Assembly (NCBI RefSeq): GCF_016469035.1
Contig: NZ_JAEHJZ010000007.1
Span: 127,477 to 191,476, forward strand
Length of the DNA stretch: 64,000 bases
Direction of reading: 5' to 3'
Source: Gelidibacter salicanalis
GTDB lineage: Bacteria > Bacteroidota > Bacteroidia > Flavobacteriales > Flavobacteriaceae
Each line of letters starts with the position of its first letter. Position 1 is the first letter of the stretch. A program made the position numbers and the translations under genes. Below the pieces are notes generated by a model. The model did no database searches, was not told the origin of the DNA, and was given only the letters and a program-made list of their open reading frames with translations. Below, piece by piece: positions 1 to 64,000 of this stretch.

Positions 1-48
1 GCGCAGCGATCTTAATTCTTTATCATTATTGTCCGATAAAGAACAAGA

Positions 49-1587
49 TTAACCCAACCAACCATCTCTATCTAAGCTTCTATATTGAATGGCTTCACTA
101 ATATGAGATCCTTTTACTTCTGTTACGCCTTCTAAATCGGCAATAGTTCTTGAGACTTTTAAAATGCGATCATAAGCTCGGGCAGAAAGATTTAAACGTT
201 CCATGGCTGTTTTTAAAAGGTTTTTGGAAGCGTCATCCAAAATACAATATTGGCGGATTTGCTTGGTATTCATTTGCGCATTGTAATGCACATTTTGGCT
301 GTCTTGAAAGCGTTCGGTTTGGCGCTCTCTAGCTGAGGTGACACGCTTTCTGATCTCTATAGATGCTTCGCCTTTGCGTTCGTCGGATAATTTTTCAAAA
401 GGCACAGGAGTTACTTCAATGTGAATGTCTATACGGTCTAAAAGCGGACCTGAAATTTTGCTCAGGTAGCGCTGCATTTCAGCAGGAGACGAGGTCACTG
501 GTGCATTGGGATCGTTGAAATACCCACCCGGACTTGGATTCATACTTGCCACCAACATAAATGATGATGGATAAGTCACTGTAAATTTCGCTCGGGAAAT
601 GGTGACCTCTCTGTCTTCCAAAGGTTGGCGCATCACTTCCAAAACATCGCGTTTAAACTCTGGTAATTCGTCTAAAAACAACACCCCATTATGAGACAGT
701 GAAATTTCTCCAGGTTGAGGGTAGCTACCACCACCAACTAAGGCAACATTTGATATGGTATGATGTGGGCTTCTAAACGGCCGTTGAGACATCAATCCTG
801 TATTGTCCTTGACGCGCCCAGCTACGGAATGGATCTTGGTCGTTTCTAAGGCTTCCCGCATGGTCATGGGTGGTAAAATGCTCGGTAAGCGTTTTGCCAA
901 CATTGTTTTCCCGGCTCCAGGGGGTCCGATCAAAATAATATTATGTCCGCCTGCCGCCGCAATTTCCATACATCGCTTGATAGATTCTTGACCTTTAACG
1001 TCAGAAAAATCAAATTCTGGAAAATCTAAGTTTTTGTAAAATTCTTCTTGCACATTGATTATCGTGCGCTCAATAGGCTCATTTTTGTCAAAAAACTCAA
1101 TCACCTGTTTAATGTTTTCAACGCCATACACTTCCAAATCTGATACAATAGCCGCTTCTTTTGCGTTTTGTATGGGTAGAATAAATCCTTTGTAACCTTC
1201 CTCTTGGGCCTTAATGGCGATTGGCAATGATCCTTTGATAGGTTGTAAATTACCATCTAAAGATAATTCGCCCATAATCAGATAATCCTCTAAATTTTCA
1301 GCTTGAATTTGTCCCGTGGCGGCCAAAATCCCAATAGCCAAAGTCAGATCATAACTGGAGCCTTCCTTACGTAAATCGGCGGGCGACATATTAATAATAA
1401 TCTTCTTTCCCGGAATTTTATAGCCATTATTTTGAAGGGCTGCTGCAATACGGAAGTTACTTTCCTTAATCGCATTATCTGGAAGTCCAACAAGATGATA
1501 CCCCACACCGTTATCTACATTGACCTCAACAGTTATTGTTGTGGCCTCCACACCAAAAACGGCACTTCCGAAAACTTTTTTGAGCAT
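49..1587 (-). CDS. comM: YifB/ComM-family Mg-chelatase-like AAA+ ATPase
   Basis: A 512-residue protein of the usual family length. It has an N-terminal Lon-protease-like ChlI domain (about residues 1-165), then a magnesium-chelatase-like AAA+ core with Walker A GPPGAGKT at 221-228 and Walker B VLFLDE near 305, and a C-terminal helical domain. Characterised ComM proteins are hexameric helicases that promote branch migration during natural transformation; a chelatase role is not supported because no chlorin genes are nearby. The start is the ATG at 1587, giving MLKKVFGSAVFG, the typical N-terminus of the family. It is transcribed away from the carrier gene that follows. Family assignment is secure; the transformation role is by homology. 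Confidence 0.93.
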   Translation of the reverse strand: MLKKVFGSAVFGVEATTITVEVNVDNGVGYHLVGLPDNAIKESNFRIAAALQNNGYKIPGKKIIINMSPADLRKEGSSYDLTLAIGILAATGQIQAENLEDYLIMGELSLDGNLQPIKGSLPIAIKAQEEGYKGFILPIQNAKEAAIVSDLEVYGVENIKQVIEFFDKNEPIERTIINVQEEFYKNLDFPEFDFSDVKGQESIKRCMEIAAAGGHNIILIGPPGAGKTMLAKRLPSILPPMTMREALETTKIHSVAGRVKDNTGLMSQRPFRSPHHTISNVALVGGGSYPQPGEISLSHNGVLFLDELPEFKRDVLEVMRQPLEDREVTISRAKFTVTYPSSFMLVASMNPSPGGYFNDPNAPVTSSPAEMQRYLSKISGPLLDRIDIHIEVTPVPFEKLSDERKGEASIEIRKRVTSARERQTERFQDSQNVHYNAQMNTKQIRQYCILDDASKNLLKTAMERLNLSARAYDRILKVSRTIADLEGVTEVKGSHISEAIQYRSLDRDGWLG

Positions 1588-1960
1588 AAGGTATTGATTT
1601 GGTTAAATGTAGGAAGAAAGCTTCTAAATACAAAACAGAAAATTGGGATAGAAATAATATACTACTATTTTTAAAAATAGTATGTTTTTAGGACAGATAC
1701 CATATTGAGAAATTGTTGGTTGAAAAAGCCAACAATGGTATAGGTTTATTACGTTAATGAAAATACCAAAAACGGAAAACATCAACAACGCTTTAATATA
1801 GTTGGTGGTGGAAACACCAACAGCGGCTTCGTAACTAATTAATATGGTTGTTGGTGGAAAACACCAACAAAGGCGTGAATACCCCAAGAATGATGAATTT
1901 AATGCATCAGCAAAGATCCTTTTAATTTTTTTAAACAAAGTTCTAAAAAGCATATCTTAG
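1588..1960. repeat. Hairpin repeat cluster 1 between divergent genes
   Basis: This 373-nt gap holds no credible gene. It contains at least three copies of a small inverted repeat: 1715-1733 (degenerate), 1801-1821 (with two extra bases) and 1850-1868 (exact GTTGGTGGAAAACACCAAC). The last is followed by AAGGCGTGAATACC, a tail that recurs beside hairpins near 59.7 kb. Half copies (CACCAA or CATCAACAACG) lie between them. Promoters for the two divergent flanking genes must also be here but none is obvious. An open frame across the repeats on the minus strand has no protein-like composition. Confidence 0.8.
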
Positions 1961-3448
1961 TTGCATCAACCAGATTTTATGAGCAACATTAAACGCATCG
2001 GTTTTCTATTAGGACCACTAGCTTTTATCTTAATTCTATTATTTTTCAAACCAGAAGGCCTTTCCACAGAGGCACGAGCCATTTTAGCCTCCACGGCATG
2101 GGTGTCCATTTGGTGGATTACGGAAGCGATTCCTATTGCGGTTACTGCATTATTGCCTATTGTACTTTTCCCCTTATCTGGCGGCTTGGATCTTGGCACC
2201 ACTACGGAATCCTTCGGCCATAAGTATATTTTTCTATATATCGGCGGATTTATCATCGCCATTGCCATTGAAAAATGGAGCCTACACAAACGCATTGCCT
2301 TAAACATCATCAATTTTATTGGCTCTGATATTAAGAAAATCATCATGGGTTTTATGGTGGCCACCGCTTTTTTAAGTATGTGGATTTCCAATACCGCCAC
2401 GGCAGTGATGATGCTACCTATTGGCATTGCCATTATTACACAGCTGAAAGACAATCCAAATACAGTTGAAAATGAAACCAATTTATTTGGTAAGGCCTTG
2501 ATGCTGGCCATCGCCTACAGTGCTTCCATTGGCGGAATTGCCACATTGATTGGTACACCTCCAAACTTAATTCTGGTTGGGGTGGTCTCAAATATTTATG
2601 ATTATGAAATCACCTTTTTACAATGGTTTATGTTTGGATTGCCCATTTCAGTGGTTCTACTTTTTATTTGTTGGAAATATTTGACCTCTTACGCCTTCAA
2701 TTTTGATCAGAAGGAATTTCCAGGAGGCAAAACAGAAATCAAACGATTGTTGAAATTACTCGGTAAGATCAGTTATGAAGAAAAATTGGTGGCCATTGTT
2801 TTTGGAACAACGGCCTTCTTTTGGATTACCCGTTCCCTCTTATTTGACAAATTAATTCCAAAATTAGACGACACCATCATTGCTCTAATTTTTGCAATTG
2901 TCCTGTTCCTGATTCCTTCAAAAGATAAAAAACAAAAACTGATGACTTGGGAAGATGCCGTAAAATTGCCATGGGGTGTTATTCTACTATTTGGAGGTGG
3001 TTTGGCTATTGCCAGCGGATTTGAATCTAGCGGATTAGCTGTATGGATTGGTAACCAAATGACGACATTTGCCGGTTTATCGACAATTATTCTTATTCTC
3101 TTGCTGATTGCCGCAATCAACTTTTTAACAGAAATCACCTCCAATACAGCCACCACAGCAATGTTGTTGCCTGTTTTGGCCCCTATGGCCGTCATTGTTG
3201 ATATTCATCCTTTTATTTTGATGGTTGGAGCGGCAGTAGCTGCCTCCTGTGCCTTCATGCTCCCCGTGGCGACGCCCCCAAATGCGGTGGTTTTTGGCTC
3301 GGGGTATTTAAGAATTCCCGATATGGTGAGGAAAGGGATTGTGATGAATGTTATTTCAATTGTCATTCTCACGTTGTTTGTGTATTTTATGTTGCCCCTG
3401 CTCTGGGATTTGACGGTGGAAGGGTTCCCGGAGGCTTTGAAACGATGA
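1961..3448 (+). CDS. SLC13/DASS-family sodium-coupled anion (dicarboxylate or sulfate) transporter
   Basis: About 489-495 residues and strongly hydrophobic, with roughly a dozen membrane segments in two homologous halves, each carrying a motif of the divalent-anion:Na+ symporter family: SNTATAVMMLPIG near 145-157 and SNTATTAMLLPVLAP in the C-terminal half. These SNT loops bind sodium and the substrate carboxylate in VcINDY-type carriers. The longest frame opens with TTG at 1961, but the ATG at 1979 gives MSNIKRIGFLLGP and is at least as likely. It stands alone, divergent from the comM gene. Substrate (succinate, citrate or sulfate) cannot be decided from sequence. Confidence 0.9.
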   Translation: MHQPDFMSNIKRIGFLLGPLAFILILLFFKPEGLSTEARAILASTAWVSIWWITEAIPIAVTALLPIVLFPLSGGLDLGTTTESFGHKYIFLYIGGFIIAIAIEKWSLHKRIALNIINFIGSDIKKIIMGFMVATAFLSMWISNTATAVMMLPIGIAIITQLKDNPNTVENETNLFGKALMLAIAYSASIGGIATLIGTPPNLILVGVVSNIYDYEITFLQWFMFGLPISVVLLFICWKYLTSYAFNFDQKEFPGGKTEIKRLLKLLGKISYEEKLVAIVFGTTAFFWITRSLLFDKLIPKLDDTIIALIFAIVLFLIPSKDKKQKLMTWEDAVKLPWGVILLFGGGLAIASGFESSGLAVWIGNQMTTFAGLSTIILILLLIAAINFLTEITSNTATTAMLLPVLAPMAVIVDIHPFILMVGAAVAASCAFMLPVATPPNAVVFGSGYLRIPDMVRKGIVMNVISIVILTLFVYFMLPLLWDLTVEGFPEALKR

Positions 3449-3565
3449 TATTTTACAGACACGAATTTCACTAATTTACGCGACGCGATCATTCCAATTT
3501 TGTGACAGATTGCTAGACCATCTTATTATGTAATCTATCCTAACGTCGTGGCTTTGCGCGGGTCA

Positions 3566-4525
3566 TTACTTTGAATGTTCCTTAACAAACTCCAAAGCAC
3601 GTTTCTCGGTATAATAAAATCCGCCACGTTGCACGAATCCTACATGCCCGCCGTGTTTTGGCATTTCTAAATAGAGATTAGAATTGTTTTTGGCGGCTTT
3701 TACAGGAAAACATTCGGGGGTTAAAAATGAGTCGTTGAGCGCGTTAATGATTAAACTAGGCACTTTAATAGTGGGTAAAAACTGTAAACAGCTGCTTTGT
3801 TCATAGTAGTCTAATGCGTTTTTGAATCCGTGGGCTTTTGAGGTGTACACTTCATCAAATTCTGTTAGGGTGTTGATAGAATTTAAGACCTCGTCTGATA
3901 ATTTCTCGGGGAAGTTATTTTGTTTCTCTTTTAGACTGTTGACTAATTTCTTTTTAAACCGGTCGTGAAATAATCTGTTCTTTAAACTGTGCAGCTGCTT
4001 AGCCGAATGTTGCAAACTACAGGGTACCGATATGCCAATACATGCTTTCACTTGAGAAGGCACATCGCGTTCCCCTAAGTATTTTAAGGCCAAATTACCC
4101 CCCAAGCTGATGCCATAAATATAAATCTCTGCATAGTGTTTATCGTTAATAGCGTGCATCACAATAGCGTGCAAATCTTCAGTGGCGCCAGAATGGTAGG
4201 CATAGTATTTTCGGTTTGGCTCGCCACTACAGCCTCTAAAATTGACACTGATGGCGTCTATGCCATTTTGGTTGAACAGTTTTGCCGTACCCGTAAGATA
4301 AGGACGTTGGCCATTGCCTTCCAATCCGTGGAGTAAGATGATTACCTTCTCTGATTTTTGTTCTGCGTAGCTCCAATCCAAGTCAATAAAATCGCCGTCT
4401 GCCAATTCCAAACGATCGCGTGTTTGATCTAAATCGACTGTTCTAAATAATCCCGAATAAACTGTGGCAATAAACCCTTTTCGGAATAAAAAAGGGGCTT
4501 TAAATGTGGATTCTATAACGGGCAT
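3566..4525 (-). CDS. YheT-like alpha/beta hydrolase
   Basis: This 319-residue protein has the alpha/beta-hydrolase fold of the YheT/EMB8 group. The oxyanion-region motif LLHGLEGN is near 64-71, the nucleophile elbow YGISLGGN near 137-144 with the catalytic Ser, and a late His sits in KHGGHVGF near the C-terminus. PYLTGTAKLFNQNGIDAISVNFRGCSGEPN is a characteristic stretch of this group. Members are esterases or acyltransferases of poorly defined substrate, probably cytoplasmic since there is no signal peptide. It is monocistronic, with the adenine deaminase gene upstream on the same strand. Confidence 0.9.
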   Translation of the reverse strand: MPVIESTFKAPFLFRKGFIATVYSGLFRTVDLDQTRDRLELADGDFIDLDWSYAEQKSEKVIILLHGLEGNGQRPYLTGTAKLFNQNGIDAISVNFRGCSGEPNRKYYAYHSGATEDLHAIVMHAINDKHYAEIYIYGISLGGNLALKYLGERDVPSQVKACIGISVPCSLQHSAKQLHSLKNRLFHDRFKKKLVNSLKEKQNNFPEKLSDEVLNSINTLTEFDEVYTSKAHGFKNALDYYEQSSCLQFLPTIKVPSLIINALNDSFLTPECFPVKAAKNNSNLYLEMPKHGGHVGFVQRGGFYYTEKRALEFVKEHSK

Positions 4526-4582
4526 TTATAAGTATTGTTTAGATTGTTGATTGAGAAATATAGAGCAAAATTATAAAAAACA

Positions 4583-6205
4583 TTATTCAACGGTTAAGCT
4601 CGTAAATTTAAACTCTTTTCCGTTGAAGAGGCCTTTATCGCTGAGTTTCAATGCCGGAATGACTAAAAGTGCCATAAACGATAAGGTCATGTACGGGGCA
4701 TTCAACGTACTTCCCAATGCTTTGGCCATTCTGTCTAAATCGGCATAATCTTTTCCCACGGTTTCTCCATCTCGATCGCTCATGATTCCGGCTACCGGTA
4801 ATGATAAAAGTTGTTCTTCAGCATCAGACACAGCACAAATACCGCCTTTGGTTTCAATCAATACATTGACCGCTTTACAGATCATTTCATCTGAAACACC
4901 AACGGCAATAATATTGTGTGAATCATGACCAACAGAACTGGCAATAGCACCTTGTTTCAATCCGAAATTCTTTATAAAAGCGATGGCTGGCGGCTGATCT
5001 TGATACCGATTTACAACGGTCATTTTTAAAATATCCGTTTTTACATTAGAAACGAGGTTCCCATTTTCAATCAAACTTTCATCAACAAGTTCCTTAGTGA
5101 CCAATTGCCCTTCCAAAGCTTCAATTACACGAATGTGCTTAGATGTAGATGGAAATCTAAAATCGCTGACATTCTTTTTAGACGTATTGAAATTATTAAG
5201 ATTTTTAAAGTCCACTTTTTTAATCAACGATTTGCCTTGATCAAAAACCAACGCCCCATCAATATAGGTCTGTAAGGTTTTAAATACCTTTAAATCTTGG
5301 ACGACAATCATATCTGCCGCGTCTCCAACTTTTAAAGCACCAACATCCAATCCATAATGTTTTATAGGATTGAGGCATGCCACCTGTAAAACCTTAAAAA
5401 TGTCCATCCCTTTTGCAACCGCTCTTGCACACAGATTGTTGATATGATGCACTACTAAATCGTCAGGATGCTTATCATCACTGCAAAACATCATGTTTTC
5501 AAAATGCTCAGGCAATAAATCGATAAGAGCCTCAAAATTTTTGGCGGCACTTCCTTCTCTGATTAATATTTTCATGCCCTTTTGAAGCTTTTCCAGGGCT
5601 TCCTCATAAGTAAAACATTCATGATCTGTAGTAATTCCCGCATTGATATATTTCGTAATAGCATCACCCACAACACCTGGCGCATGGCCATCTACAGGTT
5701 TATTATACTGTTTTGCCCAAGCGATTTTTTTCATCACTTCAGGATCATCGAACAAAACACCGGGATAATTCATCATCTCCGCCAAATATTTGATGTCCGG
5801 ATTTTCAAGAAGTTTTTTGATGCCATCAGCATTGATAATGGCGCCTGCCGATTCAAAATCTGTAGCGGGAACGCAAGAAGGCGCTCCAAAATTAAATTTG
5901 AATGGGACTTTTTTACCATTCTCAATCATAAACTCAACACCTGCTACGCCGAGTACATTCGCAATTTCATGCGGATCTGAAACAGTGGCTACCGTACCGT
6001 GCGTTACTGCCAAACGGGCAAATTCACTCGGCACCAACATCGAACTTTCAATATGAATATGCGCATCCACAAAACCTGGCATAATGTAATGTTCAACATC
6101 ATGCCCCTTTTCGGCAATGTTTGAAATCTTTCCATTTTTGATGGAGACTTCGCCTTTAAAAATTCGTTTATTTTGGATGTCGACTATTTGTCCTTGTAAC
6201 TTCAT
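4583..6205 (-). CDS. ade: Adenine deaminase
   Basis: This 540-residue amidohydrolase would convert adenine to hypoxanthine and ammonia in purine salvage. Metal-binding features of the Ade family are visible: [14 protein letters not shown] near 44-57, [21 protein letters not shown] and [11 protein letters not shown]. The C-terminal Ade-specific domain includes [11 protein letters not shown] and ends normally. The ATG abuts the tilS stop codon directly, so the two genes are almost certainly co-transcribed and perhaps translationally coupled. Length is close to the family norm and all key residues seem present. Confidence 0.95.
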
Positions 6206-7519
6206 TTACTGTAGGTCTATTTTTAAAATTTTAGTGGTATTCTCGGTTACTTTAAATCGATCATCTGCACGTTTCCCTACCACCCAAACCACTTCATCAT
6301 CGGAAACCAGAATCCATATGTGTTCTTTTTCAATTAAGGATAATTTTTCATCCTTAAAATATTTGCTCAACTTCTTCTTCTTCCCTTTCATTCCCAGAGG
6401 ATAAAACACATCACCTTCCTGCCATTTTCTTAAGATCAATGGGAAAACCAGTTTTTCAGCATCAACATATATTGTGGTGTTTCCTGTATCCATAATTGCA
6501 GTAACGTGTTCAAAACGCAAGGTTCCAAAAGGTACGACTACTTCTTGATCGGATTTTTGAATGGCAATAGGGGCTTGATCAGTTTCAGAAGCAATTTCAC
6601 TCAGCAATAAAAACTCGCGGTCTTTTAACAATCTATGGGTTGAAGAAAATACCTGTTTCCCAGATTGGGCATCCAATAAATTCACAACGTCATTCCACGC
6701 CGTAAAATTAAAATCCTTTAAAAGTTGGTAAAGATACGCCTTCGGATTGGACAGCTGTTTTAATTTAAGAACATCCAGCTTAATTTGATCATCCTCAGCG
6801 GTGGTCAATTTTTTCTGGATTCTCACCACACTATCGTCAATAAGATCTTGACTGTCCTGTAAATTTGAGATGGTGGTTTGAAAATTCTGAAGCAATTGCG
6901 AATTCATCTGTTTTAATATCGGAATGATATCATGGCGCAATTTATTCCTCAAGTACTTGGTAGACGCATTACTACTGTCTTCCTGCCACGCGATGTTTTG
7001 GTCAATGGCATACACTTTTAACGCTTCTCTAGAAAAAGGCAATAACGGCCTTACAATTTTACCCGTTACTTCAGGAATTCCGGTTAAGCCTTCCAAACCA
7101 GTCCCCCTGGTTAAGTTTATTAAAAACGTTTCAAGATTATCATCCGCATGATGTGCCGTAAGGATATAGTCGAATTTCAATTGCTCTGCGAGTTCCTGAA
7201 ACCATGTATAACGCAATTCGCGAGCAGCCATTTGTATGGACAGTCCCTCCTCTTTAGCGTAGTTTTCCGTTTCAAAACTCTCTATAAACACTTCCATATC
7301 CAAATCATCAGCCAACTGTAACACAAAATCTTCGTCAGCATCACTCTCCGCTGCTCTCAAATTGAAATTACAATGCGCCAACGAAACTTTTAAGTTTAAT
7401 TGATGGCATAAATGCGCCAAGACCACACTATCCAAACCACCAGAAATGGCCAGCAATAAGCGGCTGTCCTGAAGCATATTCAAATTACTCTCCAAGTGTT
7501 TCTTAAAAGTGTCTCGCAT
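6206..7519 (-). CDS. tilS: tRNA(Ile)-lysidine synthetase
   Basis: TilS ligates lysine to C34 of the CAU-anticodon tRNA-Ile, an essential decoding step. The PP-loop ATP-binding motif SGGLDS lies at residues 26-31 of the form starting MRDTF. The N-type ATP-pyrophosphatase core follows (HADDNLETFLINLTRGTGLEG), and a C-terminal substrate domain is near the end. A longer frame opens 16 codons upstream at 7567, but MRDTF at 7519 matches where family members start, so I prefer it. It is followed immediately by ade. No odd features. Confidence 0.93.
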   Translation of the reverse strand: MRDTFKKHLESNLNMLQDSRLLLAISGGLDSVVLAHLCHQLNLKVSLAHCNFNLRAAESDADEDFVLQLADDLDMEVFIESFETENYAKEEGLSIQMAARELRYTWFQELAEQLKFDYILTAHHADDNLETFLINLTRGTGLEGLTGIPEVTGKIVRPLLPFSREALKVYAIDQNIAWQEDSSNASTKYLRNKLRHDIIPILKQMNSQLLQNFQTTISNLQDSQDLIDDSVVRIQKKLTTAEDDQIKLDVLKLKQLSNPKAYLYQLLKDFNFTAWNDVVNLLDAQSGKQVFSSTHRLLKDREFLLLSEIASETDQAPIAIQKSDQEVVVPFGTLRFEHVTAIMDTGNTTIYVDAEKLVFPLILRKWQEGDVFYPLGMKGKKKKLSKYFKDEKLSLIEKEHIWILVSDDEVVWVVGKRADDRFKVTENTTKILKIDLQ

Positions 7520-7597
7520 GTCTTTTTTTGTTAAAACATTAAAAATTAGAATGGCAACGCTTCGCATTTTCCCTACCGCGTCTGGCTCTAAATATAA

Positions 7598-8887
7598 TTA
7601 ATTTTCAAGCACTTCCTTCATCGCTTTTGCCTTAATCAGGCATTCTTCAAACTCTTTTAGAGGATCGCTTTTTGAAGTAATCGCGCTACCTACTGAATAG
7701 GATACATATCTATTCTCTGCATTATAGAGGATACTTCTGATGATCACATTAAAATCAAAATCACCTGCAGGAGTAAAATAACCGATGCTTCCAGAATAAA
7801 GCCCGCGCTTGGTTGCTTCAAGATTTTCAATAATTTGCATCGCTGAAATTTTAGGCGCTCCGGTCATGCTCCCCATAGGAAACGTGGTTTTCACAATCTG
7901 GACTGGGGGGATGTTCGCATCAACTTCCGAAGTTATGGTCGATATCATCTGATGCACTTGTTCAAACGTATAAACGGCACACAATTCTTCAACGGTGACG
8001 CTTCCTTTTTTAGCGGTATGAGCTAAATCGTTACGCACCAAATCAACAATCATGATGTTTTCACTACGCTCCTTTGGATTGTTTTGGAGCTCGTTTTTCA
8101 AGTTTTCATCGATGAGTGTATCGGTAGAACGCGTAGCGGTCCCTTTTATGGGCTGCGAAATCACTTTTTGATTTATTTTTGTCAGATACCGTTCCGGAGA
8201 GGCACACAACACATAGTGTTGATGATTCTTAAAATACGCAGCAAAGGGCGCTTTTGAAATGGTGTTGAGTTTTATATAAGTTTCCAACGGATCAATTTCG
8301 GTTTTTTCAGCATAAAATTCGTGACAAAAATTGGCTTCATAAATATCCCCTCTATGAATATGTGCCAACATAGTATTGACTTTCTCAAGATACTGTTCCT
8401 TAGTCAACCGCATCTGAATATTGACAGGTGTTAATGGTGTTCCTTCTTGGTCCAGTTTATAGGCAGCAATGTCTTTTAGATCTGATTCCAATTCATCATC
8501 GACCATCTTTAGGTACTGCATTTCAACAACATCACCTGTGATTAAAAAAAGTTTTTTGGGTTGAAAAAAGAACAGTTCCGGAAAGTCTAAACCGTCAACA
8601 TGTTCAGATTTGAGGTGTTCAATATCGTTTTTGAGATCGTAGGTAAAGTAACCAAAAATCCAATCCTTAGTGATGGTCTGGTACTCTTGCAACTGATCAA
8701 AAGCCTGTTGGCAATCTGTAGAAATACAGGTAAATGCATCTACCGCCAACACGGTATCGTAGGTACTGTAGTGTTGCTGATGACTATTGGAATCTAACCA
8801 AACCACTTCCTCAAATTGCTGGCTCCACTGTAACAGTTGTGCTTTAAAATCTGGATTCGTTATTGTAAAAGTGTGTCGTGTTCTCAA
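7598..8887 (-). CDS. pabB: Aminodeoxychorismate synthase component I
   Basis: This 429-residue chorismate-utilising enzyme makes 4-amino-4-deoxychorismate for folate. The chorismate-binding core shows SQPIKGTATR, NPKERSENIMIVDLVRNDL and FPMGSMTGAPK. The PIKGT lysine is the PabB-type residue, whereas anthranilate synthase TrpE has PIAGT, so PabB is favoured. No pabA or trpG neighbour is present; the class IV aminotransferase at 50.4 kb could supply the lyase step, but it is 42 kb away. Together with tilS and ade it forms a minus-strand run with short gaps. Confidence 0.9.
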   Translation of the reverse strand: MRTRHTFTITNPDFKAQLLQWSQQFEEVVWLDSNSHQQHYSTYDTVLAVDAFTCISTDCQQAFDQLQEYQTITKDWIFGYFTYDLKNDIEHLKSEHVDGLDFPELFFFQPKKLFLITGDVVEMQYLKMVDDELESDLKDIAAYKLDQEGTPLTPVNIQMRLTKEQYLEKVNTMLAHIHRGDIYEANFCHEFYAEKTEIDPLETYIKLNTISKAPFAAYFKNHQHYVLCASPERYLTKINQKVISQPIKGTATRSTDTLIDENLKNELQNNPKERSENIMIVDLVRNDLAHTAKKGSVTVEELCAVYTFEQVHQMISTITSEVDANIPPVQIVKTTFPMGSMTGAPKISAMQIIENLEATKRGLYSGSIGYFTPAGDFDFNVIIRSILYNAENRYVSYSVGSAITSKSDPLKEFEECLIKAKAMKEVLEN

Positions 8888-8968
8888 GGCTCAATTTTGC
8901 GAAGTAAAGTTAATCACATTCTGCAAACTTATTAAGAAGTTTGTACTTTAGTTAAAAAATTAAAGATC

Positions 8969-9859
8969 ATGTTTATCCTAAAGAATGCCCTTTTAGAGCT
9001 CGCCATTCATCCTAGCGGCGCCGAATTACAAAAAATTTCTGCAGTGCAGAAGCATTTAGAATTTATGTGGGATGGTAATCCTGAAATTTGGGCAGGACAC
9101 GCACCCAATTTATTTCCGATTGTTGGTGCTTTAAAAGAAGATACGTTCACCTTTGAATATAAGAACTACACGTTGCCTAAGCATGGTTTTGTAAGACGCA
9201 ACCCTAATTTTACAGTGGAAAACCAGAGTGATCAGCATCTTGCATTAAAATTGACATCTTCTGAAGCAACACTCAAAAATTATCCGTTCCATTTTGAATA
9301 TTTAGTGAGCTATAAATTAGTGGACAATCAAATTACGGTCACTTACACCGTCAAAAATACAGGCCAAAAAATTATGTATTTCTCAGTTGGTGGACATCCC
9401 GCATTTAAATGTCCGTTGTATCCTAATGAAGTTTATAGTGATTATTCTCTAGAATTCGAAAAAGCAGAACACTCGTTGACCCATCTCATTAACATGAGTA
9501 ATGGACTCTTAAATTTACAAACGGAACCGGTGTTCAAATCACCAAAGTCCATTGCTTTACACGAGCATATTTTTGACCAAGATGCGCTGGTTTTTAAAGA
9601 TCTCAAATCGGATAAAATCACCTTGAACAGCAAAACGCATGGAGAAATTTTAACTTTAAGCTTTACAGATTTCCCGTTTTTAGGGATTTGGGCAAAATCA
9701 AAAGCAAATTTCGTGTGTATAGAACCTTGGCAAGGGGTTGCCGATTCTGAAAACAGCAATCAAATTTTACAAGACAAAGAAGGTATTGTGGCTCTTGATA
9801 ACCACAAGACTTACAGCGCTTCATACACCATTGAAATACATAAAGCGCATTTAGCATAA
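8969..9859 (+). CDS. Aldose 1-epimerase-family protein (LACX/YeaD-like)
   Basis: This 296-residue beta-sandwich protein belongs to the aldose-1-epimerase/galactose-mutarotase superfamily, subgroup like Lactococcus LacX. Visible signatures are WAGHAPNLFPIVG, LPKHGFVRRNPNF, the active-site segment VGGHPAFKCPLYPNE, and CIEPWQGVADSEN near the C-terminus with the catalytic Glu. It would interconvert anomers of a hexose or a phosphorylated sugar; the exact sugar is not predictable. No signal peptide, so cytoplasmic. It is divergently transcribed from pabB with an 81-nt gap containing TACTTTAG, a possible -7 box. Confidence 0.88.
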   Translation: MFILKNALLELAIHPSGAELQKISAVQKHLEFMWDGNPEIWAGHAPNLFPIVGALKEDTFTFEYKNYTLPKHGFVRRNPNFTVENQSDQHLALKLTSSEATLKNYPFHFEYLVSYKLVDNQITVTYTVKNTGQKIMYFSVGGHPAFKCPLYPNEVYSDYSLEFEKAEHSLTHLINMSNGLLNLQTEPVFKSPKSIALHEHIFDQDALVFKDLKSDKITLNSKTHGEILTLSFTDFPFLGIWAKSKANFVCIEPWQGVADSENSNQILQDKEGIVALDNHKTYSASYTIEIHKAHLA

Positions 9860-9961
9860 GTTGATTATTAGCTTTAACTTTGCCGCTTGTAAGGAGCAAA
9901 TTATTTTTAACAGTATACCATTGACTTTTTACAACATCTTAAACACATAAAACCAGACACC

Positions 9962-11311
9962 TTGAGCTTTAAAAACCTGAACTTAAACACCCCATTATAC
10001 AACGCCCTGGACGATTTAGGGTTCACTACGCCTACACCAATTCAGGAACAAGCCTTTAATGTGGTGGCTTCAGGTAAAGACATGGTGGGCATTGCGCAAA
10101 CAGGTACAGGTAAAACATATGCCTATATGTTGCCAATTCTTAAAAATCTGCCGTTTTCCACACAAGAAAACCCTAGAGTACTTATTATGGTACCAACCCG
10201 AGAGCTGGTGGTTCAGGTGGTGGATGAAATTGAAAAGCTTACCAAATACATCAATGTGCGGGTGCTTGGTGTGTATGGGGGTGTGAATATCAACACGCAA
10301 AAATATGCCGTGGCTCAAGGATTGGATATTGTAGTGGCCACTCCAGGACGTTTGTTCGATTTGGCGGTTAGCCATGTATTGCAATTGAAATCCATTCAAA
10401 AAATGGTGATTGACGAGGTAGATGTCATGCTCGATTTAGGATTTAGACATCAACTGCTTAATATTTTTGACATTCTTCCGGAGCGTAGACAAAACATTAT
10501 GTTTTCAGCCACCATGACGGATGATGTGGATGAATTGATTACCAATTTTTTTATCAAACCTCAAAAAGTAACCATTGCCGTTTCTGGAACACCTTTAGAA
10601 AATATCAGTCAAGAGCGTTATAATGTGCCTAACTTTTACTCTAAAGTGAATGTATTGAAACATCTATTGGCGGATAAAGAAACCTATAACAAGGTGCTGA
10701 TTTTTGTGGCTTATAAAAAAATGGCCGATTTGCTGTTTGATAAGGTGGAGGAACACTTTCACGATGAAAGCTGCGTCATTCATTCCAACAAAACCCAAAA
10801 CTACCGACTCAGGAGTATTGAACAATTTAGAGAAGGTAGTAACCGCATCCTGATTGCGACAGATGTGATGGCTCGTGGACTCGATATAGACCATATCAGT
10901 CATGTGATCAATTTTGACACGCCTAACTTCCCTGAAAACTATATGCACCGTATTGGACGTACAGGACGTGCCGAACGTGAAGGTCAAGCCTTAATGTTTT
11001 CTACAGAAGTTGAACAGGAATTGGTGAATAATATTGAGGAACTGATGCAGATGGAGATTCCGTTAAAAGAACTTCCAGAAGGTGTTGAAATGTCTACAGA
11101 ACTTCTTGAAGAAGAGCGACCACAGTTTAAAGAACGGAACAACCCACTGAAACGACGTGATGAAGATGCTCCTGGGCCTGCTTTTCATGATAAAAAAGAA
11201 AAAAACCAGAAAGAAAACTTAGGAGGTTCGTATAGACGAGAAATTGTAAAGAAATATAAAAAGCCTAAAACTAGAGGCGACAAAAATTACAACAGACGCA
11301 ATAAAAAATAA
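9962..11311 (+). CDS. DEAD-box ATP-dependent RNA helicase
   Basis: This 449-residue helicase carries the full motif series: Q motif (FTTPTPIQEQAF), motif I AQTGTGKT, Ia PTRELVVQV, Ib TPGR, motif II DEVD (rather than DEAD), motif III SAT, and the helicase-C motifs ending HRIGRTGR. The Lys/Arg-rich tail from about residue 385 is typical for RNA binding in RhlE-like proteins. The reading frame starts at TTG (9962), giving MSFKNLNLN; no better ATG precedes motif Q. Probable roles are ribosome assembly or mRNA turnover in the cold. It is followed 15 nt later by the nuclease gene. TAACTTTG at 9875 may be its -7 element. Confidence 0.93.
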   Translation: MSFKNLNLNTPLYNALDDLGFTTPTPIQEQAFNVVASGKDMVGIAQTGTGKTYAYMLPILKNLPFSTQENPRVLIMVPTRELVVQVVDEIEKLTKYINVRVLGVYGGVNINTQKYAVAQGLDIVVATPGRLFDLAVSHVLQLKSIQKMVIDEVDVMLDLGFRHQLLNIFDILPERRQNIMFSATMTDDVDELITNFFIKPQKVTIAVSGTPLENISQERYNVPNFYSKVNVLKHLLADKETYNKVLIFVAYKKMADLLFDKVEEHFHDESCVIHSNKTQNYRLRSIEQFREGSNRILIATDVMARGLDIDHISHVINFDTPNFPENYMHRIGRTGRAEREGQALMFSTEVEQELVNNIEELMQMEIPLKELPEGVEMSTELLEEERPQFKERNNPLKRRDEDAPGPAFHDKKEKNQKENLGGSYRREIVKKYKKPKTRGDKNYNRRNKK

Positions 11312-11326
11312 CACGCTCAAAACTTT

Positions 11327-12106
11327 ATGAAACCAATTTCATTACTAATATTAACTGTGGCACTAGTATTCAGCACCCAGAGTTTTTCTACCAAAAAATG
11401 GGGTGCTACAGGGCATCGCGTTGTAGGCGCCATTGCAGATAATTACACGAGTAATAAAACCAAACGTCATCTTAAAAAACTATTAAATAACCAATCTTTG
11501 GCCTTTGTATCCACATATAGTGATGATATAAAAGCAGACCCGCGCTTTAAGGCCTATGATGTTTGGCACTACGTGAATATGTCTTTTGACGACACCTATG
11601 AAACTTCAAAAAAAAATCCTGAAGGCGATTTAGTTACAGCAATAGCCTATTGTAAACGCATAATTACAGATGATTCATCTTCAGATGACGACAAGGCATT
11701 CCATTTAAAAATGCTGATCCATCTCATTGGCGACTTACACCAACCAATGCATGTAGGACGTGCGGAAGACAAAGGTGGCAATGATATTAAATTAAAATGG
11801 TTTTATAAAGACACTAACCTTCATAGAGTGTGGGACAGTCAGATGATTGAATCCTATGGGATGAGTTATAGTGAGTTGTCAGAAAACGCCGATCATTTAT
11901 CAAGAGCTCAAGTAAAATATCTTCAAAAAGACGATGTTGTGGATTGGGTAAATGAAACACAACACCTTACAAAAGAAATTTATAATTCTATTGAAGTGGG
12001 TGAAAATTTAAGTTATGGGTATTCTTATAAATATCTAGATACAGCACGTACGCAAATGCAAATTGCGGGCATCCGACTGGCTAAGGTGTTGAATGATTTG
12101 TTTTAA
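11327..12106 (+). CDS. Secreted S1/P1-type zinc-dependent nuclease
   Basis: A 259-residue protein with an N-terminal signal peptide (MKPISLLILTVALVFS, cleavage near TQSFS). The mature enzyme starts KKWGATGHRVVGAIA; the N-terminal Trp and the first His are zinc ligands in P1-type nucleases. Further ligands are visible in DVWHYVNM, LIHLIGDLHQPMHVG and HRVWDSQMI. The family degrades single-stranded DNA and RNA in three-zinc active sites; in Bacteroidota such enzymes are exported and may scavenge phosphate or nucleosides. It sits just behind the DEAD-box gene and ahead of a long repeat array. Confidence 0.92.
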   Translation: MKPISLLILTVALVFSTQSFSTKKWGATGHRVVGAIADNYTSNKTKRHLKKLLNNQSLAFVSTYSDDIKADPRFKAYDVWHYVNMSFDDTYETSKKNPEGDLVTAIAYCKRIITDDSSSDDDKAFHLKMLIHLIGDLHQPMHVGRAEDKGGNDIKLKWFYKDTNLHRVWDSQMIESYGMSYSELSENADHLSRAQVKYLQKDDVVDWVNETQHLTKEIYNSIEVGENLSYGYSYKYLDTARTQMQIAGIRLAKVLNDLF

Positions 12107-13465
12107 TTAACATTTTTGTCATGTCGAATGTAATGAGATATCACATCATCTTTGTACCATAGAGCACCCACGATCTCGGAATGACAAAACCACAAAGTCG
12201 ATAGGGAATGGCATTCAACATTTTAGTTATGTCGAATGTAATGAGACATCACATCATCTTTGTACCATATAGCCTCCACGATCATGGGATTCCTACTAAT
12301 GTCGGAATAACAAATTGCAATGGGATGACAGGGCGTAGAAATCCCACAACTTTTTGACTTGATCCCATTTTTGTCATGTCGAATGTAATGAGACATCACA
12401 TCATCTTTGTACCATAAAGTACCCACGATCATTGGATTCCTACTAATGTCGGAATGACAAATTGCAATGGGATGACAGGGCGTAGAAATCCCGCAACTTT
12501 TTGACTTGATCCCATTTTTGTCATGTCGAATGTAATGAGACATCACATCATCTTTGTCCCATAAAGTACCCACGATCATGGGATTCCTCCTGACGTCGGA
12601 ATGACAAATTGCAATGGGATGACAGGGCGTAGAAATCCCACAACTTTTTGACTTGATCCCATTTTTGTCATGTCGAATGTAATGAGATATCACATCATCT
12701 TTGTACCATAGAGTACCCACGGTCATGGGATTCCTCCTAACGTCGGAATGACAAAACCATAAAGTCGATAGGGAATGGCATTCAACATTTTTGTCATGTC
12801 GAATGTAATGAGATATCAAATCATCTTTGTCCCATAGAGCACCCACGATCTCGGAATGACAAAACCACAAAGTCGATAGGGAATGGCATTCAACATTTTA
12901 GTTATGTCGAATGTAATGAGACATCACAACATCTTTGTAGCATAGAGCCTCCACGGTCATGGGATTCCTCCTAACGTCGGAATGACAAATTGCAATGGGA
13001 TGACAGGGCGTAGAAATCCCACAACTTTTTGACTTGATCCCATTTTTGTCATGTCGAATGTAATGAGATATCACATCATCTTTGTCCCATAAAGTACCCA
13101 CGATCATGGGATTCCTCCTGACGTCGGAATGACAAATTGCAATGGGATGACAGGGCGTAGAAATCCTACAACTTTTTGACTTGATCCCATTTTTGTCATG
13201 TCGAATGTAATGAGACATCACATCATCTTTGTACCATAAAGTACCCATGATCATGGGATTCCTCCTGACGTCGGAATGACAAAACCATAAAGTCGATAGG
13301 GAATGGCATTCAACATTTTAGTTATGTCGAATGTAATGAGACATCACATCATCTTTGTACCATAGAGCCTCCACGGTCATGGGATTCCTCCTAATGTCGG
13401 AATGACAAATTGCAATGGGATGACAGGGCGTAGAAATCCCACAACTTTTTGACTTGATCCCATAA
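12107..13465. repeat. Ten-copy degenerate tandem array of MITE-like units
   Basis: Ten copies of a unit beginning with ATGTCGAATGTAATGAGA start at 12121, 12229, 12376, 12523, 12670, 12796, 12904, 13051, 13198 and 13324. Spacings are 108, 147, 147, 147, 126, 108, 147, 147 and 126 nt. Each unit is bounded by inverted TTGTCAT and ATGACAA. Most contain a near-palindrome CCCAYGATCATGGG, which is perfect near 13243-13257. Two linkers alternate: one with GATGACAGGGCGTAGAAAT, one with AAGTCGATAGGGAATGGC; short units lack the central palindrome. Long open frames on the minus strand (12223-12870 and 12898-13254) arise because unit lengths are multiples of three. No transposase is nearby. Confidence 0.9.
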
Positions 13466-13489
13466 ACACAACAATTGTTCTTGATCCCA

Positions 13490-13583
13490 GGCTTCTCGCC
13501 CTATATTTTTTATAAAACATTGGATACAAAAAAAGCCCCCAAATTGCTTTGAAGGCTTATATCCTGGGTGGAAGACCGGGCTC
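13490..13583. repeat. Decayed duplicate of the tRNA-His 3' end and its terminator
   Basis: This segment repeats 13609-13702 with mismatches. It begins at AGGCTTCTCGCCCT, passes a damaged copy of the terminator hairpin (stem arm CCCCC instead of CCTTC), and ends with TGGGTGGAAGACCGGGCTC, the complement of the tRNA-His acceptor and T-arm 3' half. There the match stops, and an unrelated stretch (TTCGACTACGCTCAGCAC) joins it to the second copy. It is therefore a partial tandem duplication that stops inside the tRNA gene. No function is claimed. Confidence 0.8.
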
Positions 13584-13644
13584 ACTCACTTCGACTACGC
13601 TCAGCACAGGCTTCTCGCCCTGTATTTTTTATTAAACATTTGAT

Positions 13645-13677
13645 ACAAAAAAAGCCTTCAAATAACTTTGAAGGCTT
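13645..13677 (-). terminator. Rho-independent terminator of tRNA-His
   Basis: AAGCCTTCAAA and TTTGAAGGCTT form a perfect 11-bp stem around a four-base TAAC loop (13652-13677). On the minus strand it is followed by seven Ts. It lies just downstream of the tRNA-His gene in the direction of transcription. Confidence 0.9.
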
Positions 13678-13684
13678 GTGTTTT

Positions 13685-13760
13685 GGGTGGAAGACCGGGC
13701 TCGAACCGGCGACCCTCGGTACCACAAACCGATGCTCTAACCAACTGAGCTACAACCACC
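13685..13760 (-). tRNA. tRNA-His (anticodon GTG)
   Basis: Read on the minus strand the cloverleaf is clear. The D arm is GCTC...GAGC, the anticodon stem TCGGT/ACCGA encloses loop TTGTGGT (anticodon GTG), and the T arm GCCGG/CCGGT encloses TTCGAGC. An extra 5' G (13760) provides the G-1 typical of tRNA-His. No CCA is encoded. The acceptor stem pairs GTGG with CCAC, but the next two positions are T opposite T (GTGGTTG against CTTCCAC), with the seventh pair restored. Identity as tRNA-His is secure; the two mismatches are discussed as a finding. Confidence 0.93.
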
Positions 13761-13857
13761 ATGTAGCCGCATCTTGAGATGCGTTCCCACCTATACCGGT
13801 AGGAAGGTGCAAATGTATATTATTTACTAATGTTTACAAAGTCTTTTTGAAAAAAAA

Positions 13858-14574
13858 TTACACTAAATCGAATAAACTTTTTACGGCCGGGTAACGCTCC
13901 ACCGTAAACCCCTCAGCGTGTTCTGTTCCTATCAATCGGCCTAAATCTCTAGCTCTGTAATCAATGCTATCAGTAAAGTTTTTACTGCTAATTGGCGTTT
14001 GTGGTGCTTTGCTCTCAGGGTCAAAGAATTGCGTTTTATAGGCATGTACAGCTTCAATCTTTTTGTCTATAAATCCGGAAACATCTACCACTACATCTGG
14101 TTCAATAGTTTTCCATTGGATATAATGATACACAAATTTTGGACGCCACTGCGATTGAATGCTGCCATCCAATTCCGTTTCTATTTTCATCAGGCCGCTT
14201 AAAAAACAAGCATCACTTACCAACTGACTGCCTTTGCCATGGTCAATATGCCGGTCCTCAATAGCATTGCACAAAACTATTTCAGGTTGATACTTTCTAA
14301 TCATTTTGATAAGTTGCAGTTGGTGATCTTTGTCGTTGATAAAAAAGCCATCGGCAAATCCCATATTTTCTCTAACAGCAACACCCAAAATCTTGGCACC
14401 TTCTTCAGCCTCTGATTTTCGAGTCTCCGCTGTTCCTCGCGTGCCCAGCTCACCTCGTGTAAGATCAATGATGCCCACTTTTTTACCATTATGGATTTCT
14501 TTGGCAATAGTTGCACCACATCCCAACTCCACATCGTCAGGGTGCGCTCCAATTGCTAATATGTCTAATTTCAT
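13858..14574 (-). CDS. bshB1: Bacillithiol biosynthesis deacetylase BshB1
   Basis: A 238-residue LmbE/PIG-L-fold zinc deacetylase. Signatures are GAHPDDVELGCGATIAK near 8-24 (zinc-binding His-Pro-Asp-Asp), LTRGELGTRGTAETR, FADGFF, and the later zinc histidine in EDRHIDHGKG. BshB1 removes acetyl from N-acetylglucosaminyl-malate, the second step of bacillithiol synthesis. This implies a bacillithiol thiol-redox economy, although bshA and bshC are not in the window. It ends just before tRNA-His and begins 4 nt after the rlmF stop, so it is probably co-transcribed with rlmF. Confidence 0.92.
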   Translation of the reverse strand: MKLDILAIGAHPDDVELGCGATIAKEIHNGKKVGIIDLTRGELGTRGTAETRKSEAEEGAKILGVAVRENMGFADGFFINDKDHQLQLIKMIRKYQPEIVLCNAIEDRHIDHGKGSQLVSDACFLSGLMKIETELDGSIQSQWRPKFVYHYIQWKTIEPDVVVDVSGFIDKKIEAVHAYKTQFFDPESKAPQTPISSKNFTDSIDYRARDLGRLIGTEHAEGFTVERYPAVKSLFDLV

Positions 14575-14578
14575 ATGT

Positions 14579-15472
14579 TTAATTTTTATGCCAATCGTTT
14601 TGTTCTTGTGCGCTTAAAAAACTCCAAGCCACTATCCTACTCACTTTGTTACCCTGAATCATATCCACCACCTGAAACTCTGTAGCGCCCAATTTTTTTA
14701 AGGATGCTCTCATCGATTCGACGTGGTTGACGTTAGATACCAAACTTGTATACCAAAAACACTGTTGTTTATATTGTGAACTTTCGTATAAATAGGTGTG
14801 CAAAAAGGCTTTCTCTCCGCCGGCATAACACAACTCTGTTGGCGTGCCACTGAAGTTCCGCACTACTTTGTCTCCTTCCTTGCCCAAACCTTTCAGTTTG
14901 GTTTTGGTGGCTTCAAAAGCATCTGCTTGACTTTTAAAAAACGGCGGATTGCAAACCGCAGCAGTAAATTTATCGGTAGGTTTGATAATTCCTTTTAAAA
15001 TATGTTGGTAGTCATTCTGCAATCGCAACTCAATAGCAGCCTCTAGATTATTCTTATCGATTATTTTCTGGGCAATCTCAAGGGATTTTTTATCAATATC
15101 AGTACCCACAAAATTCCAATGATAAATAGCATTCCCTAATAGAGCATAGATACAGGTTGCGCCCGTTCCTACATCCAACACATTAACGTTGGTTTCTAAA
15201 CCACTTCGCCTTAAAACATCAGCCAAATGGTGCATATAATCTGCCCGACTGGGGATGGGTGGACATAAATTTTCGTCTGGAAACTCCCAAAATTTAATAT
15301 TATAGTGAGTGGCTAACAATGCCGTATTTAATGCTTTTACAGCCTCAGGGTTTGAAAAATCTATGGTTTTGGTTTGATAATCATTTATAAACACATAAGG
15401 TTTTAGGACCTCAAGGTTTTTGATGAGTAATTCAAAATCGTATTTCTTGTTATGGAGAGAGTTTTTGTGCAA
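14579..15472 (-). CDS. rlmF: 23S rRNA (adenine(1618)-N6)-methyltransferase RlmF
   Basis: This 297-residue protein has a class I SAM-dependent methyltransferase core with motif I VLDVGTGATCIYALLG and the amino-methyltransferase motif IV as NPPF (in AAVCNPPFFKSQADA). The N-terminal MHKNSLHNKKYDFELLIKNLE matches the RlmF signature 'LHPRNKHxxxYDFxxL'. It methylates A1618 of 23S rRNA. Length and motif order are normal. It lies 4 nt upstream of bshB1 on the same strand. Confidence 0.92.
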   Translation of the reverse strand: MHKNSLHNKKYDFELLIKNLEVLKPYVFINDYQTKTIDFSNPEAVKALNTALLATHYNIKFWEFPDENLCPPIPSRADYMHHLADVLRRSGLETNVNVLDVGTGATCIYALLGNAIYHWNFVGTDIDKKSLEIAQKIIDKNNLEAAIELRLQNDYQHILKGIIKPTDKFTAAVCNPPFFKSQADAFEATKTKLKGLGKEGDKVVRNFSGTPTELCYAGGEKAFLHTYLYESSQYKQQCFWYTSLVSNVNHVESMRASLKKLGATEFQVVDMIQGNKVSRIVAWSFLSAQEQNDWHKN

Positions 15473-15513
15473 ATTTGTGGGGTTCTATTTTTTGTAATGT
15501 TTCAACTTTAATT

Positions 15514-16695
15514 CTAAGCTAATTGTTTGGTATTTTTGACCTTGGTGATGGCTTGTTCAATATCAGCTATCAAATCATTTTTTGATTCAATACCTACTGA
15601 AAAACGGATCAAATTATCACTCACTCCAATAGCATCACGCTCTTCTTGTGTTAACAATGAATGCGATGTTTTATGCGGAGACAGCACTGTACTTTCAACA
15701 CCTGCCAAACTCATTGATGATTTGATCAACTTCAATTCCTTTTGAAATACCAAAGCATCTAAACCGTCAGCCAATTCAAAAGACATCATGCCTCCAAAAC
15801 CTTTCATTTGCGATTTTGCCAAGGCATATTGTGGATGCGTTTTAAGCCCTGGATAAAAAACATGTTTGACATCGTCATGAGTCTCTAAAAATTTTGCCAG
15901 CTTTTTAGCATTCTTGTTTTGGGCCTTAACACGTAAAGCCAAGGTTTTCATACTGCGCTCCAACATCCAAACGGTCATGTCACTCAAACTGCCACCCAAG
16001 TTTTTGGCAACGTTCCAGATGATCTTCATATGCGCATCACTACACGCAACCGCTCCCGCTAAAATATCAGAATGTCCGCCCAAATATTTTGTAGCAGAAT
16101 GCATGACAATATCTATCCCAAAATCTATTGGATTTTGATTTACAGGGCTGGCAAAGGTATTGTCGATTGTGGTGATTAGGTTTTTAGATTTCGCCAGATC
16201 AGCCACCCCTTTAATATCCGTAATCGTCAATAGCGGATTAGATGGTGTTTCAATATGGATGACTTTGGTGTTTGGACGGAGCGCTGCTTCAAAGTCTGAA
16301 ACTTCATACCCGTCAGTAAAGGTGAAATCGATACCGTATTTAGGAAACTCTTCTCTAATAAAATTACTGGTGCCGCCATAAAGCGTATTTTGAACAACTA
16401 TATGATCGCCCTGCTTTAAAAAAGCCAAAAAAACCGTACTAATGGCGGCCATTCCACTTCCAAAAATCATACCCGCTTCGGCATGCTCTAGAGCAGCGAT
16501 TTTTTTAGAGGTAAATTCTTGATTGGGGGTATTGAAATAACGTGGATAGCGTTTAACATCCACATCTTCAAACTCATAAGATGTAGACATATAAATTGGA
16601 GACACTGCGCCTTTAAACTGTTCATCCTTAATTTCGCCAACATGCGTGCAAATAGTATTTAATCCGTATTTTGATTTTAACATAAGTTCTGACAT
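15514..16695 (-). CDS. Cys/Met-metabolism PLP-dependent enzyme (cystathionine gamma-synthase/lyase type)
   Basis: A 393-residue fold-type I PLP enzyme. The PLP lysine is in HSATKYLGGHSD near 203-214, and YxRxxNPT-like substrate residues appear as YPRYFNTPNQ near the N-terminus. GSGMAAIS binds phosphate and ETPSNP lies mid-protein. The family includes cystathionine gamma-synthase, cystathionine gamma-lyase, methionine gamma-lyase and O-acetylhomoserine sulfhydrylase; sequence reading alone does not separate them. Likely role is sulfur amino acid metabolism. The start at 16695 (MSELMLKSKYGLNT) is followed by a possible second start MLKSK four codons in. Confidence 0.88.
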   Translation of the reverse strand: MSELMLKSKYGLNTICTHVGEIKDEQFKGAVSPIYMSTSYEFEDVDVKRYPRYFNTPNQEFTSKKIAALEHAEAGMIFGSGMAAISTVFLAFLKQGDHIVVQNTLYGGTSNFIREEFPKYGIDFTFTDGYEVSDFEAALRPNTKVIHIETPSNPLLTITDIKGVADLAKSKNLITTIDNTFASPVNQNPIDFGIDIVMHSATKYLGGHSDILAGAVACSDAHMKIIWNVAKNLGGSLSDMTVWMLERSMKTLALRVKAQNKNAKKLAKFLETHDDVKHVFYPGLKTHPQYALAKSQMKGFGGMMSFELADGLDALVFQKELKLIKSSMSLAGVESTVLSPHKTSHSLLTQEERDAIGVSDNLIRFSVGIESKNDLIADIEQAITKVKNTKQLA

Positions 16696-16910
16696 TTAGT
16701 AAAGCTTAAAATTACAAATAAATGGTTACACATGCATCCCATAAAACATTGGTTTTTCAAATAAATAACAATTAAGTCCTTCTTAATACATTATGGCTCA
16801 TCTCCAAAAATTTAGCCCCATGTCATAAATAATCAAAACTTCACATCATTTTTAGGGATTGAAGTCCATTTCTCTTATATTCGTAGTGCTATTAATAAAT
16901 TACTCTCCAC

Positions 16911-17588
16911 ATGCTGAAAGCCGTATTATTTGATATGGATGGTGTTATCGTAAACACTGAACCTCTACATCGCAAAGCCTATCACCTCATGTTTGAGGAT
17001 GTCAATATCAACGTTTCAGAAGCCTTATATACGTCCTTTACGGGGCAATCCACAAGAGCTATTTGCGAAATATTAGTTGACCATTTTAAATTGTCATTGG
17101 GTGCGCAAACGTTAATAGGTCTTAAGCGAGATCATTTTAAATATTTATTTGAGAATGATGACGAATTAGATCTTTTGCCAGGCGTGTTGGACTTAATTAA
17201 AGATTATTATGACAACGGATTGACCTTAGTTTTGGCGTCTTCTGCCTCTATGGATAATATCAACAATATCTTTAAACGCTTTGATTTAAACCCCTATTTT
17301 GTGGATAAATTGAGTGGGGCCGATTTAAAAGCTTCCAAGCCTCATCCTGAGATTTTCGAAAAGGCAGCATTGGCCTCTGGTCATAAGCGTCACGAATGCA
17401 TCGTGATTGAAGACTCTACAAACGGAATTAGAGCAGCAAAAGACGCAGGAATCTTTTGCGTGGGCTATGACAGTCTACATTCTCATGATCAGGATTATGA
17501 ATTGGCCGATTTGGTTGTTACTAATTTTAAAGCTATTGGCTATCCTATTATTTCAGCCCATCTTAACACAGAGCTGGCTCAAAAATAA
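16911..17588 (+). CDS. HAD-superfamily phosphatase / beta-phosphoglucomutase-like
   Basis: A 225-residue HAD hydrolase with subclass I cap. Motif I is DMDGVIVNTEPLH (residues 8-20), motif II LASSAS, motif III Lys in KASKPHPEIF, and motif IV EDSTNGIRAAKDAG. The second Asp of DMDG is the acid/base used by phosphatases and phosphomutases. The closest groups are beta-phosphoglucomutase and sugar-phosphate phosphatases of the YcjU/GPH type; the substrate is unknown. TATATTCG about 30 nt upstream may serve as -7 box. It is convergent with mscL, with only 5 nt between the stop codons. Confidence 0.88.
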   Translation: MLKAVLFDMDGVIVNTEPLHRKAYHLMFEDVNINVSEALYTSFTGQSTRAICEILVDHFKLSLGAQTLIGLKRDHFKYLFENDDELDLLPGVLDLIKDYYDNGLTLVLASSASMDNINNIFKRFDLNPYFVDKLSGADLKASKPHPEIFEKAALASGHKRHECIVIEDSTNGIRAAKDAGIFCVGYDSLHSHDQDYELADLVVTNFKAIGYPIISAHLNTELAQK

Positions 17589-17593
17589 TTTTT

Positions 17594-18046
17594 TTACCTA
17601 GTCTCCTTCTGTTGTGCCAACAATTTGTTTTGTTCTTCCATCAATTCTTTTAGCTGGGAAAGCAATTCGATATCCTTTGGGGTTTTTACAGTTTTATCTT
17701 TAGGATCTTGAGCTTTATTTTTAAGACTATTTAAAAATCTGACAAGGATAAAAACAGTAAATCCAATAATCATAAAATCCAGAAAAGTCTCAAAAAGCTC
17801 TCCATACCCTATGGCCACTTCATCAGAAATTAACTGTCCAGCGGCATCGGTCGTTTTATCTCTTAAAATAAAACGCCTGTCCTGAAATTTTAATCCATCA
17901 GTCATTAGAGATAAGGGCGGCATCAGCACCTTTTTCACCAAGACATCAATAACTTTATTGAAAGACGCGCCAATAATGATCCCAATGGCCATGTCCATCA
18001 TATTCCCTTTAACGGCAAATTCTTTAAATTCTTTAAGAAATTTCAT
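17594..18046 (-). CDS. mscL: Large-conductance mechanosensitive channel MscL
   Basis: A 150-residue membrane protein with two transmembrane helices. The N-terminal amphipathic stretch and pore-lining TM1 are MKFLKEFKEFAVKGNMMDMAIGIIIGASFNKVI, with the conserved small-residue pattern of the channel gate. A periplasmic loop follows, then TM2 near 85-105 and a charged cytoplasmic C-terminal helix (ELLSQLKELMEEQNKLL). MscL pentamers relieve turgor during hypo-osmotic shock. An MscS-type protein is at 27.3 kb, so both channel families are present. Confidence 0.95.
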   Translation of the reverse strand: MKFLKEFKEFAVKGNMMDMAIGIIIGASFNKVIDVLVKKVLMPPLSLMTDGLKFQDRRFILRDKTTDAAGQLISDEVAIGYGELFETFLDFMIIGFTVFILVRFLNSLKNKAQDPKDKTVKTPKDIELLSQLKELMEEQNKLLAQQKETR

Positions 18047-18103
18047 GTGGTTTAATATTTATACTTTAAACAATTTTACTCTTTTTCATGATTAAAATTG
18101 GAA

Positions 18104-18132
18104 CAGCCACAAACAAAAAATGTTTATGGCTG
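18104..18132. terminator. Hairpin between ccsBA and mscL
   Basis: CAGCCA and TGGCTG with inner AACA/TGTT form a stem-loop in the 112-nt gap between two co-directional minus-strand genes. The T-run on the minus strand is weak and interrupted (TTCCAATTTT), so it may be a processing or attenuating hairpin rather than a strong terminator. Confidence 0.45.
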
Positions 18133-18158
18133 CCTCATATTATAATCGTATTCAGTTC

Positions 18159-21100
18159 TTATTTTTTATAATATATAGCGTACTTTCTGTAAGCAAATAT
18201 GGCCAATACGGCTACTATACCAACGGTAATAGCTATAAATTTCAGGCTCACAATTTGATCTCCACTTGCATAAGCATGTAGACCTGAAAGATAGAAATTC
18301 ACCCCAAAATAGGTCATCATAATACTCGCAAATGCAATAATAGACGCCAGGTTAAAACCGAAGCGACCACGAAGTCCAGGAACCAATCTCATATGGATTA
18401 CAAAGGCGTATACCATAATACTGATCAGTGCCCAAGTTTCCTTAGGATCCCAACCCCAATAACGCCCCCAGCTTTCATTGGCCCACATCCCTCCTAAGAA
18501 GTTACCGATGGTTAATAACACCAAACCTGTGGTGAGTGCCATTTCATTAATAATAGTGAGCTCTTTAATGCTGAGCAACATTTTACTTCTATTCTTCTCA
18601 GTGGTGCAAATCATCAATATCAAGACCACCGTACCTAGAATCATACCAAGCGCGAAAGGTCCGTAACTCATCACAATTACCGCCACGTGTATCATTAACC
18701 AATAGCTATCTAAAACCGGCTGTAGCGTTGAAATTGCAGGGTCCATCCAATTCCAATGGGCTACCATCAAAATAATGGCCGTCACAAACGCAGTTGCGGC
18801 AATAGTTAAGTCACTTTTTCTACCAAAGGCCAATCCAAAGAACATGGTGGCCCACGCCACATAAATCATAGATTCATAAGCATCACTCCAAGGCGCATGT
18901 CCTGAAAGATACCAACGGACACCAAGCCCTGCGGTATGCAATAAAAACAACCCTAAGATGATAAACACAAATACTTTGACACCCCAATTGATAAATTTAT
19001 TATTACCATTAAATATTTGAATGATCAATAATATGAACATCAAAGTTCCGGCATACATATACCAACTGAACAGGTTTTTAAAAACATCATATTTGTTATA
19101 CGCAATTTCAGTGGTCACCTTCTGATCAGAAAGCATGACTTCACTCCCATATTTTTCTTGGGTCTTTTTAATGCCGTTCAGTACATCATCTGCTCTCGAA
19201 AAATCGCCATCCTGCTTCGCTTTATTAAGTGTCAATAAATAGGCACTGAAGCCATTGTTCATGAAATTAGCCAAAAGAGAATCTTCTATCTTTTCTCTAT
19301 AATTCCCTTCCCTAAATTCTTTGGATGAAATCCATTTATTGTTATCGTCATTAGGCACTGGGAAAATTTTCATGGCACGACCTTCTAGGGCATTGTGCAA
19401 TAAATTGACCCGCTGATCTGCTTCTTTAAATTCTTTTTGAGACCCATTTGGAATCTGGGCTCTGTAAGCTTCATTAAGATAAGGTTCCAATTTATACGTC
19501 CCATCTTCTGTAAAGAAATCAATAAAAGCCACGTATTTTTTATCCATTGGCGCCCCAATAATGCTTCTAATAGTGTCTGCTTTTTTAGGTGCTAAGTAAA
19601 TAATTGGAACATTATACCATAACAGTGGACTTTCTTGAATGGAAAGCATGATCTGGTTGGCATCAAATTCTTCATAGGAATCATGCTTGCTGAGTTTTCT
19701 TAAAATCTCTGAAGCATACGTATCCATTGGCATCATACGTCCGCTATAATCCTGTACAACCAGATGTGCAAATTTATCAGCATGCTCTTTAGGAGTAATA
19801 TTAGCCCTTAATACCGAATCAATTTGCGCTTTTGATGGACGCCCATGGTCATGACCGTCATCTGGTGAATGCGTTTGTGAAAACCCAAAGGTGGTAAAAG
19901 CCAAAACGAGAACAGTAATCATCTTTCGTTTTTGATTTTTAACTTTTTCCAGCATCCTATTTAAGTCGGCAAAACGCGTATTCTTGTCAAACCAAATTGC
20001 CATCAACCCAATATAAAGTAAAATGTATCCAATGTAGGTGATCCAAGTTCCCCAAAAATCATGGTTTACCGATAGTATGGTCCCTTTTTCGTCTGGATCA
20101 AAACTTGCCTGAAAAAAACGATAGCCTCTATGGTCCAAAATATTATTCATATAGATATGGTAATCAAAATCGCCTTGTTCCTTATCCAACACAGTGACTT
20201 TACTCTCATAGGATGAATAACTCTTTTCCGTTCCTGGAAACTTCTTGGCTATAAAATCATTAAGTTTTACTTCAAAAGGCAGTTCAATCAATTTAGAACC
20301 GTATTTTAAAGCCACTGTAATATTTCCAAATTCTACTTGCTCAAATGGGTTGTTTTTATAAGGGCCTCCCAAGACATTGACACGTTTTGTTTCACCATTA
20401 ACAGTCACTTTCATCACTACGCCATCTTCATCACCCTTAAGCATTTCCGATTTTTTAACCACGTCAAAAACCCCTTTTATCACCGGTTTCGGGAATACCA
20501 TAGACATATTACCAATCTGGTAACGCGACCGCAAAATTAAAGGTTGTACACTGTCCTTTACCACAATACCCGTAGCGCGGGTGGCCATGGTCATGTATTC
20601 GCCCTCATAGGGTGATTCAATAGTCAACCCGTCAGAGGTACTCATAATATTGATGGCTCCGGGTGTTGGCTTATCTAAAGCGATTAAGACGTTGTGTAAA
20701 TTTTGAACTTCTCCAGATTTCAAGAAGTGATTGTGGGGTTGCCCTTCTCCCGCTTCAACTATTTTCAGATAGGATTCTCCAGATTCGTCAGGGATGACAT
20801 CTGTTTCTGCCGCTTTAATATATTTTTCAAGTTCTATAGTAACTGGAATGTTGTTATAGTCGGTTTCAGCCTTAAAGCTATTGTTCAAACGGTATGAAAA
20901 ATCGACTTCACGCTCAATAATCTTGCGTTGGGCCATGCCATCTACCATATAATCGCCATCAATATAAGCAGTGACATAGGTTTTTTGAGACAGGAATTGT
21001 TTTTCGGTTTCACCCTCTCTTATAGCAATCATGCCTTCATAACTAATATATCTGGTAATAAATGCACCAAAAATGATTAGGACAAAGGATAAATGCAAGG

Positions 21101-21350
21101 TTAAAGTCGCCCATTTTTTCCAACGGAGTAAACGGTAACGAAACATATTGCCGATAAAATTGATCATAAAAATCCCCATAATGGCTTCAAACCACCAGGC
21201 ATTGTAAATTAAATGTCGTGTAAAAGGTGTTGGAGAAGTTTCTTCGTTGGCGTCTAAAAAGGTTCCGATGGCCATTGCTAGGGCAAAAACAACAAATAAA
21301 ATGGCTGTTAACCGGGTGGAGAAAAGAATGTTAGCTAGTCTTTTTTGCAT
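18159..21350 (-). CDS. Fused cytochrome c biogenesis protein CcsBA (ResB-ResC, system II)
   Basis: Very long membrane protein (1063 residues from the ATG at 21350; a 14-codon extension opens at 21392). The N-terminal half is ResB/CcsB-like, with membrane segments near residues 10-110 and at 430-450 and a large periplasmic domain between. A second periplasmic segment with the His-rich stretch HSPDDGHDHGRP follows. The C-terminal half is CcsA-like with about eight helices and the haem-handling WWD motif as RYWGWDPKETWALI. CcsBA exports haem and attaches it to apocytochrome c. The fused form is common in Bacteroidota. MQKRLANILFS is preferred as start because it opens directly into the first membrane segment. 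Confidence 0.93.
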   Translation of the reverse strand: MQKRLANILFSTRLTAILFVVFALAMAIGTFLDANEETSPTPFTRHLIYNAWWFEAIMGIFMINFIGNMFRYRLLRWKKWATLTLHLSFVLIIFGAFITRYISYEGMIAIREGETEKQFLSQKTYVTAYIDGDYMVDGMAQRKIIEREVDFSYRLNNSFKAETDYNNIPVTIELEKYIKAAETDVIPDESGESYLKIVEAGEGQPHNHFLKSGEVQNLHNVLIALDKPTPGAINIMSTSDGLTIESPYEGEYMTMATRATGIVVKDSVQPLILRSRYQIGNMSMVFPKPVIKGVFDVVKKSEMLKGDEDGVVMKVTVNGETKRVNVLGGPYKNNPFEQVEFGNITVALKYGSKLIELPFEVKLNDFIAKKFPGTEKSYSSYESKVTVLDKEQGDFDYHIYMNNILDHRGYRFFQASFDPDEKGTILSVNHDFWGTWITYIGYILLYIGLMAIWFDKNTRFADLNRMLEKVKNQKRKMITVLVLAFTTFGFSQTHSPDDGHDHGRPSKAQIDSVLRANITPKEHADKFAHLVVQDYSGRMMPMDTYASEILRKLSKHDSYEEFDANQIMLSIQESPLLWYNVPIIYLAPKKADTIRSIIGAPMDKKYVAFIDFFTEDGTYKLEPYLNEAYRAQIPNGSQKEFKEADQRVNLLHNALEGRAMKIFPVPNDDNNKWISSKEFREGNYREKIEDSLLANFMNNGFSAYLLTLNKAKQDGDFSRADDVLNGIKKTQEKYGSEVMLSDQKVTTEIAYNKYDVFKNLFSWYMYAGTLMFILLIIQIFNGNNKFINWGVKVFVFIILGLFLLHTAGLGVRWYLSGHAPWSDAYESMIYVAWATMFFGLAFGRKSDLTIAATAFVTAIILMVAHWNWMDPAISTLQPVLDSYWLMIHVAVIVMSYGPFALGMILGTVVLILMICTTEKNRSKMLLSIKELTIINEMALTTGLVLLTIGNFLGGMWANESWGRYWGWDPKETWALISIMVYAFVIHMRLVPGLRGRFGFNLASIIAFASIMMTYFGVNFYLSGLHAYASGDQIVSLKFIAITVGIVAVLAIFAYRKYAIYYKK

Positions 21351-21596
21351 GGTATAAGGACGGTTTTTTGGGCTTTCCTTTAAGCTGTGCAAATTTAGCC
21401 ATTTTTGTTGATTGGTTTGGAATTAAAAGATGTTAAAGTTGAGATAATTAAGATGGGTGGAAGGTTGCTTTAAAGAAGTAATCATAACGCTACTCTATCC
21501 TCTTTCAATATTCTTATGAGCTCACATAAATTGAAGCGCAATGACTTTATCTGGAGTATGCCGCTGATATTGCTAAATTCCCCGCCACACAGCGGC

Positions 21597-21998
21597 TTAT
21601 TGCTGCCTCGCCTGAAATATGTTCATAAACATAAACGTTCCCATTTTCCGGGCCCTATTTTTTGCATTTTGAGTATATTCACCTTCAAAAAGTTCGTCTA
21701 AAGTTTCAAACCACAAATTGAGCCACAGTCCAAAATGCTCTTGGGTAATGGCATTATCATTTTCTTTATCAACCTTAATGTGCACCTCTAAAGGATTGCC
21801 ATGATACCGTTGCTCCAATTTTCGGGACATAAACAAACTGCTTTCCCAAAACGTGGTTAAGCGCTCAATATGTGCCTCCCAATCTTTAATGATGCGGTTA
21901 AAAAATGGCCCCAAGACCTTATCTTGTCTGACTTTTTTATAAAACTCTGAGACGAGTAAAAACACATCTTCCCTACTTCCAATATCTTTTTTTTCCAT
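21597..21998 (-). CDS. Group 3 truncated haemoglobin
   Basis: This 133-residue 2/2 globin fits the group 3 (trHbP) type. FYKKVRQDKVLGPFFN is the B/C-helix region with the distal residues, HIERLTTFWESSLF is the E-helix segment, and HFGLWLNLWFETLDELFEG carries the proximal His of the F/G region. Such proteins are linked to NO or peroxide chemistry under low oxygen. It starts 6 nt from the end of the small membrane-protein gene, so the two form an operon. That operon is divergent from a Crp/Fnr regulator gene with an FNR-like palindrome between them, which fits control by oxygen or nitrosative stress. Confidence 0.88.
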   Translation of the reverse strand: MEKKDIGSREDVFLLVSEFYKKVRQDKVLGPFFNRIIKDWEAHIERLTTFWESSLFMSRKLEQRYHGNPLEVHIKVDKENDNAITQEHFGLWLNLWFETLDELFEGEYTQNAKNRARKMGTFMFMNIFQARQQ

Positions 21999-22004
21999 TC
22001 TAAC

Positions 22005-22295
22005 TTATGCCAATCGTAGCAAATTAATGATAATAAATGTAATGTGCACCAAAACGGTTGCGATGAATAAATTAAAAATCAGCTTTGGTTTCAATTGGGC
22101 ATACAACGATCCGTTATAAGCCATTGCAAAAGTTACCACCAAGGTCAAATCTAAAAAATGAAACGTTGACTGGCTAGTCATCAAAATTAACATTGTAGCA
22201 ATAGAGCCTATACAACTTTGAAATATGATGCTCAATGGAATATATAATATGAGATGGTCTGTGAAATCCTGAAGTCCTTTATTATAAAGTGACAT
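22005..22295 (-). CDS. Small membrane protein of unknown function, co-transcribed with truncated haemoglobin
   Basis: A 96-residue protein with three predicted membrane helices (about 15-38, 46-65 and 70-93) and few charged residues. I recognise no named domain. The gene is first in a two-gene operon with the truncated haemoglobin (6 nt apart) and is divergent from a Crp/Fnr-type regulator. The position suggests a part in the same low-oxygen or NO response, perhaps as a membrane partner, but that is inference from context only. Confidence 0.75.
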   Translation of the reverse strand: MSLYNKGLQDFTDHLILYIPLSIIFQSCIGSIATMLILMTSQSTFHFLDLTLVVTFAMAYNGSLYAQLKPKLIFNLFIATVLVHITFIIINLLRLA

Positions 22296-22319
22296 TTGCT
22301 TTCTTTTTTAGTGTTCATA

Positions 22320-22327
22320 CAAAGTTC
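22320..22327 (-). promoter_or_regulatory. Possible -7 element for the haemoglobin operon
   Basis: Read on the minus strand this is GAACTTTG, matching the Bacteroidota -7 consensus TAnnTTTG at five of six fixed positions. It would place the transcription start near 22314, about 20 nt before the ATG at 22295, and would put the palindrome at 22348-22365 centred about 42-43 nt upstream, where class II Crp/Fnr activators bind. Confidence 0.4.
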
Positions 22328-22347
22328 CTAAACCATTCTTCGTATTT

Positions 22348-22365
22348 TTATGATTCAAATCATAA
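22348..22365. promoter_or_regulatory. FNR/CRP-like palindrome in a divergent promoter
   Basis: TTATGATTCAAATCATAA is a perfect 8-bp inverted repeat around CA. Its core TGATTCAAATCA matches the FNR half-site pattern TGAT-N4-ATCA. It lies 4 nt before the preferred start of the Crp/Fnr gene (ATG 22370) and 52 nt before the divergent haemoglobin operon. That suits repression of its own gene combined with activation of the operon. Confidence 0.7.
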
Positions 22366-22369
22366 GATC

Positions 22370-22957
22370 ATGATTCCGGAACAGGTCATTCAGCATTTTG
22401 GAGCTACTTTAAAAAGCTATTCAAAAGAGCACACTATTTTTAATGAAGGAGAGCATGCTGATTTTTATTACCAAATTAAAACCGGGCATGTAAAAATGTT
22501 TAACCTGACAGAAGACGGAAAAGAATTTGTTCAGGGATTTTTTGAAAAGGACAATTCATTTGGAGAACCTCCGTTATTTGGTGCCTTTAAATATCCAGCT
22601 ACAGCACAAACTCTTGTAGCCTCTGAAATTTACCTGCTCTCTAAAACTTCATTTTTTGACCTTCTAAAATCTCACCCGGACATTCATTTGACATTTACGC
22701 AAATGATTTGTAAACGGATGATTTACAAAGCAAAGATTGCTAGAGAAATGTCTATATACCCACCTGAACATCGTATTTTAACACTGTTGCACCATCTTAA
22801 AACCAATGCAAAAATTGAAACAGCTTTTGAAGTGCCACTTACGCGGCAACAAATTTCAGAGTTGACGGGTCTGCGGGTAGAAACGGTGATCAGAGCCATA
22901 AAAAAGCTCGAAAAACTAGAATCTTTGGCTATAATTGACCGAAAAGTAGTCCTATAG
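22370..22957 (+). CDS. Crp/Fnr-family transcriptional regulator
   Basis: About 195 residues from the ATG at 22370 (a frame extends upstream to 22289 but overlaps the divergent gene start). The N-terminal cyclic-nucleotide-binding fold shows IFNEGEHADFYYQIKTGHVKMFN and the phosphate-cassette-like FFEKDNSFGEPPLFG. The C-terminal winged helix has the recognition segment PLTRQQISELTGLRVETVIRAIKKLEKL. No Fe-S cysteine cluster is seen at the N-terminus, so it is not classical oxygen-sensing FNR. The adjacent palindrome and haemoglobin operon make a nitrosative or oxygen-limitation role plausible. Confidence 0.9.
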   Translation: MIPEQVIQHFGATLKSYSKEHTIFNEGEHADFYYQIKTGHVKMFNLTEDGKEFVQGFFEKDNSFGEPPLFGAFKYPATAQTLVASEIYLLSKTSFFDLLKSHPDIHLTFTQMICKRMIYKAKIAREMSIYPPEHRILTLLHHLKTNAKIETAFEVPLTRQQISELTGLRVETVIRAIKKLEKLESLAIIDRKVVL

Positions 22958-23068
22958 AGGTTATTAGATCTTAGATAGTGGTGCAGTAATCACCAAAGAA
23001 GTCTATGATCCACATGAAAATTGTAATTTCTTAATTCCTATGTCTTAATTCTTCATTAATTTAGCGGC

Positions 23069-23836
23069 ATGATTTCAGTAATTATTCTTGGAGCAGGCAA
23101 TGTTGCAGCTCATTTATTCAACGCTTTTGACGGTACAGAGCAGGTACACGTAAAACAGTGGTATAACAGATCCATCAAAAGTATCCAGTCTTATAAAAAT
23201 AAGGTTGTGATAACGGACGACCTCTCACAGTTGGAGAAAGCTGATGTTTACATTATTGCCGTCAGTGATGATGCCATTGCCAATTTATCTACAAAATTGC
23301 CTTTTGAAAACCGATTGGTAGTCCATACCTCAGGATCTGTCAATGTTCATGATTTGGATAAAAAGAATCGACGTGGGGTATTTTATCCTTTACAAACATT
23401 TAGCAAGGCTGCTACCCTGAATTTTGAAAATGTCCCTATCTGTCTTGAGGTGTTGGACAAAGCAGATCTCAAGACTTTAAAATCCTTGGCAAAAACAATA
23501 GGTAGTTCCACTCATAAAGTCAATACTGATCAGCGCAGAGCACTGCATTTAGCGGCTGTATTTGTCAATAATTTTACCAATCAATTGTATCGTGTGGCCC
23601 ACGAAATCACCGAGTCTAAAGGTGTAGAATTTGATATTTTAAAGCCTTTAATATTAGAAACCGCCAAAAAAGTACAGGATATTTCTCCTTATATGGCACA
23701 AACAGGGCCTGCAAAACGCAACGATAAAAAAACCATAAAAAAACATTTACAACTGCTGGAAAGCGCGCAACATAAAGCTATTTATGAACTCCTAACGGCA
23801 AGTATCCAAAAAACACATGGAAGAAAAAAGTTATAA
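23069..23836 (+). CDS. DUF2520 Rossmann-fold oxidoreductase-like protein
   Basis: A 255-residue protein with an N-terminal NAD(P)-binding Rossmann fold (IILGAGNVAAHLFNAF, residues 4-19) and a C-terminal DUF2520 helical domain (HLAAVFVNNFTNQLY...ETAKKVQDISPYMAQTGPAKRND). The family resembles 6-phosphogluconate dehydrogenase or F420-dependent reductases, but no reaction is established. Its 3' end overlaps the start of the next gene (KdsC-like) by 20 nt, indicating tight co-transcription. TGPAKRND is highly conserved in the family. Confidence 0.88.
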   Translation: MISVIILGAGNVAAHLFNAFDGTEQVHVKQWYNRSIKSIQSYKNKVVITDDLSQLEKADVYIIAVSDDAIANLSTKLPFENRLVVHTSGSVNVHDLDKKNRRGVFYPLQTFSKAATLNFENVPICLEVLDKADLKTLKSLAKTIGSSTHKVNTDQRRALHLAAVFVNNFTNQLYRVAHEITESKGVEFDILKPLILETAKKVQDISPYMAQTGPAKRNDKKTIKKHLQLLESAQHKAIYELLTASIQKTHGRKKL

Positions 23837-24347
23837 AGAATACCTAGAACATATTACCACTTTTATTTTTGACGTTGATGGCGTGCTGACTGACGGCACA
23901 ATTTCATTGACTACCACTGGCGAAATGCTGCGTACCATGCACACAAAAGATGGCTTTGCCATGAAGACCGCCTTATTAGCCGGCTTTAATGTGTGCATTA
24001 TTTCTGGCGGCAGTAATGAAGGTGTCCGCCAACGCTTACAAGGCTTAGGAATTACCGATATTTATTTAGGCGCACATAACAAAATTGAGCAGATGGATGC
24101 CTATATGGACCTTCACCATATCAAACCTGAAAACGTCCTGTATATGGGTGACGATATTCCAGACTATCCTGTCATGACCCGTGTCGGGTTGCCTACCTGT
24201 CCGCAAGATGCAGTGCCTGAAATTAAGGCTATTTCCAAATACATTTCGCATAAAAACGGCGGCCAAGGCTGTGTAAGAGACGTGATTGAACAAGTCTTAA
24301 AAGTACAAGGGAAATGGAACGGGAACTTTAGTGCGAAGTATGATTGA
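23817..24347 (+). CDS. kdsC: KdsC-like HAD phosphatase (KDO-8-phosphate phosphatase)
   Basis: A 176-residue capless HAD protein (subclass C0), matching KdsC in size. Motif I is FDVDGVLTDGTI (about residues 18-29), motif II ISGGSNEGV, motif III Lys in AHNKIEQM, and motif IV YMGDDIPDYPVM. The GVLTDG sequence is diagnostic for KdsC. It hydrolyses KDO-8-phosphate for lipopolysaccharide inner core. It overlaps the DUF2520 gene and precedes a UbiA gene beyond a repeat-rich gap. Confidence 0.9.
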   Translation: MEEKSYKEYLEHITTFIFDVDGVLTDGTISLTTTGEMLRTMHTKDGFAMKTALLAGFNVCIISGGSNEGVRQRLQGLGITDIYLGAHNKIEQMDAYMDLHHIKPENVLYMGDDIPDYPVMTRVGLPTCPQDAVPEIKAISKYISHKNGGQGCVRDVIEQVLKVQGKWNGNFSAKYD

Positions 24348-24632
24348 AGATTGATCTAGGTTTGAGGTTTGAGGGTTGAGGGTTGAGGTTTGAGGGATGT
24401 ACATTGTTGATTTGTGATTGAAGATTGCTGATTTTTGATTGATCTAGGTTGAGGTTTGAGGGATGAGGGATGAGGGATGAGGGATGAGGATTGTTGATTT
24501 CAGATATGCTAACTTGAATAAGAACCGCCAACTGAAGACTGACAACTGAAAACTGACAACTGATAACTGATAACTGAACCCCAATTTTCCATTTTAGAAA
24601 CCTAATAGTTACATAACCAACACAACCATGCC
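24348..24632. repeat. Low-complexity tandem repeats with a G-quadruplex-like run
   Basis: The gap between kdsC and the UbiA gene is built of short repeats. At 24358-24398 GAGGGTT/GAGGTTT units occur. At 24458-24489 GAGGGAT is repeated four times, giving GGG at 24460, 24467, 24474 and 24481 separated by ATGA. At 24532-24578 ACTGANAACTGAC-type units occur. The first two arrays are interrupted by ATTGATCTAGGTT, itself present twice. No gene is seen here. Confidence 0.85.
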
Positions 24633-25556
24633 TTGCATATTTTAAATTTAATCCGCTGGAAAAATTTATTGATGATTGCTACTATGCAATTGCTCATAAA
24701 ATACGCGCTTTTTGAACCGTTCTTAGAAACCACCAATCTGACTATCACGCTCAATGGTTTTGGTTTTGGATTACTGGTCTTTTCAACACTTTGCATTGCA
24801 GCAGCCGGAAATATTATTAATGATATTTATGATATAGAAACTGATGCCGTCAATAGACCTTCAAAAGTCATTGTAGGTTCAAAAATTACTGAAAAGACAG
24901 CGTTTATCTTATTTATCGTTTTCAATATTATTGGCGTTCTTATTGGTTTTTATTTATCAAATTTGGTAGGACGTAGTGGTTTTTTTGCCATTTTCGTCAT
25001 CATATCTGCATTGCTATATGTGTATGCCTCATACTTAAAACCCACGCTTTTGTTGGGCAACATTATCATATCGACAATGGTAGCGCTGAGCATTTTAATT
25101 GTGGGCGTGTTCGAATTGATTCCCGTAATTACAACACAAAATCAGGCGACACAACTCACTTTTTTTAAAATATTACTGGACTATGCCCTATTTGCATTTT
25201 TAATGAATTTGGCAAGAGAAATCATTAAGGATCTCGAAGATGTAGATGGCGATCACAAGGCAGGTATGAACACTTTACCCATCGTCATCGGACGCTCAAG
25301 AGCTTCTAAGGCTGCTTTTATGGTTACGCTAGTGCCTCTTTTTGGTTCTGTATATTATGTTGCCACATATTTGTTCAAATATGAACTGTTTATTGGTTAT
25401 TTTCTTATTTTTATAATTGCACCGCTAATCTATATTGCCATTAGGACGTTTAGCGCAAAATCAAAAAAAGAGTACCGGCATATCAGTACAATGCTTAAAT
25501 TAGTGATGCTGTTCGGAATGTTGTCTTTAGTATTGTATCCGATGGTTTTGAAATAA
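24633..25556 (+). CDS. UbiA-family prenyltransferase (digeranylgeranylglyceryl-phosphate-synthase-like)
   Basis: A 307-residue integral membrane protein with about nine helices and the two Asp-rich motifs of UbiA enzymes: NDIYDIETDAVNRP near 64-77 and DLEDVDGDHKAGMNTLPI near 198-215. Each binds prenyl diphosphate through magnesium. The pattern resembles the archaeal-type geranylgeranylglyceryl-phosphate geranylgeranyltransferases found in Bacteroidota; menaquinone MenA is an alternative. It appears to start at TTG (24633), since the nearby ATG is out of frame. It lies between kdsC and maf. Confidence 0.85.
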   Translation: MHILNLIRWKNLLMIATMQLLIKYALFEPFLETTNLTITLNGFGFGLLVFSTLCIAAAGNIINDIYDIETDAVNRPSKVIVGSKITEKTAFILFIVFNIIGVLIGFYLSNLVGRSGFFAIFVIISALLYVYASYLKPTLLLGNIIISTMVALSILIVGVFELIPVITTQNQATQLTFFKILLDYALFAFLMNLAREIIKDLEDVDGDHKAGMNTLPIVIGRSRASKAAFMVTLVPLFGSVYYVATYLFKYELFIGYFLIFIIAPLIYIAIRTFSAKSKKEYRHISTMLKLVMLFGMLSLVLYPMVLK

Positions 25557-25694
25557 TTTTCTTGCAATAATGCTAAACAGAAATCGATTCACGAATTACG
25601 AATTACCATTGACAATTGACGATTCACGATTAATAATTTACTCTATAACTTTTAACCTCCTTTAGAAAATATTGAACACTGAAGACTAAAAAAC

Positions 25695-26288
25695 ATGCTC
25701 AAAGACACGCTCAAAGATTACCACATCATTTTGGCTTCAAAATCGCCAAGGCGACAACAGTTCTTTAAAGATTTGGGGTTGGATGTTGAAATTCGTTTAA
25801 AACCGGTTATAGAAGAGTACCCACAACGCTTGAACCATTTTGAGATCAGCGATTATTTAGCTCAGCTAAAAGCCTTACCCTATAAAAAAGAACTCAATCC
25901 TCAGGATATCCTCATTACGAGTGATACTATTGTATGGCATCATAAAAAAGCTTTGGGCAAACCAAAAGACGCTGCTGAAGCTTTTGAGATTATAAAGTCC
26001 TTGAGCAATACCACTCACGATGTTATCACGTCTGTTTGCTTTACCTCGACCACTACTGAAATGACGGTAAATTCAGTCACTAAAGTAACCTTTAAACACT
26101 TGACTGATGAAGAAATCATGTACTATATAAACACCTACAAACCTTTTGACAAAGCTGGCGCTTATGGCATTCAGGAATGGATTGGCCAAATTGGCGTTAC
26201 CAAAATTGAAGGGTCTTATTTTAATGTGATGGGCCTGCCCACCCATCTTGTTTATCAAACGTTAAATGACATGGTCAACACCATCTAA
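25695..26288 (+). CDS. maf: Maf-family nucleoside-triphosphate pyrophosphatase
   Basis: A 197-residue protein with the Maf signature ASKSPRRQQFFKDLGL near 14-29, the catalytic-region SDTIVWHHKKALGKPKD, and GAYGIQEWIGQIGVTKIEGSYFNVMGLP near the C-terminus. Maf proteins hydrolyse dTTP/UTP or modified nucleotides such as m5UTP and pseudo-UTP, and were first linked to septum inhibition. The QEW tail matches the YhdE/dTTPase subtype. Its 3' end nearly touches the following lipoprotein gene (28 nt gap). Confidence 0.93.
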   Translation: MLKDTLKDYHIILASKSPRRQQFFKDLGLDVEIRLKPVIEEYPQRLNHFEISDYLAQLKALPYKKELNPQDILITSDTIVWHHKKALGKPKDAAEAFEIIKSLSNTTHDVITSVCFTSTTTEMTVNSVTKVTFKHLTDEEIMYYINTYKPFDKAGAYGIQEWIGQIGVTKIEGSYFNVMGLPTHLVYQTLNDMVNTI

Positions 26289-26316
26289 CATTGTATTTTT
26301 ATCAAAACTGTTCACT

Positions 26317-27246
26317 ATGAAACTGTCAACTACACTCTTATTTGTTACTGCTTTTTGTCTGATTTTTATCTCATGTAAAAATGAAGAAAACACACAACAA
26401 CATACTGAAAAACAAGAAGACAAAGCACCTCAAACATTAAGAAAAGCTGAGCCATTATCTGAAGATTTTAAAGCGTATTGGTATCAGGGAGAAGCTGAAA
26501 TTACCACCTATGCTTTAGAGCAGGCACGTTATGGTGAAATCCGTAAAGGTACCGCTGTGTTAGTGTTTGTTACGGAACCGTTTTTGAAGTCAGAACAGGT
26601 AAAGGCGGATCAACCGTCTTCAAAAAATAGTTCCGTTTTAAAACTCAATGCAACAAAAAATTTCAACACTGGCATCTACCCTTATAGCATCATGCAGAGT
26701 GTGTTTTATCCGGTGTCCAACAACCAACATGCCTTAAAAATTTCCTGCTCTGTGCAAGAATGGTGCGGCCAAGTGTATATGCAACTCAATAACCGCTCAG
26801 ATTTTGAAGTGCGCTCGCATTCTTATTTTGAAGGCGAAGCCGATGAAGAGTTCAGCCTAAATAAGAGCATTCTGGAAAATGAACTTTGGACACAATTACG
26901 CATCGATCCAAAGAGCTTGCCAACTGGCAATGTGGACATCATCCCCTCTTTTGAGTTTTTAAGACTAAGACACATCCCTTTTAAGACTTATAGCGCTTCC
27001 GCAGAATTGACCCAAAACACTTATACGCTTACCTATCCAGATTTGAACAGGAGTTTCAGCATAACCTTCAATCCGCAGTCTCCTTTTGACATCATTTCTT
27101 GGGAAGAGACCTTTATCAGCGGTCAAGGTAATAAAGCCCAAGAACTCACTACAAAAGCAACCAGAATTAAATCCATCAAATCGGATTATTGGAACAAAAA
27201 TTCTAATGCAGATATTGGCTTAAGAGAAAGCCTTGGATTAGATTAG
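26317..27246 (+). CDS. Hypothetical lipoprotein
   Basis: A 309-residue protein from the ATG at 26317. The N-terminus MKLSTTLLFVTAFCLIFISC is a lipoprotein signal with lipobox FISC, followed by a Glu/Gln-rich linker (KNEENTQQHTEKQEDK). The remainder is a globular domain with YWYQGEAEITTYALEQARYGEIRKGTAVLVFVTEPFL and a paired-Cys region (KISCSVQEWCGQVYMQL). I recognise it as a septum-associated or conserved Bacteroidota hypothetical lipoprotein without known function. It lies between maf and an MscS gene and is probably in their transcript. Confidence 0.8.
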   Translation: MKLSTTLLFVTAFCLIFISCKNEENTQQHTEKQEDKAPQTLRKAEPLSEDFKAYWYQGEAEITTYALEQARYGEIRKGTAVLVFVTEPFLKSEQVKADQPSSKNSSVLKLNATKNFNTGIYPYSIMQSVFYPVSNNQHALKISCSVQEWCGQVYMQLNNRSDFEVRSHSYFEGEADEEFSLNKSILENELWTQLRIDPKSLPTGNVDIIPSFEFLRLRHIPFKTYSASAELTQNTYTLTYPDLNRSFSITFNPQSPFDIISWEETFISGQGNKAQELTTKATRIKSIKSDYWNKNSNADIGLRESLGLD

Positions 27247-27264
27247 TTTCAATCGTTTTCTACG

Positions 27265-27272
27265 TATCTTTG
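27265..27272 (+). promoter_or_regulatory. -7 promoter element for the MscS gene
   Basis: TATCTTTG is an exact match to the Bacteroidota -7 consensus TAnnTTTG and lies 26 nt before the ATG at 27299. A clear -33 TTTG is not present at 19 nt upstream; GTTT is the nearest. Confidence 0.55.
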
Positions 27273-27298
27273 CCGTTAATTAACATTTAAAAGAATCT

Positions 27299-27841
27299 AT
27301 GTTTTTTCTAAACTATCAGCAAGGTTTTATTTATACGGGATTTCTCCTTATTTTTTTACTGATAATAAGATTTTTCGTAAACAAGGTTATCAGTAAAGTT
27401 TCAAGAAAAAAAGGGATTAATATTGCCCGAATTCACTTAATGCAACGCTATGTTAGTGTCGCTCTAGTCATTATTGCCCTATTGATTATTCCATTTAATT
27501 TTGGAACGGAAGCCAAAGATTTAATACTCCTTTTTTCATCTGTTTTTGCAGTAATTGGTATCGGACTGTTCGCTATATGGTCCATTCTTAGCAATATCAC
27601 TTCAGGCATCATTATGTTTTTCTCATTTCCGTATAAAGTAGGTGATAAAATACAAATTCACGATAAAGATTTTCCTCTTGAAGGCATTATTGAAGATATT
27701 AGAGCATTCCAACTGCATTTACGCATTGAAAATGGCGACTTGGTAACGTATCCCAATAACTTAATGCTTCAAAGAGCAGTCACCTTAATTAAAAAAGATG
27801 CAATTGATGAATTATTTGAAGACAACACCGATATGGTTTAA
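27299..27841 (+). CDS. Small MscS-type mechanosensitive channel protein
   Basis: A 180-residue membrane protein with three helices (about 10-28, 48-65 and 72-95) and the MscS pore/beta domain segment IWSILSNITSGIIMFFSFPYKVGDKIQIHDKDF...EGIIEDIRAFQLHLRIENGDLVTYPNNLMLQRAV. The length is short: it ends after the beta domain and lacks most of the C-terminal cage domain of E. coli MscS. Family members of this minimal size exist. It has its own -7 box. It probably responds to membrane tension. Confidence 0.85.
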   Translation: MFFLNYQQGFIYTGFLLIFLLIIRFFVNKVISKVSRKKGINIARIHLMQRYVSVALVIIALLIIPFNFGTEAKDLILLFSSVFAVIGIGLFAIWSILSNITSGIIMFFSFPYKVGDKIQIHDKDFPLEGIIEDIRAFQLHLRIENGDLVTYPNNLMLQRAVTLIKKDAIDELFEDNTDMV

Positions 27842-28010
27842 GTTTTAGGCGCATTTCATTTTTTATCCAAAGGTTATAAGCCCTTTATAATCTATTTTAA
27901 AATCAGTTCTTCAAGGCTTCTATGGGTCATTATTTGAGTTAAATAAGCACTAAAAGCTAAAATTACGATGCTTCTTTTTTATATTTGAAGTTCAAGCTAA
28001 TGCACCACAC

Positions 28011-30536
28011 ATGTTCAGATCTTATGTATTGCCATTCATCACCTTTATGTATTGTTTTTCGATACAAGCCCAACAACCCAAAAAACCTACAAGTTCAGAA
28101 CTCTATGAAGCGATAGAAAAACTCAATTTTTTAGGGTCTGTATTGTACATTGCCGCACATCCTGATGATGAAAATACACGACTCATCTCGCATATGTCTA
28201 ATGGCGTAAAGGCGAGAACAGCCTATCTTTCGTTAACGCGTGGCGATGGCGGACAAAACCTTATCGGACCAGAACTTCGAGAGCTTTTAGGCGTTATCAG
28301 AACCCAAGAATTGGTAGCAGCTCGTAAAATTGATGGTGGTGAGCAATTCTTTACCCGTGCCAATGATTTTGGGTATTCTAAACATCCTGATGAAACCTTG
28401 GCTATTTGGAATAAAGACGACGTGCTGAGCGATGTGGTTTGGGCCATTCGAAAATTTCAGCCAGATATCATTATCAATCGTTTTGATCACCGTAGCTCAG
28501 GCTCAACCCACGGCCACCATACCAGTTCTGCCATGCTGAGCATGGAAGCTTTTGATGCCGCGGCCGACCCAACAAAATATCCAGACCAACTTAAATATGT
28601 AAAGGTTTGGCAGCCAAAACGTGAGTTTTTTAATCCGTCATGGTGGTTTTATGGCAGTCAGGAAAAATTTGATGCGGCAGATAAAACATACTTTTATGAA
28701 CTGGAAGTCGGTAACTTCTACCCTGCACTAGGCTTGTCCAATTCAGAAATTGCAGCGTTGAGCAGAAGCTCACACCAATCTCAAGGTTTTGGAAACACAG
28801 GATCTCGGGGGAGTGAAACTGAATACTTAGAATTGATAAAAGGCGATTCACCAACAGACCAAACCAATATTTTTGAAGGTATTGATACCAGTTGGAATCG
28901 TGTGAAAGGAGGACAACCTATCGGTAAATTATTAAAAAGTGTTCAAGAACATTATGATTTTAACAACCCATCAGCATCGATTCCGCAATTGGTTGAAGCG
29001 TATCAACGGATTCAAAAGTTAGAAGATAAGCATTGGAAACAGGTCAAATCTGAAGCCATTAAAAACGTTATTGCTGGTTGTGCGGGCTTATATCTTGAGG
29101 TGGCAGCAGCCTCCAATACCGCCACACCAAATAGCACTGTAAAATTAAGTTTGGAAGCCATCAACAGAAGTCCGCAACACATTAAGTTAGCATCTGTAGT
29201 ATTGTCAGATGGCACCACCATTAAAAACGCTAGAGATTTAAAAAATAATGTATCCCATCAGTTTAAATCAGAGGTGAACATTGCTCAAAACACGCCCTAC
29301 TCTACCCCGTATTGGTTGGACAGCAAAGGGACTTTAGGCATGTATAATGTAGCAGACCAAAACCTGATTGGCTTACCAGAAACACCTAGAAGCGTTACCG
29401 CAACTTTTAATGTTTCAATTAATGGTGTGATAATTCCCTATGTAAGACCCGTTATTTACAAAACCAACGATACTGTAAAGGGAGAGATTTACAAACCGTT
29501 TGAAGTGATTCCTGTAGTTTCAGCGCATATTTCAGAACCCGTCATCATTTTTGCTGATGATCAACAAAAAGACATTCAAGTTATCGTGAAGGCCAATCGT
29601 GACAATTTAGAAGGTTTTGTACAATTGGCCCATCCTAAGGGTTGGAATGTATATCCTGAAAAGCAAAAGGTTGCTCTTTTACATAAAGGCGAAAAAAAGA
29701 CCCTAATATTCACGATTATCCCTCCCAAAAATCAAAGTGAAGGCTTGTTGACTCCAATGGTGCATATTGGCGACGAAGTGTTTACTAAACATCTTATTGA
29801 AATGGACTACGATCACATTCCATTTCAAATCATATCAGAACCAAGCGAGAGCAAAATTGTACGCTTGGACATTCAGAAAAAAGGCGACAATATCGGCTAT
29901 ATTGAAGGTGCCGGAGATGTGGTTCCTGAAAGCTTAAGACAAATTGGTTATAATGTGGTGCTTATAAAACCCGAAGACATTACATCTGAAAATCTCAGTC
30001 GGTTTGATGCCATTGTAGTGGGGATTAGAGCTTATAATACCTTAGACGCTCTAAAATTTAAACAAGCCCAACTGTTCGAATTTGTAAATGAAGGCGGGAA
30101 TTTAATTGTACAATACAATACCAGTGGAGGCCTGGTGGTAGATGATTTAGCGCCTTACCCGTTAGAATTATCACGAGATCGGGTGACGGACGAAAATTCA
30201 GAAGTGAAGTTCTTAAATCCGCAACATGAACTGCTCAACTATCCCAACAAAATCACCCAAATGGATTTTGAAGGCTGGACCCAAGAGCGCGGACTATATT
30301 TTCCAGATAAATGGTCGGAAGAGTTCACACCGCTATTGTCTATGCACGATAAAGGAGAATTGGCTAAAGAAGGCAGCTTATTAGTGGCCAAATATGGAAA
30401 AGGACATTATATTTATACGGGTTTAAGTTTTTTTAGAGAATTTCCTGAAGGTGTTGCTGGCTCTTTTAGATTATTTGCAAATATGCTTTCTATTGGAAAA
30501 AAGAACATAAAAACAGAAACACAGTTAAAACAATAG
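28011..30536 (+). CDS. Large secreted PIG-L-family deacetylase
   Basis: This 841-residue protein starts with a signal peptide (SYVLPFITFMYCFSIQAQ). The PIG-L/LmbE zinc site is AAHPDDENTR near 49-58, with SLTRGDGGQN and the later metal His in HHTSSAM. A long C-terminal half looks like beta-sandwich domains, ending in a ThuA/GATase1-like module (FDAIVVGIRAYNTLD...GGNLIVQYNT...FEGWTQERGLYF). Substrates of such fused proteins are unknown; deacetylation of exported glycans or glycoconjugates is a reasonable guess. It precedes a small peptide, a sodium symporter and an oxidoreductase in one run. Confidence 0.88.
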   Translation: MFRSYVLPFITFMYCFSIQAQQPKKPTSSELYEAIEKLNFLGSVLYIAAHPDDENTRLISHMSNGVKARTAYLSLTRGDGGQNLIGPELRELLGVIRTQELVAARKIDGGEQFFTRANDFGYSKHPDETLAIWNKDDVLSDVVWAIRKFQPDIIINRFDHRSSGSTHGHHTSSAMLSMEAFDAAADPTKYPDQLKYVKVWQPKREFFNPSWWFYGSQEKFDAADKTYFYELEVGNFYPALGLSNSEIAALSRSSHQSQGFGNTGSRGSETEYLELIKGDSPTDQTNIFEGIDTSWNRVKGGQPIGKLLKSVQEHYDFNNPSASIPQLVEAYQRIQKLEDKHWKQVKSEAIKNVIAGCAGLYLEVAAASNTATPNSTVKLSLEAINRSPQHIKLASVVLSDGTTIKNARDLKNNVSHQFKSEVNIAQNTPYSTPYWLDSKGTLGMYNVADQNLIGLPETPRSVTATFNVSINGVIIPYVRPVIYKTNDTVKGEIYKPFEVIPVVSAHISEPVIIFADDQQKDIQVIVKANRDNLEGFVQLAHPKGWNVYPEKQKVALLHKGEKKTLIFTIIPPKNQSEGLLTPMVHIGDEVFTKHLIEMDYDHIPFQIISEPSESKIVRLDIQKKGDNIGYIEGAGDVVPESLRQIGYNVVLIKPEDITSENLSRFDAIVVGIRAYNTLDALKFKQAQLFEFVNEGGNLIVQYNTSGGLVVDDLAPYPLELSRDRVTDENSEVKFLNPQHELLNYPNKITQMDFEGWTQERGLYFPDKWSEEFTPLLSMHDKGELAKEGSLLVAKYGKGHYIYTGLSFFREFPEGVAGSFRLFANMLSIGKKNIKTETQLKQ

Positions 30537-30544
30537 ATCTATAC

Positions 30545-30652
30545 ATGAAACAACACCCACCAAAAGAGCGCTGGAAAAAATCGTACACTTTAGTCCTAGT
30601 GGCCAACGCGCTCTATATTGTTTTGTTTTATTTTATCATGAAATCCTTCTAA
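30545..30652 (+). CDS. 35-residue single-helix membrane peptide upstream of a sodium symporter
   Basis: A 35-codon frame, MKQHPPKERWKKSYTLVLVA and on to KSF-stop, has a charged N-terminus and one hydrophobic helix of about 18 residues. It sits 8 nt after the PIG-L gene, and its stop is 1 nt before the symporter ATG, so it is embedded in the operon. Several SSS symporters are preceded by small membrane proteins (YhdT before PanF, YjcH before ActP). This peptide is shorter and I cannot tie it to those families, but the position suggests an accessory subunit. Confidence 0.65.
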   Translation: MKQHPPKERWKKSYTLVLVANALYIVLFYFIMKSF

Positions 30653-30653
30653 C

Positions 30654-32423
30654 ATGCAATTATTAGATTGGATTGTACTTATCGGAACGCTGTTGACCAT
30701 TGTTATTTATGGCACTTGGAAAACACGCGGCAGCAAAAATGTTGAAGACTACCTAAAAGGTGGCAACGAAGCCAAATGGTGGACCATTGGGTTAAGTGTT
30801 ATGGCCACCCAAGCCAGCGCCATTACGTTTTTATCAACGCCAGGTCAGGCATTTCATGACGGGATGGGATTTGTGCAATTCTATTTCGGATTGCCCATTG
30901 CAATGATCATCATCTGTTTGGTGTTTATTCCGTTGTATTACCGACTTCAAGTGTACACCGCTTATGAGTTTCTTGAAAATCGATTCGATTTAAAAACCAG
31001 GAGTCTGACCGCTATTTTATTTTTAGTCCAACGTGGCTTGGCAGCCGGCATTACCATCTATGCACCTGCCATTATCCTCTCTGCTGTATTGGGCTGGAAT
31101 CTCAATTTGCTGATCATCATCATTGGCGTTTTGGTGATTATCTATACGGTTTCAGGAGGTACAAAAGCGGTGAGCATCACCCAAAAACAGCAAATGGCTG
31201 TTATTTTTACAGGAATGTTTATCGCCTTTTTTCTGATCGTAAGTTACCTTCCAGAAAACATCACCTTTACCAAAGCTTTAGAAATAGCTGGGGCAAGTGG
31301 AAAAATGGAGATTCTCGATTTTTCATTTGATTTTGATAACCGCTACACGTTTTGGAGTGGCATTATTGGGGGTTCATTTTTAGCTCTCTCCTATTTTGGA
31401 ACAGATCAAAGTCAGGTACAGCGGTATCTTTCGGGAAAATCGGTTAAGGAAATGCAAATGGGCTTGATTTTTAACGGCCTGTTAAAAGTTCCGATGCAGT
31501 TTTTTATCCTTTTGGTTGGGGTGATGGTCTTCGTGTTTTACCAATTTAACACCTCGCCCATTAATTTTAATCCTGCTGCCACAGAAACAGTGATGAATTC
31601 TTCATACGCAGATGCATACACCCAACTGCAAAAGCAACAAAATGACATATTTGAAGATAAAAAAGCGGTGATGATGCAATATGCAGACACAAAGAGTGAA
31701 GTCCTTGCTTCTCAAATCGCTCTTTATAATGAGGACGATAGAGCCAATAGAAACGCAGCCAAAGAATTGATTAGTAAAGCCAATAAAGAACGTGTGCTCT
31801 CTGTAGAAACCAATGATAAAGATTATGTATTTATCCACTTCATCCTAAACAACCTCCCGCGTGGATTGATCGGGTTGTTATTGGCGGTTATCTTAAGTGC
31901 TGCCATGTCGAGTACTGCGAGCGAACTCAATGCGTTGTCCTCAACTACCACTATGGATTTATACAAGCGAAGCTATGCGCAAGATAAAAGTCCACATCAT
32001 TATCTAAAAGCTTCAAAATGGTTTACTCTAACTTGGGGCGTTTTAGCCATTATTTTTGCATCTGCTGCGTACTTGGCTGATAATTTAATTCAATTGGTCA
32101 ACATTATCGGATCCATTTTTTATGGTAATATTTTGGGGATTTTTCTTCTGGCCTTTTTCTTCAAACACGTCAAAGGGAATGCGGTATTTATCTCCGCACT
32201 CATTACACAAGCCCTTGTTTTGAGTTTGTACCTTTTAGATGAATACAATTACATCAATCTTCCGTATTTATGGTTGAATTTTGTGGGATGCTTTTTAGCA
32301 ATTATTATTGCCATGCTCATTGATTTTAAAAAAACAACCAATAACAATAGGTTAATTCTATTGTTATTAGTCAGCATATTGGCCTATTTTAGTTATTTAA
32401 TCTATAAAAATTCTATGTCATGA
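30654..32423 (+). CDS. Sodium:solute symporter (SSS family)
   Basis: A 589-residue carrier with about 13 membrane helices. The SSS signature appears in SVMATQASAITFLSTPGQAF near 47-66 (sodium site on TM1) and the family block GLLLAVILSAAMSSTASELNALSSTTTMDLYKR near 400-430. A soluble loop of about 90 residues (near 300-390) with Gln/Lys-rich helices interrupts the core. The substrate is probably a sugar, sialic acid or similar, as in SGLT-like bacterial carriers, in view of the oxidoreductase that follows. It overlaps that next gene by 4 nt (ATGA). Confidence 0.9.
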   Translation: MQLLDWIVLIGTLLTIVIYGTWKTRGSKNVEDYLKGGNEAKWWTIGLSVMATQASAITFLSTPGQAFHDGMGFVQFYFGLPIAMIIICLVFIPLYYRLQVYTAYEFLENRFDLKTRSLTAILFLVQRGLAAGITIYAPAIILSAVLGWNLNLLIIIIGVLVIIYTVSGGTKAVSITQKQQMAVIFTGMFIAFFLIVSYLPENITFTKALEIAGASGKMEILDFSFDFDNRYTFWSGIIGGSFLALSYFGTDQSQVQRYLSGKSVKEMQMGLIFNGLLKVPMQFFILLVGVMVFVFYQFNTSPINFNPAATETVMNSSYADAYTQLQKQQNDIFEDKKAVMMQYADTKSEVLASQIALYNEDDRANRNAAKELISKANKERVLSVETNDKDYVFIHFILNNLPRGLIGLLLAVILSAAMSSTASELNALSSTTTMDLYKRSYAQDKSPHHYLKASKWFTLTWGVLAIIFASAAYLADNLIQLVNIIGSIFYGNILGIFLLAFFFKHVKGNAVFISALITQALVLSLYLLDEYNYINLPYLWLNFVGCFLAIIIAMLIDFKKTTNNNRLILLLLVSILAYFSYLIYKNSMS

Positions 32424-33391
32424 AAACTATAAAATGGGGAATTATCGGACTTGGTAAAATTGCCAATAAGTTTGTTAAGGACCTTCAAACTATTGACAAT
32501 TGCCAACTCTATGCCGTAGCATCACGACACCAGGAAAAAGCAAACTCTTTTGCCAAGCAGTACAACGCTATAAAAGCATACGATTCTTATGAAGATTTAG
32601 CTGCCGATCCTAATGTAGATGCCGTCTACATTGCCACGCCGCACAGTTATCATAAGGAACATGCCATCATGTGTATGAACCATAAAAAAGCGGTGTTGTG
32701 TGAAAAACCTTTGGCCATGAACCTAAAGGATGTAGAAACTATGATTGCTTCGGCAAAAATCAACAACGTCCTGTTCATGGAGGCCTTGTGGACGTACTTT
32801 TTACCGCACTACCAATTTGTGTTAAACGAATTGAAATCAAATAAGTATGGTGCTATCCATAAATTGGAAGCTGATTTTGGCTTTCAACCCACCATAGATA
32901 TGGAATCTCGGGTGTTTAAAAAGTCACTCGGTGGGGGAAGTTTGTTGGATATTGGCATCTATCCAATATTTGCAGCCCTATCCACCTTAGGACAACCCGT
33001 CGATATTGAAGCAAAAGCCACATTTTTTGACAACGGTGTGGATGCCACTTGCGATGTTATTTTCAATTATAATAATGGTGTAAAGGCCTTCTTAAAAAGC
33101 ACGCTGTTAGAAGAGACGCCAACAGAAGCGATCTTTTATTGTGAGCACGGCACGATTAAAATCAATACTAGATTTCATCAACCGTCTACCGTAACCATCA
33201 CACATAAAGGAAAATCAACGACTCACAATTTTGATTATAAAACTATCGGTTACAGTTACGAAACGGAACATTTTAATGACCTGTTAAGAAACAATCAGCT
33301 TGAAAGCCCGATAATGACCCACAATTTCAGTAGAAACCTTATGTTTATTTTAGATGATGTGAGACATCTGATCAATCTGAAATACGAATAA
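32420..33391 (+). CDS. Gfo/Idh/MocA-family NAD(P)-dependent oxidoreductase
   Basis: A 323-residue protein with an N-terminal Rossmann fold (GIIGLGKIANKFVKDL), the diagnostic motif CEKPLAMN near 93-100 carrying the catalytic Lys, and the C-terminal substrate domain with GGGSLLDIGIYP, whose Asp and Tyr/His positions fit the family. It oxidises or reduces a sugar or inositol derivative. The 4-nt overlap with the symporter gene suggests import followed by oxidation of the same compound. Confidence 0.92.
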   Translation: MKTIKWGIIGLGKIANKFVKDLQTIDNCQLYAVASRHQEKANSFAKQYNAIKAYDSYEDLAADPNVDAVYIATPHSYHKEHAIMCMNHKKAVLCEKPLAMNLKDVETMIASAKINNVLFMEALWTYFLPHYQFVLNELKSNKYGAIHKLEADFGFQPTIDMESRVFKKSLGGGSLLDIGIYPIFAALSTLGQPVDIEAKATFFDNGVDATCDVIFNYNNGVKAFLKSTLLEETPTEAIFYCEHGTIKINTRFHQPSTVTITHKGKSTTHNFDYKTIGYSYETEHFNDLLRNNQLESPIMTHNFSRNLMFILDDVRHLINLKYE

Positions 33392-33458
33392 AAAAAACCT
33401 GACAAGTTTTAAAAACCTGCCAGGTTTAAAGTAGCCTCACAAAATATTTTGAGGCTAC
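33392..33458. terminator. Pair of hairpins between convergent genes
   Basis: Two stem-loops fill the gap between the oxidoreductase (plus) and the DUF2911 gene (minus). The first (33392-33427) pairs AAACCTGACAAGTTTT with AAAACCTGCCAGGTTT at 14 of 16 positions. The second pairs GTAGCCTCA (33431-33439) with TGAGGCTAC (33450-33458) around an A/T loop. They would serve one strand each or act bidirectionally. Confidence 0.75.
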
Positions 33459-33477
33459 AATAAAAGAAATTATTGTT

Positions 33478-34323
33478 TTACATTGCTCCCCATTCTTTTA
33501 GGGAATCTTGATTCATTTTAACATAATCCTTGTTACCGGCAGCCTCAGATGCCGCCAATGATTTTTTAGCAATTTCAATAGCGCCTTTCTTGTCGCCTGC
33601 TTTTGCATATATCAAAGATTGTTGTCTTAACTGATAAAAGGCTGGATTGGGAGTCAATGAAATAGCTTTATCAACCCATTCTTTGGCCTTCTTCATGTCC
33701 TTACCTTCCTGTAAATAATACACTGCGGCAGCGTAATAATCACCGGCGCCAGGTCCGTTCATCACTTTCTCAATAGAAGAAGAGACAATTTTATCCGTTG
33801 GCACTTCAAATTTAACACCAGCATATACATTGGCCCACATCATACCAAGGGTAGCACCGCCACTTGTCAAATCATCAAATGACATTGTAAACGTTTCGAT
33901 ATCCATTGGCAACTGATAGGTTTCAGCAGTTACTTTAGCTGCAACTTTAGAATCGTCCCATTTTTCTGGATTTCCCCAGTTGTTTGAGTCCGTGTAGAAC
34001 ATTACATCCCACGACTTGTCATTTGGCGTAACATATAATGCATATGTTCCCGCTTTTAACGTTTTGCCCCCTACAGTAACATCGGTACTAAAGGTAATTT
34101 TAGTGTTTTGATTCGCTCCCAAACGCCATACTTGGCCATAAGGAACCAAATCTCCAAAAATGGCACGACCTCTCATATTAGGACGCGAGTATTCTAAAGT
34201 GACATCAGTTAAACCTACCTTTTGTTCTATTGTAGAAAAAGGACTAGGTTGAGGTGTTTGAATTTGTGCATTTGCCGAAAAGGTCATCCCTATTACAGCA
34301 AGACAAAGCATGATTTTTTTCAT
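33478..34323 (-). CDS. DUF2911 domain protein, exported
   Basis: A 281-residue protein with a signal peptide (MKKIMLCLAVIGMTFSANA, cleavage before QIQTPQPS). The DUF2911 domain spans about 30-170, with VTLEYSRPNMRGRAIFGDLVPYGQVWRLGANQNTKI and LKAGTYALYVTP, a pattern shared by many Bacteroidota periplasmic proteins. The C-terminal 100 residues are helical with TPR-like pairs (YYLQEGKDMKKAKEWVDKAI, YAKAGDKKGAIEIAKKSL). Function is unknown. A strong terminator lies downstream. Confidence 0.87.
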   Translation of the reverse strand: MKKIMLCLAVIGMTFSANAQIQTPQPSPFSTIEQKVGLTDVTLEYSRPNMRGRAIFGDLVPYGQVWRLGANQNTKITFSTDVTVGGKTLKAGTYALYVTPNDKSWDVMFYTDSNNWGNPEKWDDSKVAAKVTAETYQLPMDIETFTMSFDDLTSGGATLGMMWANVYAGVKFEVPTDKIVSSSIEKVMNGPGAGDYYAAAVYYLQEGKDMKKAKEWVDKAISLTPNPAFYQLRQQSLIYAKAGDKKGAIEIAKKSLAASEAAGNKDYVKMNQDSLKEWGAM

Positions 34324-34481
34324 AATAATCTATGTTTTAGATGGTTATTTGATCTATGATGTAAAATTACAGCTTTTAAAACCCTCAATTGTTAATGAAA
34401 ACTTAAAAAAAATATACTCTAAATATTATCTTTCTGAAGTTCAATACTTTAAAATCAAACCCCGTAAATCATAAACCGCTG

Positions 34482-34496
34482 TTAAACTTTGTTTAA
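34482..34496. promoter_or_regulatory. Palindromic operator-like element upstream of the TetR gene
   Basis: TTAAACTTTGTTTAA is a perfect inverted repeat (6-bp arms, 3-bp spacer) 52 nt before the TetR start codon. A 13-of-15 match recurs at 38188-38202 ahead of another transcription unit. GTTAAAC also appears at 34513. A TetR-type operator is a reasonable reading. TATCTTTA near 34524 could be the -7 box. Confidence 0.55.
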
Positions 34497-34548
34497 TATA
34501 AATCATAAAAAGTTAAACATTACGTATCTTTACCTATAATTTAAAATC

Positions 34549-35208
34549 ATGGCAAAAAAGAATCCTATTTCAGAACAAAACATCATCTCCTATTATATGG
34601 AGTATGTTTTAGAACACGGCGCACAACCTCATTCGGTTTATAGTTTTGTAAAAGCAAACAACTTTGAAGAGTCCAAATTTTACGAACATTTTGGCTCCTT
34701 TGAAGCAATTGAAAAACAAGTATTTAAAGCATTTTTTGACAATACAGTGCTTGTATTGAATGCCAGTGAGGAATATCAATTGTTTGATGCCCGCAATAAA
34801 TTGTTAAGCTTCTATTTTACCTTTTTTGAAAACCTAACGGCCAACAGAAGTTATGTGTTGTTTGCACTGAAGCAACATCAAAATACTCTAAAAGGGCTCA
34901 AAGTGTTGTCCGAACTTAAAAAAGGCTTTATACAATATATCAATGCCTTAGACATAGAAACTTTAGATATCCAGGAAGAACGCATCAACAAATTGCAGCG
35001 TCGCGCCCTGCAAGAATCGGCTTGGGTCCAATTATTGCTAACCCTAAAATTTTGGATGGACGACAGCTCTCCTTCTTTTGAAAAAACCGATATTTTTATT
35101 GAAAAGTCAGTCAACACCAGTTTTGACGTCCTCAATATAACGCCCTTAAAAAGCGTGATTGACCTTGGGAAATTTCTTTTCAAGGAGAAAATACAAATGC
35201 CTAAATGA
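34549..35208 (+). CDS. TetR/AcrR-family transcriptional regulator
   Basis: A 219-residue regulator. The N-terminal 55 residues form the TetR helix-turn-helix, with VYSFVKANNFEESKFYEHFGSFEAIEKQVFKAFFDN corresponding to helices 2-4; the recognition helix has the typical F-Y-x-H-F core. The C-terminal helical domain (about 60-219) is the ligand-binding part and has no recognisable cofactor site. It overlaps the ABC1 kinase gene by 4 nt, so it is co-transcribed and probably autoregulated through the palindrome at 34482. Confidence 0.9.
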   Translation: MAKKNPISEQNIISYYMEYVLEHGAQPHSVYSFVKANNFEESKFYEHFGSFEAIEKQVFKAFFDNTVLVLNASEEYQLFDARNKLLSFYFTFFENLTANRSYVLFALKQHQNTLKGLKVLSELKKGFIQYINALDIETLDIQEERINKLQRRALQESAWVQLLLTLKFWMDDSSPSFEKTDIFIEKSVNTSFDVLNITPLKSVIDLGKFLFKEKIQMPK

Positions 35209-36518
35209 AAACCATAAATAAGATTCCAGTATCAAAAATTCAGCGTGCTTCTAAATTAGTATCTACAGGTGCCAAAGTTGGCGTTAATTACCTCAAATAT
35301 TATGGAGATAAATTGACGAAGACTGAAATTGAAGCACGATCAAAACTCAACGAAAATAATGCTGAGGACATTTATGACAGCTTAAAACAACTTAAAGGAA
35401 GTGCCTTAAAAGTTGCCCAAATGCTGAGTATGGAAAAAAGCCTCATGCCACAGGCCTATGTTGAGAAATTCTCTTTGGCCCAATTTTCAGTGCCACCTTT
35501 ATCGCCAGCCTTAGTATTAAAAACGTTTAAAACCTATTTTGGCAAATTACCAAATGAGCTTTATGATTCCTTCAACACAACTTCTGTTAACGCTGCAAGC
35601 ATTGGCCAAGTCCATATTGCAGAAAAAAACGGGAAGAAACTTGCTGTGAAAATCCAATATCCGGGAGTCGCCCAAAGTATTTCATCTGATCTTGCCCTTG
35701 TAAAACCTATTGCCATGAAAATGTTCAATATTAAAGGGAAGAATTCTGATAAATATTTTAAGGAAGTTGAAGGTAAGCTCATTGAGGAAACCAATTACAT
35801 TTTGGAACTGCAACAGAGTAAAGAAATTGCTGAAGCTTGTGCCCATATTCCACATCTGCAATTTCCCCAATATTATGAGGAATTGTCTTCAGAGCGCATC
35901 ATCACCATGGACTATATGGAAGGAGAACATCTTTCTGAATTTTCGTCGCACAATACCAATAAAGAGGCTGCCAACAAGTTAGGCCAAGCGCTTTGGGACT
36001 TTTATATGTACCAAATTCACGTTCTCAAAAAAGTACATGCTGATCCACATCCCGGAAACTTTTTGGTATCTAAGGAACACCAATTAATAGCTTTGGATTT
36101 TGGATGTATGAAAACTATTCCGGACGATTTTTATGCGCCGTATTTTGAATTGGCAAAACCAGAACATATCTCCAACAAGGTATTTTTTGTAGAAAAACTG
36201 TATCAATTAGAGATTTTACGCGAAGACGATTCTAAAGAAGAGGTAGCATTTTTCACAGAAATGTTTCACGAATTGCTGAGCTTGTTTACCCAACCGTTCC
36301 ACACCGAGACATTCAATTTTTCCGATGGAGAGTTTTTCGGTAAAATAACAGAACTCGGCCAGCGCTATTCTAAAAACACCGAGCTTAGAAAAATGAACGG
36401 CAATAGAGGGTCCAAACATTTTATTTATATGAACCGTACCTTTTTTGGTTTGTATAATTTAATGTTCGATCTAAAAGCAAAGGACATCAATATCAATAAT
36501 TTCACTACCTTTAAATAG
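35205..36518 (+). CDS. ABC1/UbiB-family atypical kinase (AarF-like)
   Basis: A 437-residue protein of the ABC1 (ADCK/UbiB) kinase-like family. The KxGQ motif region is LKGSALKVAQMLSME near 63-77, the Ala-rich nucleotide loop is NAASIGQVHIAEKNGKKLAVKIQYPG, and the catalytic and metal motifs are VHADPHPGNFLV and ALDFGCMKTIP. Members are ATPases supporting quinone or isoprenoid lipid metabolism or stress tolerance. Unlike UbiB, no C-terminal membrane helices are obvious. It lies inside the TetR operon. Confidence 0.92.
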   Translation: MKTINKIPVSKIQRASKLVSTGAKVGVNYLKYYGDKLTKTEIEARSKLNENNAEDIYDSLKQLKGSALKVAQMLSMEKSLMPQAYVEKFSLAQFSVPPLSPALVLKTFKTYFGKLPNELYDSFNTTSVNAASIGQVHIAEKNGKKLAVKIQYPGVAQSISSDLALVKPIAMKMFNIKGKNSDKYFKEVEGKLIEETNYILELQQSKEIAEACAHIPHLQFPQYYEELSSERIITMDYMEGEHLSEFSSHNTNKEAANKLGQALWDFYMYQIHVLKKVHADPHPGNFLVSKEHQLIALDFGCMKTIPDDFYAPYFELAKPEHISNKVFFVEKLYQLEILREDDSKEEVAFFTEMFHELLSLFTQPFHTETFNFSDGEFFGKITELGQRYSKNTELRKMNGNRGSKHFIYMNRTFFGLYNLMFDLKAKDININNFTTFK

Positions 36519-36573
36519 CTCATTCTGGTCTCAATTGCATCTGACGGCCCAAACCAACATTATAAAATTTCAT

Positions 36574-38022
36574 ATGAACATTCTCGTTACTGGGTCTACT
36601 GGCTATATCGGCAAGCGCATCATTCCTATACTTATCAATGAAGGCCATGAAGTGGTATGTGCGGTACGTGATAAATTGCGAGTAGATAAAACCTACCGTG
36701 AGGATGCAAACATCACCATTGTTGAAGCCGATTTTTTAAAACCGGAAACCCTTCAAAACATCCCGAAAGATATTGATGTGGCATATTACTTAATACATTC
36801 CATGTCCAATACCTCTAAAGATTTCGAGAAATTGGAAGCCACCTGTGCTGAAAATTTTGAAGAGTATTTCTCTACCACACAAGTCAGGCAAGTTATTTAT
36901 CTAAGCGGCATTACCAATGATAGAAATCTCTCTAAACATTTACAATCGCGTAAAAATGTTGAAGATTTATTGTCTTCAGAAGGCTATGCACTGACCATTT
37001 TTAAGGCAGGCATCATTGTAGGTTCAGGGAGCTCCTCTTTTGAAATCATTAGAGATTTGGTCGAAAAATTACCGGTGATGATTGCTCCAAAATGGCTGAA
37101 CACTAAAACGCAACCTCTCGCGGTTAGAGATGTCTTGGCATTCCTATCCAAGGCAAAAGGACGGGAAGAATTATACAATAAATCTTTCGACATTTTTGGT
37201 CCTGAAATTCTGACCTACAAAGAAATGTTGTTAAAGTTTGCGGAGATTAGAGAATTGAAGCGCCACATCCTCACTGTACCCTTAATGACACCAAAACTGT
37301 CCTCCTATTGGCTCTATTTTGTAACATCTACCTCCTATAAACTTGCCACGTCCTTGGTAGACAGTATGGGAATTGAAATTATTGGCAATAAAAGTGACAT
37401 CAACAGCATTCTTGATGTGCAGCCCATCACCTATCCCGAAGCGGTAGAATTAGCGTTTGAAAAAATTGAACAAAACAGTATTGTGTCCAGTTGGAAAGAT
37501 TCCATGGTCAGCAGTGGTCGTCTCCAAAAGAGTCTTCATAAATATATCAACGTACCAACCTATGGCTGTTTTACCGATTATAAGGAGCGTAAAATTGTGG
37601 ATATGGACCAAACTATTAACAGAATTTGGTCTATTGGCGGTTCAACAGGTTGGTACTATGGCACCTATTTGTGGAAAATTAGAGGCTATCTGGACTTGTT
37701 GTTCGGAGGGATTGGACTGAGACGTGGTAGAACACATGTATCAAAATTAGATGCTGGAGATGCCTTAGATTTCTGGCGGGTCATTTTCAGTGATCGGGAG
37801 GAACGAAAACTTTTGTTGTATGCTGAAATGAAACTTCCGGGTGAAGCATGGTTGGAATTCAAAATTGAAGATGGACTGCTAAAACAAACCGCCACCTTCA
37901 GACCTCGCGGTTTGGCGGGACGTTTATATTGGTACAGTGTATTGCCGTTTCATGGGTTTATCTTTAAAGGTATGATCAATAAACTAGTTGAAGTGAATGA
38001 CAATCAAGTTGTAGGCACTTAG
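36574..38022 (+). CDS. NAD(P)-binding protein with C-terminal DUF2867 domain
   Basis: About 482 residues from the ATG at 36574 (a 13-codon extension opens at 36535). The N-terminus MNILVTGSTGYIGKRI is a classic atypical-SDR Rossmann motif, and the fold continues to about residue 300 with the KLEATCAENFEEYF...VIYLSGITND region. The C-terminal portion (about 315-475) is DUF2867, with WSIGGSTGWYYGTYLWKIRG and FRPRGLAGRLYWYSVLPFH, also related to SRPBCC-like folds. Function is unknown. It is the last gene of the TetR operon. A similar TetR-ABC1-SDR trio next to photolyase genes is something I recall from other flavobacteria, but I could not check it. Confidence 0.87.
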   Translation: MNILVTGSTGYIGKRIIPILINEGHEVVCAVRDKLRVDKTYREDANITIVEADFLKPETLQNIPKDIDVAYYLIHSMSNTSKDFEKLEATCAENFEEYFSTTQVRQVIYLSGITNDRNLSKHLQSRKNVEDLLSSEGYALTIFKAGIIVGSGSSSFEIIRDLVEKLPVMIAPKWLNTKTQPLAVRDVLAFLSKAKGREELYNKSFDIFGPEILTYKEMLLKFAEIRELKRHILTVPLMTPKLSSYWLYFVTSTSYKLATSLVDSMGIEIIGNKSDINSILDVQPITYPEAVELAFEKIEQNSIVSSWKDSMVSSGRLQKSLHKYINVPTYGCFTDYKERKIVDMDQTINRIWSIGGSTGWYYGTYLWKIRGYLDLLFGGIGLRRGRTHVSKLDAGDALDFWRVIFSDREERKLLLYAEMKLPGEAWLEFKIEDGLLKQTATFRPRGLAGRLYWYSVLPFHGFIFKGMINKLVEVNDNQVVGT

Positions 38023-38187
38023 ACGAATTAGAGACTTCTATCTTAGAAGATGATTTTTAGTTTTGTCAAATCTCTAGATCCTAATACTGAAAAAAAGGCG
38101 TGAAGTTAAAATAACTACTAAATTCTGTAAGTATTGGTTCTATTGTCCTACTAAACCAAATGGTTTTAAAACACAGCATTTCAAATG

Positions 38188-38202
38188 TTAAAAATTGTTT
38201 AA
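38188..38202. promoter_or_regulatory. Second copy of the TetR-gene operator-like element
   Basis: TTAAAAATTGTTTAA matches the palindrome upstream of the TetR gene (34482-34496) at 13 of 15 positions, including flanking G and T on either side. It lies 50 nt before the start of the 141-residue unknown gene, nearly the same distance (52 nt) as at the TetR gene. This parallel spacing supports a common regulator. Confidence 0.5.
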
Positions 38203-38252
38203 TCTTTAACCCACAAACTTAAACAGTGATTTAAATCTCCTATATTAGTCAA

Positions 38253-38678
38253 ATGATTTTGGATACCACCCATACCAATAAAGACCACACCAAACTCATC
38301 AATAATTTAGTTGGGAAACCTTTTGGATTGGTGCAGTCCATTAAAATGAAAGGGATTGGTTCTAAACGCATGATGGTTGAGGCTGTTAGCCCAAATATGC
38401 AACAGTATCTCAACACGGTTGATGATGTTAATTATGCCAATTTGGAATTGCGTCCGCTTGGGGTATTAATTAGAATAAATAAAGGGTTGAAAAACTTTAC
38501 TTGGGTGATTCCGTATTACCAATTGGTTATTTATAAGACTAATGGTAGCAGCATTCACGCGCAGGGAAAGTTTAGTCATTTTAAACAGAACACAACCTTT
38601 AAAGAAAATAAAGCTTTTTTCGATAAGCTTTTGGATGAAAAAGTAAAGCATGCAACGCAATACAACATGCTTCCATAA
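38253..38678 (+). CDS. Conserved hypothetical protein
   Basis: A 141-residue soluble protein without signal peptide or membrane segment. Segments such as LVGKPFGLVQSIKMKGIGSKRMMVEAVSP and LELRPLGVLIRINKGLKNFTWVIPYYQLVIYK suggest a small beta-rich domain, perhaps PH-like, but I recognise no named family. It is preceded by the operator-like element shared with the TetR operon and followed by a terminator-like hairpin, so it is probably its own transcription unit within the stress block. Confidence 0.75.
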   Translation: MILDTTHTNKDHTKLINNLVGKPFGLVQSIKMKGIGSKRMMVEAVSPNMQQYLNTVDDVNYANLELRPLGVLIRINKGLKNFTWVIPYYQLVIYKTNGSSIHAQGKFSHFKQNTTFKENKAFFDKLLDEKVKHATQYNMLP

Positions 38679-38696
38679 CAATCGAAAATAAAACAT

Positions 38697-38738
38697 GAAG
38701 TGGTTACTGAGTGATAGTATGTGCACTCAGCTACTTTT
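38697..38738 (+). terminator. Terminator-like hairpin after the conserved unknown gene
   Basis: CTGAGTG (38707-38713) and CACTCAG (38724-38730) form a perfect stem extended by AAGT/ACTT outside, and are followed by TTTT. It separates the preceding gene from folE. Confidence 0.7.
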
Positions 38739-38804
38739 AAAATGTAAACGTTGCTTTGCTTTGTTAATTAAATTTTCAAAGACAGCACTTATAAAAGACC
38801 ATAA

Positions 38805-39503
38805 ATGATTACCGAAAAAGAATTACCATCACCCAAAATCGATCATAAATTAAATGGGTTTAGCTTAGAAGATATAGGCGACGACCATTTATATACAGGC
38901 TTAGAAACCCCATTAAAACCTGATGCCTTCAAACTTTCAGATGAAGAAAAGAAGCATCGTATTGCGGGATTGTTTGAAGAAATTATGGATGTGATAGGAT
39001 TGGATCTCACAGACGACTCCTTAAAAGGTACGCCAAAACGTCTCGCCAAGATGTATGTTGATGAGATTTTTTCAGGTCTGAATCCGGCCAACAAACCCAA
39101 AATCACCTTATTTGATAATAAATACCAATACAACCAGATGTTGGTTGAGAAAAACATCACCCTTTACTCCAATTGTGAACATCATTTCGTACCCATTTTT
39201 GGAAAAGCACATGTGGCTTATATTTCTTCAGGAACAGTAATTGGTCTATCAAAGTTGAACCGAATTGTTCGATATTATGCACAGCGTCCCCAAGTTCAGG
39301 AGCGTTTGACCAATCAAATTGCAGAAGAATTGAAATATATTTTAGGAACAGAAGATGTTGCTGTTATTATTGACGCAAAACATTTATGCGTGGCTTCACG
39401 TGGTATTAAAGATGAATCTTCAACCACAGTTACCTCATATTACGGTGGAAAATTTGGCACACCGGAAAAAATTGCCGAATTGCAAAATTATTTAAAAGAT
39501 TAA
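38805..39503 (+). CDS. folE: GTP cyclohydrolase I
   Basis: A 232-residue enzyme converting GTP to dihydroneopterin triphosphate, the entry to folate and pterin synthesis. Zinc and active-site residues are in NCEHHFVPIFGKAHVAYI (first Cys and His) and AKHLCVASRGIKDESS (second Cys). GLSKLNRIVRYYAQRPQVQERLTNQIA is the tunnelling-fold signature. The N-terminal 40 residues form the variable extension. A folE beside a photolyase gene is notable because pterins can serve as photolyase antenna cofactors. It is followed 4 nt later by a 74-residue gene, so they form an operon. Confidence 0.95.
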   Translation: MITEKELPSPKIDHKLNGFSLEDIGDDHLYTGLETPLKPDAFKLSDEEKKHRIAGLFEEIMDVIGLDLTDDSLKGTPKRLAKMYVDEIFSGLNPANKPKITLFDNKYQYNQMLVEKNITLYSNCEHHFVPIFGKAHVAYISSGTVIGLSKLNRIVRYYAQRPQVQERLTNQIAEELKYILGTEDVAVIIDAKHLCVASRGIKDESSTTVTSYYGGKFGTPEKIAELQNYLKD

Positions 39504-39507
39504 GATT

Positions 39508-39732
39508 ATGGATATTATTAATGAAGCACTTGAATTTGAGCAACGTAAAATGAAATCACTTTCAACAAGTGATCGTATCGAGATTTCTAGACAAGCTAAA
39601 ACATTAATTTTAGGCTTGAACGAAATTTATAAACGTAAAAAAGATGAACAGATTATGGACATCATGAAGCGCTTGACCGCTATAAAACGTAAAGTTGAAA
39701 AACGGTTAAACGGGAGGCCGTTAGTTGCGTAA
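39508..39732 (+). CDS. Small helical protein co-transcribed with folE
   Basis: This 74-residue, Lys/Arg-rich, almost wholly helical protein (EALEFEQRKMKSLSTSDRIEIS, LGLNEIYKRKKDEQIMDIMKRL, KRKVEKRL) sits 4 nt after folE. I recognise it only as a conserved small Bacteroidota protein with no assigned function. The basic C-terminus could bind nucleic acid, but there is no direct evidence. A strong hairpin follows about 95 nt downstream. Confidence 0.75.
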   Translation: MDIINEALEFEQRKMKSLSTSDRIEISRQAKTLILGLNEIYKRKKDEQIMDIMKRLTAIKRKVEKRLNGRPLVA

Positions 39733-39826
39733 ATTGTAATTTTTGGAGATTTCTAATTTGAGATGCCCACAATATACTTGTGCAATAACGTCAACATAGG
39801 CTGTAATTGGCCCATATAAATAGTTC

Positions 39827-39878
39827 GGTGGTGAAGATGGCTGCTGCTTTGGGTAGCTATGCTACTTCACCACCTTTT
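39827..39878 (+). terminator. Long hairpin followed by T-run downstream of folE operon
   Basis: GGTGGTGAAG (39827-39836) pairs perfectly with CTTCACCACC (39865-39874), with a shorter inner GCT/AGC stem, and is followed by TTTTATAAT. It lies in a 245-nt gap before the glutathione peroxidase gene. It probably ends the folE transcript; a structured leader for the next gene is the alternative. Confidence 0.65.
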
Positions 39879-39977
39879 ATAATATGATTTTTTACGAAAT
39901 TTATTGCGATGTATCATCGCATACTAGTAATAGTGTTCGTGATCTGAAAAACTCACTAAGATTAAAAACTAATTAAT

Positions 39978-40451
39978 TTGGCATCATTTTACGATTTACA
40001 AATCAATAACCTAAATGGCAAACCCATTGATTTCAATACTTTTAAAGGAAAACACATTTTGATAGTGAATGTGGCTTCTAAATGTGGCTTCACTCCGCAG
40101 TACAAAGATTTACAAACCTTACATGAACGCTATAAAGATCAATTAGTGGTTATCGGCGTGCCTTGTAATCAATTTGGAGATCAAGAACCTGGAGAGGCTG
40201 ATGACATACACTCGTTTTGTGAGCTGAATTACGGCGTCACATTTTTGATGACGGAAAAGGTTGATGTAAAAGGTAAGCAGCAGCATCCACTGTATCAATG
40301 GTTGACCCAAAAGGAAGAAAACGGCATCAAAGGATCCTCAGTGAAATGGAACTTCCAGAAATACCTGATTGATCAAGAAGGACAGCTTATTGATTATTTT
40401 TATTCGCTTACGGAACCATGGAGTTCCAAAATTATAAAACATCTGAACTAA
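39978..40451 (+). CDS. Glutathione peroxidase-family thiol peroxidase
   Basis: A 157-residue protein with all three GPx blocks. NVASKCGFTPQYKDLQ has the peroxidatic Cys (not selenocysteine), GVPCNQFGDQEPG holds a second Cys and the catalytic Gln, and VKWNFQKYLID gives the Trp and Asn of the tetrad. Cysteine GPx enzymes usually use thioredoxin, and no glutathione is expected in a bacillithiol user. The start is TTG at 39978. It precedes tspO by 9 nt and fits an oxidative-stress operon. Confidence 0.93.
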   Translation: MASFYDLQINNLNGKPIDFNTFKGKHILIVNVASKCGFTPQYKDLQTLHERYKDQLVVIGVPCNQFGDQEPGEADDIHSFCELNYGVTFLMTEKVDVKGKQQHPLYQWLTQKEENGIKGSSVKWNFQKYLIDQEGQLIDYFYSLTEPWSSKIIKHLN

Positions 40452-40460
40452 TTCGCATTC

Positions 40461-40922
40461 ATGAAATTTTTAAAGCCATTCCTCCTTTTTTTTATTATTA
40501 ATTTCAGCGCCTTAGCTCTTGGTGTCTTATTAATGGGAGATGCCCCAACAAGTGCGTGGTATACGTCAATGAACCAAGCACCTTGGACACCACCAAACTG
40601 GGTTTTCGGAGCAGCTTGGATGACCATTATGCTGTGTTTTTCCTTCTATATGGCACTGCTCTATCTTAAGCAGCCCACTAACAAAGTCATCACCCTATTT
40701 TTTATTCAATTTATACTCAATGTCTCTTGGAATTTTGTGTTTTTCAACCAGCACCTTGTCGCTGTCGGGTTACTCATAATTATAGCATTGACCTTTATAA
40801 TTACTGTGTTTCTAGTCACTTATTTCAGGGTAATGAAAATTAAAAACCTACTCATCCTCCCCTATGTGGTTTGGATTTTTATTGCAACATCTCTTAACCT
40901 TTATATCTTAATCAATAATTAA
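40461..40922 (+). CDS. tspO: TspO/MBR-family tryptophan-rich sensory protein
   Basis: This 153-residue protein has five membrane helices and the Trp-rich motif APWTPPNWVFGAAWMTIM near 36-53; ILNVSWNFVFF and LLILPYVVWIFIATSLNLYILINN are also typical. TspO binds porphyrins and has been linked to light- and oxidative-stress responses and to regulation of photopigment genes in Rhodobacter. Neighbours on the same strand are a peroxidase, an SRPBCC protein and a photolyase, consistent with a photo-oxidative role. Confidence 0.93.
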   Translation: MKFLKPFLLFFIINFSALALGVLLMGDAPTSAWYTSMNQAPWTPPNWVFGAAWMTIMLCFSFYMALLYLKQPTNKVITLFFIQFILNVSWNFVFFNQHLVAVGLLIIIALTFIITVFLVTYFRVMKIKNLLILPYVVWIFIATSLNLYILINN

Positions 40923-40959
40923 ATTCCACCCCTTTTCACTAAGGAATGAACACTTTTTA

Positions 40960-41439
40960 ATGAAAATTTACACGCTTCATCAAACACAAAAGCTGCCCAT
41001 TAGTATTGAAACCGCCTGGGATTTTTTATCCGATCCTAAAAACTTAAAAACTATTACCCCGGATTATATGGGCTTCAACATCCTTTCAGGGGCTGATAGA
41101 CCTATGTTTGCTGGTCAGATTATTCAATACATCGTCACACCTGTATTGGGCATCAAAACCAAATGGGTTACAGAAATCACGCACAGTGTCAAAAATGAAT
41201 ATTTTGTAGATGAGCAACGCTTTGGCCCTTATGCCTTATGGCACCACAAGCATTTTATTAAAGCCATTGATGGCGGCGTAGAAATGGAAGATATTATCGA
41301 TTATAAATTACCCTTCGGAATTTTAGGAAAGATGGTGCATCCTATTTTGGTAAAGCCGAAATTGGAAGAGATTTTCAATTACCGCACCAAAAAGTTAGAA
41401 GAATTATTTGGGGTCTACAAAACGAAGAATGCATTATAA
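40960..41439 (+). CDS. SRPBCC-family ligand-binding protein
   Basis: A 159-residue protein with the START/Bet v1-like (SRPBCC) fold. It opens with the two-residue switch pattern IETAWDFLSDPKNLKTITPDYMGFNI. EDIIDYKLPFGILGKMVHPILVKPKLEEIFNYRTKKLEELF is the C-terminal helix that lines a hydrophobic cavity. This subgroup often sits beside photolyase genes. The bound ligand is unknown. Only 2 nt separate it from the photolyase gene, so the two are tightly linked. Confidence 0.88.
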   Translation: MKIYTLHQTQKLPISIETAWDFLSDPKNLKTITPDYMGFNILSGADRPMFAGQIIQYIVTPVLGIKTKWVTEITHSVKNEYFVDEQRFGPYALWHHKHFIKAIDGGVEMEDIIDYKLPFGILGKMVHPILVKPKLEEIFNYRTKKLEELFGVYKTKNAL

Positions 41440-41441
41440 AA

Positions 41442-42746
41442 ATGAAAAAACCAATAACAATTTTCTGGTTTCGTCGCGATTTAAGATTGGATGACAATGT
41501 CGGGTTCTACGAAGCCTTAAAATCGGAGCACCCAGTGTTACCAATTTTTATTTTTGATACTGAAATCTTGGACGAACTTCCTGAAGATGATGCAAGGGTT
41601 ACTTTTATTTACGACACACTCCAATCCATGCGCGAGACGCTTCAAAACAAGCACGGAAGTAGTTTGGCCTTGTTTCATGGCAAACCATTGGATATCTACA
41701 AACAGCTGTTGAAAGATTATAACATTACCGCCGTGTACATAAACCATGATTATGAACCCTATGCAAAAAAACGCGATTCGGAGCTAGTGAAATATCTTTC
41801 AGGACATGGCGTTGAATTTAAGACGTACAAAGATCAGGTCATTTTTGAAAAAGACGAAGTTGTCAAGAAAGACGGCGCGCCGTATATGGTGTATACACCT
41901 TATATGAAAGTTTGGAAAGAAAAATTCAACACTATTGATTTGGAGATTTTTTATACAAACTCATATTTAAATAATCTTTTTAAAAATACCCACTTACCCA
42001 ATCTAAGTTTGTCTGATCTCGGTTTTAAAAAGTCATCCCAGAAGATTGCAGACTACGACGTGACACCAACACTCATTCAAGAGTACGAAAAAACCAGAAA
42101 CTATCCGGCTCAAGATAGCACCTCACGTTTGGGTCCGCATTTACGCTTTGGAACCGTCAGTATTCGTAAAATGATCAAGAAAGCAATGGCCGAAAACAAT
42201 GAGATATTTTGGCAAGAATTGATTTGGCGTGAATTTTTTATGCAAATCTTATGGCATTTTCCGCATACCGTAGAGGAGAGTTTTAAACCCAAATATGACC
42301 GAATTGAATGGCGTAATAACGAGGCTGAGTTTAAAAAATGGTGCGATGGCAACACGGGGTATCCGCTAGTGGATGCCGGGATGCGCCAACTGAATGCCAC
42401 AGGATTTATGCACAATCGCATCCGCATGCTCGTGGGTAGTTTTTTGTGTAAACATTTGCTCATTGATTGGCGTTGGGGTGAAGCCTATTTTGCCGAAAAA
42501 CTGCACGATTATGAGATGTCGAGCAACGTTGGCAATTGGCAATGGGTTGCAGGCTGTGGGGTTGATGCTGCGCCTTATTTCCGCATTTTCAATCCCACTA
42601 CCCAAATTGAGAAGTTCGATAAAGATTTAAAATACATCAAGAAATGGGTACCTGAGTTTCAGGAGTTGAGTTATCCTGAACCAATGGTTGACCATAAAGA
42701 AGCACGGGAACGCTGCTTGGAAACTTATAAACGTGCTTTAAGTTAA
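41442..42746 (+). CDS. phrB: Deoxyribodipyrimidine photolyase (class I CPD type)
   Basis: A 434-residue cryptochrome/photolyase. The N-terminal alpha/beta antenna domain starts IFWFRRDLRLDDN. The FAD domain shows TSRLGPHLRFGTVSIRKM, WQELIWREFFMQIL, and the near-invariant block HNRIRMLVGSFLCKHLLIDWRWGEAYF...SSNVGNWQWVAGCGVDAAPYFRIFNP, with Trp residues of the electron-transfer triad. It repairs cyclobutane pyrimidine dimers using blue light. The last gene of a run with tspO and SRPBCC. Length is slightly short of E. coli PhrB (472). Confidence 0.95.
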   Translation: MKKPITIFWFRRDLRLDDNVGFYEALKSEHPVLPIFIFDTEILDELPEDDARVTFIYDTLQSMRETLQNKHGSSLALFHGKPLDIYKQLLKDYNITAVYINHDYEPYAKKRDSELVKYLSGHGVEFKTYKDQVIFEKDEVVKKDGAPYMVYTPYMKVWKEKFNTIDLEIFYTNSYLNNLFKNTHLPNLSLSDLGFKKSSQKIADYDVTPTLIQEYEKTRNYPAQDSTSRLGPHLRFGTVSIRKMIKKAMAENNEIFWQELIWREFFMQILWHFPHTVEESFKPKYDRIEWRNNEAEFKKWCDGNTGYPLVDAGMRQLNATGFMHNRIRMLVGSFLCKHLLIDWRWGEAYFAEKLHDYEMSSNVGNWQWVAGCGVDAAPYFRIFNPTTQIEKFDKDLKYIKKWVPEFQELSYPEPMVDHKEARERCLETYKRALS

Positions 42747-43159
42747 GTCCTCATTGTTATTACTACGGTTACTTGCGTCTTTGAATTGTTGGAGGAAAAC
42801 ACCAACAAGGGCATGAATGGCATATAAAAAACCACAACGGCTTATAAAAACATCAACAACGGCATTGGCTTATGTCTTTGTGTTGTTGGTGGAAAACACC
42901 AACGACGGCATGGAAATCTTCTGATCTCATTAAATACATTGTTGGTGGAAAACACCAACAATGGCAGGAAAACCCTTATTATGATTATAACTATTGCAGC
43001 TCATTACGTTGGGTTGTTGGTGGAAAGCACCAACAAGGGCATGACAACGACATTGGCTTACGTCTCTGTGTTGTTGGTGGAAAACACCAACAACGGCATG
43101 CAAACACCAACAATGGCAGGAATACTAACAAGGCTATCAGTAAAAAGTATTTCAAATAA
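42747..43159. repeat. Hairpin repeat cluster 2 between photolyase and murA
   Basis: Five hairpins related to GTTGGTGGAAAACACCAAC start at 42788, 42885, 42941, 43016 and 43073 (spacings 97, 56, 75 and 57). Half copies lie near 42830, 42851 and 43103. Each is followed by AA-N-GGCATG or GGCAGG. The copies at 42885 and 43073 also share a 20-odd-nt upstream flank (ATTGGCTTAYGTCTYTGTG). No gene is present; the hairpins are all in the plus orientation, downstream of the photolyase gene. Confidence 0.85.
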
Positions 43160-43190
43160 AAAATGCCTCGTTGAGTTGAGGCATTCTTTA
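43160..43190. terminator. Bidirectional terminator, photolyase/murA
   Basis: AATGCCTC (43162-43169) and GAGGCATT (43178-43185) form an 8-bp stem with a short loop. An A-run lies on the left and a T-rich stretch on the right, so it can terminate transcription from both sides of this convergent gap. Confidence 0.85.
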
Positions 43191-43212
43191 TCTATAGTAT
43201 TTTATGACTATA

Positions 43213-44523
43213 TCAATTCACACGTGTAATCTTCGCGCCAATCGCTCTTAAACGCTCATCAATGCGTTCATACCCACGATCAATCTGTTCAATATTATGA
43301 ATGGTTGAGGATCCTTTTGCAGACAAGGCGGCAATTAATAAGGACACCCCAGCTCTAATATCTGGTGACGTCATTGTTGTAGCTTTTAAACTCGATTTGA
43401 AATCATGTCCAATGACGGTAGCACGGTGCGGATCGCAAAGAATGATTTTCGCGCCCATATCGATCAACTTATCCACAAAGAACAATCGGCTCTCAAACAT
43501 TTTCTGGTGCACTAACACAGCACCTCTGGCCTGCGTGGCGATGACCAAGACTATACTTAACAAATCTGGCGTAAAACCTGGCCAAGGAGCATCAGCAACC
43601 GTTAAAATTGATCCATCAATATAACTCTGTATTTCGTAACCCTCTTTATGTGCCGGAATGTAAATATCCTCGCCTTTGCGTTCAATGGTAATGCCTAATT
43701 TTCTGAAAACATCTGGAATTTGTCCCAAATCGTCCCAACTGACATTTTTAATGGTCAATTCACTTTTGGTCATGGCTGCCAATCCGATCCAGCTTCCAAT
43801 CTCAATCATATCGGGCAACATTTTATGATCTGTACCTCCTAAGGAATCCACTCCTTCAATACGCAGCATATTCGATCCTACCCCACTTATTTTTGCGCCC
43901 ATCCTATTGAGCATTTTACACAATTGCTGTAAATACGGCTCACAGGCAGCGTTATAAATAGTGGTGGTGCCTTCTGCTAACACAGCAGCCATCACTATAT
44001 TGGCAGTTCCGGTTACTGATGCCTCATCTAAAAGCATATAAGCCCCTTTTAAACGATCCGCTTCTACACCATAAAAATGATCTTCACGGTTGTAACGAAA
44101 TTTTGCACCCAAATTGATAAAGCCTTCAAAGTGCGTATCCAATCTGCGACGTCCAATTTTATCACCTCCTGGTTTTGGGATATACCCTTTACCAAAACGG
44201 GCCAAAAGTGGCCCCACAATCATGATGGAACCTCGTAATCCTTTGCCGTCTTCTTTGAATTCAGGCGATTCGAGATACTTCATATTCACTTCATCTGCCT
44301 TAAACGTATAAGAGCCCGAACCAATTTTATGGATCTTGACCCCTAATTTTTCTAAAAGCGAAATCAGTTTATTGACATCAATAATGTCTGGGATGTTATG
44401 GATGGTGACAGTTTCTGGTGTTAATAAAACAGCACATAAAATTTGTAATGCTTCATTTTTTGCACCTTGAGGTTGGATACTTCCTTTTAATTGATGACCT
44501 CCTTCAATTATAAATGTTGCCAT
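43213..44523 (-). CDS. murA: UDP-N-acetylglucosamine 1-carboxyvinyltransferase with Asp in the active-site loop
   Basis: This 436-residue enzyme adds enolpyruvate to UDP-GlcNAc, the first step of peptidoglycan synthesis. The inside-out beta/alpha barrel signatures are GSIQPQGAKNEALQ, LRGSIMIVGPLLARFG, GRRRLDTHFEGF, GYERIDERLRAIGAKI. The loop residue that is Cys115 in E. coli is Asp121 here (KPGGDKIG). Cys-to-Asp MurA enzymes are active and intrinsically resistant to fosfomycin in other bacteria. It is followed by no further gene on this strand and preceded 6 nt upstream by a DUF4290 gene. Confidence 0.95.
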   Translation of the reverse strand: MATFIIEGGHQLKGSIQPQGAKNEALQILCAVLLTPETVTIHNIPDIIDVNKLISLLEKLGVKIHKIGSGSYTFKADEVNMKYLESPEFKEDGKGLRGSIMIVGPLLARFGKGYIPKPGGDKIGRRRLDTHFEGFINLGAKFRYNREDHFYGVEADRLKGAYMLLDEASVTGTANIVMAAVLAEGTTTIYNAACEPYLQQLCKMLNRMGAKISGVGSNMLRIEGVDSLGGTDHKMLPDMIEIGSWIGLAAMTKSELTIKNVSWDDLGQIPDVFRKLGITIERKGEDIYIPAHKEGYEIQSYIDGSILTVADAPWPGFTPDLLSIVLVIATQARGAVLVHQKMFESRLFFVDKLIDMGAKIILCDPHRATVIGHDFKSSLKATTMTSPDIRAGVSLLIAALSAKGSSTIHNIEQIDRGYERIDERLRAIGAKITRVN

Positions 44524-44529
44524 GTATGG

Positions 44530-45180
44530 TTAGTAGCGTTTTCTGTTGCGGTTGGTATTGCTTTTTTTACTGTGTACTTTCTTGTTACTTGTAGTGGTGT
44601 ACTTTTTCTTGTTTCTCATTAAAGTAGAAGCGTCAGACAAGTCTTCATCTTCTTCCTTTAAATTGATTGTACCTCCTGACAATTCATACAAATGATTAAA
44701 AATAACATCGTCTTCAACAGTGTCCTTGTTCCAGTTCAGGAAACATTTTTTCATGTGATTGGCAATGGTATAAATCAAAGCTTCCTTTAAATCTCCTTCT
44801 TCCCAAGTATTGGCAACATCAATCATTGTTTTGATATTATTGCCATAAAAACGGTACTTCGGAAAATTCTGTGGATATTCTAACGGCTCAGGATGTGCCT
44901 GTAACTCTTCTTTCAACGGTTTTGGGTATGGTGAATTTACATCCAAATCAAAATCGGCCATAATAAATAGCTGATCCCAAAGTTTGTGCTGAAAGTCAGG
45001 TACATCTCTTAAATGAGGTTGTAAATTGCCCATTACAGAAATAATGGCTTTTGCAACTTCATTGCGTTCTTCTAATGTCGGACGCTCTTTGGCATAATTG
45101 ATCATTTTTTGTAGATGCCTTCCATATTCAGGAATGATCAAATGTTCACGCTCAGTATTGTATTCTAAATTGTCTATCAA
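44530..45180 (-). CDS. DUF4290-domain protein
   Basis: This 216-residue soluble protein of the Bacteroidota-specific DUF4290 family has the N-terminal signature LEYNTEREHLIIPEYGRHLQKMINYAKERPTLEERNEVAKAII and VPDFQHKLWDQLFIMADF. The last 40 residues are a Lys/Arg/Ser/Asn-rich tail (MRNKKKYTTTSNKKVHSKKS) that is probably disordered. It is 6 nt upstream of murA, a conserved arrangement as far as I recall. Function is unknown; a role around cell-wall synthesis is inferred from context only. Confidence 0.88.
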   Translation of the reverse strand: MIDNLEYNTEREHLIIPEYGRHLQKMINYAKERPTLEERNEVAKAIISVMGNLQPHLRDVPDFQHKLWDQLFIMADFDLDVNSPYPKPLKEELQAHPEPLEYPQNFPKYRFYGNNIKTMIDVANTWEEGDLKEALIYTIANHMKKCFLNWNKDTVEDDVIFNHLYELSGGTINLKEEDEDLSDASTLMRNKKKYTTTSNKKVHSKKSNTNRNRKRY

Positions 45181-45429
45181 AATATAAATGGTGTAGTATT
45201 AATTGTTTTGCAGCGGAGTACGTTGTGCAAGCCTGCAAAATACGAAAAAAAATAAAGAAACTTTAATTGTGGTTTAAAAGTTTCGTTAAAAGATAAAATG
45301 GTTTCAGCTCTAAACCACAGCAATGTTCGTGAATTTACTGGAAGTTTACCACCTATAAAAGAAAAAAATTCAATCTAACCGAATCAGAAGACTACTCTAA
45401 TGGCAACGTAAAAAACGTCACCATCATTA

Positions 45430-45723
45430 TTATAACGTGATGACGCCCTCCACCTTAGAGGCTACTTCTTTATATTTTTCAATCACAACTTCAGGAGTTG
45501 GTAATTGCACGTTAATGGACACGCTGGTATAATTGCCGTTTTTTGAAGGATTTGTTTTAATGACGGCGCCCATATTGTTAAAAATAGATTCTATTTTTTC
45601 TATTTTTTGCCCATCGGTTTTAACTATAAATTTATAAAGATATTCTGAAGGCCAACTCGACGTTTCATAAAGTTGTGACCTTAATTTATCGTAAAATTCG
45701 TCTTGATTTTTATCTGTGTTCAT
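45430..45723 (-). CDS. DUF493 (YbeD-like) family protein
   Basis: A 97-residue alpha/beta protein like E. coli YbeD. The pattern WPSEYLYKFIVKTDGQKIEKIESIF...KNGNYTSVSINVQLPTPEVVIEKYKEVASKVEGVITL fits the ACT-like ferredoxin fold of the DUF493 family. Proposed to be a small regulatory domain; no confirmed ligand. It is separated from DUF4290 by a 249-nt gap in which I see no gene, so it is likely expressed on its own. Confidence 0.85.
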   Translation of the reverse strand: MNTDKNQDEFYDKLRSQLYETSSWPSEYLYKFIVKTDGQKIEKIESIFNNMGAVIKTNPSKNGNYTSVSINVQLPTPEVVIEKYKEVASKVEGVITL

Positions 45724-45815
45724 AATGATTCAAATTCAGCTGTAAAGATACATTTTACTTTACATTTTTTAATTCCTATTAAAATTACGATTTTTGTTAC
45801 CAAAACCTTGCCAAA

Positions 45816-46355
45816 TTGAACACTAAGAAGATTGTTATTACGGGTGGCCCAGGAACTGGAAAATCATCAATTATAGACGAATTAAAAGAAAGAGGACATA
45901 TCTGTTTTGATGAAATCTCGAGACAAGTTACTCTTGAGGCCAGGAAAAGTGGGGTAGACCAGCTATTTTTAACCCAGCCACTACTCTTCAGTCAGATGCT
46001 TTTAGAAGGCAGAGCCAAACAGTTTGTGGAGGCGAATAATCAATCAAATAGCACTGTTTTTCTAGATCGGGGCTTACCTGATGTTTTGGCATACATGGAT
46101 TACTTTGGCAGTGCATACCCGGAAGATTTTGTCGACGTCTGCCAAAACAACACCTATGAGGCGGTTTTTATATTAGCGCCATGGAAAGAAATATTTAAAT
46201 GTGACAGTGTCCGATACGAAACATTTGAACAGGCTGAACGCATCCACGAGCAACTTCTCAAAACCTATAAAAAATTCAATTATAATTTAATAGACATCCC
46301 TTTTGATACTGTAGCAAAACGCACTGATTTCATTATAGAATCCTTAAATTTATAG
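45816..46355 (+). CDS. AAA-type nucleotide kinase-like ATPase (NadR/Ttd14-like)
   Basis: A 179-residue P-loop protein with Walker A GGPGTGKSS at residues 9-17, the aspartate-bearing region FLDRGLPDVLAYMDYFG near 82-98, and a lid-like RxxxE segment (DSVRYETFEQAERIHEQLLKTY). The pattern fits the AAA_28 family, related to NadR kinase domains and phosphoinositide-binding Ttd14. The substrate is unknown. It starts at TTG. Its stop codon overlaps the recQ GTG start, so it is coupled to recQ and may serve DNA or nucleotide metabolism. Confidence 0.82.
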   Translation: MNTKKIVITGGPGTGKSSIIDELKERGHICFDEISRQVTLEARKSGVDQLFLTQPLLFSQMLLEGRAKQFVEANNQSNSTVFLDRGLPDVLAYMDYFGSAYPEDFVDVCQNNTYEAVFILAPWKEIFKCDSVRYETFEQAERIHEQLLKTYKKFNYNLIDIPFDTVAKRTDFIIESLNL

Positions 46356-46357
46356 TG

Positions 46358-48262
46358 ATGTCACACCCGATCACTATTTTAGAACGCTATTGGAATCATA
46401 CGTCTTTCAGACCCTTGCAAGAGGAGATCATTGATGCCGTTATGAACAATGAGGATACATTTGTCTTGCTACCCACTGGGGGTGGCAAATCAATCTGCTT
46501 TCAGGTACCTGCCTTAATTAAAGACGGCATTTGTATTGTCGTTTCGCCCCTGATTGCCCTCATGAAAGATCAAGTAGATCAGCTTAAGGCAAAGGGCATT
46601 AAAGCCATGGCCATTACCAGCGGTATTCCATATAAAACGCTAGACACCCTTTTGGATAACTGCATTTATGGCAATTATAAATTTCTATACCTGTCTCCTG
46701 AACGTTTACAACAAACCTTGGTTCAGGACAGAATTCAGCAAATGCCAGTTAACCTGATTGCTGTAGATGAAGCACACTGCATAAGTCAGTGGGGTAATGA
46801 TTTCCGGCCAGCCTATAAAAACATTGCTATTTTACGCCAATTGCATCCTTCTGTCAACGTCATCGCGCTTACAGCAACAGCCAAGCCTAAAGTGGTGCAG
46901 GAAATCATGACGGAACTCGATTTTATGGCGCCAAAGGTGTTTCAGGCCTCGTTTAAAAGACCAAATATTGCGTATATGGTTTTAGACACGCAGGACAAGC
47001 ATTATAAAATTGGTCAGATTTTAAACAAATATCCCGGCCCCTCCATTATTTATACCAGAACCCGACGGGCGACGCTAGAACTCCATTCCTTTTTAGAATC
47101 GAAGGGCATTTCAGCCACCTATTATCATGGCGGCATTAGCAACAAAGAAAAGACTGATCATTTAGAGCAGTGGACCAACAACCAAAAAACGGTGATGGTA
47201 GCCACCACAGCTTTCGGAATGGGCATTGACAAGCCTGATGTAAAGACCGTCATCCACGTAAATTTACCAGAAAGTTTGGAAAGTTACTATCAGGAGGCAG
47301 GTCGCGCAGGACGGAATGAAGAGAAAGCTTTTGCGGTGATTTTAAAAAACTCAACGGACGAGCAGCAATTAAAACATCAATTTTTGAGCACTTTGCCTTC
47401 AGTAGAGTTTATTAAGAAAGTGTACCGTAAATTATGTAATTATTTTCAAATTTCTTACGGCGAAGGCTTTTTAACCCAGCACCAGTTTAACTTTAATGTG
47501 TTTTGCAAGACTTACGGTTTCCCAACCAGTACCGCTTACAATGCCGTCCAAATATTAGATAGAAATAGCATCATCAGCTTATCGCAGCAGTTTAACTACC
47601 AAACCAAGCTTCAATTTTTAATCAGCAGTCAGGCCTTATTTGGATATTTAAATACCCACAAGGCTTTTGAACCTATTATAAAGGCTATTTTAAGGACCTA
47701 TGGCGGAATTTTTGATCAGAACATGAAGATCAATCTCCCCTTAGTCTCTGAAAAAGCGATGCTCCCTGAAGATAAAATAATAAGTGTACTCCAGCAATTG
47801 GAACGGGATGGGGTTGTTGATTTTCATCATTCCAACACTGATTCTGAATTGACCTTCTTACAACCCCGTGAAGACGACAAAACAATTAACAGAATTGCCA
47901 ATATTATTGAGCAGCAACAAGGTTTAAAAGAGAGTCAAATTGATGCCGTAGTTGACTATATTTCTGATGACGACATTTGCAAAAGCATTCAACTCTTGGA
48001 TTATTTTGGGGAGAAAAAGAGCACGCCCTGTGGCATCTGTACCGTCTGCCTTTCAAAAGCAACAAAAACGAAGCCCGCGAAATCAAAAAACATATCCTAC
48101 AAAATTATTTTGCTTTTAGAAGCACAACCACTCACGTCAAGAGCATTGGTTGAGCAATTGGAATATTCAGAAAAAGACATCTTAGAAACCCTCAAATTGA
48201 TGCTCTCAAATCATATTCTAGAGGTCACCAGTAACAATTCGTATAAAATAAAACACACATGA
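46358..48262 (+). CDS. recQ: ATP-dependent DNA helicase RecQ
   Basis: A 634-residue SF2 helicase. Walker A LLPTGGGKSICFQ near 37-49, DEAH box AVDEAHCISQWGNDFRPAY with the aromatic-rich loop, motif VI QEAGRAGRNEE, then the RecQ-Ct zinc region ending in CGICTVC near 565, and a short C-terminal domain that resembles a winged helix rather than a clear HRDC. The frame can start at GTG 46355 or ATG 46358; the ATG is preferred. It unwinds forks and recombination intermediates. It overlaps fmt by 4 nt. Confidence 0.93.
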   Translation: MSHPITILERYWNHTSFRPLQEEIIDAVMNNEDTFVLLPTGGGKSICFQVPALIKDGICIVVSPLIALMKDQVDQLKAKGIKAMAITSGIPYKTLDTLLDNCIYGNYKFLYLSPERLQQTLVQDRIQQMPVNLIAVDEAHCISQWGNDFRPAYKNIAILRQLHPSVNVIALTATAKPKVVQEIMTELDFMAPKVFQASFKRPNIAYMVLDTQDKHYKIGQILNKYPGPSIIYTRTRRATLELHSFLESKGISATYYHGGISNKEKTDHLEQWTNNQKTVMVATTAFGMGIDKPDVKTVIHVNLPESLESYYQEAGRAGRNEEKAFAVILKNSTDEQQLKHQFLSTLPSVEFIKKVYRKLCNYFQISYGEGFLTQHQFNFNVFCKTYGFPTSTAYNAVQILDRNSIISLSQQFNYQTKLQFLISSQALFGYLNTHKAFEPIIKAILRTYGGIFDQNMKINLPLVSEKAMLPEDKIISVLQQLERDGVVDFHHSNTDSELTFLQPREDDKTINRIANIIEQQQGLKESQIDAVVDYISDDDICKSIQLLDYFGEKKSTPCGICTVCLSKATKTKPAKSKNISYKIILLLEAQPLTSRALVEQLEYSEKDILETLKLMLSNHILEVTSNNSYKIKHT

Positions 48263-49212
48263 AAAAGAACGCTTTAAGGATTGTATTTATGGGTACCCCA
48301 GAGTTTGCCGTGGGTACCTTAAAACTATTGGTAGAATACAATTACGATATTGTAGGGGTCATTACCGCGCCAGATAAACCGGCGGGACGTGGCCAGAAAC
48401 TACACCAATCTGATGTTAAAAAATATGCACTGTCTCAAGATTTAAGACTCTTGCAGCCCACTAATTTGAAAGATGAGGGGTTTTTAACAGAATTAAAATC
48501 GTTAGAAGCCAACGTACACATTGTGGTAGCCTTTAGAATGTTGCCTGAAGCCGTGTGGAAAATGCCAAAATACGGCACTTTTAACTTACACGCCTCCCTT
48601 CTCCCTGATTATAGAGGTGCTGCCCCTATTCATTGGGCGGTTATTAATGGTGAAGAAAAAACAGGAGTCACCACCTTTTTTATTGACGATAGAATTGATA
48701 CCGGTGCCATCATCTTACAAAAAGAAGTTGCCATTAAAGACGATGAAACCGTAGGCACACTCCACGATACTCTTCAAAATATAGGAAGTGAATTAGTTAT
48801 TGAAACCTTGAAGCTTATTGAAAATGGCGAGGTTAAAACCACCATCCAGCCAAAAGTGGAACAACCTAAAACGGCTTACAAACTCAATAAAGACAACTGT
48901 CAAATTGATTGGAGCCAAAATTTAGATCAGATTTATAACAAGATTAGAGGCCTCAATCCATTTCCAGCTGCGTGGAGCCATCTTAAAACAGATTCAGACA
49001 TCTTAATGGTAAAGATCTTTGAAGTTGAGAAAGAAAAAATAGAGCCATCAGAATCTGTAGGAACACTTATTGCAACCAAAAACAACTTAAAAGTCGCTAC
49101 TAAAGATGGCTATCTCTTAATTAAAGAAATACAATTGCCAGGAAAGAAAAAAATGGAAATAAAGTCGCTTCTGAACGGTTATAGTTTTAATGAAGGAGAC
49201 AAAATGCTGTAA
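48259..49212 (+). CDS. fmt: Methionyl-tRNA formyltransferase
   Basis: This 317-residue enzyme formylates initiator Met-tRNA using 10-formyltetrahydrofolate. Recognition: RIVFMGTPEFAVGTLKLL at the N-terminus, the catalytic block HASLLPDYRGAAPIHWAVINGE with the Asn-His-Asp group, and the C-terminal OB-like domain with NKIRGLNPFPAAWS. Length is standard. It overlaps recQ by 4 nt, giving a AAA-ATPase/recQ/fmt operon. Confidence 0.95.
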   Translation: MKKNALRIVFMGTPEFAVGTLKLLVEYNYDIVGVITAPDKPAGRGQKLHQSDVKKYALSQDLRLLQPTNLKDEGFLTELKSLEANVHIVVAFRMLPEAVWKMPKYGTFNLHASLLPDYRGAAPIHWAVINGEEKTGVTTFFIDDRIDTGAIILQKEVAIKDDETVGTLHDTLQNIGSELVIETLKLIENGEVKTTIQPKVEQPKTAYKLNKDNCQIDWSQNLDQIYNKIRGLNPFPAAWSHLKTDSDILMVKIFEVEKEKIEPSESVGTLIATKNNLKVATKDGYLLIKEIQLPGKKKMEIKSLLNGYSFNEGDKML

Positions 49213-49316
49213 ACCCTTGTGTACACTGATATTGTAAAAATCATGTTAATCCTACTCTACTTTATTAACAATTGACTAAAGTTATTAACATTAATTTGGA
49301 TTTCCCTTGCTATTAC

Positions 49317-49346
49317 TTGCGTGAATGAATAATCCGTATAATTTTG
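49317..49346 (+). promoter_or_regulatory. Promoter of the HU gene
   Basis: TTG at 49317-49319 and TAATTTTG at 49339-49346 are separated by 19 nt, matching the Bacteroidota primary-sigma consensus (TTG, N19, TAnnTTTG). The element lies 60 nt before the HU start codon. Confidence 0.7.
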
Positions 49347-49406
49347 TAGAAGGATTTGACATAATGTTTAACCGAACTATTATTTAATAATTAAAATTAT
49401 AATTTT

Positions 49407-49679
49407 ATGAACAAAACAGATTTAATCAATGGAATGGCTGAAAACGCTGGAATTACAAAAGCAGCAGCAAAAAAAGCATTGGATTCTTTATTAACTGATA
49501 TCGAAGGTTCTTTACAAAAAGGTGATAGAGTATCTTTAGTAGGATTTGGATCTTGGTCAGTTTCTAAAAGATCAGCAAGAGAAGGAAGAAACCCACAAAC
49601 AGGTAAAACTATAAATATCAAAGCTAAAAACGTAGTAAAGTTTAAAGCTGGTTCTGATTTGAGCGGTGCTGTAAACTAA
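49407..49679 (+). CDS. hup: HU-family DNA-binding protein
   Basis: A 90-residue histone-like protein. The N-terminal helical dimerisation part is MNKTDLINGMAENAGITKAAAKKALDSLL and the DNA-bending beta arm is VGFGSWSVSKRSAREGRNPQTGKTI, ending NVVKFKAGSDL. It compacts and bends DNA as a dimer. It has a good consensus promoter upstream and a strong terminator downstream, so it is monocistronic and probably highly expressed. Confidence 0.97.
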   Translation: MNKTDLINGMAENAGITKAAAKKALDSLLTDIEGSLQKGDRVSLVGFGSWSVSKRSAREGRNPQTGKTINIKAKNVVKFKAGSDLSGAVN

Positions 49680-49698
49680 CAAGTTACCAGATATAGGG

Positions 49699-49730
49699 AA
49701 AAGTCTGCTCTTTTGAGTGGACTTTTTTTT
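49699..49730 (+). terminator. Rho-independent terminator of HU
   Basis: AAAAGTC pairs with GACTTTT, with inner wobble pairs and CTC/GAG closing a TTTT loop. Eight Ts follow directly. Confidence 0.88.
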
Positions 49731-49798
49731 GGTTTTTTTTAACAAATTTATTGCATTTTTAGAAAATATGTTTTAGATTTATTTTCAAATCATGATTT

Positions 49799-50359
49799 AT
49801 GATTACCATAAAACCAAAAAAAGGACATCTATTAATAGCCGAACCTTCTATAATCGGCGACACTTCCTTTAATCGTTCTGTTGTCTTATTAGCTGACCAT
49901 ACCAATGAAGGTTCCATCGGATTTATATTGAACAAACCGTTGGAATACACCTTGAAAGATCTGGTTCCTGATACGCTGGTAGCCTTTAAAGTGTATAATG
50001 GTGGCCCAGTTGAACAGGATAACTTGTATTTTATACATAAAGTTCCTGATCTGATACCTGAAAGTATCGAAATTTCATTAGGAATTTATTGGGGAGGAGA
50101 TTTTGACATGGTTTTATCGCTCATCAATCAAGGTAAAATTGAAGCCTCTGACATTCGGTTCTTTTTGGGATATTCAGGATGGGAACCTTTTCAGTTGGAA
50201 GAGGAGCTTGAAACAAATTCGTGGATTGTTACTGAAAACATCTATAAAAAGTCCATCATTGAAAAAAAAGATGACAGTTTCTGGAAAGAAAAAATGCTGG
50301 AACTGGGCGGCGACTATAGCATCTGGTCCAACGCACCGGAAAACCCAAGTTACAATTAA
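49799..50359 (+). CDS. yqgE: YqgE/AlgH (UPF0301) family protein
   Basis: A 186-residue protein of the UPF0301/AlgH family. The start is KGHLLIAEPSIIGDTSFNRSVVLLADHTNEGSIGFILNKPL, followed by YNGGPVEQDNLYFIHK, FFLGYSGWEPFQLEEELETNSWIV, all family hallmarks. The molecular role is unresolved; the name AlgH comes from alginate regulation in Pseudomonas. Its last codons overlap by 4 nt the stop of the convergent aminotransferase gene. Confidence 0.92.
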   Translation: MITIKPKKGHLLIAEPSIIGDTSFNRSVVLLADHTNEGSIGFILNKPLEYTLKDLVPDTLVAFKVYNGGPVEQDNLYFIHKVPDLIPESIEISLGIYWGGDFDMVLSLINQGKIEASDIRFFLGYSGWEPFQLEEELETNSWIVTENIYKKSIIEKKDDSFWKEKMLELGGDYSIWSNAPENPSYN

Positions 50360-51201
50360 GAGAGTCTTATTTTAGTATTGAGCTTGTCCAGCAACAATTT
50401 TGAGACCTCAGTAGTAAATTCCTTTTTCCTATATTTAGTAATAGGTTGTATGCCCGTAATGACATTAGTGATGAATAACTCGTCCGCTTTTTGAAGTTCA
50501 AACGGAGAAATTGCAGCTTCCTCTAAGGTGTACCCTTCCAATTTTTCTACAAGTTCCATAAGTTGTTTTCTCATAATCCCTTTCATACAACCTTCAGATA
50601 ACGGCGGCGTTTTAATCACTCTATCCTTAACCAAAAACAGATTTCCGTTAAGTGCCTCCACCACCGTTTTTTCAGTATTTAGGAGTAAACAATTATCAAA
50701 ATCATTTTCTTTTGCAAAGATGCTTCCCAATACATTAATACTTTTATTGTTGGATTTTAAAGTGGACAGCAGTCCTGGCGCCACATAAAAATCCTTGAAG
50801 AGTTCAACAGTGTACGAAGCCTCATTTAAGCTGTAAAAATCGGCATCCAAACGCTCTGACACTATGTTGTATTCAATATCATTAGAGACAGGGCTGTATT
50901 TGCCTCCCTCAACGCGATGCACATTAATACGCACCCTAGCGCTAGCTTTAGAGAGTTGATTGGCCTCAATAGTTTTCAAAATCTCATTCTCTAAAAACTC
51001 CATGGTAAAATTCATAGGGATTTCCATTCGCATGATGCGCATAGACGCCATTAGCCTAAAATAATGATCCTCCCAGAACAACACCTTTCCATGCACCACT
51101 TTAAGGGTTTCAAAAAGTGCATCGCCATAGGCGTAGCCTCTATTTTCTATTGATAATAAATTGGATGAAGCATCGTAGAGTGTGCCGTTGAAATTAACCA
51201 T
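50356..51201 (-). CDS. Class IV PLP-dependent aminotransferase (PabC/IlvE/DAT type)
   Basis: This 281-residue protein has the fold-type IV pattern: GDALFETLKVVHGKVLFWEDHYFRLMASM near 25-53, the PLP lysine in LKSNNKSINVLGSIFAKEN near 160, and EALNGNLFLVKDRVIKTPPLSEGCMKGIMR near 190-220. Family members include aminodeoxychorismate lyase (PabC), branched-chain and D-amino-acid transaminases. The short length and EGCMKGIMR fit PabC, which would complement PabB at 7.6 kb, but the assignment is not firm. Confidence 0.85.
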   Translation of the reverse strand: MVNFNGTLYDASSNLLSIENRGYAYGDALFETLKVVHGKVLFWEDHYFRLMASMRIMRMEIPMNFTMEFLENEILKTIEANQLSKASARVRINVHRVEGGKYSPVSNDIEYNIVSERLDADFYSLNEASYTVELFKDFYVAPGLLSTLKSNNKSINVLGSIFAKENDFDNCLLLNTEKTVVEALNGNLFLVKDRVIKTPPLSEGCMKGIMRKQLMELVEKLEGYTLEEAAISPFELQKADELFITNVITGIQPITKYRKKEFTTEVSKLLLDKLNTKIRLS

Positions 51202-51262
51202 AAAAAAAGTCTCGAAGTTTTAACAAAATCGAGACAAATATACCAATTAAAAAAGAGTCTTC

Positions 51263-51655
51263 CTAAGCAGATCCTAAAACCTGTTTTAAATCGGAGATTT
51301 GATTTTCCCAAAGCATTTTTGCTTCTTCCACTTCGTCCTCATCAATAAAATCAGTTACAATAAGGGAAACATCCTTTGTGATTTCATCCACTTGTATTCT
51401 AATTTCAAAATAATAAGATTGACTATCTTCGTCATCAGTGAGCCATCTGAACTTTACACGCTCACCACTCTTTTTACTCAATAATTTTGCCTTTTCCTCA
51501 CTGTCATTCCAAATAAAGGTAAACAGTTCTCCACGCGAGTTGACATTGTCAGCAAACCACTCGGATAAGCCTGACGGTGTCGATATATATTGATATAAAA
51601 GTTGGGGGGATGAATGAATGGGAAATTCCAATTCAAATTTAATTTTTTCTTCCAT
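51263..51655 (-). CDS. START-like (SRPBCC/AHSA1-related) domain protein
   Basis: A 130-residue single-domain protein. FELEFPIHSSPQLLYQYISTPSGLSEWFADNVN and VKFRWLTDDEDSQSYYFEIRIQVDEITKDVSLIVTDF are typical of the Bacteroidota 'START-like' family with a Bet v1/AHSA1-type fold and an acidic C-terminal helix. Ligand and partner are unknown. It is the last housekeeping-type gene before the accessory region. It is 61 nt upstream of the aminotransferase gene on the same strand, perhaps co-transcribed. Confidence 0.85.
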   Translation of the reverse strand: MEEKIKFELEFPIHSSPQLLYQYISTPSGLSEWFADNVNSRGELFTFIWNDSEEKAKLLSKKSGERVKFRWLTDDEDSQSYYFEIRIQVDEITKDVSLIVTDFIDEDEVEEAKMLWENQISDLKQVLGSA

Positions 51656-51753
51656 AGATGTTTTTTGTTAGCCCGCTCAATATATAATTAATTGTTTAGT
51701 ATAAAAACAAAATGACGCAAAATTATTTTATCTGATTTTTAATTGTCTTAATG

Positions 51754-51784
51754 TTTGCGAACATTGAATTTGTTTTTATCTTTG
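51754..51784 (+). promoter_or_regulatory. Promoter of the tRNA-Met region
   Basis: TTTG (51754-51757), 19 nt, then TATCTTTG (51777-51784) match the Bacteroidota consensus exactly. The first tRNA-Met-like copy begins 15 nt downstream, so this promoter would transcribe both broken copies and then the intact tRNA. Confidence 0.8.
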
Positions 51785-51798
51785 CAGCCTCAAATTAT

Positions 51799-51951
51799 GG
51801 CGAGGTAGCCCGCCTGAACGAATTTATTCGGGCAGGCTCAGTTGGTTACCTGCCCGTACCGACACCAGCCCGACAAGTCATTCTGGCGGGAGGTACGTTC
51901 GGGCGGGGAGCGTCGGATTCAGTTCTGACTTTCCCTGACAGTTTAATTTAT
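51799..51951 (+). pseudogene. Broken tRNA-Met copy 1 split by two palindromic insertions
   Basis: Blocks of the tRNA-Met at 52080 appear in order: GGCGAGGTAG (51799-51808), CTCAGTTGGTTA (51837-51848) and AGCGTCGGATTCA (51909-51921). Between the first two lies a 28-nt palindrome (51809-51836, GCCTG...GGCAGG ends); between the second and third lies a longer GC-rich insert (51849-51908) with CCTGCCCG and CGGGCGGG ends. After the anticodon-stem block the match is lost, so no 3' half remains. Confidence 0.8.
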
Positions 51952-52079
51952 GGCGAGGTAGCCCGCCTGAACGAATTCATTCGGGCAGGCTCAGTTGGTT
52001 ACCAGCCCGCACCGAAAAGGTACGTTCGGGCGGGGAGCGTCGGATTCAATTCTGACTTTACCTGACAGTTTAATTTTAT
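51952..52079 (+). pseudogene. Broken tRNA-Met copy 2 split at the same two points
   Basis: The same three tRNA blocks recur at 51952-51961, 51990-52001 and 52036-52048. The first insert (51962-51989) is nearly identical to that of copy 1. The second insert is shorter (52002-52035, 34 nt against 60 nt) but keeps the GTTCGGGCGGGG end. The 3' flank (TTCTGACTTTACCTGACAG) also matches copy 1. Hence either the already invaded tRNA was duplicated, or the insertion points are hot spots. Confidence 0.8.
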
Positions 52080-52153
52080 GGCGAGGTAGCTCAGTTGGTT
52101 AGAGCGTCGGATTCATAACCCGGAGGTCAGGGGATCGTACCCCCTTCTCGCTA
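52080..52153 (+). tRNA. tRNA-Met (anticodon CAT)
   Basis: A full cloverleaf: acceptor GGCGAGG with TCTCGCT (with G-T wobbles at both ends), D arm GCTC/GAGC, anticodon arm TCGGA/CCCGG around TTCATAA (anticodon CAT), variable AGGTC, T arm AGGGG/CCCCT. The T loop reads ATCGTAC instead of TTCRANY, so the universal T54-A58 pair is swapped to A54/T58. CCA is not encoded. The CAT anticodon could also belong to initiator tRNA or to lysidine-modified tRNA-Ile; the standard GGCGAGG start favours elongator Met. Confidence 0.88.
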
Positions 52154-52154
52154 C

Positions 52155-52405
52155 TTGATAATCAGGCAGTTACATTAATTTGTGACTGCCTTTTTTATTG
52201 CAGGTACAACATAGGCAAAACATTAACACTTTTTAACGTTTCAATTATCAATAAGGACTTGGGATAATTTTTATTTGTTGTCATAACTTATTATTTAGAT
52301 TACAAATTTATTCTATATTTACCTAATTGGCAATAACTCACCAAAAAGTGCCATAGTTACCTAAACCAGTAAATCACTGTATAACAACACTATAAAACGA
52401 TAATT
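52155..52405. other. Intergenic, no feature seen
   Basis: This AT-rich gap follows tRNA-Met. It begins with AGGCAGT...ACTGCCTTTTTTAT, a hairpin-plus-T-run that should end the tRNA transcript (about 52163-52199). The rest contains no recognisable gene or repeat. Confidence 0.6.
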
Positions 52406-52716
52406 TTGAATAAAGAAAATAGCTGTCCTTTAAATTATACCATGAATTTAATTGGTACAAAATGGAAACCATTGATTTTATTTCATTTATTGGAAGACGA
52501 TTTGCGTTCTGGAATATTACAAAAGAAAATTCGGGGAATTTCAAATAAAATGTTTACCCAAACTGTCAGAGAGTTAGAAAAAGATGGGCTTATTTCCAGA
52601 AAAGTTTTTCCTGTAGTCCCTCCTAAAGTGGAATACGGATTAAGTGCCAGAGGGAATCCCTTGAGCCTATTTTAAGAAGTTTGGACAAATGGGGTTTGGA
52701 AGATGTTCAGAATTAA
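52406..52716 (+). pseudogene. Frameshifted HxlR-family transcriptional regulator
   Basis: The frame starting at TTG 52406 encodes SCPLNYTMNLIGTKWKPLILFHLL...GISNKMFTQTVRELEKDGLISRKVFPVVPPKVEYGLSARG, a typical HxlR winged helix with the near-N-terminal Cys of CPL. The frame then stops at 52675. The expected family ending (EPILRSLDKWGLEDVQN) is present in the next frame and ends at TAA 52716. One nucleotide has apparently been lost near 52660. The DNA-binding wing is intact, so a truncated protein could still be made, but it would lack the dimerisation helix. Confidence 0.82.
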
Positions 52717-52905
52717 ATGACTATACTTAATTTCAAACAATCGTTGTAAGCTAACTACTCTGGCCTGATGTCCAAAGACTTTTGTAAAAAAAAAGCAATT
52801 TCCTTTTCCATATCTGTATACATAGTCTAAATTAATAATCACGAGGCAATCATTGCTTCATTTCAATATTACGATTAATGAATAAGCTAACAAAGAAAAA
52901 TTTTA

Positions 52906-53655
52906 TTATTCTATATTTTTCACTTCGTCAAGCGAATTAGAATTCACAAACTCCAAGAATTTTGGCTTGTACTGCTCTGACACCGTAATGCGTTGTTTAT
53001 TTATAATGATTTGACTCCGCTCTATAACTTCAATATTTTTAAGCGATACAATAAAAAAACGGTGCACACGCATAAATGCTGTTTGAGGAAGTTCTTCTTC
53101 TAAAGATTTTAGGCTCATGAGGGTTAGAATAGGTTTTGGATTGTCCTTTAACCATATTTTTATATAGTCTTTAAGTCCTTCAAAATAGAGCACATCTGCC
53201 AATTTAATCCGCAATTGCTTGTATTCAGATTTTATAAAAAGAAATTCCTTTTGTTCTGAAGTGACGGTTTCCTTTTTTTCTTTTACCATCTCAAACCACG
53301 TGCGGGCTTTATTTGATGCCGTCAAAAATTCGGCATAGTCAAATGGTTTTAATAAGTAATCTAAGGCTTCTACTTTAAAACCATCTATAGCATAGTGGTC
53401 GAATGCTGTCGTGAAGATGACACGCGTTTCTTTGGGTAACATTTTTGAAAATTCGATACCGGTTAAATCTGGCATCTGTATGTCTAAAAAGAGTAAATCT
53501 ACAGGCTCTGTCTTTATAAATTCCATCGCCTCAATAGCACTACTGCATTTTTTCTATAAAATAAGAAATGGCGTTTTTTCAACATAACTTTCCACTAAAT
53601 TAAGCGCCATAGGCTCATCATCTACAATAATACAAGTAATTTTTATAGTGCTCAT
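52906..53655 (-). pseudogene. LytTR-family response regulator with an amber codon
   Basis: From the ATG at 53655 the frame reads MSTIKITCIIVDDEPMALNL, a receiver-domain start, then meets TAG at codon 34 (53554-53556). It continues in frame as KKCSSAIEAMEFIKTEPVDLLFLDIQMPDLTG (phospho-acceptor Asp) and the LytTR DNA-binding domain (YFEGLKDYIKIWL, MRVHRFFIVSLKNIEVI) to 52906. Total 250 codons is normal. Re-initiation at the ATG at 53526 would give a 206-residue protein lacking the first receiver strands. Its partner kinase, just upstream, is also broken. Confidence 0.85.
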
Positions 53656-53658
53656 TTT

Positions 53659-53930
53659 CTAGCTGGTTTCAATTTCTAATTGCGCCACAAACCGATTGTC
53701 CTTTACAACCGTTTTAAAACTGTTTTTATTGGGATATAATAACTCCAAACGTTTTTCAATATTAGGAAGCCCGATTCCTGAACCGCTTTTATCGTCTGTC
53801 TTTTTAGGAAAGTTATCGTTTTCAATAGTAAACAAAACTGTTTTTGCATTAGTAGTCATGTTTATTTCAATGGTACTTTTCTTACTTGCCGAAACTCCAT
53901 GTTTAAATGCATTTTCAATTAAACTACTAC
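53659..53930 (-). pseudogene. C-terminal fragment of a LytS/YehU-type histidine kinase
   Basis: Only the ATPase end survives: LIENAFKHGVSASKKSTIEI (N box), then DKSGSGIGLPNIEKRLELLYP (G box) and QLEIETS-stop at 53659, 3 nt before the response regulator. Upstream the coding sequence stops abruptly at about 53930 where the end hairpins of an IS200-type element begin. The H-box and membrane part are not found on the far side of that element, so they were deleted rather than only displaced. Confidence 0.83.
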
Positions 53931-53931
53931 C

Positions 53932-54470
53932 AGCTTCAAGCTGGTAGATTTGATTCCGCCTACAAGGCGGCTAAAGCTACTCACTCGTAATTTTAAAATC
54001 TCCTTCTTCATTCTCCATATCCTGTTTCTCGATATATTCCAGTATCATTTCATCGGTTATCGCTCCTGAACTCACTACAAAATAGCCTCAAGCCCAAAAA
54101 TACCTGCCCCAATACATCTTTGATATTGTTTTGAACTCTGACATGACCTTTCACGAACTCTTCCCTTTTATATATTGCATCAATTTACTTACGGATATAT
54201 GTGGAGGAACTGACACGAATAAATGTACATGATCCACCGAAACATGTCCTTTTATAATTTCTACATCATTAGCCTTGCAAACCTCTCGTATAAGCTCGCG
54301 GACTCGTCTTGCCAATTCTCCTGTCAATATCTTTTTACGATATTTCGTTATCCACACCAAATGATATTTGATGTCGTAAACGGTATGAGACGTTTTTCTG
54401 TACTTGTGCATAACACAAAAATAACAAAACTAAAGTCTTCGCCTAAAGGCGAGGGATTTTCTCCCATTCC
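53932..54470 (-). mobile_element. Degenerate IS200/IS605-type element
   Basis: A dead tnpA (53977-54411) is flanked by the stem-loops expected at IS200 ends. On one side are CTACCAGCTT/AAGCTGGTAG (about 53928-53948) and CCGCC/GGCGG (53956-53970); on the other is CGCCT/AGGCG (about 54430-54443) upstream of the transposase start. Boundaries are approximate. No tnpB accessory gene is present. The element abuts the truncated histidine kinase. Confidence 0.75.
53977..54411 (-). pseudogene. tnpA: IS200-type Y1 transposase tnpA with two in-frame TGA codons
   Basis: The 145-codon frame encodes a TnpA: KYHLVWITKYRKKIL, the HUH motif in DHVHLFVSVPP (residues 60-70), then TGA at codon 87 (54151-54153), KVMSEFKTISKMYWGRYFWA, TGA at codon 108, then GYFVVSSGAITDEMILEYIEKQ with the catalytic Tyr at 126. 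In homologues both stop positions are Arg (SSRK, FWARGYF), so CGA to TGA changes are likely. Without them it would be a normal 144-residue enzyme. It is therefore inactive. Confidence 0.88.
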
Positions 54471-54479
54471 CCGAATTAG

Positions 54480-54825
54480 AAATTAATAATATATTTTCAA
54501 TAACCGATTCTATTTTCTTTCTTTTTTATATTCTATTTGTACAGAACATTGATTTTGAATGAAAGTTCTGAAACTGTAATATTATTAATGTATTTCTATA
54601 ACACTTCGATAATTTCATTTATTTTGGTCAAATGGTAGGTAACACATGTATAGACGCAACAAGTTGCGCCTACGTATTTACACACTTGACCAAATCAATC
54701 ACAGCACAACTTCCAAATATCCTACCCTTAACTCAACGTTTTATCCATAGACGGCAAATCAACCGGATTCGTCAATCGAGTAGACGGGTCCGCCCCTAGT
54801 TAGGAACGGACTGCGGTTCGTCATT
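54480..54825. other. Intergenic with a palindrome
   Basis: No gene is recognised. A GCAAC/GTTGC palindrome flanked by GACGCAACAAGTTGCGCC lies at 54653-54670. A second hairpin-forming stretch, GTCCG/CGGAC on the minus strand, lies around 54785-54812 just past the intron reverse-transcriptase remnant. Confidence 0.5.
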
Positions 54826-55250
54826 TCAGAACTTCACACGGAGGTAATACGCTAGCAAACTTTCATAACCTCTTTTTCTTAGACATTTTTTGGTAATGGT
54901 AGTCCCGAGAATAGGGCTTTGGGCTACTGCCCATCCTCCCATTCTTGTCCTACTCCAAGCAAAGGCTTGTCCCTGTTTTATTCCCAATCTAATGAGGTTC
55001 CTGCGTTTGCGCTCTGGTTTCTTCCAGTCATGCCATATACAGTAGCGAAGTCGGTTTCGTAGCCATTCATCCATCTTTTTAAGTTTGGTCTGTATATTTC
55101 CTAAACGAAGATTATTCAACCACCCTTTATAGATGAGTTTTAAGCGTTGTAGTCGTTCCGCTAATGATAATGGCAGCGTTTTCTTGGTAGCGAACTTGAG
55201 CTTGCGTTTAAGTGCTTGCCAAGCTGTTTTACTTACTATTAACGTTTCTT
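54826..55250 (-). pseudogene. C-terminal remnant of a group II intron reverse transcriptase/maturase
   Basis: The remnant encodes about 140 residues, beginning near KETLIVSKTAWQALKRKLKF and continuing through LAERLQRLKLIYKGWLNNLRLGNIQTKLKKMDEWLRNRLRYCIWHDWKKPERKR and AFAWSRTRMGGWAVAQSPILGTTI. This is the maturase-specific (GIIM) and C-terminal DNA-binding region. All RT catalytic motifs, including YADD, are absent. The upstream end hits a stop codon. It lies in the same orientation as the intron-like RNA region at 55251-55725. Confidence 0.85.
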
Positions 55251-55725
55251 TTGGTTACTATGACATCCACGCCTGAATGACGCAGTCGGGCAGGTGCTGA
55301 CCTCTCTATTTTACCGACTCGTAGTTATAGAGACCTCTCCAGGTAATGGCATCTTTCCTGCCACGCCAGAGGCGTGGTTTCTCTCGATCCCTGCCGCATC
55401 TACATATATGCACTTTTGGTATTCTTTTGGGCTTTACATTGATGTGGCTGCTTACCCATACATAAATACCTCATATTCTGTTTATTAACGGATTTGATAT
55501 TTTGTTTGTGTTCATAGATTCGCTTCGTTTAATTCTGTCCGTCAGTAGCGTCCCAAGCTATCGGGATTGTAGTCCTGCTTCCTTCACTCCTCACCTCACG
55601 GTAGACGGGCTTGCAGCTTACTAATGTTAAAAGAGCCTGTCCTGAGCAAAGTAGAAAGGTTAGCCCCGCCCCATCCATAAAAAACCAAAAGAGTTATTTT
55701 TTCCCACCGCTCGCAGCCTGTTAAT
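55251..55725 (-). mobile_element. Probable 5' RNA portion of the decayed group II intron
   Basis: On the minus strand this stretch carries features I associate with bacterial group II intron leader domains: GCAAGCCCGTCTACCGTGAG, GTGAGGAGTGAAGGAAGCAGG, a GATGCGGCAGGGATCGAGAG stretch, and a repeated GAGAGGTC. It ends where the maturase remnant begins, so an internal deletion removed the RT catalytic domains. A GCCTG...GGCAGG palindrome (55271-55294) is inserted near the junction. The exact intron 5' end is not identified. Confidence 0.55.
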
Positions 55726-55816
55726 AAGTTTGAAAAGAAAAATCATTGAATATCCAAAACACTGGATATATTTGACATTAACTGTCAAGTGTAATTACTC
55801 AATTGATATTTCAGAA

Positions 55817-56142
55817 ATGAAAACTAACAAATCAACAGGCGAAATTATTAGAGAAAAAAGAGAAGAAAAAGGGTTGCTCTTGCGACACGTTATATTGATA
55901 CAGCCATACTCAGCAAAATAGAAAGAAGCGAACGAAAAGCAACAAAAGAACAAATCCTAAAACTTGCCGAAATATTGGATTTAGACAAAGACAATCTAAT
56001 TATTCAATACCTGAGCGAAAAAATGCTGTACGAAATAAAAGATGAAAAACTTGGGAGCAAAGCACTAAAGGTAGCTGAGCAAAAAATGAAGTACCTATCA
56101 AAAGGACAGACAGGCATAAGCAAAAATAAAAGCGGAAATTGA
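55817..56142 (+). pseudogene. Frameshifted XRE-type helix-turn-helix regulator
   Basis: From the ATG at 55817 the frame reads STGEIIREKREEKGLLLRHV, the start of an HTH_3 domain, and then shifts. The continuation YIDTAILSKIERSERKATKEQILKLAEILDLDKDNLIIQYLSEKMLYE is one frame over and ends at TGA 56142. The shift lies near 55886-55891 and part of helix 2 is lost. The TGA overlaps the ATG of the Res remnant (TGATG), which shows that the gene was once coupled to a type III restriction-modification operon, probably as its controller. Confidence 0.8.
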
Positions 56143-56279
56143 TGGAATTAAAATTAGAACTATTAGAATATCAAGAAACCGCAATCAAATCTGTTGTAAA
56201 TGTTTTTGAAGGTAATGACAAAAACACGTTTGACCATGCCTGTATTGACGGTGTTCGTTCAAATATCTGTACGAATTAA
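56142..56279 (+). pseudogene. N-terminal stub of a type III restriction enzyme (Res)
   Basis: The stub of 45 codons begins ELKLELLEYQETAIKSVVNV and continues FEGNDKNTFDHACIDGVRSN, the usual start of type III Res subunits (Q-motif region before the helicase core). After GVRSN the frame runs into unrelated sequence and stops at 56279. The helicase and nuclease domains are missing. A methyltransferase C-terminus starts at once in another frame. Confidence 0.8.
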
Positions 56280-56563
56280 CAACCGAAATACTCATCAAAA
56301 ACGGTTTTAAACTCAATCATACCTTAACAAAGCAAAAAGAATTTGAGAAAAATGAAATATACTTAGCATCAGATGCCTGCCGGCCGGACAGGCAGGGCGA
56401 TAAAGAAACGCTAATCTGTTTGGATGTAATTATTGCAGACGAAACCGTAGAACATTTTAAAACCCATACAGACAAAAAATTAATTGTACTAGAACGTGCC
56501 TTAGACACCACCAAAAAATGGAATCTAAAACTCGCTATGAGCGATAAGTTTAATGCTTTTTAA
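56261..56563 (+). pseudogene. C-terminal remnant of a type III DNA methyltransferase (Mod)
   Basis: In a frame offset from the Res stub the sequence reads KYLYELTTEILIKNGFKLNHTLTKQKEF...ETLICLDVIIADETVEHFKTHTDKKLIVLERALDTTKKWNLKLAMSDKFNAF and ends at TAA 56561-56563. This matches the C-terminal part of Mod subunits. The junction with Res lies within AAATATCTG near 56261-56269. Inside the remnant, a 24-nt palindromic insertion (56375-56398) adds ACRPDRQG without breaking the frame. Confidence 0.75.
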
Positions 56564-56574
56564 ACAGAAAAAAA

Positions 56575-57327
56575 ATGAAAAATAAAATCATTAATTTATT
56601 TGAAAACAAAACCATAATCCAAAACCAAGGAATAAAATATGCTCAGTTATTAGAGCAATTTATAGAACCATTTGCAAATGAATTTCAGGATTCAGAATAT
56701 ATGGAAGATATTTTGGAGTTTGCCATAAATGCCTGGAATTTAGGTAATATGAAAGCCTTGTTGCCAGAGGGGGAAAGTGATGCGTCAATCAATTCTATAA
56801 GAGAAAAAGACATCAATGTTGACCTGTTAAGTAGAATGATTGATTATAAAATTGAAAAATTCAAAGAATATTCCAATTTTATTGTGGATTATGAATTGAA
56901 AGAAACGAGTAGGGATCACGTTTTATCAGTAATCACCCAACCTGAAGATGCTTACCTTTCTACTATGTTTAATACTATGGACGAAGAATTTTCGGAGGAA
57001 GATTTTGAAGAAAACCTTATCAATCGTAGTGCGATTATTTTAAAACCATTGCAACCTTTTTTTGATTGGTGTTCTAATTTGTATCCAGATGAAATAGACG
57101 ATATGAAAGAAACAAATATGTATTTAATTAGTGAGGATATTGAAGACGTAGAAGGTTGGCTTAAAAAGAAATTCGATAAATTATTTATGCTTGAATTAGA
57201 AGCTTGGCATACCAATAAAAAGGAATGGCCTCAAAAACGCAATTACAAAATGTTTAAACAATGGTTTCAGGTAGATATATCGACAATGATTTTCGACTTA
57301 GAAAAAGAACCCGTTTCTAAGTATTAA
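56575..57327 (+). CDS. Hypothetical protein paired with a SWIM-domain protein
   Basis: An intact 250-residue acidic, soluble and largely helical protein starting 11 nt after the Mod remnant. Regions include FENKTIIQNQGIKYAQLLEQFIEPFANEF and LINRSAIILKPLQPFFDWCSNLYPDEIDDM. No membrane segment or signal peptide is seen and I recognise no family. The next gene, 16 nt downstream, encodes a SWIM zinc-finger protein, so the two look like one operon. Both are uninterrupted in a region where most genes have decayed, hinting that they are still used. Confidence 0.78.
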   Translation: MKNKIINLFENKTIIQNQGIKYAQLLEQFIEPFANEFQDSEYMEDILEFAINAWNLGNMKALLPEGESDASINSIREKDINVDLLSRMIDYKIEKFKEYSNFIVDYELKETSRDHVLSVITQPEDAYLSTMFNTMDEEFSEEDFEENLINRSAIILKPLQPFFDWCSNLYPDEIDDMKETNMYLISEDIEDVEGWLKKKFDKLFMLELEAWHTNKKEWPQKRNYKMFKQWFQVDISTMIFDLEKEPVSKY

Positions 57328-57343
57328 TAAAAATCATTTTTAT

Positions 57344-59026
57344 ATGCAAATACCATTAAACGAATTTGAGCAAGTTATTGATGAAAAAATCCTAAAAAGA
57401 GGATTGACATACTTTAAAGGAGGAGCAATAACAGATTTTTCAGAAATTTCAACCGGAGAATATGAAGCCATTGTTTCAGGAACAGAAGAATATACCGTTC
57501 AGTTAGAGGTTAGCAACAATACTATTGTAGCCCATAATTGCGATTGTCCTTATGATATGGGACCTATTTGTAAGCACGTAGTTGCAGCAATTTTTTATTT
57601 GCAACAAAACGAATTGGAATTGAATCATCCTAATTTTACAATTCCAAAAAAGAAAAAGACAAAATCCATTTCTCAACAAGTCAAGGAATTGCTAAGAGCA
57701 ATTTCGCACGAAGAGTTAATAGAGTTTGTTCAAAAAAACAGTAATAAGGACAAAAAATTCAGAAACTACTTTTTAGCATCCTTTGGACATTTAAGTCAAA
57801 ATCAGTCTAAGGAATTCTATCAAAAACAAATTCATTCCATATTACAAACAGCAGCAGGAAGAGATGGCTGGATTGATTGGTCGGATATGAAATATGTGGT
57901 AAACACCACAGAACCATTTATAGAAAATGCCGAAAAGTATTTGACAAATAACAATTTTGAAAATGTATTTTATATCAGCACAGCTTTATTAGAAGAAATG
58001 ACCGAAGCCTTTCAATATGGCGATGATAGTAATGGTGATTTAGGTTATTTTGTAGAATCGGCAATGGAGTTACTTTCAAAATTGGTTCAAAAGAAACTTC
58101 CGGCTACACTTAAACAAGAAATCTTTGAATATTGCATTTCTTCCTTTAACCAAAAGCTATTTGAGGGTTGGGGTTGGCATTTGGGAATGCTCCATATAGC
58201 TTGCGAATTAATAGAAAAAGAGAGTGATGCTGATATTATTCTTGATTGTTTAGATACGGTTGATGGGAACTATGAAAGAGAATTAGCTCAATCCTTTAAG
58301 CTGGATTTACTCAGGGAATTTAAAGATAAACAAGTAGTAGAAAGGTACATCAATAAACACATTTCAAACTCATCCATCAGGATGAAAGAGATAGAAAAGG
58401 CGTTTAAAAGTAAAAATTTTGAAAAAGTACTACAACTCTCAAAAGACGGAATTAAATGTGATGAGAAAGACAAACCTGGTTTAGTTAAAGTGTGGTACAA
58501 TTGGTTGCTAAAAGTTGCTCAATCACAAAAAGACACTCCAAAAATTATTGAATTTTCAAGATTTCTATTTATCGATAACTTTCATCCTGAACAAGATTAT
58601 TATCAAATCTTAAAAGATACTATTGAAGATGAAAAATGGTATCCGTTTTTAGAAGAAATAATAAAAGAAATCACCCCTAAACAAAGATGGACTTACACAG
58701 AGTTAATTCGAAAAATATACATCAAGGAAGAGTGGTGGGAAAGGTTATTTCTTATGCTCAAACAAAACATATCTCTGGAGAATATCGAACAGAACGAATC
58801 GTATCTATCAAAAGATTATTCTTCTGAATTGATTGAATTGTACAGCGAAAGAATAATAAATTACGTAGAAAAATATATAGGAAGAAATCATTATCAAACA
58901 GCTTGCAGATATTTGCGCAGAATGAAAAAATTAGGTGGAGGTAAACAAGTAAAAGATTTGATAGAAATGTTTAGAAAGCAATATCCACAACGAAAAGCAC
59001 TAATGGATGAATTAAGCCGAGTGTAA
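57344..59026 (+). CDS. SWIM zinc-finger protein
   Basis: A 560-residue soluble protein. The SWIM motif is at residues 66-78 (C66, C68, C76, H78; CxC-x7-CxH), preceded by a beta-strand lead-in (EYEAIVSGTEEYTVQLEV). The remaining 480 residues are helical with repeat-like character (many LxxLI and W/F-rich pairs), reminiscent of HEAT or TPR folds. SWIM domains bind DNA, RNA or protein and often accompany SNF2 helicases, none of which is present here. The role is unknown; the association with the gene before it and with the restriction-modification scar suggests an accessory or defence context. Confidence 0.82.
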   Translation: MQIPLNEFEQVIDEKILKRGLTYFKGGAITDFSEISTGEYEAIVSGTEEYTVQLEVSNNTIVAHNCDCPYDMGPICKHVVAAIFYLQQNELELNHPNFTIPKKKKTKSISQQVKELLRAISHEELIEFVQKNSNKDKKFRNYFLASFGHLSQNQSKEFYQKQIHSILQTAAGRDGWIDWSDMKYVVNTTEPFIENAEKYLTNNNFENVFYISTALLEEMTEAFQYGDDSNGDLGYFVESAMELLSKLVQKKLPATLKQEIFEYCISSFNQKLFEGWGWHLGMLHIACELIEKESDADIILDCLDTVDGNYERELAQSFKLDLLREFKDKQVVERYINKHISNSSIRMKEIEKAFKSKNFEKVLQLSKDGIKCDEKDKPGLVKVWYNWLLKVAQSQKDTPKIIEFSRFLFIDNFHPEQDYYQILKDTIEDEKWYPFLEEIIKEITPKQRWTYTELIRKIYIKEEWWERLFLMLKQNISLENIEQNESYLSKDYSSELIELYSERIINYVEKYIGRNHYQTACRYLRRMKKLGGGKQVKDLIEMFRKQYPQRKALMDELSRV

Positions 59027-59149
59027 ATACCAACGTTAAAAGTCATACATGTTGCCAAGTCGCTCCAAAAGCCAACCGCACTAGCCAAAACTTGTGGGCA
59101 GCGTATGCCCTGCTAACGCTACAAACAGAGCGTAAAAAATAAAAAAAAA

Positions 59150-59235
59150 GGTAAAGTTGAGTGGATGGCTCCGCCATCACCCCTCACACCACCGAGCGTA
59201 CGGGTGTCCTATACGGCGGTTCGCAAAAAAATGGA
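59150..59235 (-). mobile_element. Possible group II intron domain V/VI remnant
   Basis: Read on the minus strand, GAACCGCCGTATAGGACACC and then CGTACGCTCGGTGGTGTGAG resemble the domain V region of bacterial group II introns (GAACCGCCGTATA...CGTACGGTGGTGTGAGAGG). The catalytic-stem pairing is damaged at the CGCTCGG side. No reverse transcriptase lies next to it, so it is probably a 3' relic. Family resemblance is by recollection of the motif. Confidence 0.5.
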
Positions 59236-59519
59236 GTAAGTTGTTAGATCGGAGTAACCTATCGGTCACGGTATTTTAGTTTGCTGGTTTAATTACTTTC
59301 ATATGGCTTAAAGACATTTTCATTAAGTTTTGATGCGTCTTTATTTTACCACCTAAAAAAGCAGAACATCGTGCTGAAAAACCAACGCGAGGACTGCGGA
59401 TTTCTAAAAAGTTGAAAAAATGGCGAATGAAAATGAAAGTAGAGCGGCTAAAAAAATGATTGATTATATATTGCAACATCAACTGGATTATTTTTATAAT
59501 AATCCTGAAATGCAAAAAC

Positions 59520-60114
59520 TTATTTTGGAGCCATTTTTGGTGTTTTCCTCAAACAATTTCTGTATAACCTTGCGACCCATCACAACAAACAGCCAGAACT
59601 CATGTTTTGACCAATAATTGCTTGAAAATAAACATAAAGCACTTCCACTAAAAACAGTAAAATATCAAATGAATAGAGAATGAATACTGTTGGTGAAAAA
59701 CACCAACAGCGGCGTGAATACCACAAAGACATTGATAAGGTAGTCATTCAATTTACAAATACTGTAGACTTTGGAGCCATTGTTGGTGTTTTCCACCAAC
59801 AATTTCTGTATAATCTTGCGACCCATCACAAACAGCCAGAACTGATGTTTTGACCAATAATTGCTTGAAAACAGACATAAAGCACTTCAACTAAAAAAAA
59901 GCAAATTCTCAAATGAATAGAGAATGAATGCTGTTGGTGAAAAACACCAACAGCGGCGTGAATACCACAAAGACATCGATACGGTAGTCATTCAATTTAC
60001 AAATACTGTAGACTTTGGAGCCATTGTTGGTGTTTTCCACCAACAATTTCTATCTAACCTTGTGACCGCTCACAAACAGACAGAACTGATGTTTTGACCA
60101 ATAATTGCTTGAAA
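59520..60114. repeat. 244-bp tandem repeat with hairpin cluster 3
   Basis: Hairpins of the GTTGGTG...CACCAAC family occur at 59689-59707 (plus) and 59782-59800 (minus), and again at 59933-59951 (plus) and 60026-60044 (minus). Both pairs are exactly 244 nt apart, so a unit of that length is tandemly repeated. The unit also contains GACCAATAATTGCTTGAA and AATGAATAGAGAATGAATGCTG. A more degenerate minus-type hairpin occurs near 59536. A third unit starts at about 60020 and is interrupted by the IS element; its end resumes at 60685. No gene is recognised in the repeat. Confidence 0.88.
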
Positions 60115-60684
60115 CTAAATCACTATGGACTAAAGTGCCATAGGTTTTTAAATCTGACTAAAGTCAGCAGTACGTGATTACTCAAGTATAAAAGCGTCTG
60201 TGTCGTTATCGGATTTTCTGTGATGCTCCAAATACTCATTCACCATTTTGTCAGTAATGTTTCCTGTACTCCAACATCCAAACCCAATCGCCCAAAAATG
60301 GCGTCCCCAATAGCGCTTGTTCAACTTAGGAAATTCTTGCTGTAACCTTCTTGAGCTTCTCCCTTTTAACTTTTTCACAAGACTGCTTATATCTTGGGAA
60401 GGACGGTATTCTATGTGCATATGAACGTGATCCTTGCTGACAACACCCTTCAAAATATTCACGCCCTCGGCATCACAAACCTGTATCAAAAGCTTACGGC
60501 AACCCGTCTGGACATCACCAAGCAGAACAGGATAACGATATTTCGTACTCCAAACTATATGTACGGTCAACCTAGAGACTGTATGACCATTTACCCTTTG
60601 ATCTGCCATAAAACAAAGGTAGGTATTTTTAGAAGCTAAAGCGAGATGCACTAAAGTGCATAGTTTTAACTATTTCTGAGACCA
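60115..60684 (-). mobile_element. IS200/IS605-type element inserted into the 244-bp repeat
   Basis: Comparison with the uninterrupted repeat units places the element between GCTTGAAA (ending 60114) and ATAAACAT (from 60685), about 570 nt. End stem-loops are TATGG/CCATA and CTGACT/AGTCAG downstream of tnpA, and ATGCACT/AGTGCAT (about 60645-60660) upstream; all share ACTAAAGT. No target duplication is visible, as expected for this family. It carries one gene, tnpA, and no tnpB. Confidence 0.8.
60178..60609 (-). CDS. tnpA: IS200-type Y1 transposase TnpA, apparently intact
   Basis: A 143-residue HUH transposase from the ATG at 60609 (a 14-codon extension is possible). Features: LTVHIVWSTKYRYPVLL, the HUH pair in KDHVHMHIEY (His61 and His63), SSRRLQQEFPKLNKRYWGRHFWAIGF, and the catalytic Tyr126 in NITDKMVNEYLEHH. 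All expected residues are present and the frame is open. It cuts and joins single-stranded DNA at hairpin-bearing ends. It differs clearly from the dead copy at 54 kb, so the two belong to different IS200 lineages. Confidence 0.92.
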   Translation of the reverse strand: MADQRVNGHTVSRLTVHIVWSTKYRYPVLLGDVQTGCRKLLIQVCDAEGVNILKGVVSKDHVHMHIEYRPSQDISSLVKKLKGRSSRRLQQEFPKLNKRYWGRHFWAIGFGCWSTGNITDKMVNEYLEHHRKSDNDTDAFILE

Positions 60685-61167
60685 ATAAACATAAATCACT
60701 TCAACTAAAAATAGTAAAATGTCAAATGAATAGAGAATGAATGCTGTTGGGAAAAACACCAACAGCGGCGTGAATACCACAAAGACATCGATACGGTAGT
60801 CATTCAATTTATAAATACTGTAGACTTTGACGGTTATAATTGTAGTCTATCAAAAATAATGTACAGTCGAATAGTGAAAATATTAAGGAAGAAAAACAAA
60901 AAACAACCAAATAAAATCTGAAGTCCAATGGCAATCTTAGTAGTTGTCGCCGGTGTATCGGCACCTAATAACGCGTCGGTTCAGTTGGGACCTGAACGCA
61001 ATTGCGTAAGAAGAGAGAGAGAGAGTATTAACAATGTTGCCGAAGTTTAGCTTGTAGTAGATTATACTAAATTTGCTCCTTTATCCTTCCTGATTAACTA
61101 ATAAAATTCATAAATTGTAAACTCCTGCCATTTCGGAAAAAACTTGAGTTAGAAAAATTATAGAACT
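60685..61167. repeat. Tail of the interrupted 244-bp repeat and gene-free stretch
   Basis: From 60685 to about 60835 this resumes the 244-bp repeat, including a hairpin at 60746-60763 that has lost one T of GTTGGTG. From about 60840 to 61167 I see no gene. It holds a CGCAATTGCG palindrome near 60998 and a short GA microsatellite (GAGAGAGAGAG) at about 61015. Confidence 0.75.
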
Positions 61168-61704
61168 ATGGGAAAAATAATATATTCAATCTTGATTTTT
61201 ACTTTAATTAGCTGTAAAAGCGATACACAAACACACGACTTAAACAAGAACGAAATCAATACCGAAAACTTAAATTCAAAATCAGTTATAATAAATGACA
61301 CGGACACAAATGACCTCATGATTATTGAGCCTGTAAAATGGACTACAGAAACTAACAAAGTATCAGAAACAGAATATGAATTAAAAATTATTGCCAATAT
61401 TGAAACAAATTATCATTTATATTCCCAAGAGTTAATAGAAAATGGACCCTTGCCAACAATTTTTAGTTTTGAAGAAACTGATGATTATGAATTAATTGGA
61501 ATCACGTCTGAAGAAGAAGGACATACATCATTTGACCCCACCTTTAAAAAGGAAATTAAATCTTTTAAAACAAAAGCTACCTTTAAACAAAAGATCAAAA
61601 TAAAAGAAAAAAAGAATTTTAAAATTAGTGCAGAAATTGAATTTATGTCCTGTAACGATTCAAAATGCATGACGGGCTACAGTGATGTAGAATTTCAAAT
61701 TTAG
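61168..61704 (+). CDS. Lipoprotein with DsbD N-terminal-like domain
   Basis: A 178-residue protein. The signal is MGKIIYSILIFTLISC, a lipobox with Cys at position 16, followed by a polar linker (KSDTQTHDLNKNEINTENL). The globular part (about 55-178) resembles nDsbD: EPVKWTTETNKVSETEYELKIIANIETNYHLYSQEL near the N-terminus and EIEFMSCNDSKCMTGYSDVEFQI at the end, with the two cysteines spaced as in the DsbD alpha domain. It may transfer electrons to periplasmic partners. No DsbD membrane domain is in the window. Confidence 0.8.
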   Translation: MGKIIYSILIFTLISCKSDTQTHDLNKNEINTENLNSKSVIINDTDTNDLMIIEPVKWTTETNKVSETEYELKIIANIETNYHLYSQELIENGPLPTIFSFEETDDYELIGITSEEEGHTSFDPTFKKEIKSFKTKATFKQKIKIKEKKNFKISAEIEFMSCNDSKCMTGYSDVEFQI

Positions 61705-61995
61705 ATTCAAAATATTACACCCAACACACTGGATGAGCTATAGCTTGATCTGTGCTTACTTGGAAAATCCTTCGGATTTAACAAAACAAGTTTTGATAAA
61801 AAGAGGTTCCCGCTTGTTTTAAATTCCAACTCTCAAAAAGAGAAATTCAAAATATTTCACCTCCTCTTTTTAAGTATTAAGTCAAAAATCAATTTTTTTT
61901 AGAATCTGAAAAAAACCCAACTGGGACATCTCTCTTTTCAGCATATTCTATCCCAAGGAATTCTATTTGCCCATTAGATCCACACCACTTTATAT
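61705..61995. other. Intergenic gap with a long inverted repeat
   Basis: AAAAAGAGG near 61798 and CCTCTTTTT near 61862 could pair over about 50 nt, with inner AAAAGAG copies. It lies between convergent genes and may terminate both. No coding sequence is seen. Confidence 0.5.
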
Positions 61996-63843
61996 CTACA
62001 TAATTTTAACAAAATCCAAAAGGACTTGTTTATGACGTTCAAGATCCAAATTAGGAGACAATGAGACCCGGACAATATAATCCTTGTCCCCTTCTTTGGT
62101 GGTGCCTTGAGTAGATGTGGCCGGAATGGTCCAATAACTTCCTTTTAACTGGCCATAACTGACACAAAACTTGCTCTCATCAGGAATTTCAGTAATCATT
62201 AGATTGATTAACTTGAGATTTAACGCCCTTTTATAAGCTTCTTTTTCTTCATCGCTATTCCCTTTTGTGGGAAGTCCCAATGAAAATACTGACGGTGTAA
62301 AACCTTGTTGTGCCAACTCTTCTGAAACAAAATTGATTTTTGCCTCTGGTAAGGCCTTCTGGATAAAGTTTACAAACTCTCGTGTGTTGCTATAAGCCTC
62401 TGCAATTCTTTGATTCATTAAAGGCATCTGTTTTGCTAATATTTCATATTGAAGCGGTGTCGCCTCATTATCGCAAAGATGTAAGTGGGTTTCTATTTTT
62501 TCCATCAGCCCTTGCGTTTTCTGATTGCCTACACAATATCCAGCAGTACATTGACCGCCACTTGGAAATTTTGATCCGCTCACATAAGAAAGGGTTTTAA
62601 CGGTTGAGAGGAGATCCCCTTCACCCAAAAAATGGTAATTGGGACAAAATGTTTGATCTAAGATAAACACAGGCTCTATGGCAATACCTTCTTTGGCGGT
62701 TTTACGCTCTTTACTTAACACAGCCTTTAACGCTAATAGATCTGGAACCTCAACCCGAGGGTTTGTGGGGATTTCAGCAATGATATAGGGCACGGCATCT
62801 TCTCGGGCAACCTGAGCAAGAACGGCATCAATACTTGCAACCATATTATTATCTCCATCCACTAATAAGTCTACCACCTCAACATTGTCAAGACACTCCG
62901 CAACGCGCCTTGCTTGATCATTTGTGCCACCGTAACAATTTGGAGGCACAATCAATTTGATGTCTTTTCCGTTATGGTTTTCTACGGCGTCGTGAACCAG
63001 GCCCATCATAATCGCATATTGCATAGAGAGCCCGCTAGATGCAACTAATGCCTTTGTAGGCGTGTTGGCCACCTCTTTAATGGACTTCAGAACACGTGCT
63101 TTATTGGTCTGTAAATTATTTTCTAAACTATTATCACGATTAGATGTATGCGTAAGCAACTGTAATGCTGTTAAACAATTAGCTGGTGTCATTGCAATGG
63201 TCTCTCTTCTTCTAACATGTTGAATGTCTGAAATATAATTGTCGTTCTGTTCCCCATTTACTAATAAAACACTTCCAAGCTGATCATGCAGTCCAACATA
63301 AAAGTCGATGGTTTTGGTGAGCGTAATGCTTTGAAAGTCATCCTGTTCTGAAATAAAAATAGAACTGCCGTTACCGGCCGGAACATCCTCAACGTTTTCG
63401 ACCTTTTGTAAATCAAAATTATACCCATAAACCGTTTTTAACAGTTCAGCGTCAAAAGATGCAGGTAGCTCTCCTTTGTAAAAAATTTGGGTATTTGTAT
63501 TGTCTAACGCATTTTTTCTCAGAATGGCCAAAACAGGAATCGTCTTTGAGGAAAAACTGATGACATTTTTGGGGTTTATACCTTTTACATGAGCCACTGT
63601 CCATTCTAGGATACAAGATAGTGGATGGCCCAATCGAATATAATCGTAAGCCGTAGGTAATTGGCGTAATGCGATGGATTCAGAGTTATTGTTATTGAAT
63701 AAGTCTTCAAATTCCTGTAAAAATTGGGTTTTGGCTAACTCTTCATTGTAAATATCCAAGCGGTGCGTTGTAAGTCGCAACCAATCAGTAGGCATATTTT
63801 CTAGGACTTTTGCAATATAATTTAGTATTCTATTCACTTTCAT
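61996..63843 (-). CDS. Large PLP-dependent trans-sulfuration-like enzyme
   Basis: About 615 residues from the ATG at 63843 (MKVNRILNYIAKVL); a 27-codon extension opens at 63924. The C-terminal 370 residues follow the Cys/Met-metabolism PLP fold: LVASSGLSMQYAIMMGLVHDAV, IIAEIPTNPRVEVPDL, LDQTFCPNYHF, and the PLP lysine in SYVSGSKFPSGGQCTAGYC. The N-terminal 230 residues are an extra domain of unknown role (THRLDIYNEELAKTQFLQEFEDLF...GHPLSCILEWTVAHVKG). Sulfur amino acid metabolism is likely but the reaction is not predictable. It is 200 residues longer than the enzyme at 15.5 kb. Confidence 0.82.
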   Translation of the reverse strand: MKVNRILNYIAKVLENMPTDWLRLTTHRLDIYNEELAKTQFLQEFEDLFNNNNSESIALRQLPTAYDYIRLGHPLSCILEWTVAHVKGINPKNVISFSSKTIPVLAILRKNALDNTNTQIFYKGELPASFDAELLKTVYGYNFDLQKVENVEDVPAGNGSSIFISEQDDFQSITLTKTIDFYVGLHDQLGSVLLVNGEQNDNYISDIQHVRRRETIAMTPANCLTALQLLTHTSNRDNSLENNLQTNKARVLKSIKEVANTPTKALVASSGLSMQYAIMMGLVHDAVENHNGKDIKLIVPPNCYGGTNDQARRVAECLDNVEVVDLLVDGDNNMVASIDAVLAQVAREDAVPYIIAEIPTNPRVEVPDLLALKAVLSKERKTAKEGIAIEPVFILDQTFCPNYHFLGEGDLLSTVKTLSYVSGSKFPSGGQCTAGYCVGNQKTQGLMEKIETHLHLCDNEATPLQYEILAKQMPLMNQRIAEAYSNTREFVNFIQKALPEAKINFVSEELAQQGFTPSVFSLGLPTKGNSDEEKEAYKRALNLKLINLMITEIPDESKFCVSYGQLKGSYWTIPATSTQGTTKEGDKDYIVRVSLSPNLDLERHKQVLLDFVKIM

Positions 63844-64000
63844 AATGTTCACCGTTTTATAAGCCTGCAAGATACAGTAATTAGATTTTTTTAAAAAGAG
63901 CCTGCCCCACATATTACTGCACAATATGTAATATTATTTATAATGGTATACCGCGTATTTGTAGGCATGCAAACGGCATATTAAGAAGAGGACTTCATTG

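Follow-up and report, generated by a model that had tools for sequence, protein, structure and literature searches.

Three clusters of short hairpins are found in a 64,000-nt window from Gelidibacter salicanalis (assembly GCF_016469035.1, contig NZ_JAEHJZ010000007.1, positions 127,477..191,476 of the forward strand; genome labelled G000). Searching this window for exact matches to GTTGGTG-N2..12-CACCAAC gave 10 hits (1801, 1850, 42885, 42941, 43016, 43073, 59689, 59782, 59933, 60026), as compared to none in 100 dinucleotide shuffles. Imperfect hairpins were read at about 1715, 42788, and 60746. The preliminary description had counted at least twelve hairpins, which holds when imperfect copies are included (13 in total) but not for exact matches. 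Orientation was read from the GGC tail, the reverse complement of the GCC foot. Clusters 1 and 2 each point one way while cluster 3 alternates, just as had been described, and the recurring tail was recovered as well (GGCGTGAATACC begins at 1872 and again at 59711). The features of the three clusters are listed here, with the hairpins termed REPs.

1712..1738, minus strand: cluster 1 degraded REP-like hairpin, read from the sequence and unmatched by the search patterns
1801..1827, minus strand: cluster 1 REP with 7-nt loop, exact match, GCC foot at 1825-1827
1847..1874, minus strand: cluster 1 REP, exact match, foot at 1872-1874
42785..42812, minus strand: cluster 2 REP, stem with a single mismatch, foot at 42810-42812
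42882..42909, minus strand: cluster 2 REP, exact match
42938..42965, minus strand: cluster 2 REP, exact match
43013..43040, minus strand: cluster 2 REP, exact match
43070..43097, minus strand: cluster 2 REP, exact match
43098..43117, minus strand: cluster 2 half-REP (foot, 5' arm, and part of the loop, without 3' arm); the next foot is 20 nt further on
59524..60114: cluster 3 tandem array, 244-bp unit, 2.4 copies, REPs alternating in orientation
59530..59557, plus strand: cluster 3 degraded REP
59686..59713, minus strand: cluster 3 REP, exact match
59776..59803, plus strand: cluster 3 REP, exact match
59930..59957, minus strand: cluster 3 REP, exact match
60020..60047, plus strand: cluster 3 REP, exact match
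60115..60685 (ends approximate), minus strand: IS200-type element inside the cluster 3 array
60178..60606, minus strand: tnpA of this IS200, 142 aa (NF033573, PF01797)
60743..60769, minus strand: damaged cluster 3 REP on the far side of the IS200

The tnpA gene in cluster 3 (NF033573, 131.8 bits with a cut-off of 55; PF01797, 129.9 bits) is the only one in the window that touches a hairpin cluster. The hairpins might thus be ends or miniature derivatives of this IS200, moved by its TnpA. However, the element breaks a 244-bp array that was already there, the array sequence being picked up again at 60684, past the IS200. Further copies of the IS200, aligned to window positions 60112-60689, occur at L043 (98%) and L041 (91%), and the stretches fetched for these copies have no GTTGGTG hairpin at up to three mismatches. 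Moreover, the IS200 ends, as read by eye, bear different palindromes around ACTAAAGT. We consider an origin of the hairpins from this element highly improbable and regard its tnpA as an ordinary IS200 bystander that interrupts a REPIN array, not as the REP transposase.

Anatomy and genome-wide copies of the hairpin family

When up to two mismatches were allowed, 136 oriented copies (62+74) were found genome-wide, while the reversed-pattern control returned one. Chance origin of the hairpins is excluded by this control and by the lack of matches in the shuffled windows. Hundreds of intergenic copies had been named as support for a REP system; there are many, but about 136 rather than hundreds. 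The proposed avoidance of genes was confirmed in fetched stretches of G000: ORFs of at least 120 aa make up 71% of these stretches, yet hold none of the 102 hairpins, which fall into 24 clusters and are not independent copies, the stretches having been picked around hairpins. 

A REP consists of an unpaired GCC foot, a 10-bp stem, and a 5-nt pyrimidine loop, which is mostly TTTTC/T. Although the foot was left out of the hairpin search pattern, each of its bases is kept in 100-101 of the 102 copies (the middle base is T in one of them), and the canonical GTAG/GTGG foot is absent. The outer stem pairs are Watson-Crick in 96, 98, and 92 of the 102 copies and vary together, the next two pairs in 12 and 2. 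Compensation in the stem, which the preliminary description had suggested to measure, is evident: on 50 of the 108 distinct sequences, there are 41 both-side changes as compared to 11.1 upon shuffling, and none of 500 shuffles is as high. However, both-side changes of any kind affect 3 pairs, which is not above the shuffled level (2.3, with 148 of 500 shuffles as high).

From these sequence data, we consider the hairpins to be one family of REP elements, frequently paired feet-outward as REPINs. The REP-like element proposed at the outset is thus supported by the genome-wide copies, by stem compensation, and by a RAYT gene (see below), while its mobilisation would be as in better-studied RAYT systems.

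A single-copy RAYT and its relatives

Reading a gap in a hairpin cluster on contig C78 revealed a RAYT gene (L024:5195-5719) with hairpins on both sides. The RAYT is single-copy, with one match in the genome, and is probably the partner of the hairpins. A linked RAYT-type tnpA had been named as further support; the RAYT does lie amid hairpins, but on another contig and not in the window. A PF01797 profile search of the genome gave eight matches, none of them on C78, and the RAYT is below the profile cut-offs (NF047646, 67.4 bits versus 80, over nearly the whole model; PF01797, 15.9 versus 23). Both by profile and by model fold, its best PDB match is 4er8, a solved RAYT-REP complex, and the fold alignment between the RAYT model and 4er8 has 16% identity and an rmsd of 7.7. 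Another RAYT-like gene (C100, L040; NF047646, 46.5 bits) was set aside, since its 8-kb stretch is free of GTTGGTG hairpins at up to three mismatches.

With NHIH, WQ, YIHQNP, and SSA, the RAYT carries the motifs of TnpA-Y1 subclass 2.6, which is Bertels group 5 (NH[LIV]H, WQ, YIH[QN]NP, SS as given in Table 1 of PMC6006769). Further criteria for this class are 21 additional residues inserted between helix C and strand 4 and a HuH-Y distance with a median of 82; in the RAYT, H61 and Y135 are 74 residues apart. According to the sections of PMC6006769 considered, REPtrons of this class share with the system described here the HuH, W, and Y motifs, the SS tail, the Bacteroidetes host, a hairpin-flanked gene with copies elsewhere, and the lack of a GT[AG]G foot, and the RAYT is near their 179-aa median length. 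Their hairpins are described there as atypical and weaker, were found by manual inspection, and are presented without a foot, whereas we find a GCC foot and a clean 10-bp stem. The GCC foot may already stand in Table S1 of that paper. A clear foot, stem, and loop that can be traced through related Bacteroidota RAYT loci would provide a testable enzyme-substrate pair for a group whose repeats are merely termed atypical in these sections.

Each of the 11 named loci whose RAYT is 62-77% identical has this hairpin at most 500 nt from the gene, and some remoter RAYT loci have compensated stems. When feet near and far were compared, GCC had the highest count (51) but not a specific near/far ratio, because other feet, being shifted readings of the same hairpins, also reach ratios of 10 to 74. 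The last foot base is C in one RAYT clade and T in the other.

The preliminary description had also raised a transcribed structured RNA. Intergenic location and stable, covarying stems would equally suit hairpins which work as RNA (regulatory, mRNA stabiliser, or terminator), which spread otherwise, and which have the RAYT nearby by chance. However, Rfam has no match at the hairpins (its only hits were a pair of tRNAs and part of a group II intron), and terminators were ruled out on reading the sequences since a T-run is absent after the stem. The foot, which is outside the stem, is conserved as well as the stem, and RAYTs of the same clade adjoin the hairpin in many genomes. A conserved unpaired foot and a RAYT between hairpins fit better to DNA processing, and we consider a role solely as RNA very unlikely. 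A search of PHROGs matched nothing.

At least three hairpin copies occur in two of the three genomes having a RAYT of at least 70% identity, as compared to 2 of 296 others (p = 4e-4). A second Fisher table (p = 2e-6) rested on hand-classed hairpins and is not relied on. One genome (G088) has only two copies, which flank its RAYT. Among 18 genomes reached via RAYT loci, four are without a copy and one has a single chance-like copy, which is partly because stems differ. Conversely, seven copies were found in G168 and 29 in G013, a species from the same genus with a remnant at the RAYT site, and no RAYT was detected in either genome. Loss of the RAYT is the simplest reading for both, but is not proven. 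In G013, 13 of 15 neighbouring hairpin pairs point the same way (31 of 78 in G000), so that the REPIN order is not general. Another species of the genus has neither RAYT nor hairpin copies. Three states are thus represented in this genus: a RAYT with more than 100 copies, 29 copies in the absence of a RAYT, and neither of the two. Whether repeats depend on their domesticated transposase for being kept could be tested on this natural series.

The copies that persist in G013 without a RAYT would also be explained if REPs are now retained because they serve the host in chromosome structure or gene regulation, and are no longer moved by the RAYT. Such roles have been reported for proteobacterial REPs (according to the part of PMC6006769 considered). 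Two observations speak for mobility: the cluster 2 site spans 406 bp in G000 but 49 bp in G244 beside intact neighbours and is thus empty there, and the largest family found (105 copies at up to one mismatch) is in a RAYT genome. Both are compatible with a host role alongside mobility; retention in place of mobility seems very improbable to us.

The family with its foot, stem covariation, gene avoidance, the hairpin-flanked RAYT, the hairpin at its closest relatives, and presence/absence within the genus are all apparent at the sequence level. We consider it very likely that the hairpins form a REP/REPIN family on which a single RAYT (TnpA-REP), belonging to TnpA-Y1 subclass 2.6 (Bertels group 5), acts in trans. 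By analogy to better-studied RAYTs, which is our basis for binding, cleavage, and mobilisation of REPs, the RAYT would act as a HUH enzyme that uses a single catalytic tyrosine, recognises foot and hairpin on single-stranded DNA, nicks beside the REP, and rejoins the strands. Nicking and rejoining would bring REPs and feet-outward pairs (REPINs) to new intergenic sites, and tandem duplication afterwards would result in arrays of ~187-244 bp units.

Such an organisation resembles the E. coli REP/TnpA-REP system (subclass 2.2) and its BIMEs, with foot and hairpin, inverted pairs, tandem arrays, a single RAYT with adjoining REPs, and a RAYT fold for which 4er8 is the best match of our model, but the E. 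coli REP has a GTAG foot and a bulged stem instead of a GCC foot and a regular stem. REPINs from Pseudomonas fluorescens (as covered in the considered part of PMC3116915) also are inverted REP pairs at set spacing, with clusters beside RAYTs and tandem clusters; their stems and RAYT clade are different, and our spacing classes are longer (104-155 nt). CGTC-tagged repeats, also short tagged palindromes, are reported for Bacteroidetes among other phyla (PMC3733652, in part); they differ from the GCC foot, in which a middle-base T occurs in one of the 102 copies.

Half-REP ladders

Beside some REP copies there are ladders of half-REPs, which consist of foot, 5' arm, and loop without a 3' arm. They are possibly new. 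Among the open-access papers listed by our literature search, none dealt with these hairpins or the ladders, and the part of PMC3116915 considered does not mention ladders for P. fluorescens REPINs. Ladders are a physical trace that any model of REP movement should account for.

Hand-typed patterns were used to examine 13 related RAYT loci, and 6 of these, with unrelated stems, have ladders of the same anatomy; in this count, the right-only rows are mostly left arms as read on the other strand. The left/right asymmetry comes from one count only; a different right-only count is swamped by chance matches and was not used, and a right-only column (22) was excluded, its 8-letter pattern matching within genes too. 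On reading, the right-only rows in G000 (9) and G013 (2) have an altered left arm. There are four more in G138 and one in G168; of these five, one (L088:3103) is without an altered left arm and chance-like. In G138, no left-only copies were found beside 23 full ones, which counts against the generality of ladders.

Microhomology was considered as the origin of the ladders: a match of 5 or 8 nt precedes both feet in 4 of 31 cases, so that plain slippage does not account for most ladders, although the half-REP definition favours early breaks. As a guess, ladders might originate when DNA breaks at the foot and in the loop while the RAYT processes a REP or while a hairpin is being repaired. More specifically, and only as a tentative proposal that we consider rather doubtful, group 5 RAYTs might cut and join DNA by a route that has not been described so far and that prefers two boundaries, one at the foot and one in the loop of the hairpin. 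Tandem copies of foot, 5' arm, and loop would thereby be added immediately 5' of an intact REP. If this were true, the ladders at the six loci would be a signature of what the enzyme produces, and the clade-dependent C or T at the end of the foot would be a guide read by the RAYT.

The GCC-foot hairpin family and its arrangement

Ten exact GTTGGTG/CACCAAC hairpins are found in the window, versus none in shuffled sequence; three imperfect ones accompany them. Searching all 682 contigs of the genome (5.16 Mb) at up to two mismatches returned 128 places for the palindrome, compared to 13 for the reversed control, and 136 copies versus 1 in the control when the asymmetric GGC tail was required. 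We analysed 102 to 104 of the about 136 copies in detail, in 24 clusters, among the matches listed. In 102 copies, picked by the core alone, the foot reads GCC (G in 101, C in 100, C in 101). Below the core, three further base pairs keep Watson-Crick geometry in 96, 98, and 92 of these copies, the outer two covarying (T-A, C-G, A-T and G-C, A-T), and the two positions beyond are paired in just 12 and 2. The loop is TTTTC or TTTTT in 98 of 104 copies. The GCC-foot hairpins are a new REP family, of a kind which itself is already known.

Covariation was assessed on 50 of the 108 distinct REP sequences from six genomes, using 500 shuffles. Stem cells are paired in 95.0% (87.9% when shuffled), and 41 cells are altered on both sides (11.1 when shuffled, none of 500 shuffles being equally high), but cells are not independent because the copies are related, and the number of stem pairs with any change on both sides, three, does not exceed the shuffled level (equalled in 148 of the 500 shuffles). 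Pairing falls to 31–68% when the partner arm is slid along. When three copies from the window were folded as single-stranded DNA, their stems measured 10, 9, and 7 bp and the foot stayed unpaired; in a whole REPIN (a REP pair, feet outward), the REP pairs with the inverted REP instead.

Feet-outward (+-) neighbours occur at fixed spacing, mostly 104–106, 136, and 150–155 nt in our genome and 57 and 62–63 nt in G138 (another genome of the family sample), and are REPINs. Same-direction pairs are frequent, too (31/78 in our genome, 13/15 in the same-genus genome G013), and several clusters are tandem arrays whose unit measures roughly 187 to 244 bp. Once the REPs are masked, cluster 3, contig C487 (85% identity to cluster 3), and three places on C273 and C284 have ~74–113 nt of interior in common, of which C89 has 44–50 nt. 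Because this interior is shared, a long REPIN seems to have spread around the genome as one unit.

A candidate RAYT partner

The tnpA gene in cluster 3 is part of an IS200 which splits the 244-bp array and has other genomic copies at 98% and 91%. A second IS200-type transposase (window 54022-54384, minus strand; PF01797, 143.1 bits) has two in-frame TGA codons.

The candidate REP partner is a 174-aa gene (L024:5195-5719) inside the cluster on contig C78, the sole match of that kind in the genome, with hairpins and half-hairpins on either side. It carries the RAYT motifs NHIH, WQ, YIHQNP, and SSA, a set assigned to subclass 2.6 in Table 1 of PMC6006769. It scores below cut-off against NF047646 (67.4 bits, cut-off 80) and PF01797 (15.9 bits, cut-off 23). 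A profile built from 28 relatives matched 4er8, a RAYT–REP complex, at 6.3e-7, and a fold search with the predicted model (mean pLDDT 93.2) ranked 4er8 first (E 3.4e-8, TM 0.65, rmsd 7.7, 16% identity). That this RAYT is the partner of the REP family is well supported. TnpA-REP is reported to cleave at CT, or at CT and CA, adjoining the REP, with the foot aiding site choice (PMC8266576); a mechanism based on this is proposed for the REPs here. A second RAYT-like gene (L040:3831-4391) reaches 46.5 bits against NF047646; the GTTGGTG hairpin was not found in the L040 stretch around it.

A RAYT homologue (E 1e-3 or better) occurs in 77 of 299 genomes of the family, and one of at least 70% identity in three, including our own. 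Hairpins at up to one mismatch number 105 in our genome (G000), 29 in G013, 26 in G138, 7 in G168, and 2 in G088, where both flank the RAYT; all others have 0–2. At least three copies are present in 2/3 genomes with a RAYT of at least 70% identity versus 2/296 others (Fisher p 4e-4).

A search of genome_contigs gave 33 loci with a relative, from Winogradskyella and Lutibacter through to Chitinophagaceae. At 62–77% identity, the GTTGGTG hairpin lies within 500 nt in 11/11. Some other loci have altered stems with pairing kept and GCC retained (e.g., GTTGGTC/GACCAAC, GGTCGGTG/CACCGACC). Among 18 genomes of RAYT loci, in which G138 and G088 recur (by coordinates), at least two copies at up to one mismatch are present in 13, one in 1, and none in 4, near-perfect palindromes possibly being counted twice. 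A generic scan placed a GCC foot with hairpin within 500 nt of 19/30 RAYTs, with 51 per 25.8 kb near them versus 13 per 95.1 kb farther away; other feet, as shifted readings of these hairpins, are enriched nearby, too (near/far ratios of 10 to 74), so that GCC stands out by its count, the highest, and not by its ratio.

RAYTs of 30–38% identity have the foot GCT or GTT. A fully supported split in the 28-RAYT tree separates 19 rows whose feet end in CC (one without assigned foot) from 9 remoter GCT/GTT rows, which were chosen for clear hairpins. All foot labels together need 7 changes, and 0/200 shuffles were that low; several labels (including L130, L131, L133, L135, L136, L140, and L047) were assigned by eye. 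By eye, the hairpins flanking the Chitinophagaceae loci L135 and L140 appear to have a bulged stem next to a GCC foot, like the bulged REPs of other RAYT groups.

Half-REP ladders and filled or empty sites

Half-REPs (foot, 5' arm, and loop without the 3' arm) stand beside some REPs and can form ladders. Near full copies, our genome has 30 tagged left arms without right arm, 20 of them with the next foot 17–25 nt on; G013 has 12 and 6, and G138 none. The reversed pattern gave one match, without this spacing. The 31 ladder units analysed, drawn from five genomes, depart from the hairpin 0–8 nt beyond the 5' arm, either within the loop or just inside the 3' arm. Of 13 RAYT loci with differing stems that were examined, 6 (L049, L052, L060, L063, L066, L070) carry ladders built in the same way. 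Since units within one array have a common origin, independent events are fewer than these counts. No description of such ladders was found in the openly accessible papers searched.

The cluster 2 site spans 406 bp in the window versus 49 bp in the same-genus genome G244, and carries REPs in G013. In that syntenic region of G013 (L095), a long (ACTT)n tract adjoins a REP. Between the genes that flank the RAYT in our genome, G013 carries REPs and half-REPs without the RAYT, and G244 has about 200 bp with neither. A homologue search found the RAYT in neither genome; as judged from these sequences, the simplest reading is that G013 would have lost it. No syntenic site for cluster 3 was found in the within-genus comparison.

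Other repeats and elements in the window

Additional features of the window
12219-13283: 147-bp tandem units (TRF; consensus starts CATTTTTGTCATGTCGAATGTAATGAGACATC)
24358-24578: heptanucleotide tandem tracts AGGTTTG, TGAGGGA, and CAACTGA
55378-55502, minus strand: fragment of a group II intron (RF02001, 42.2 bits)
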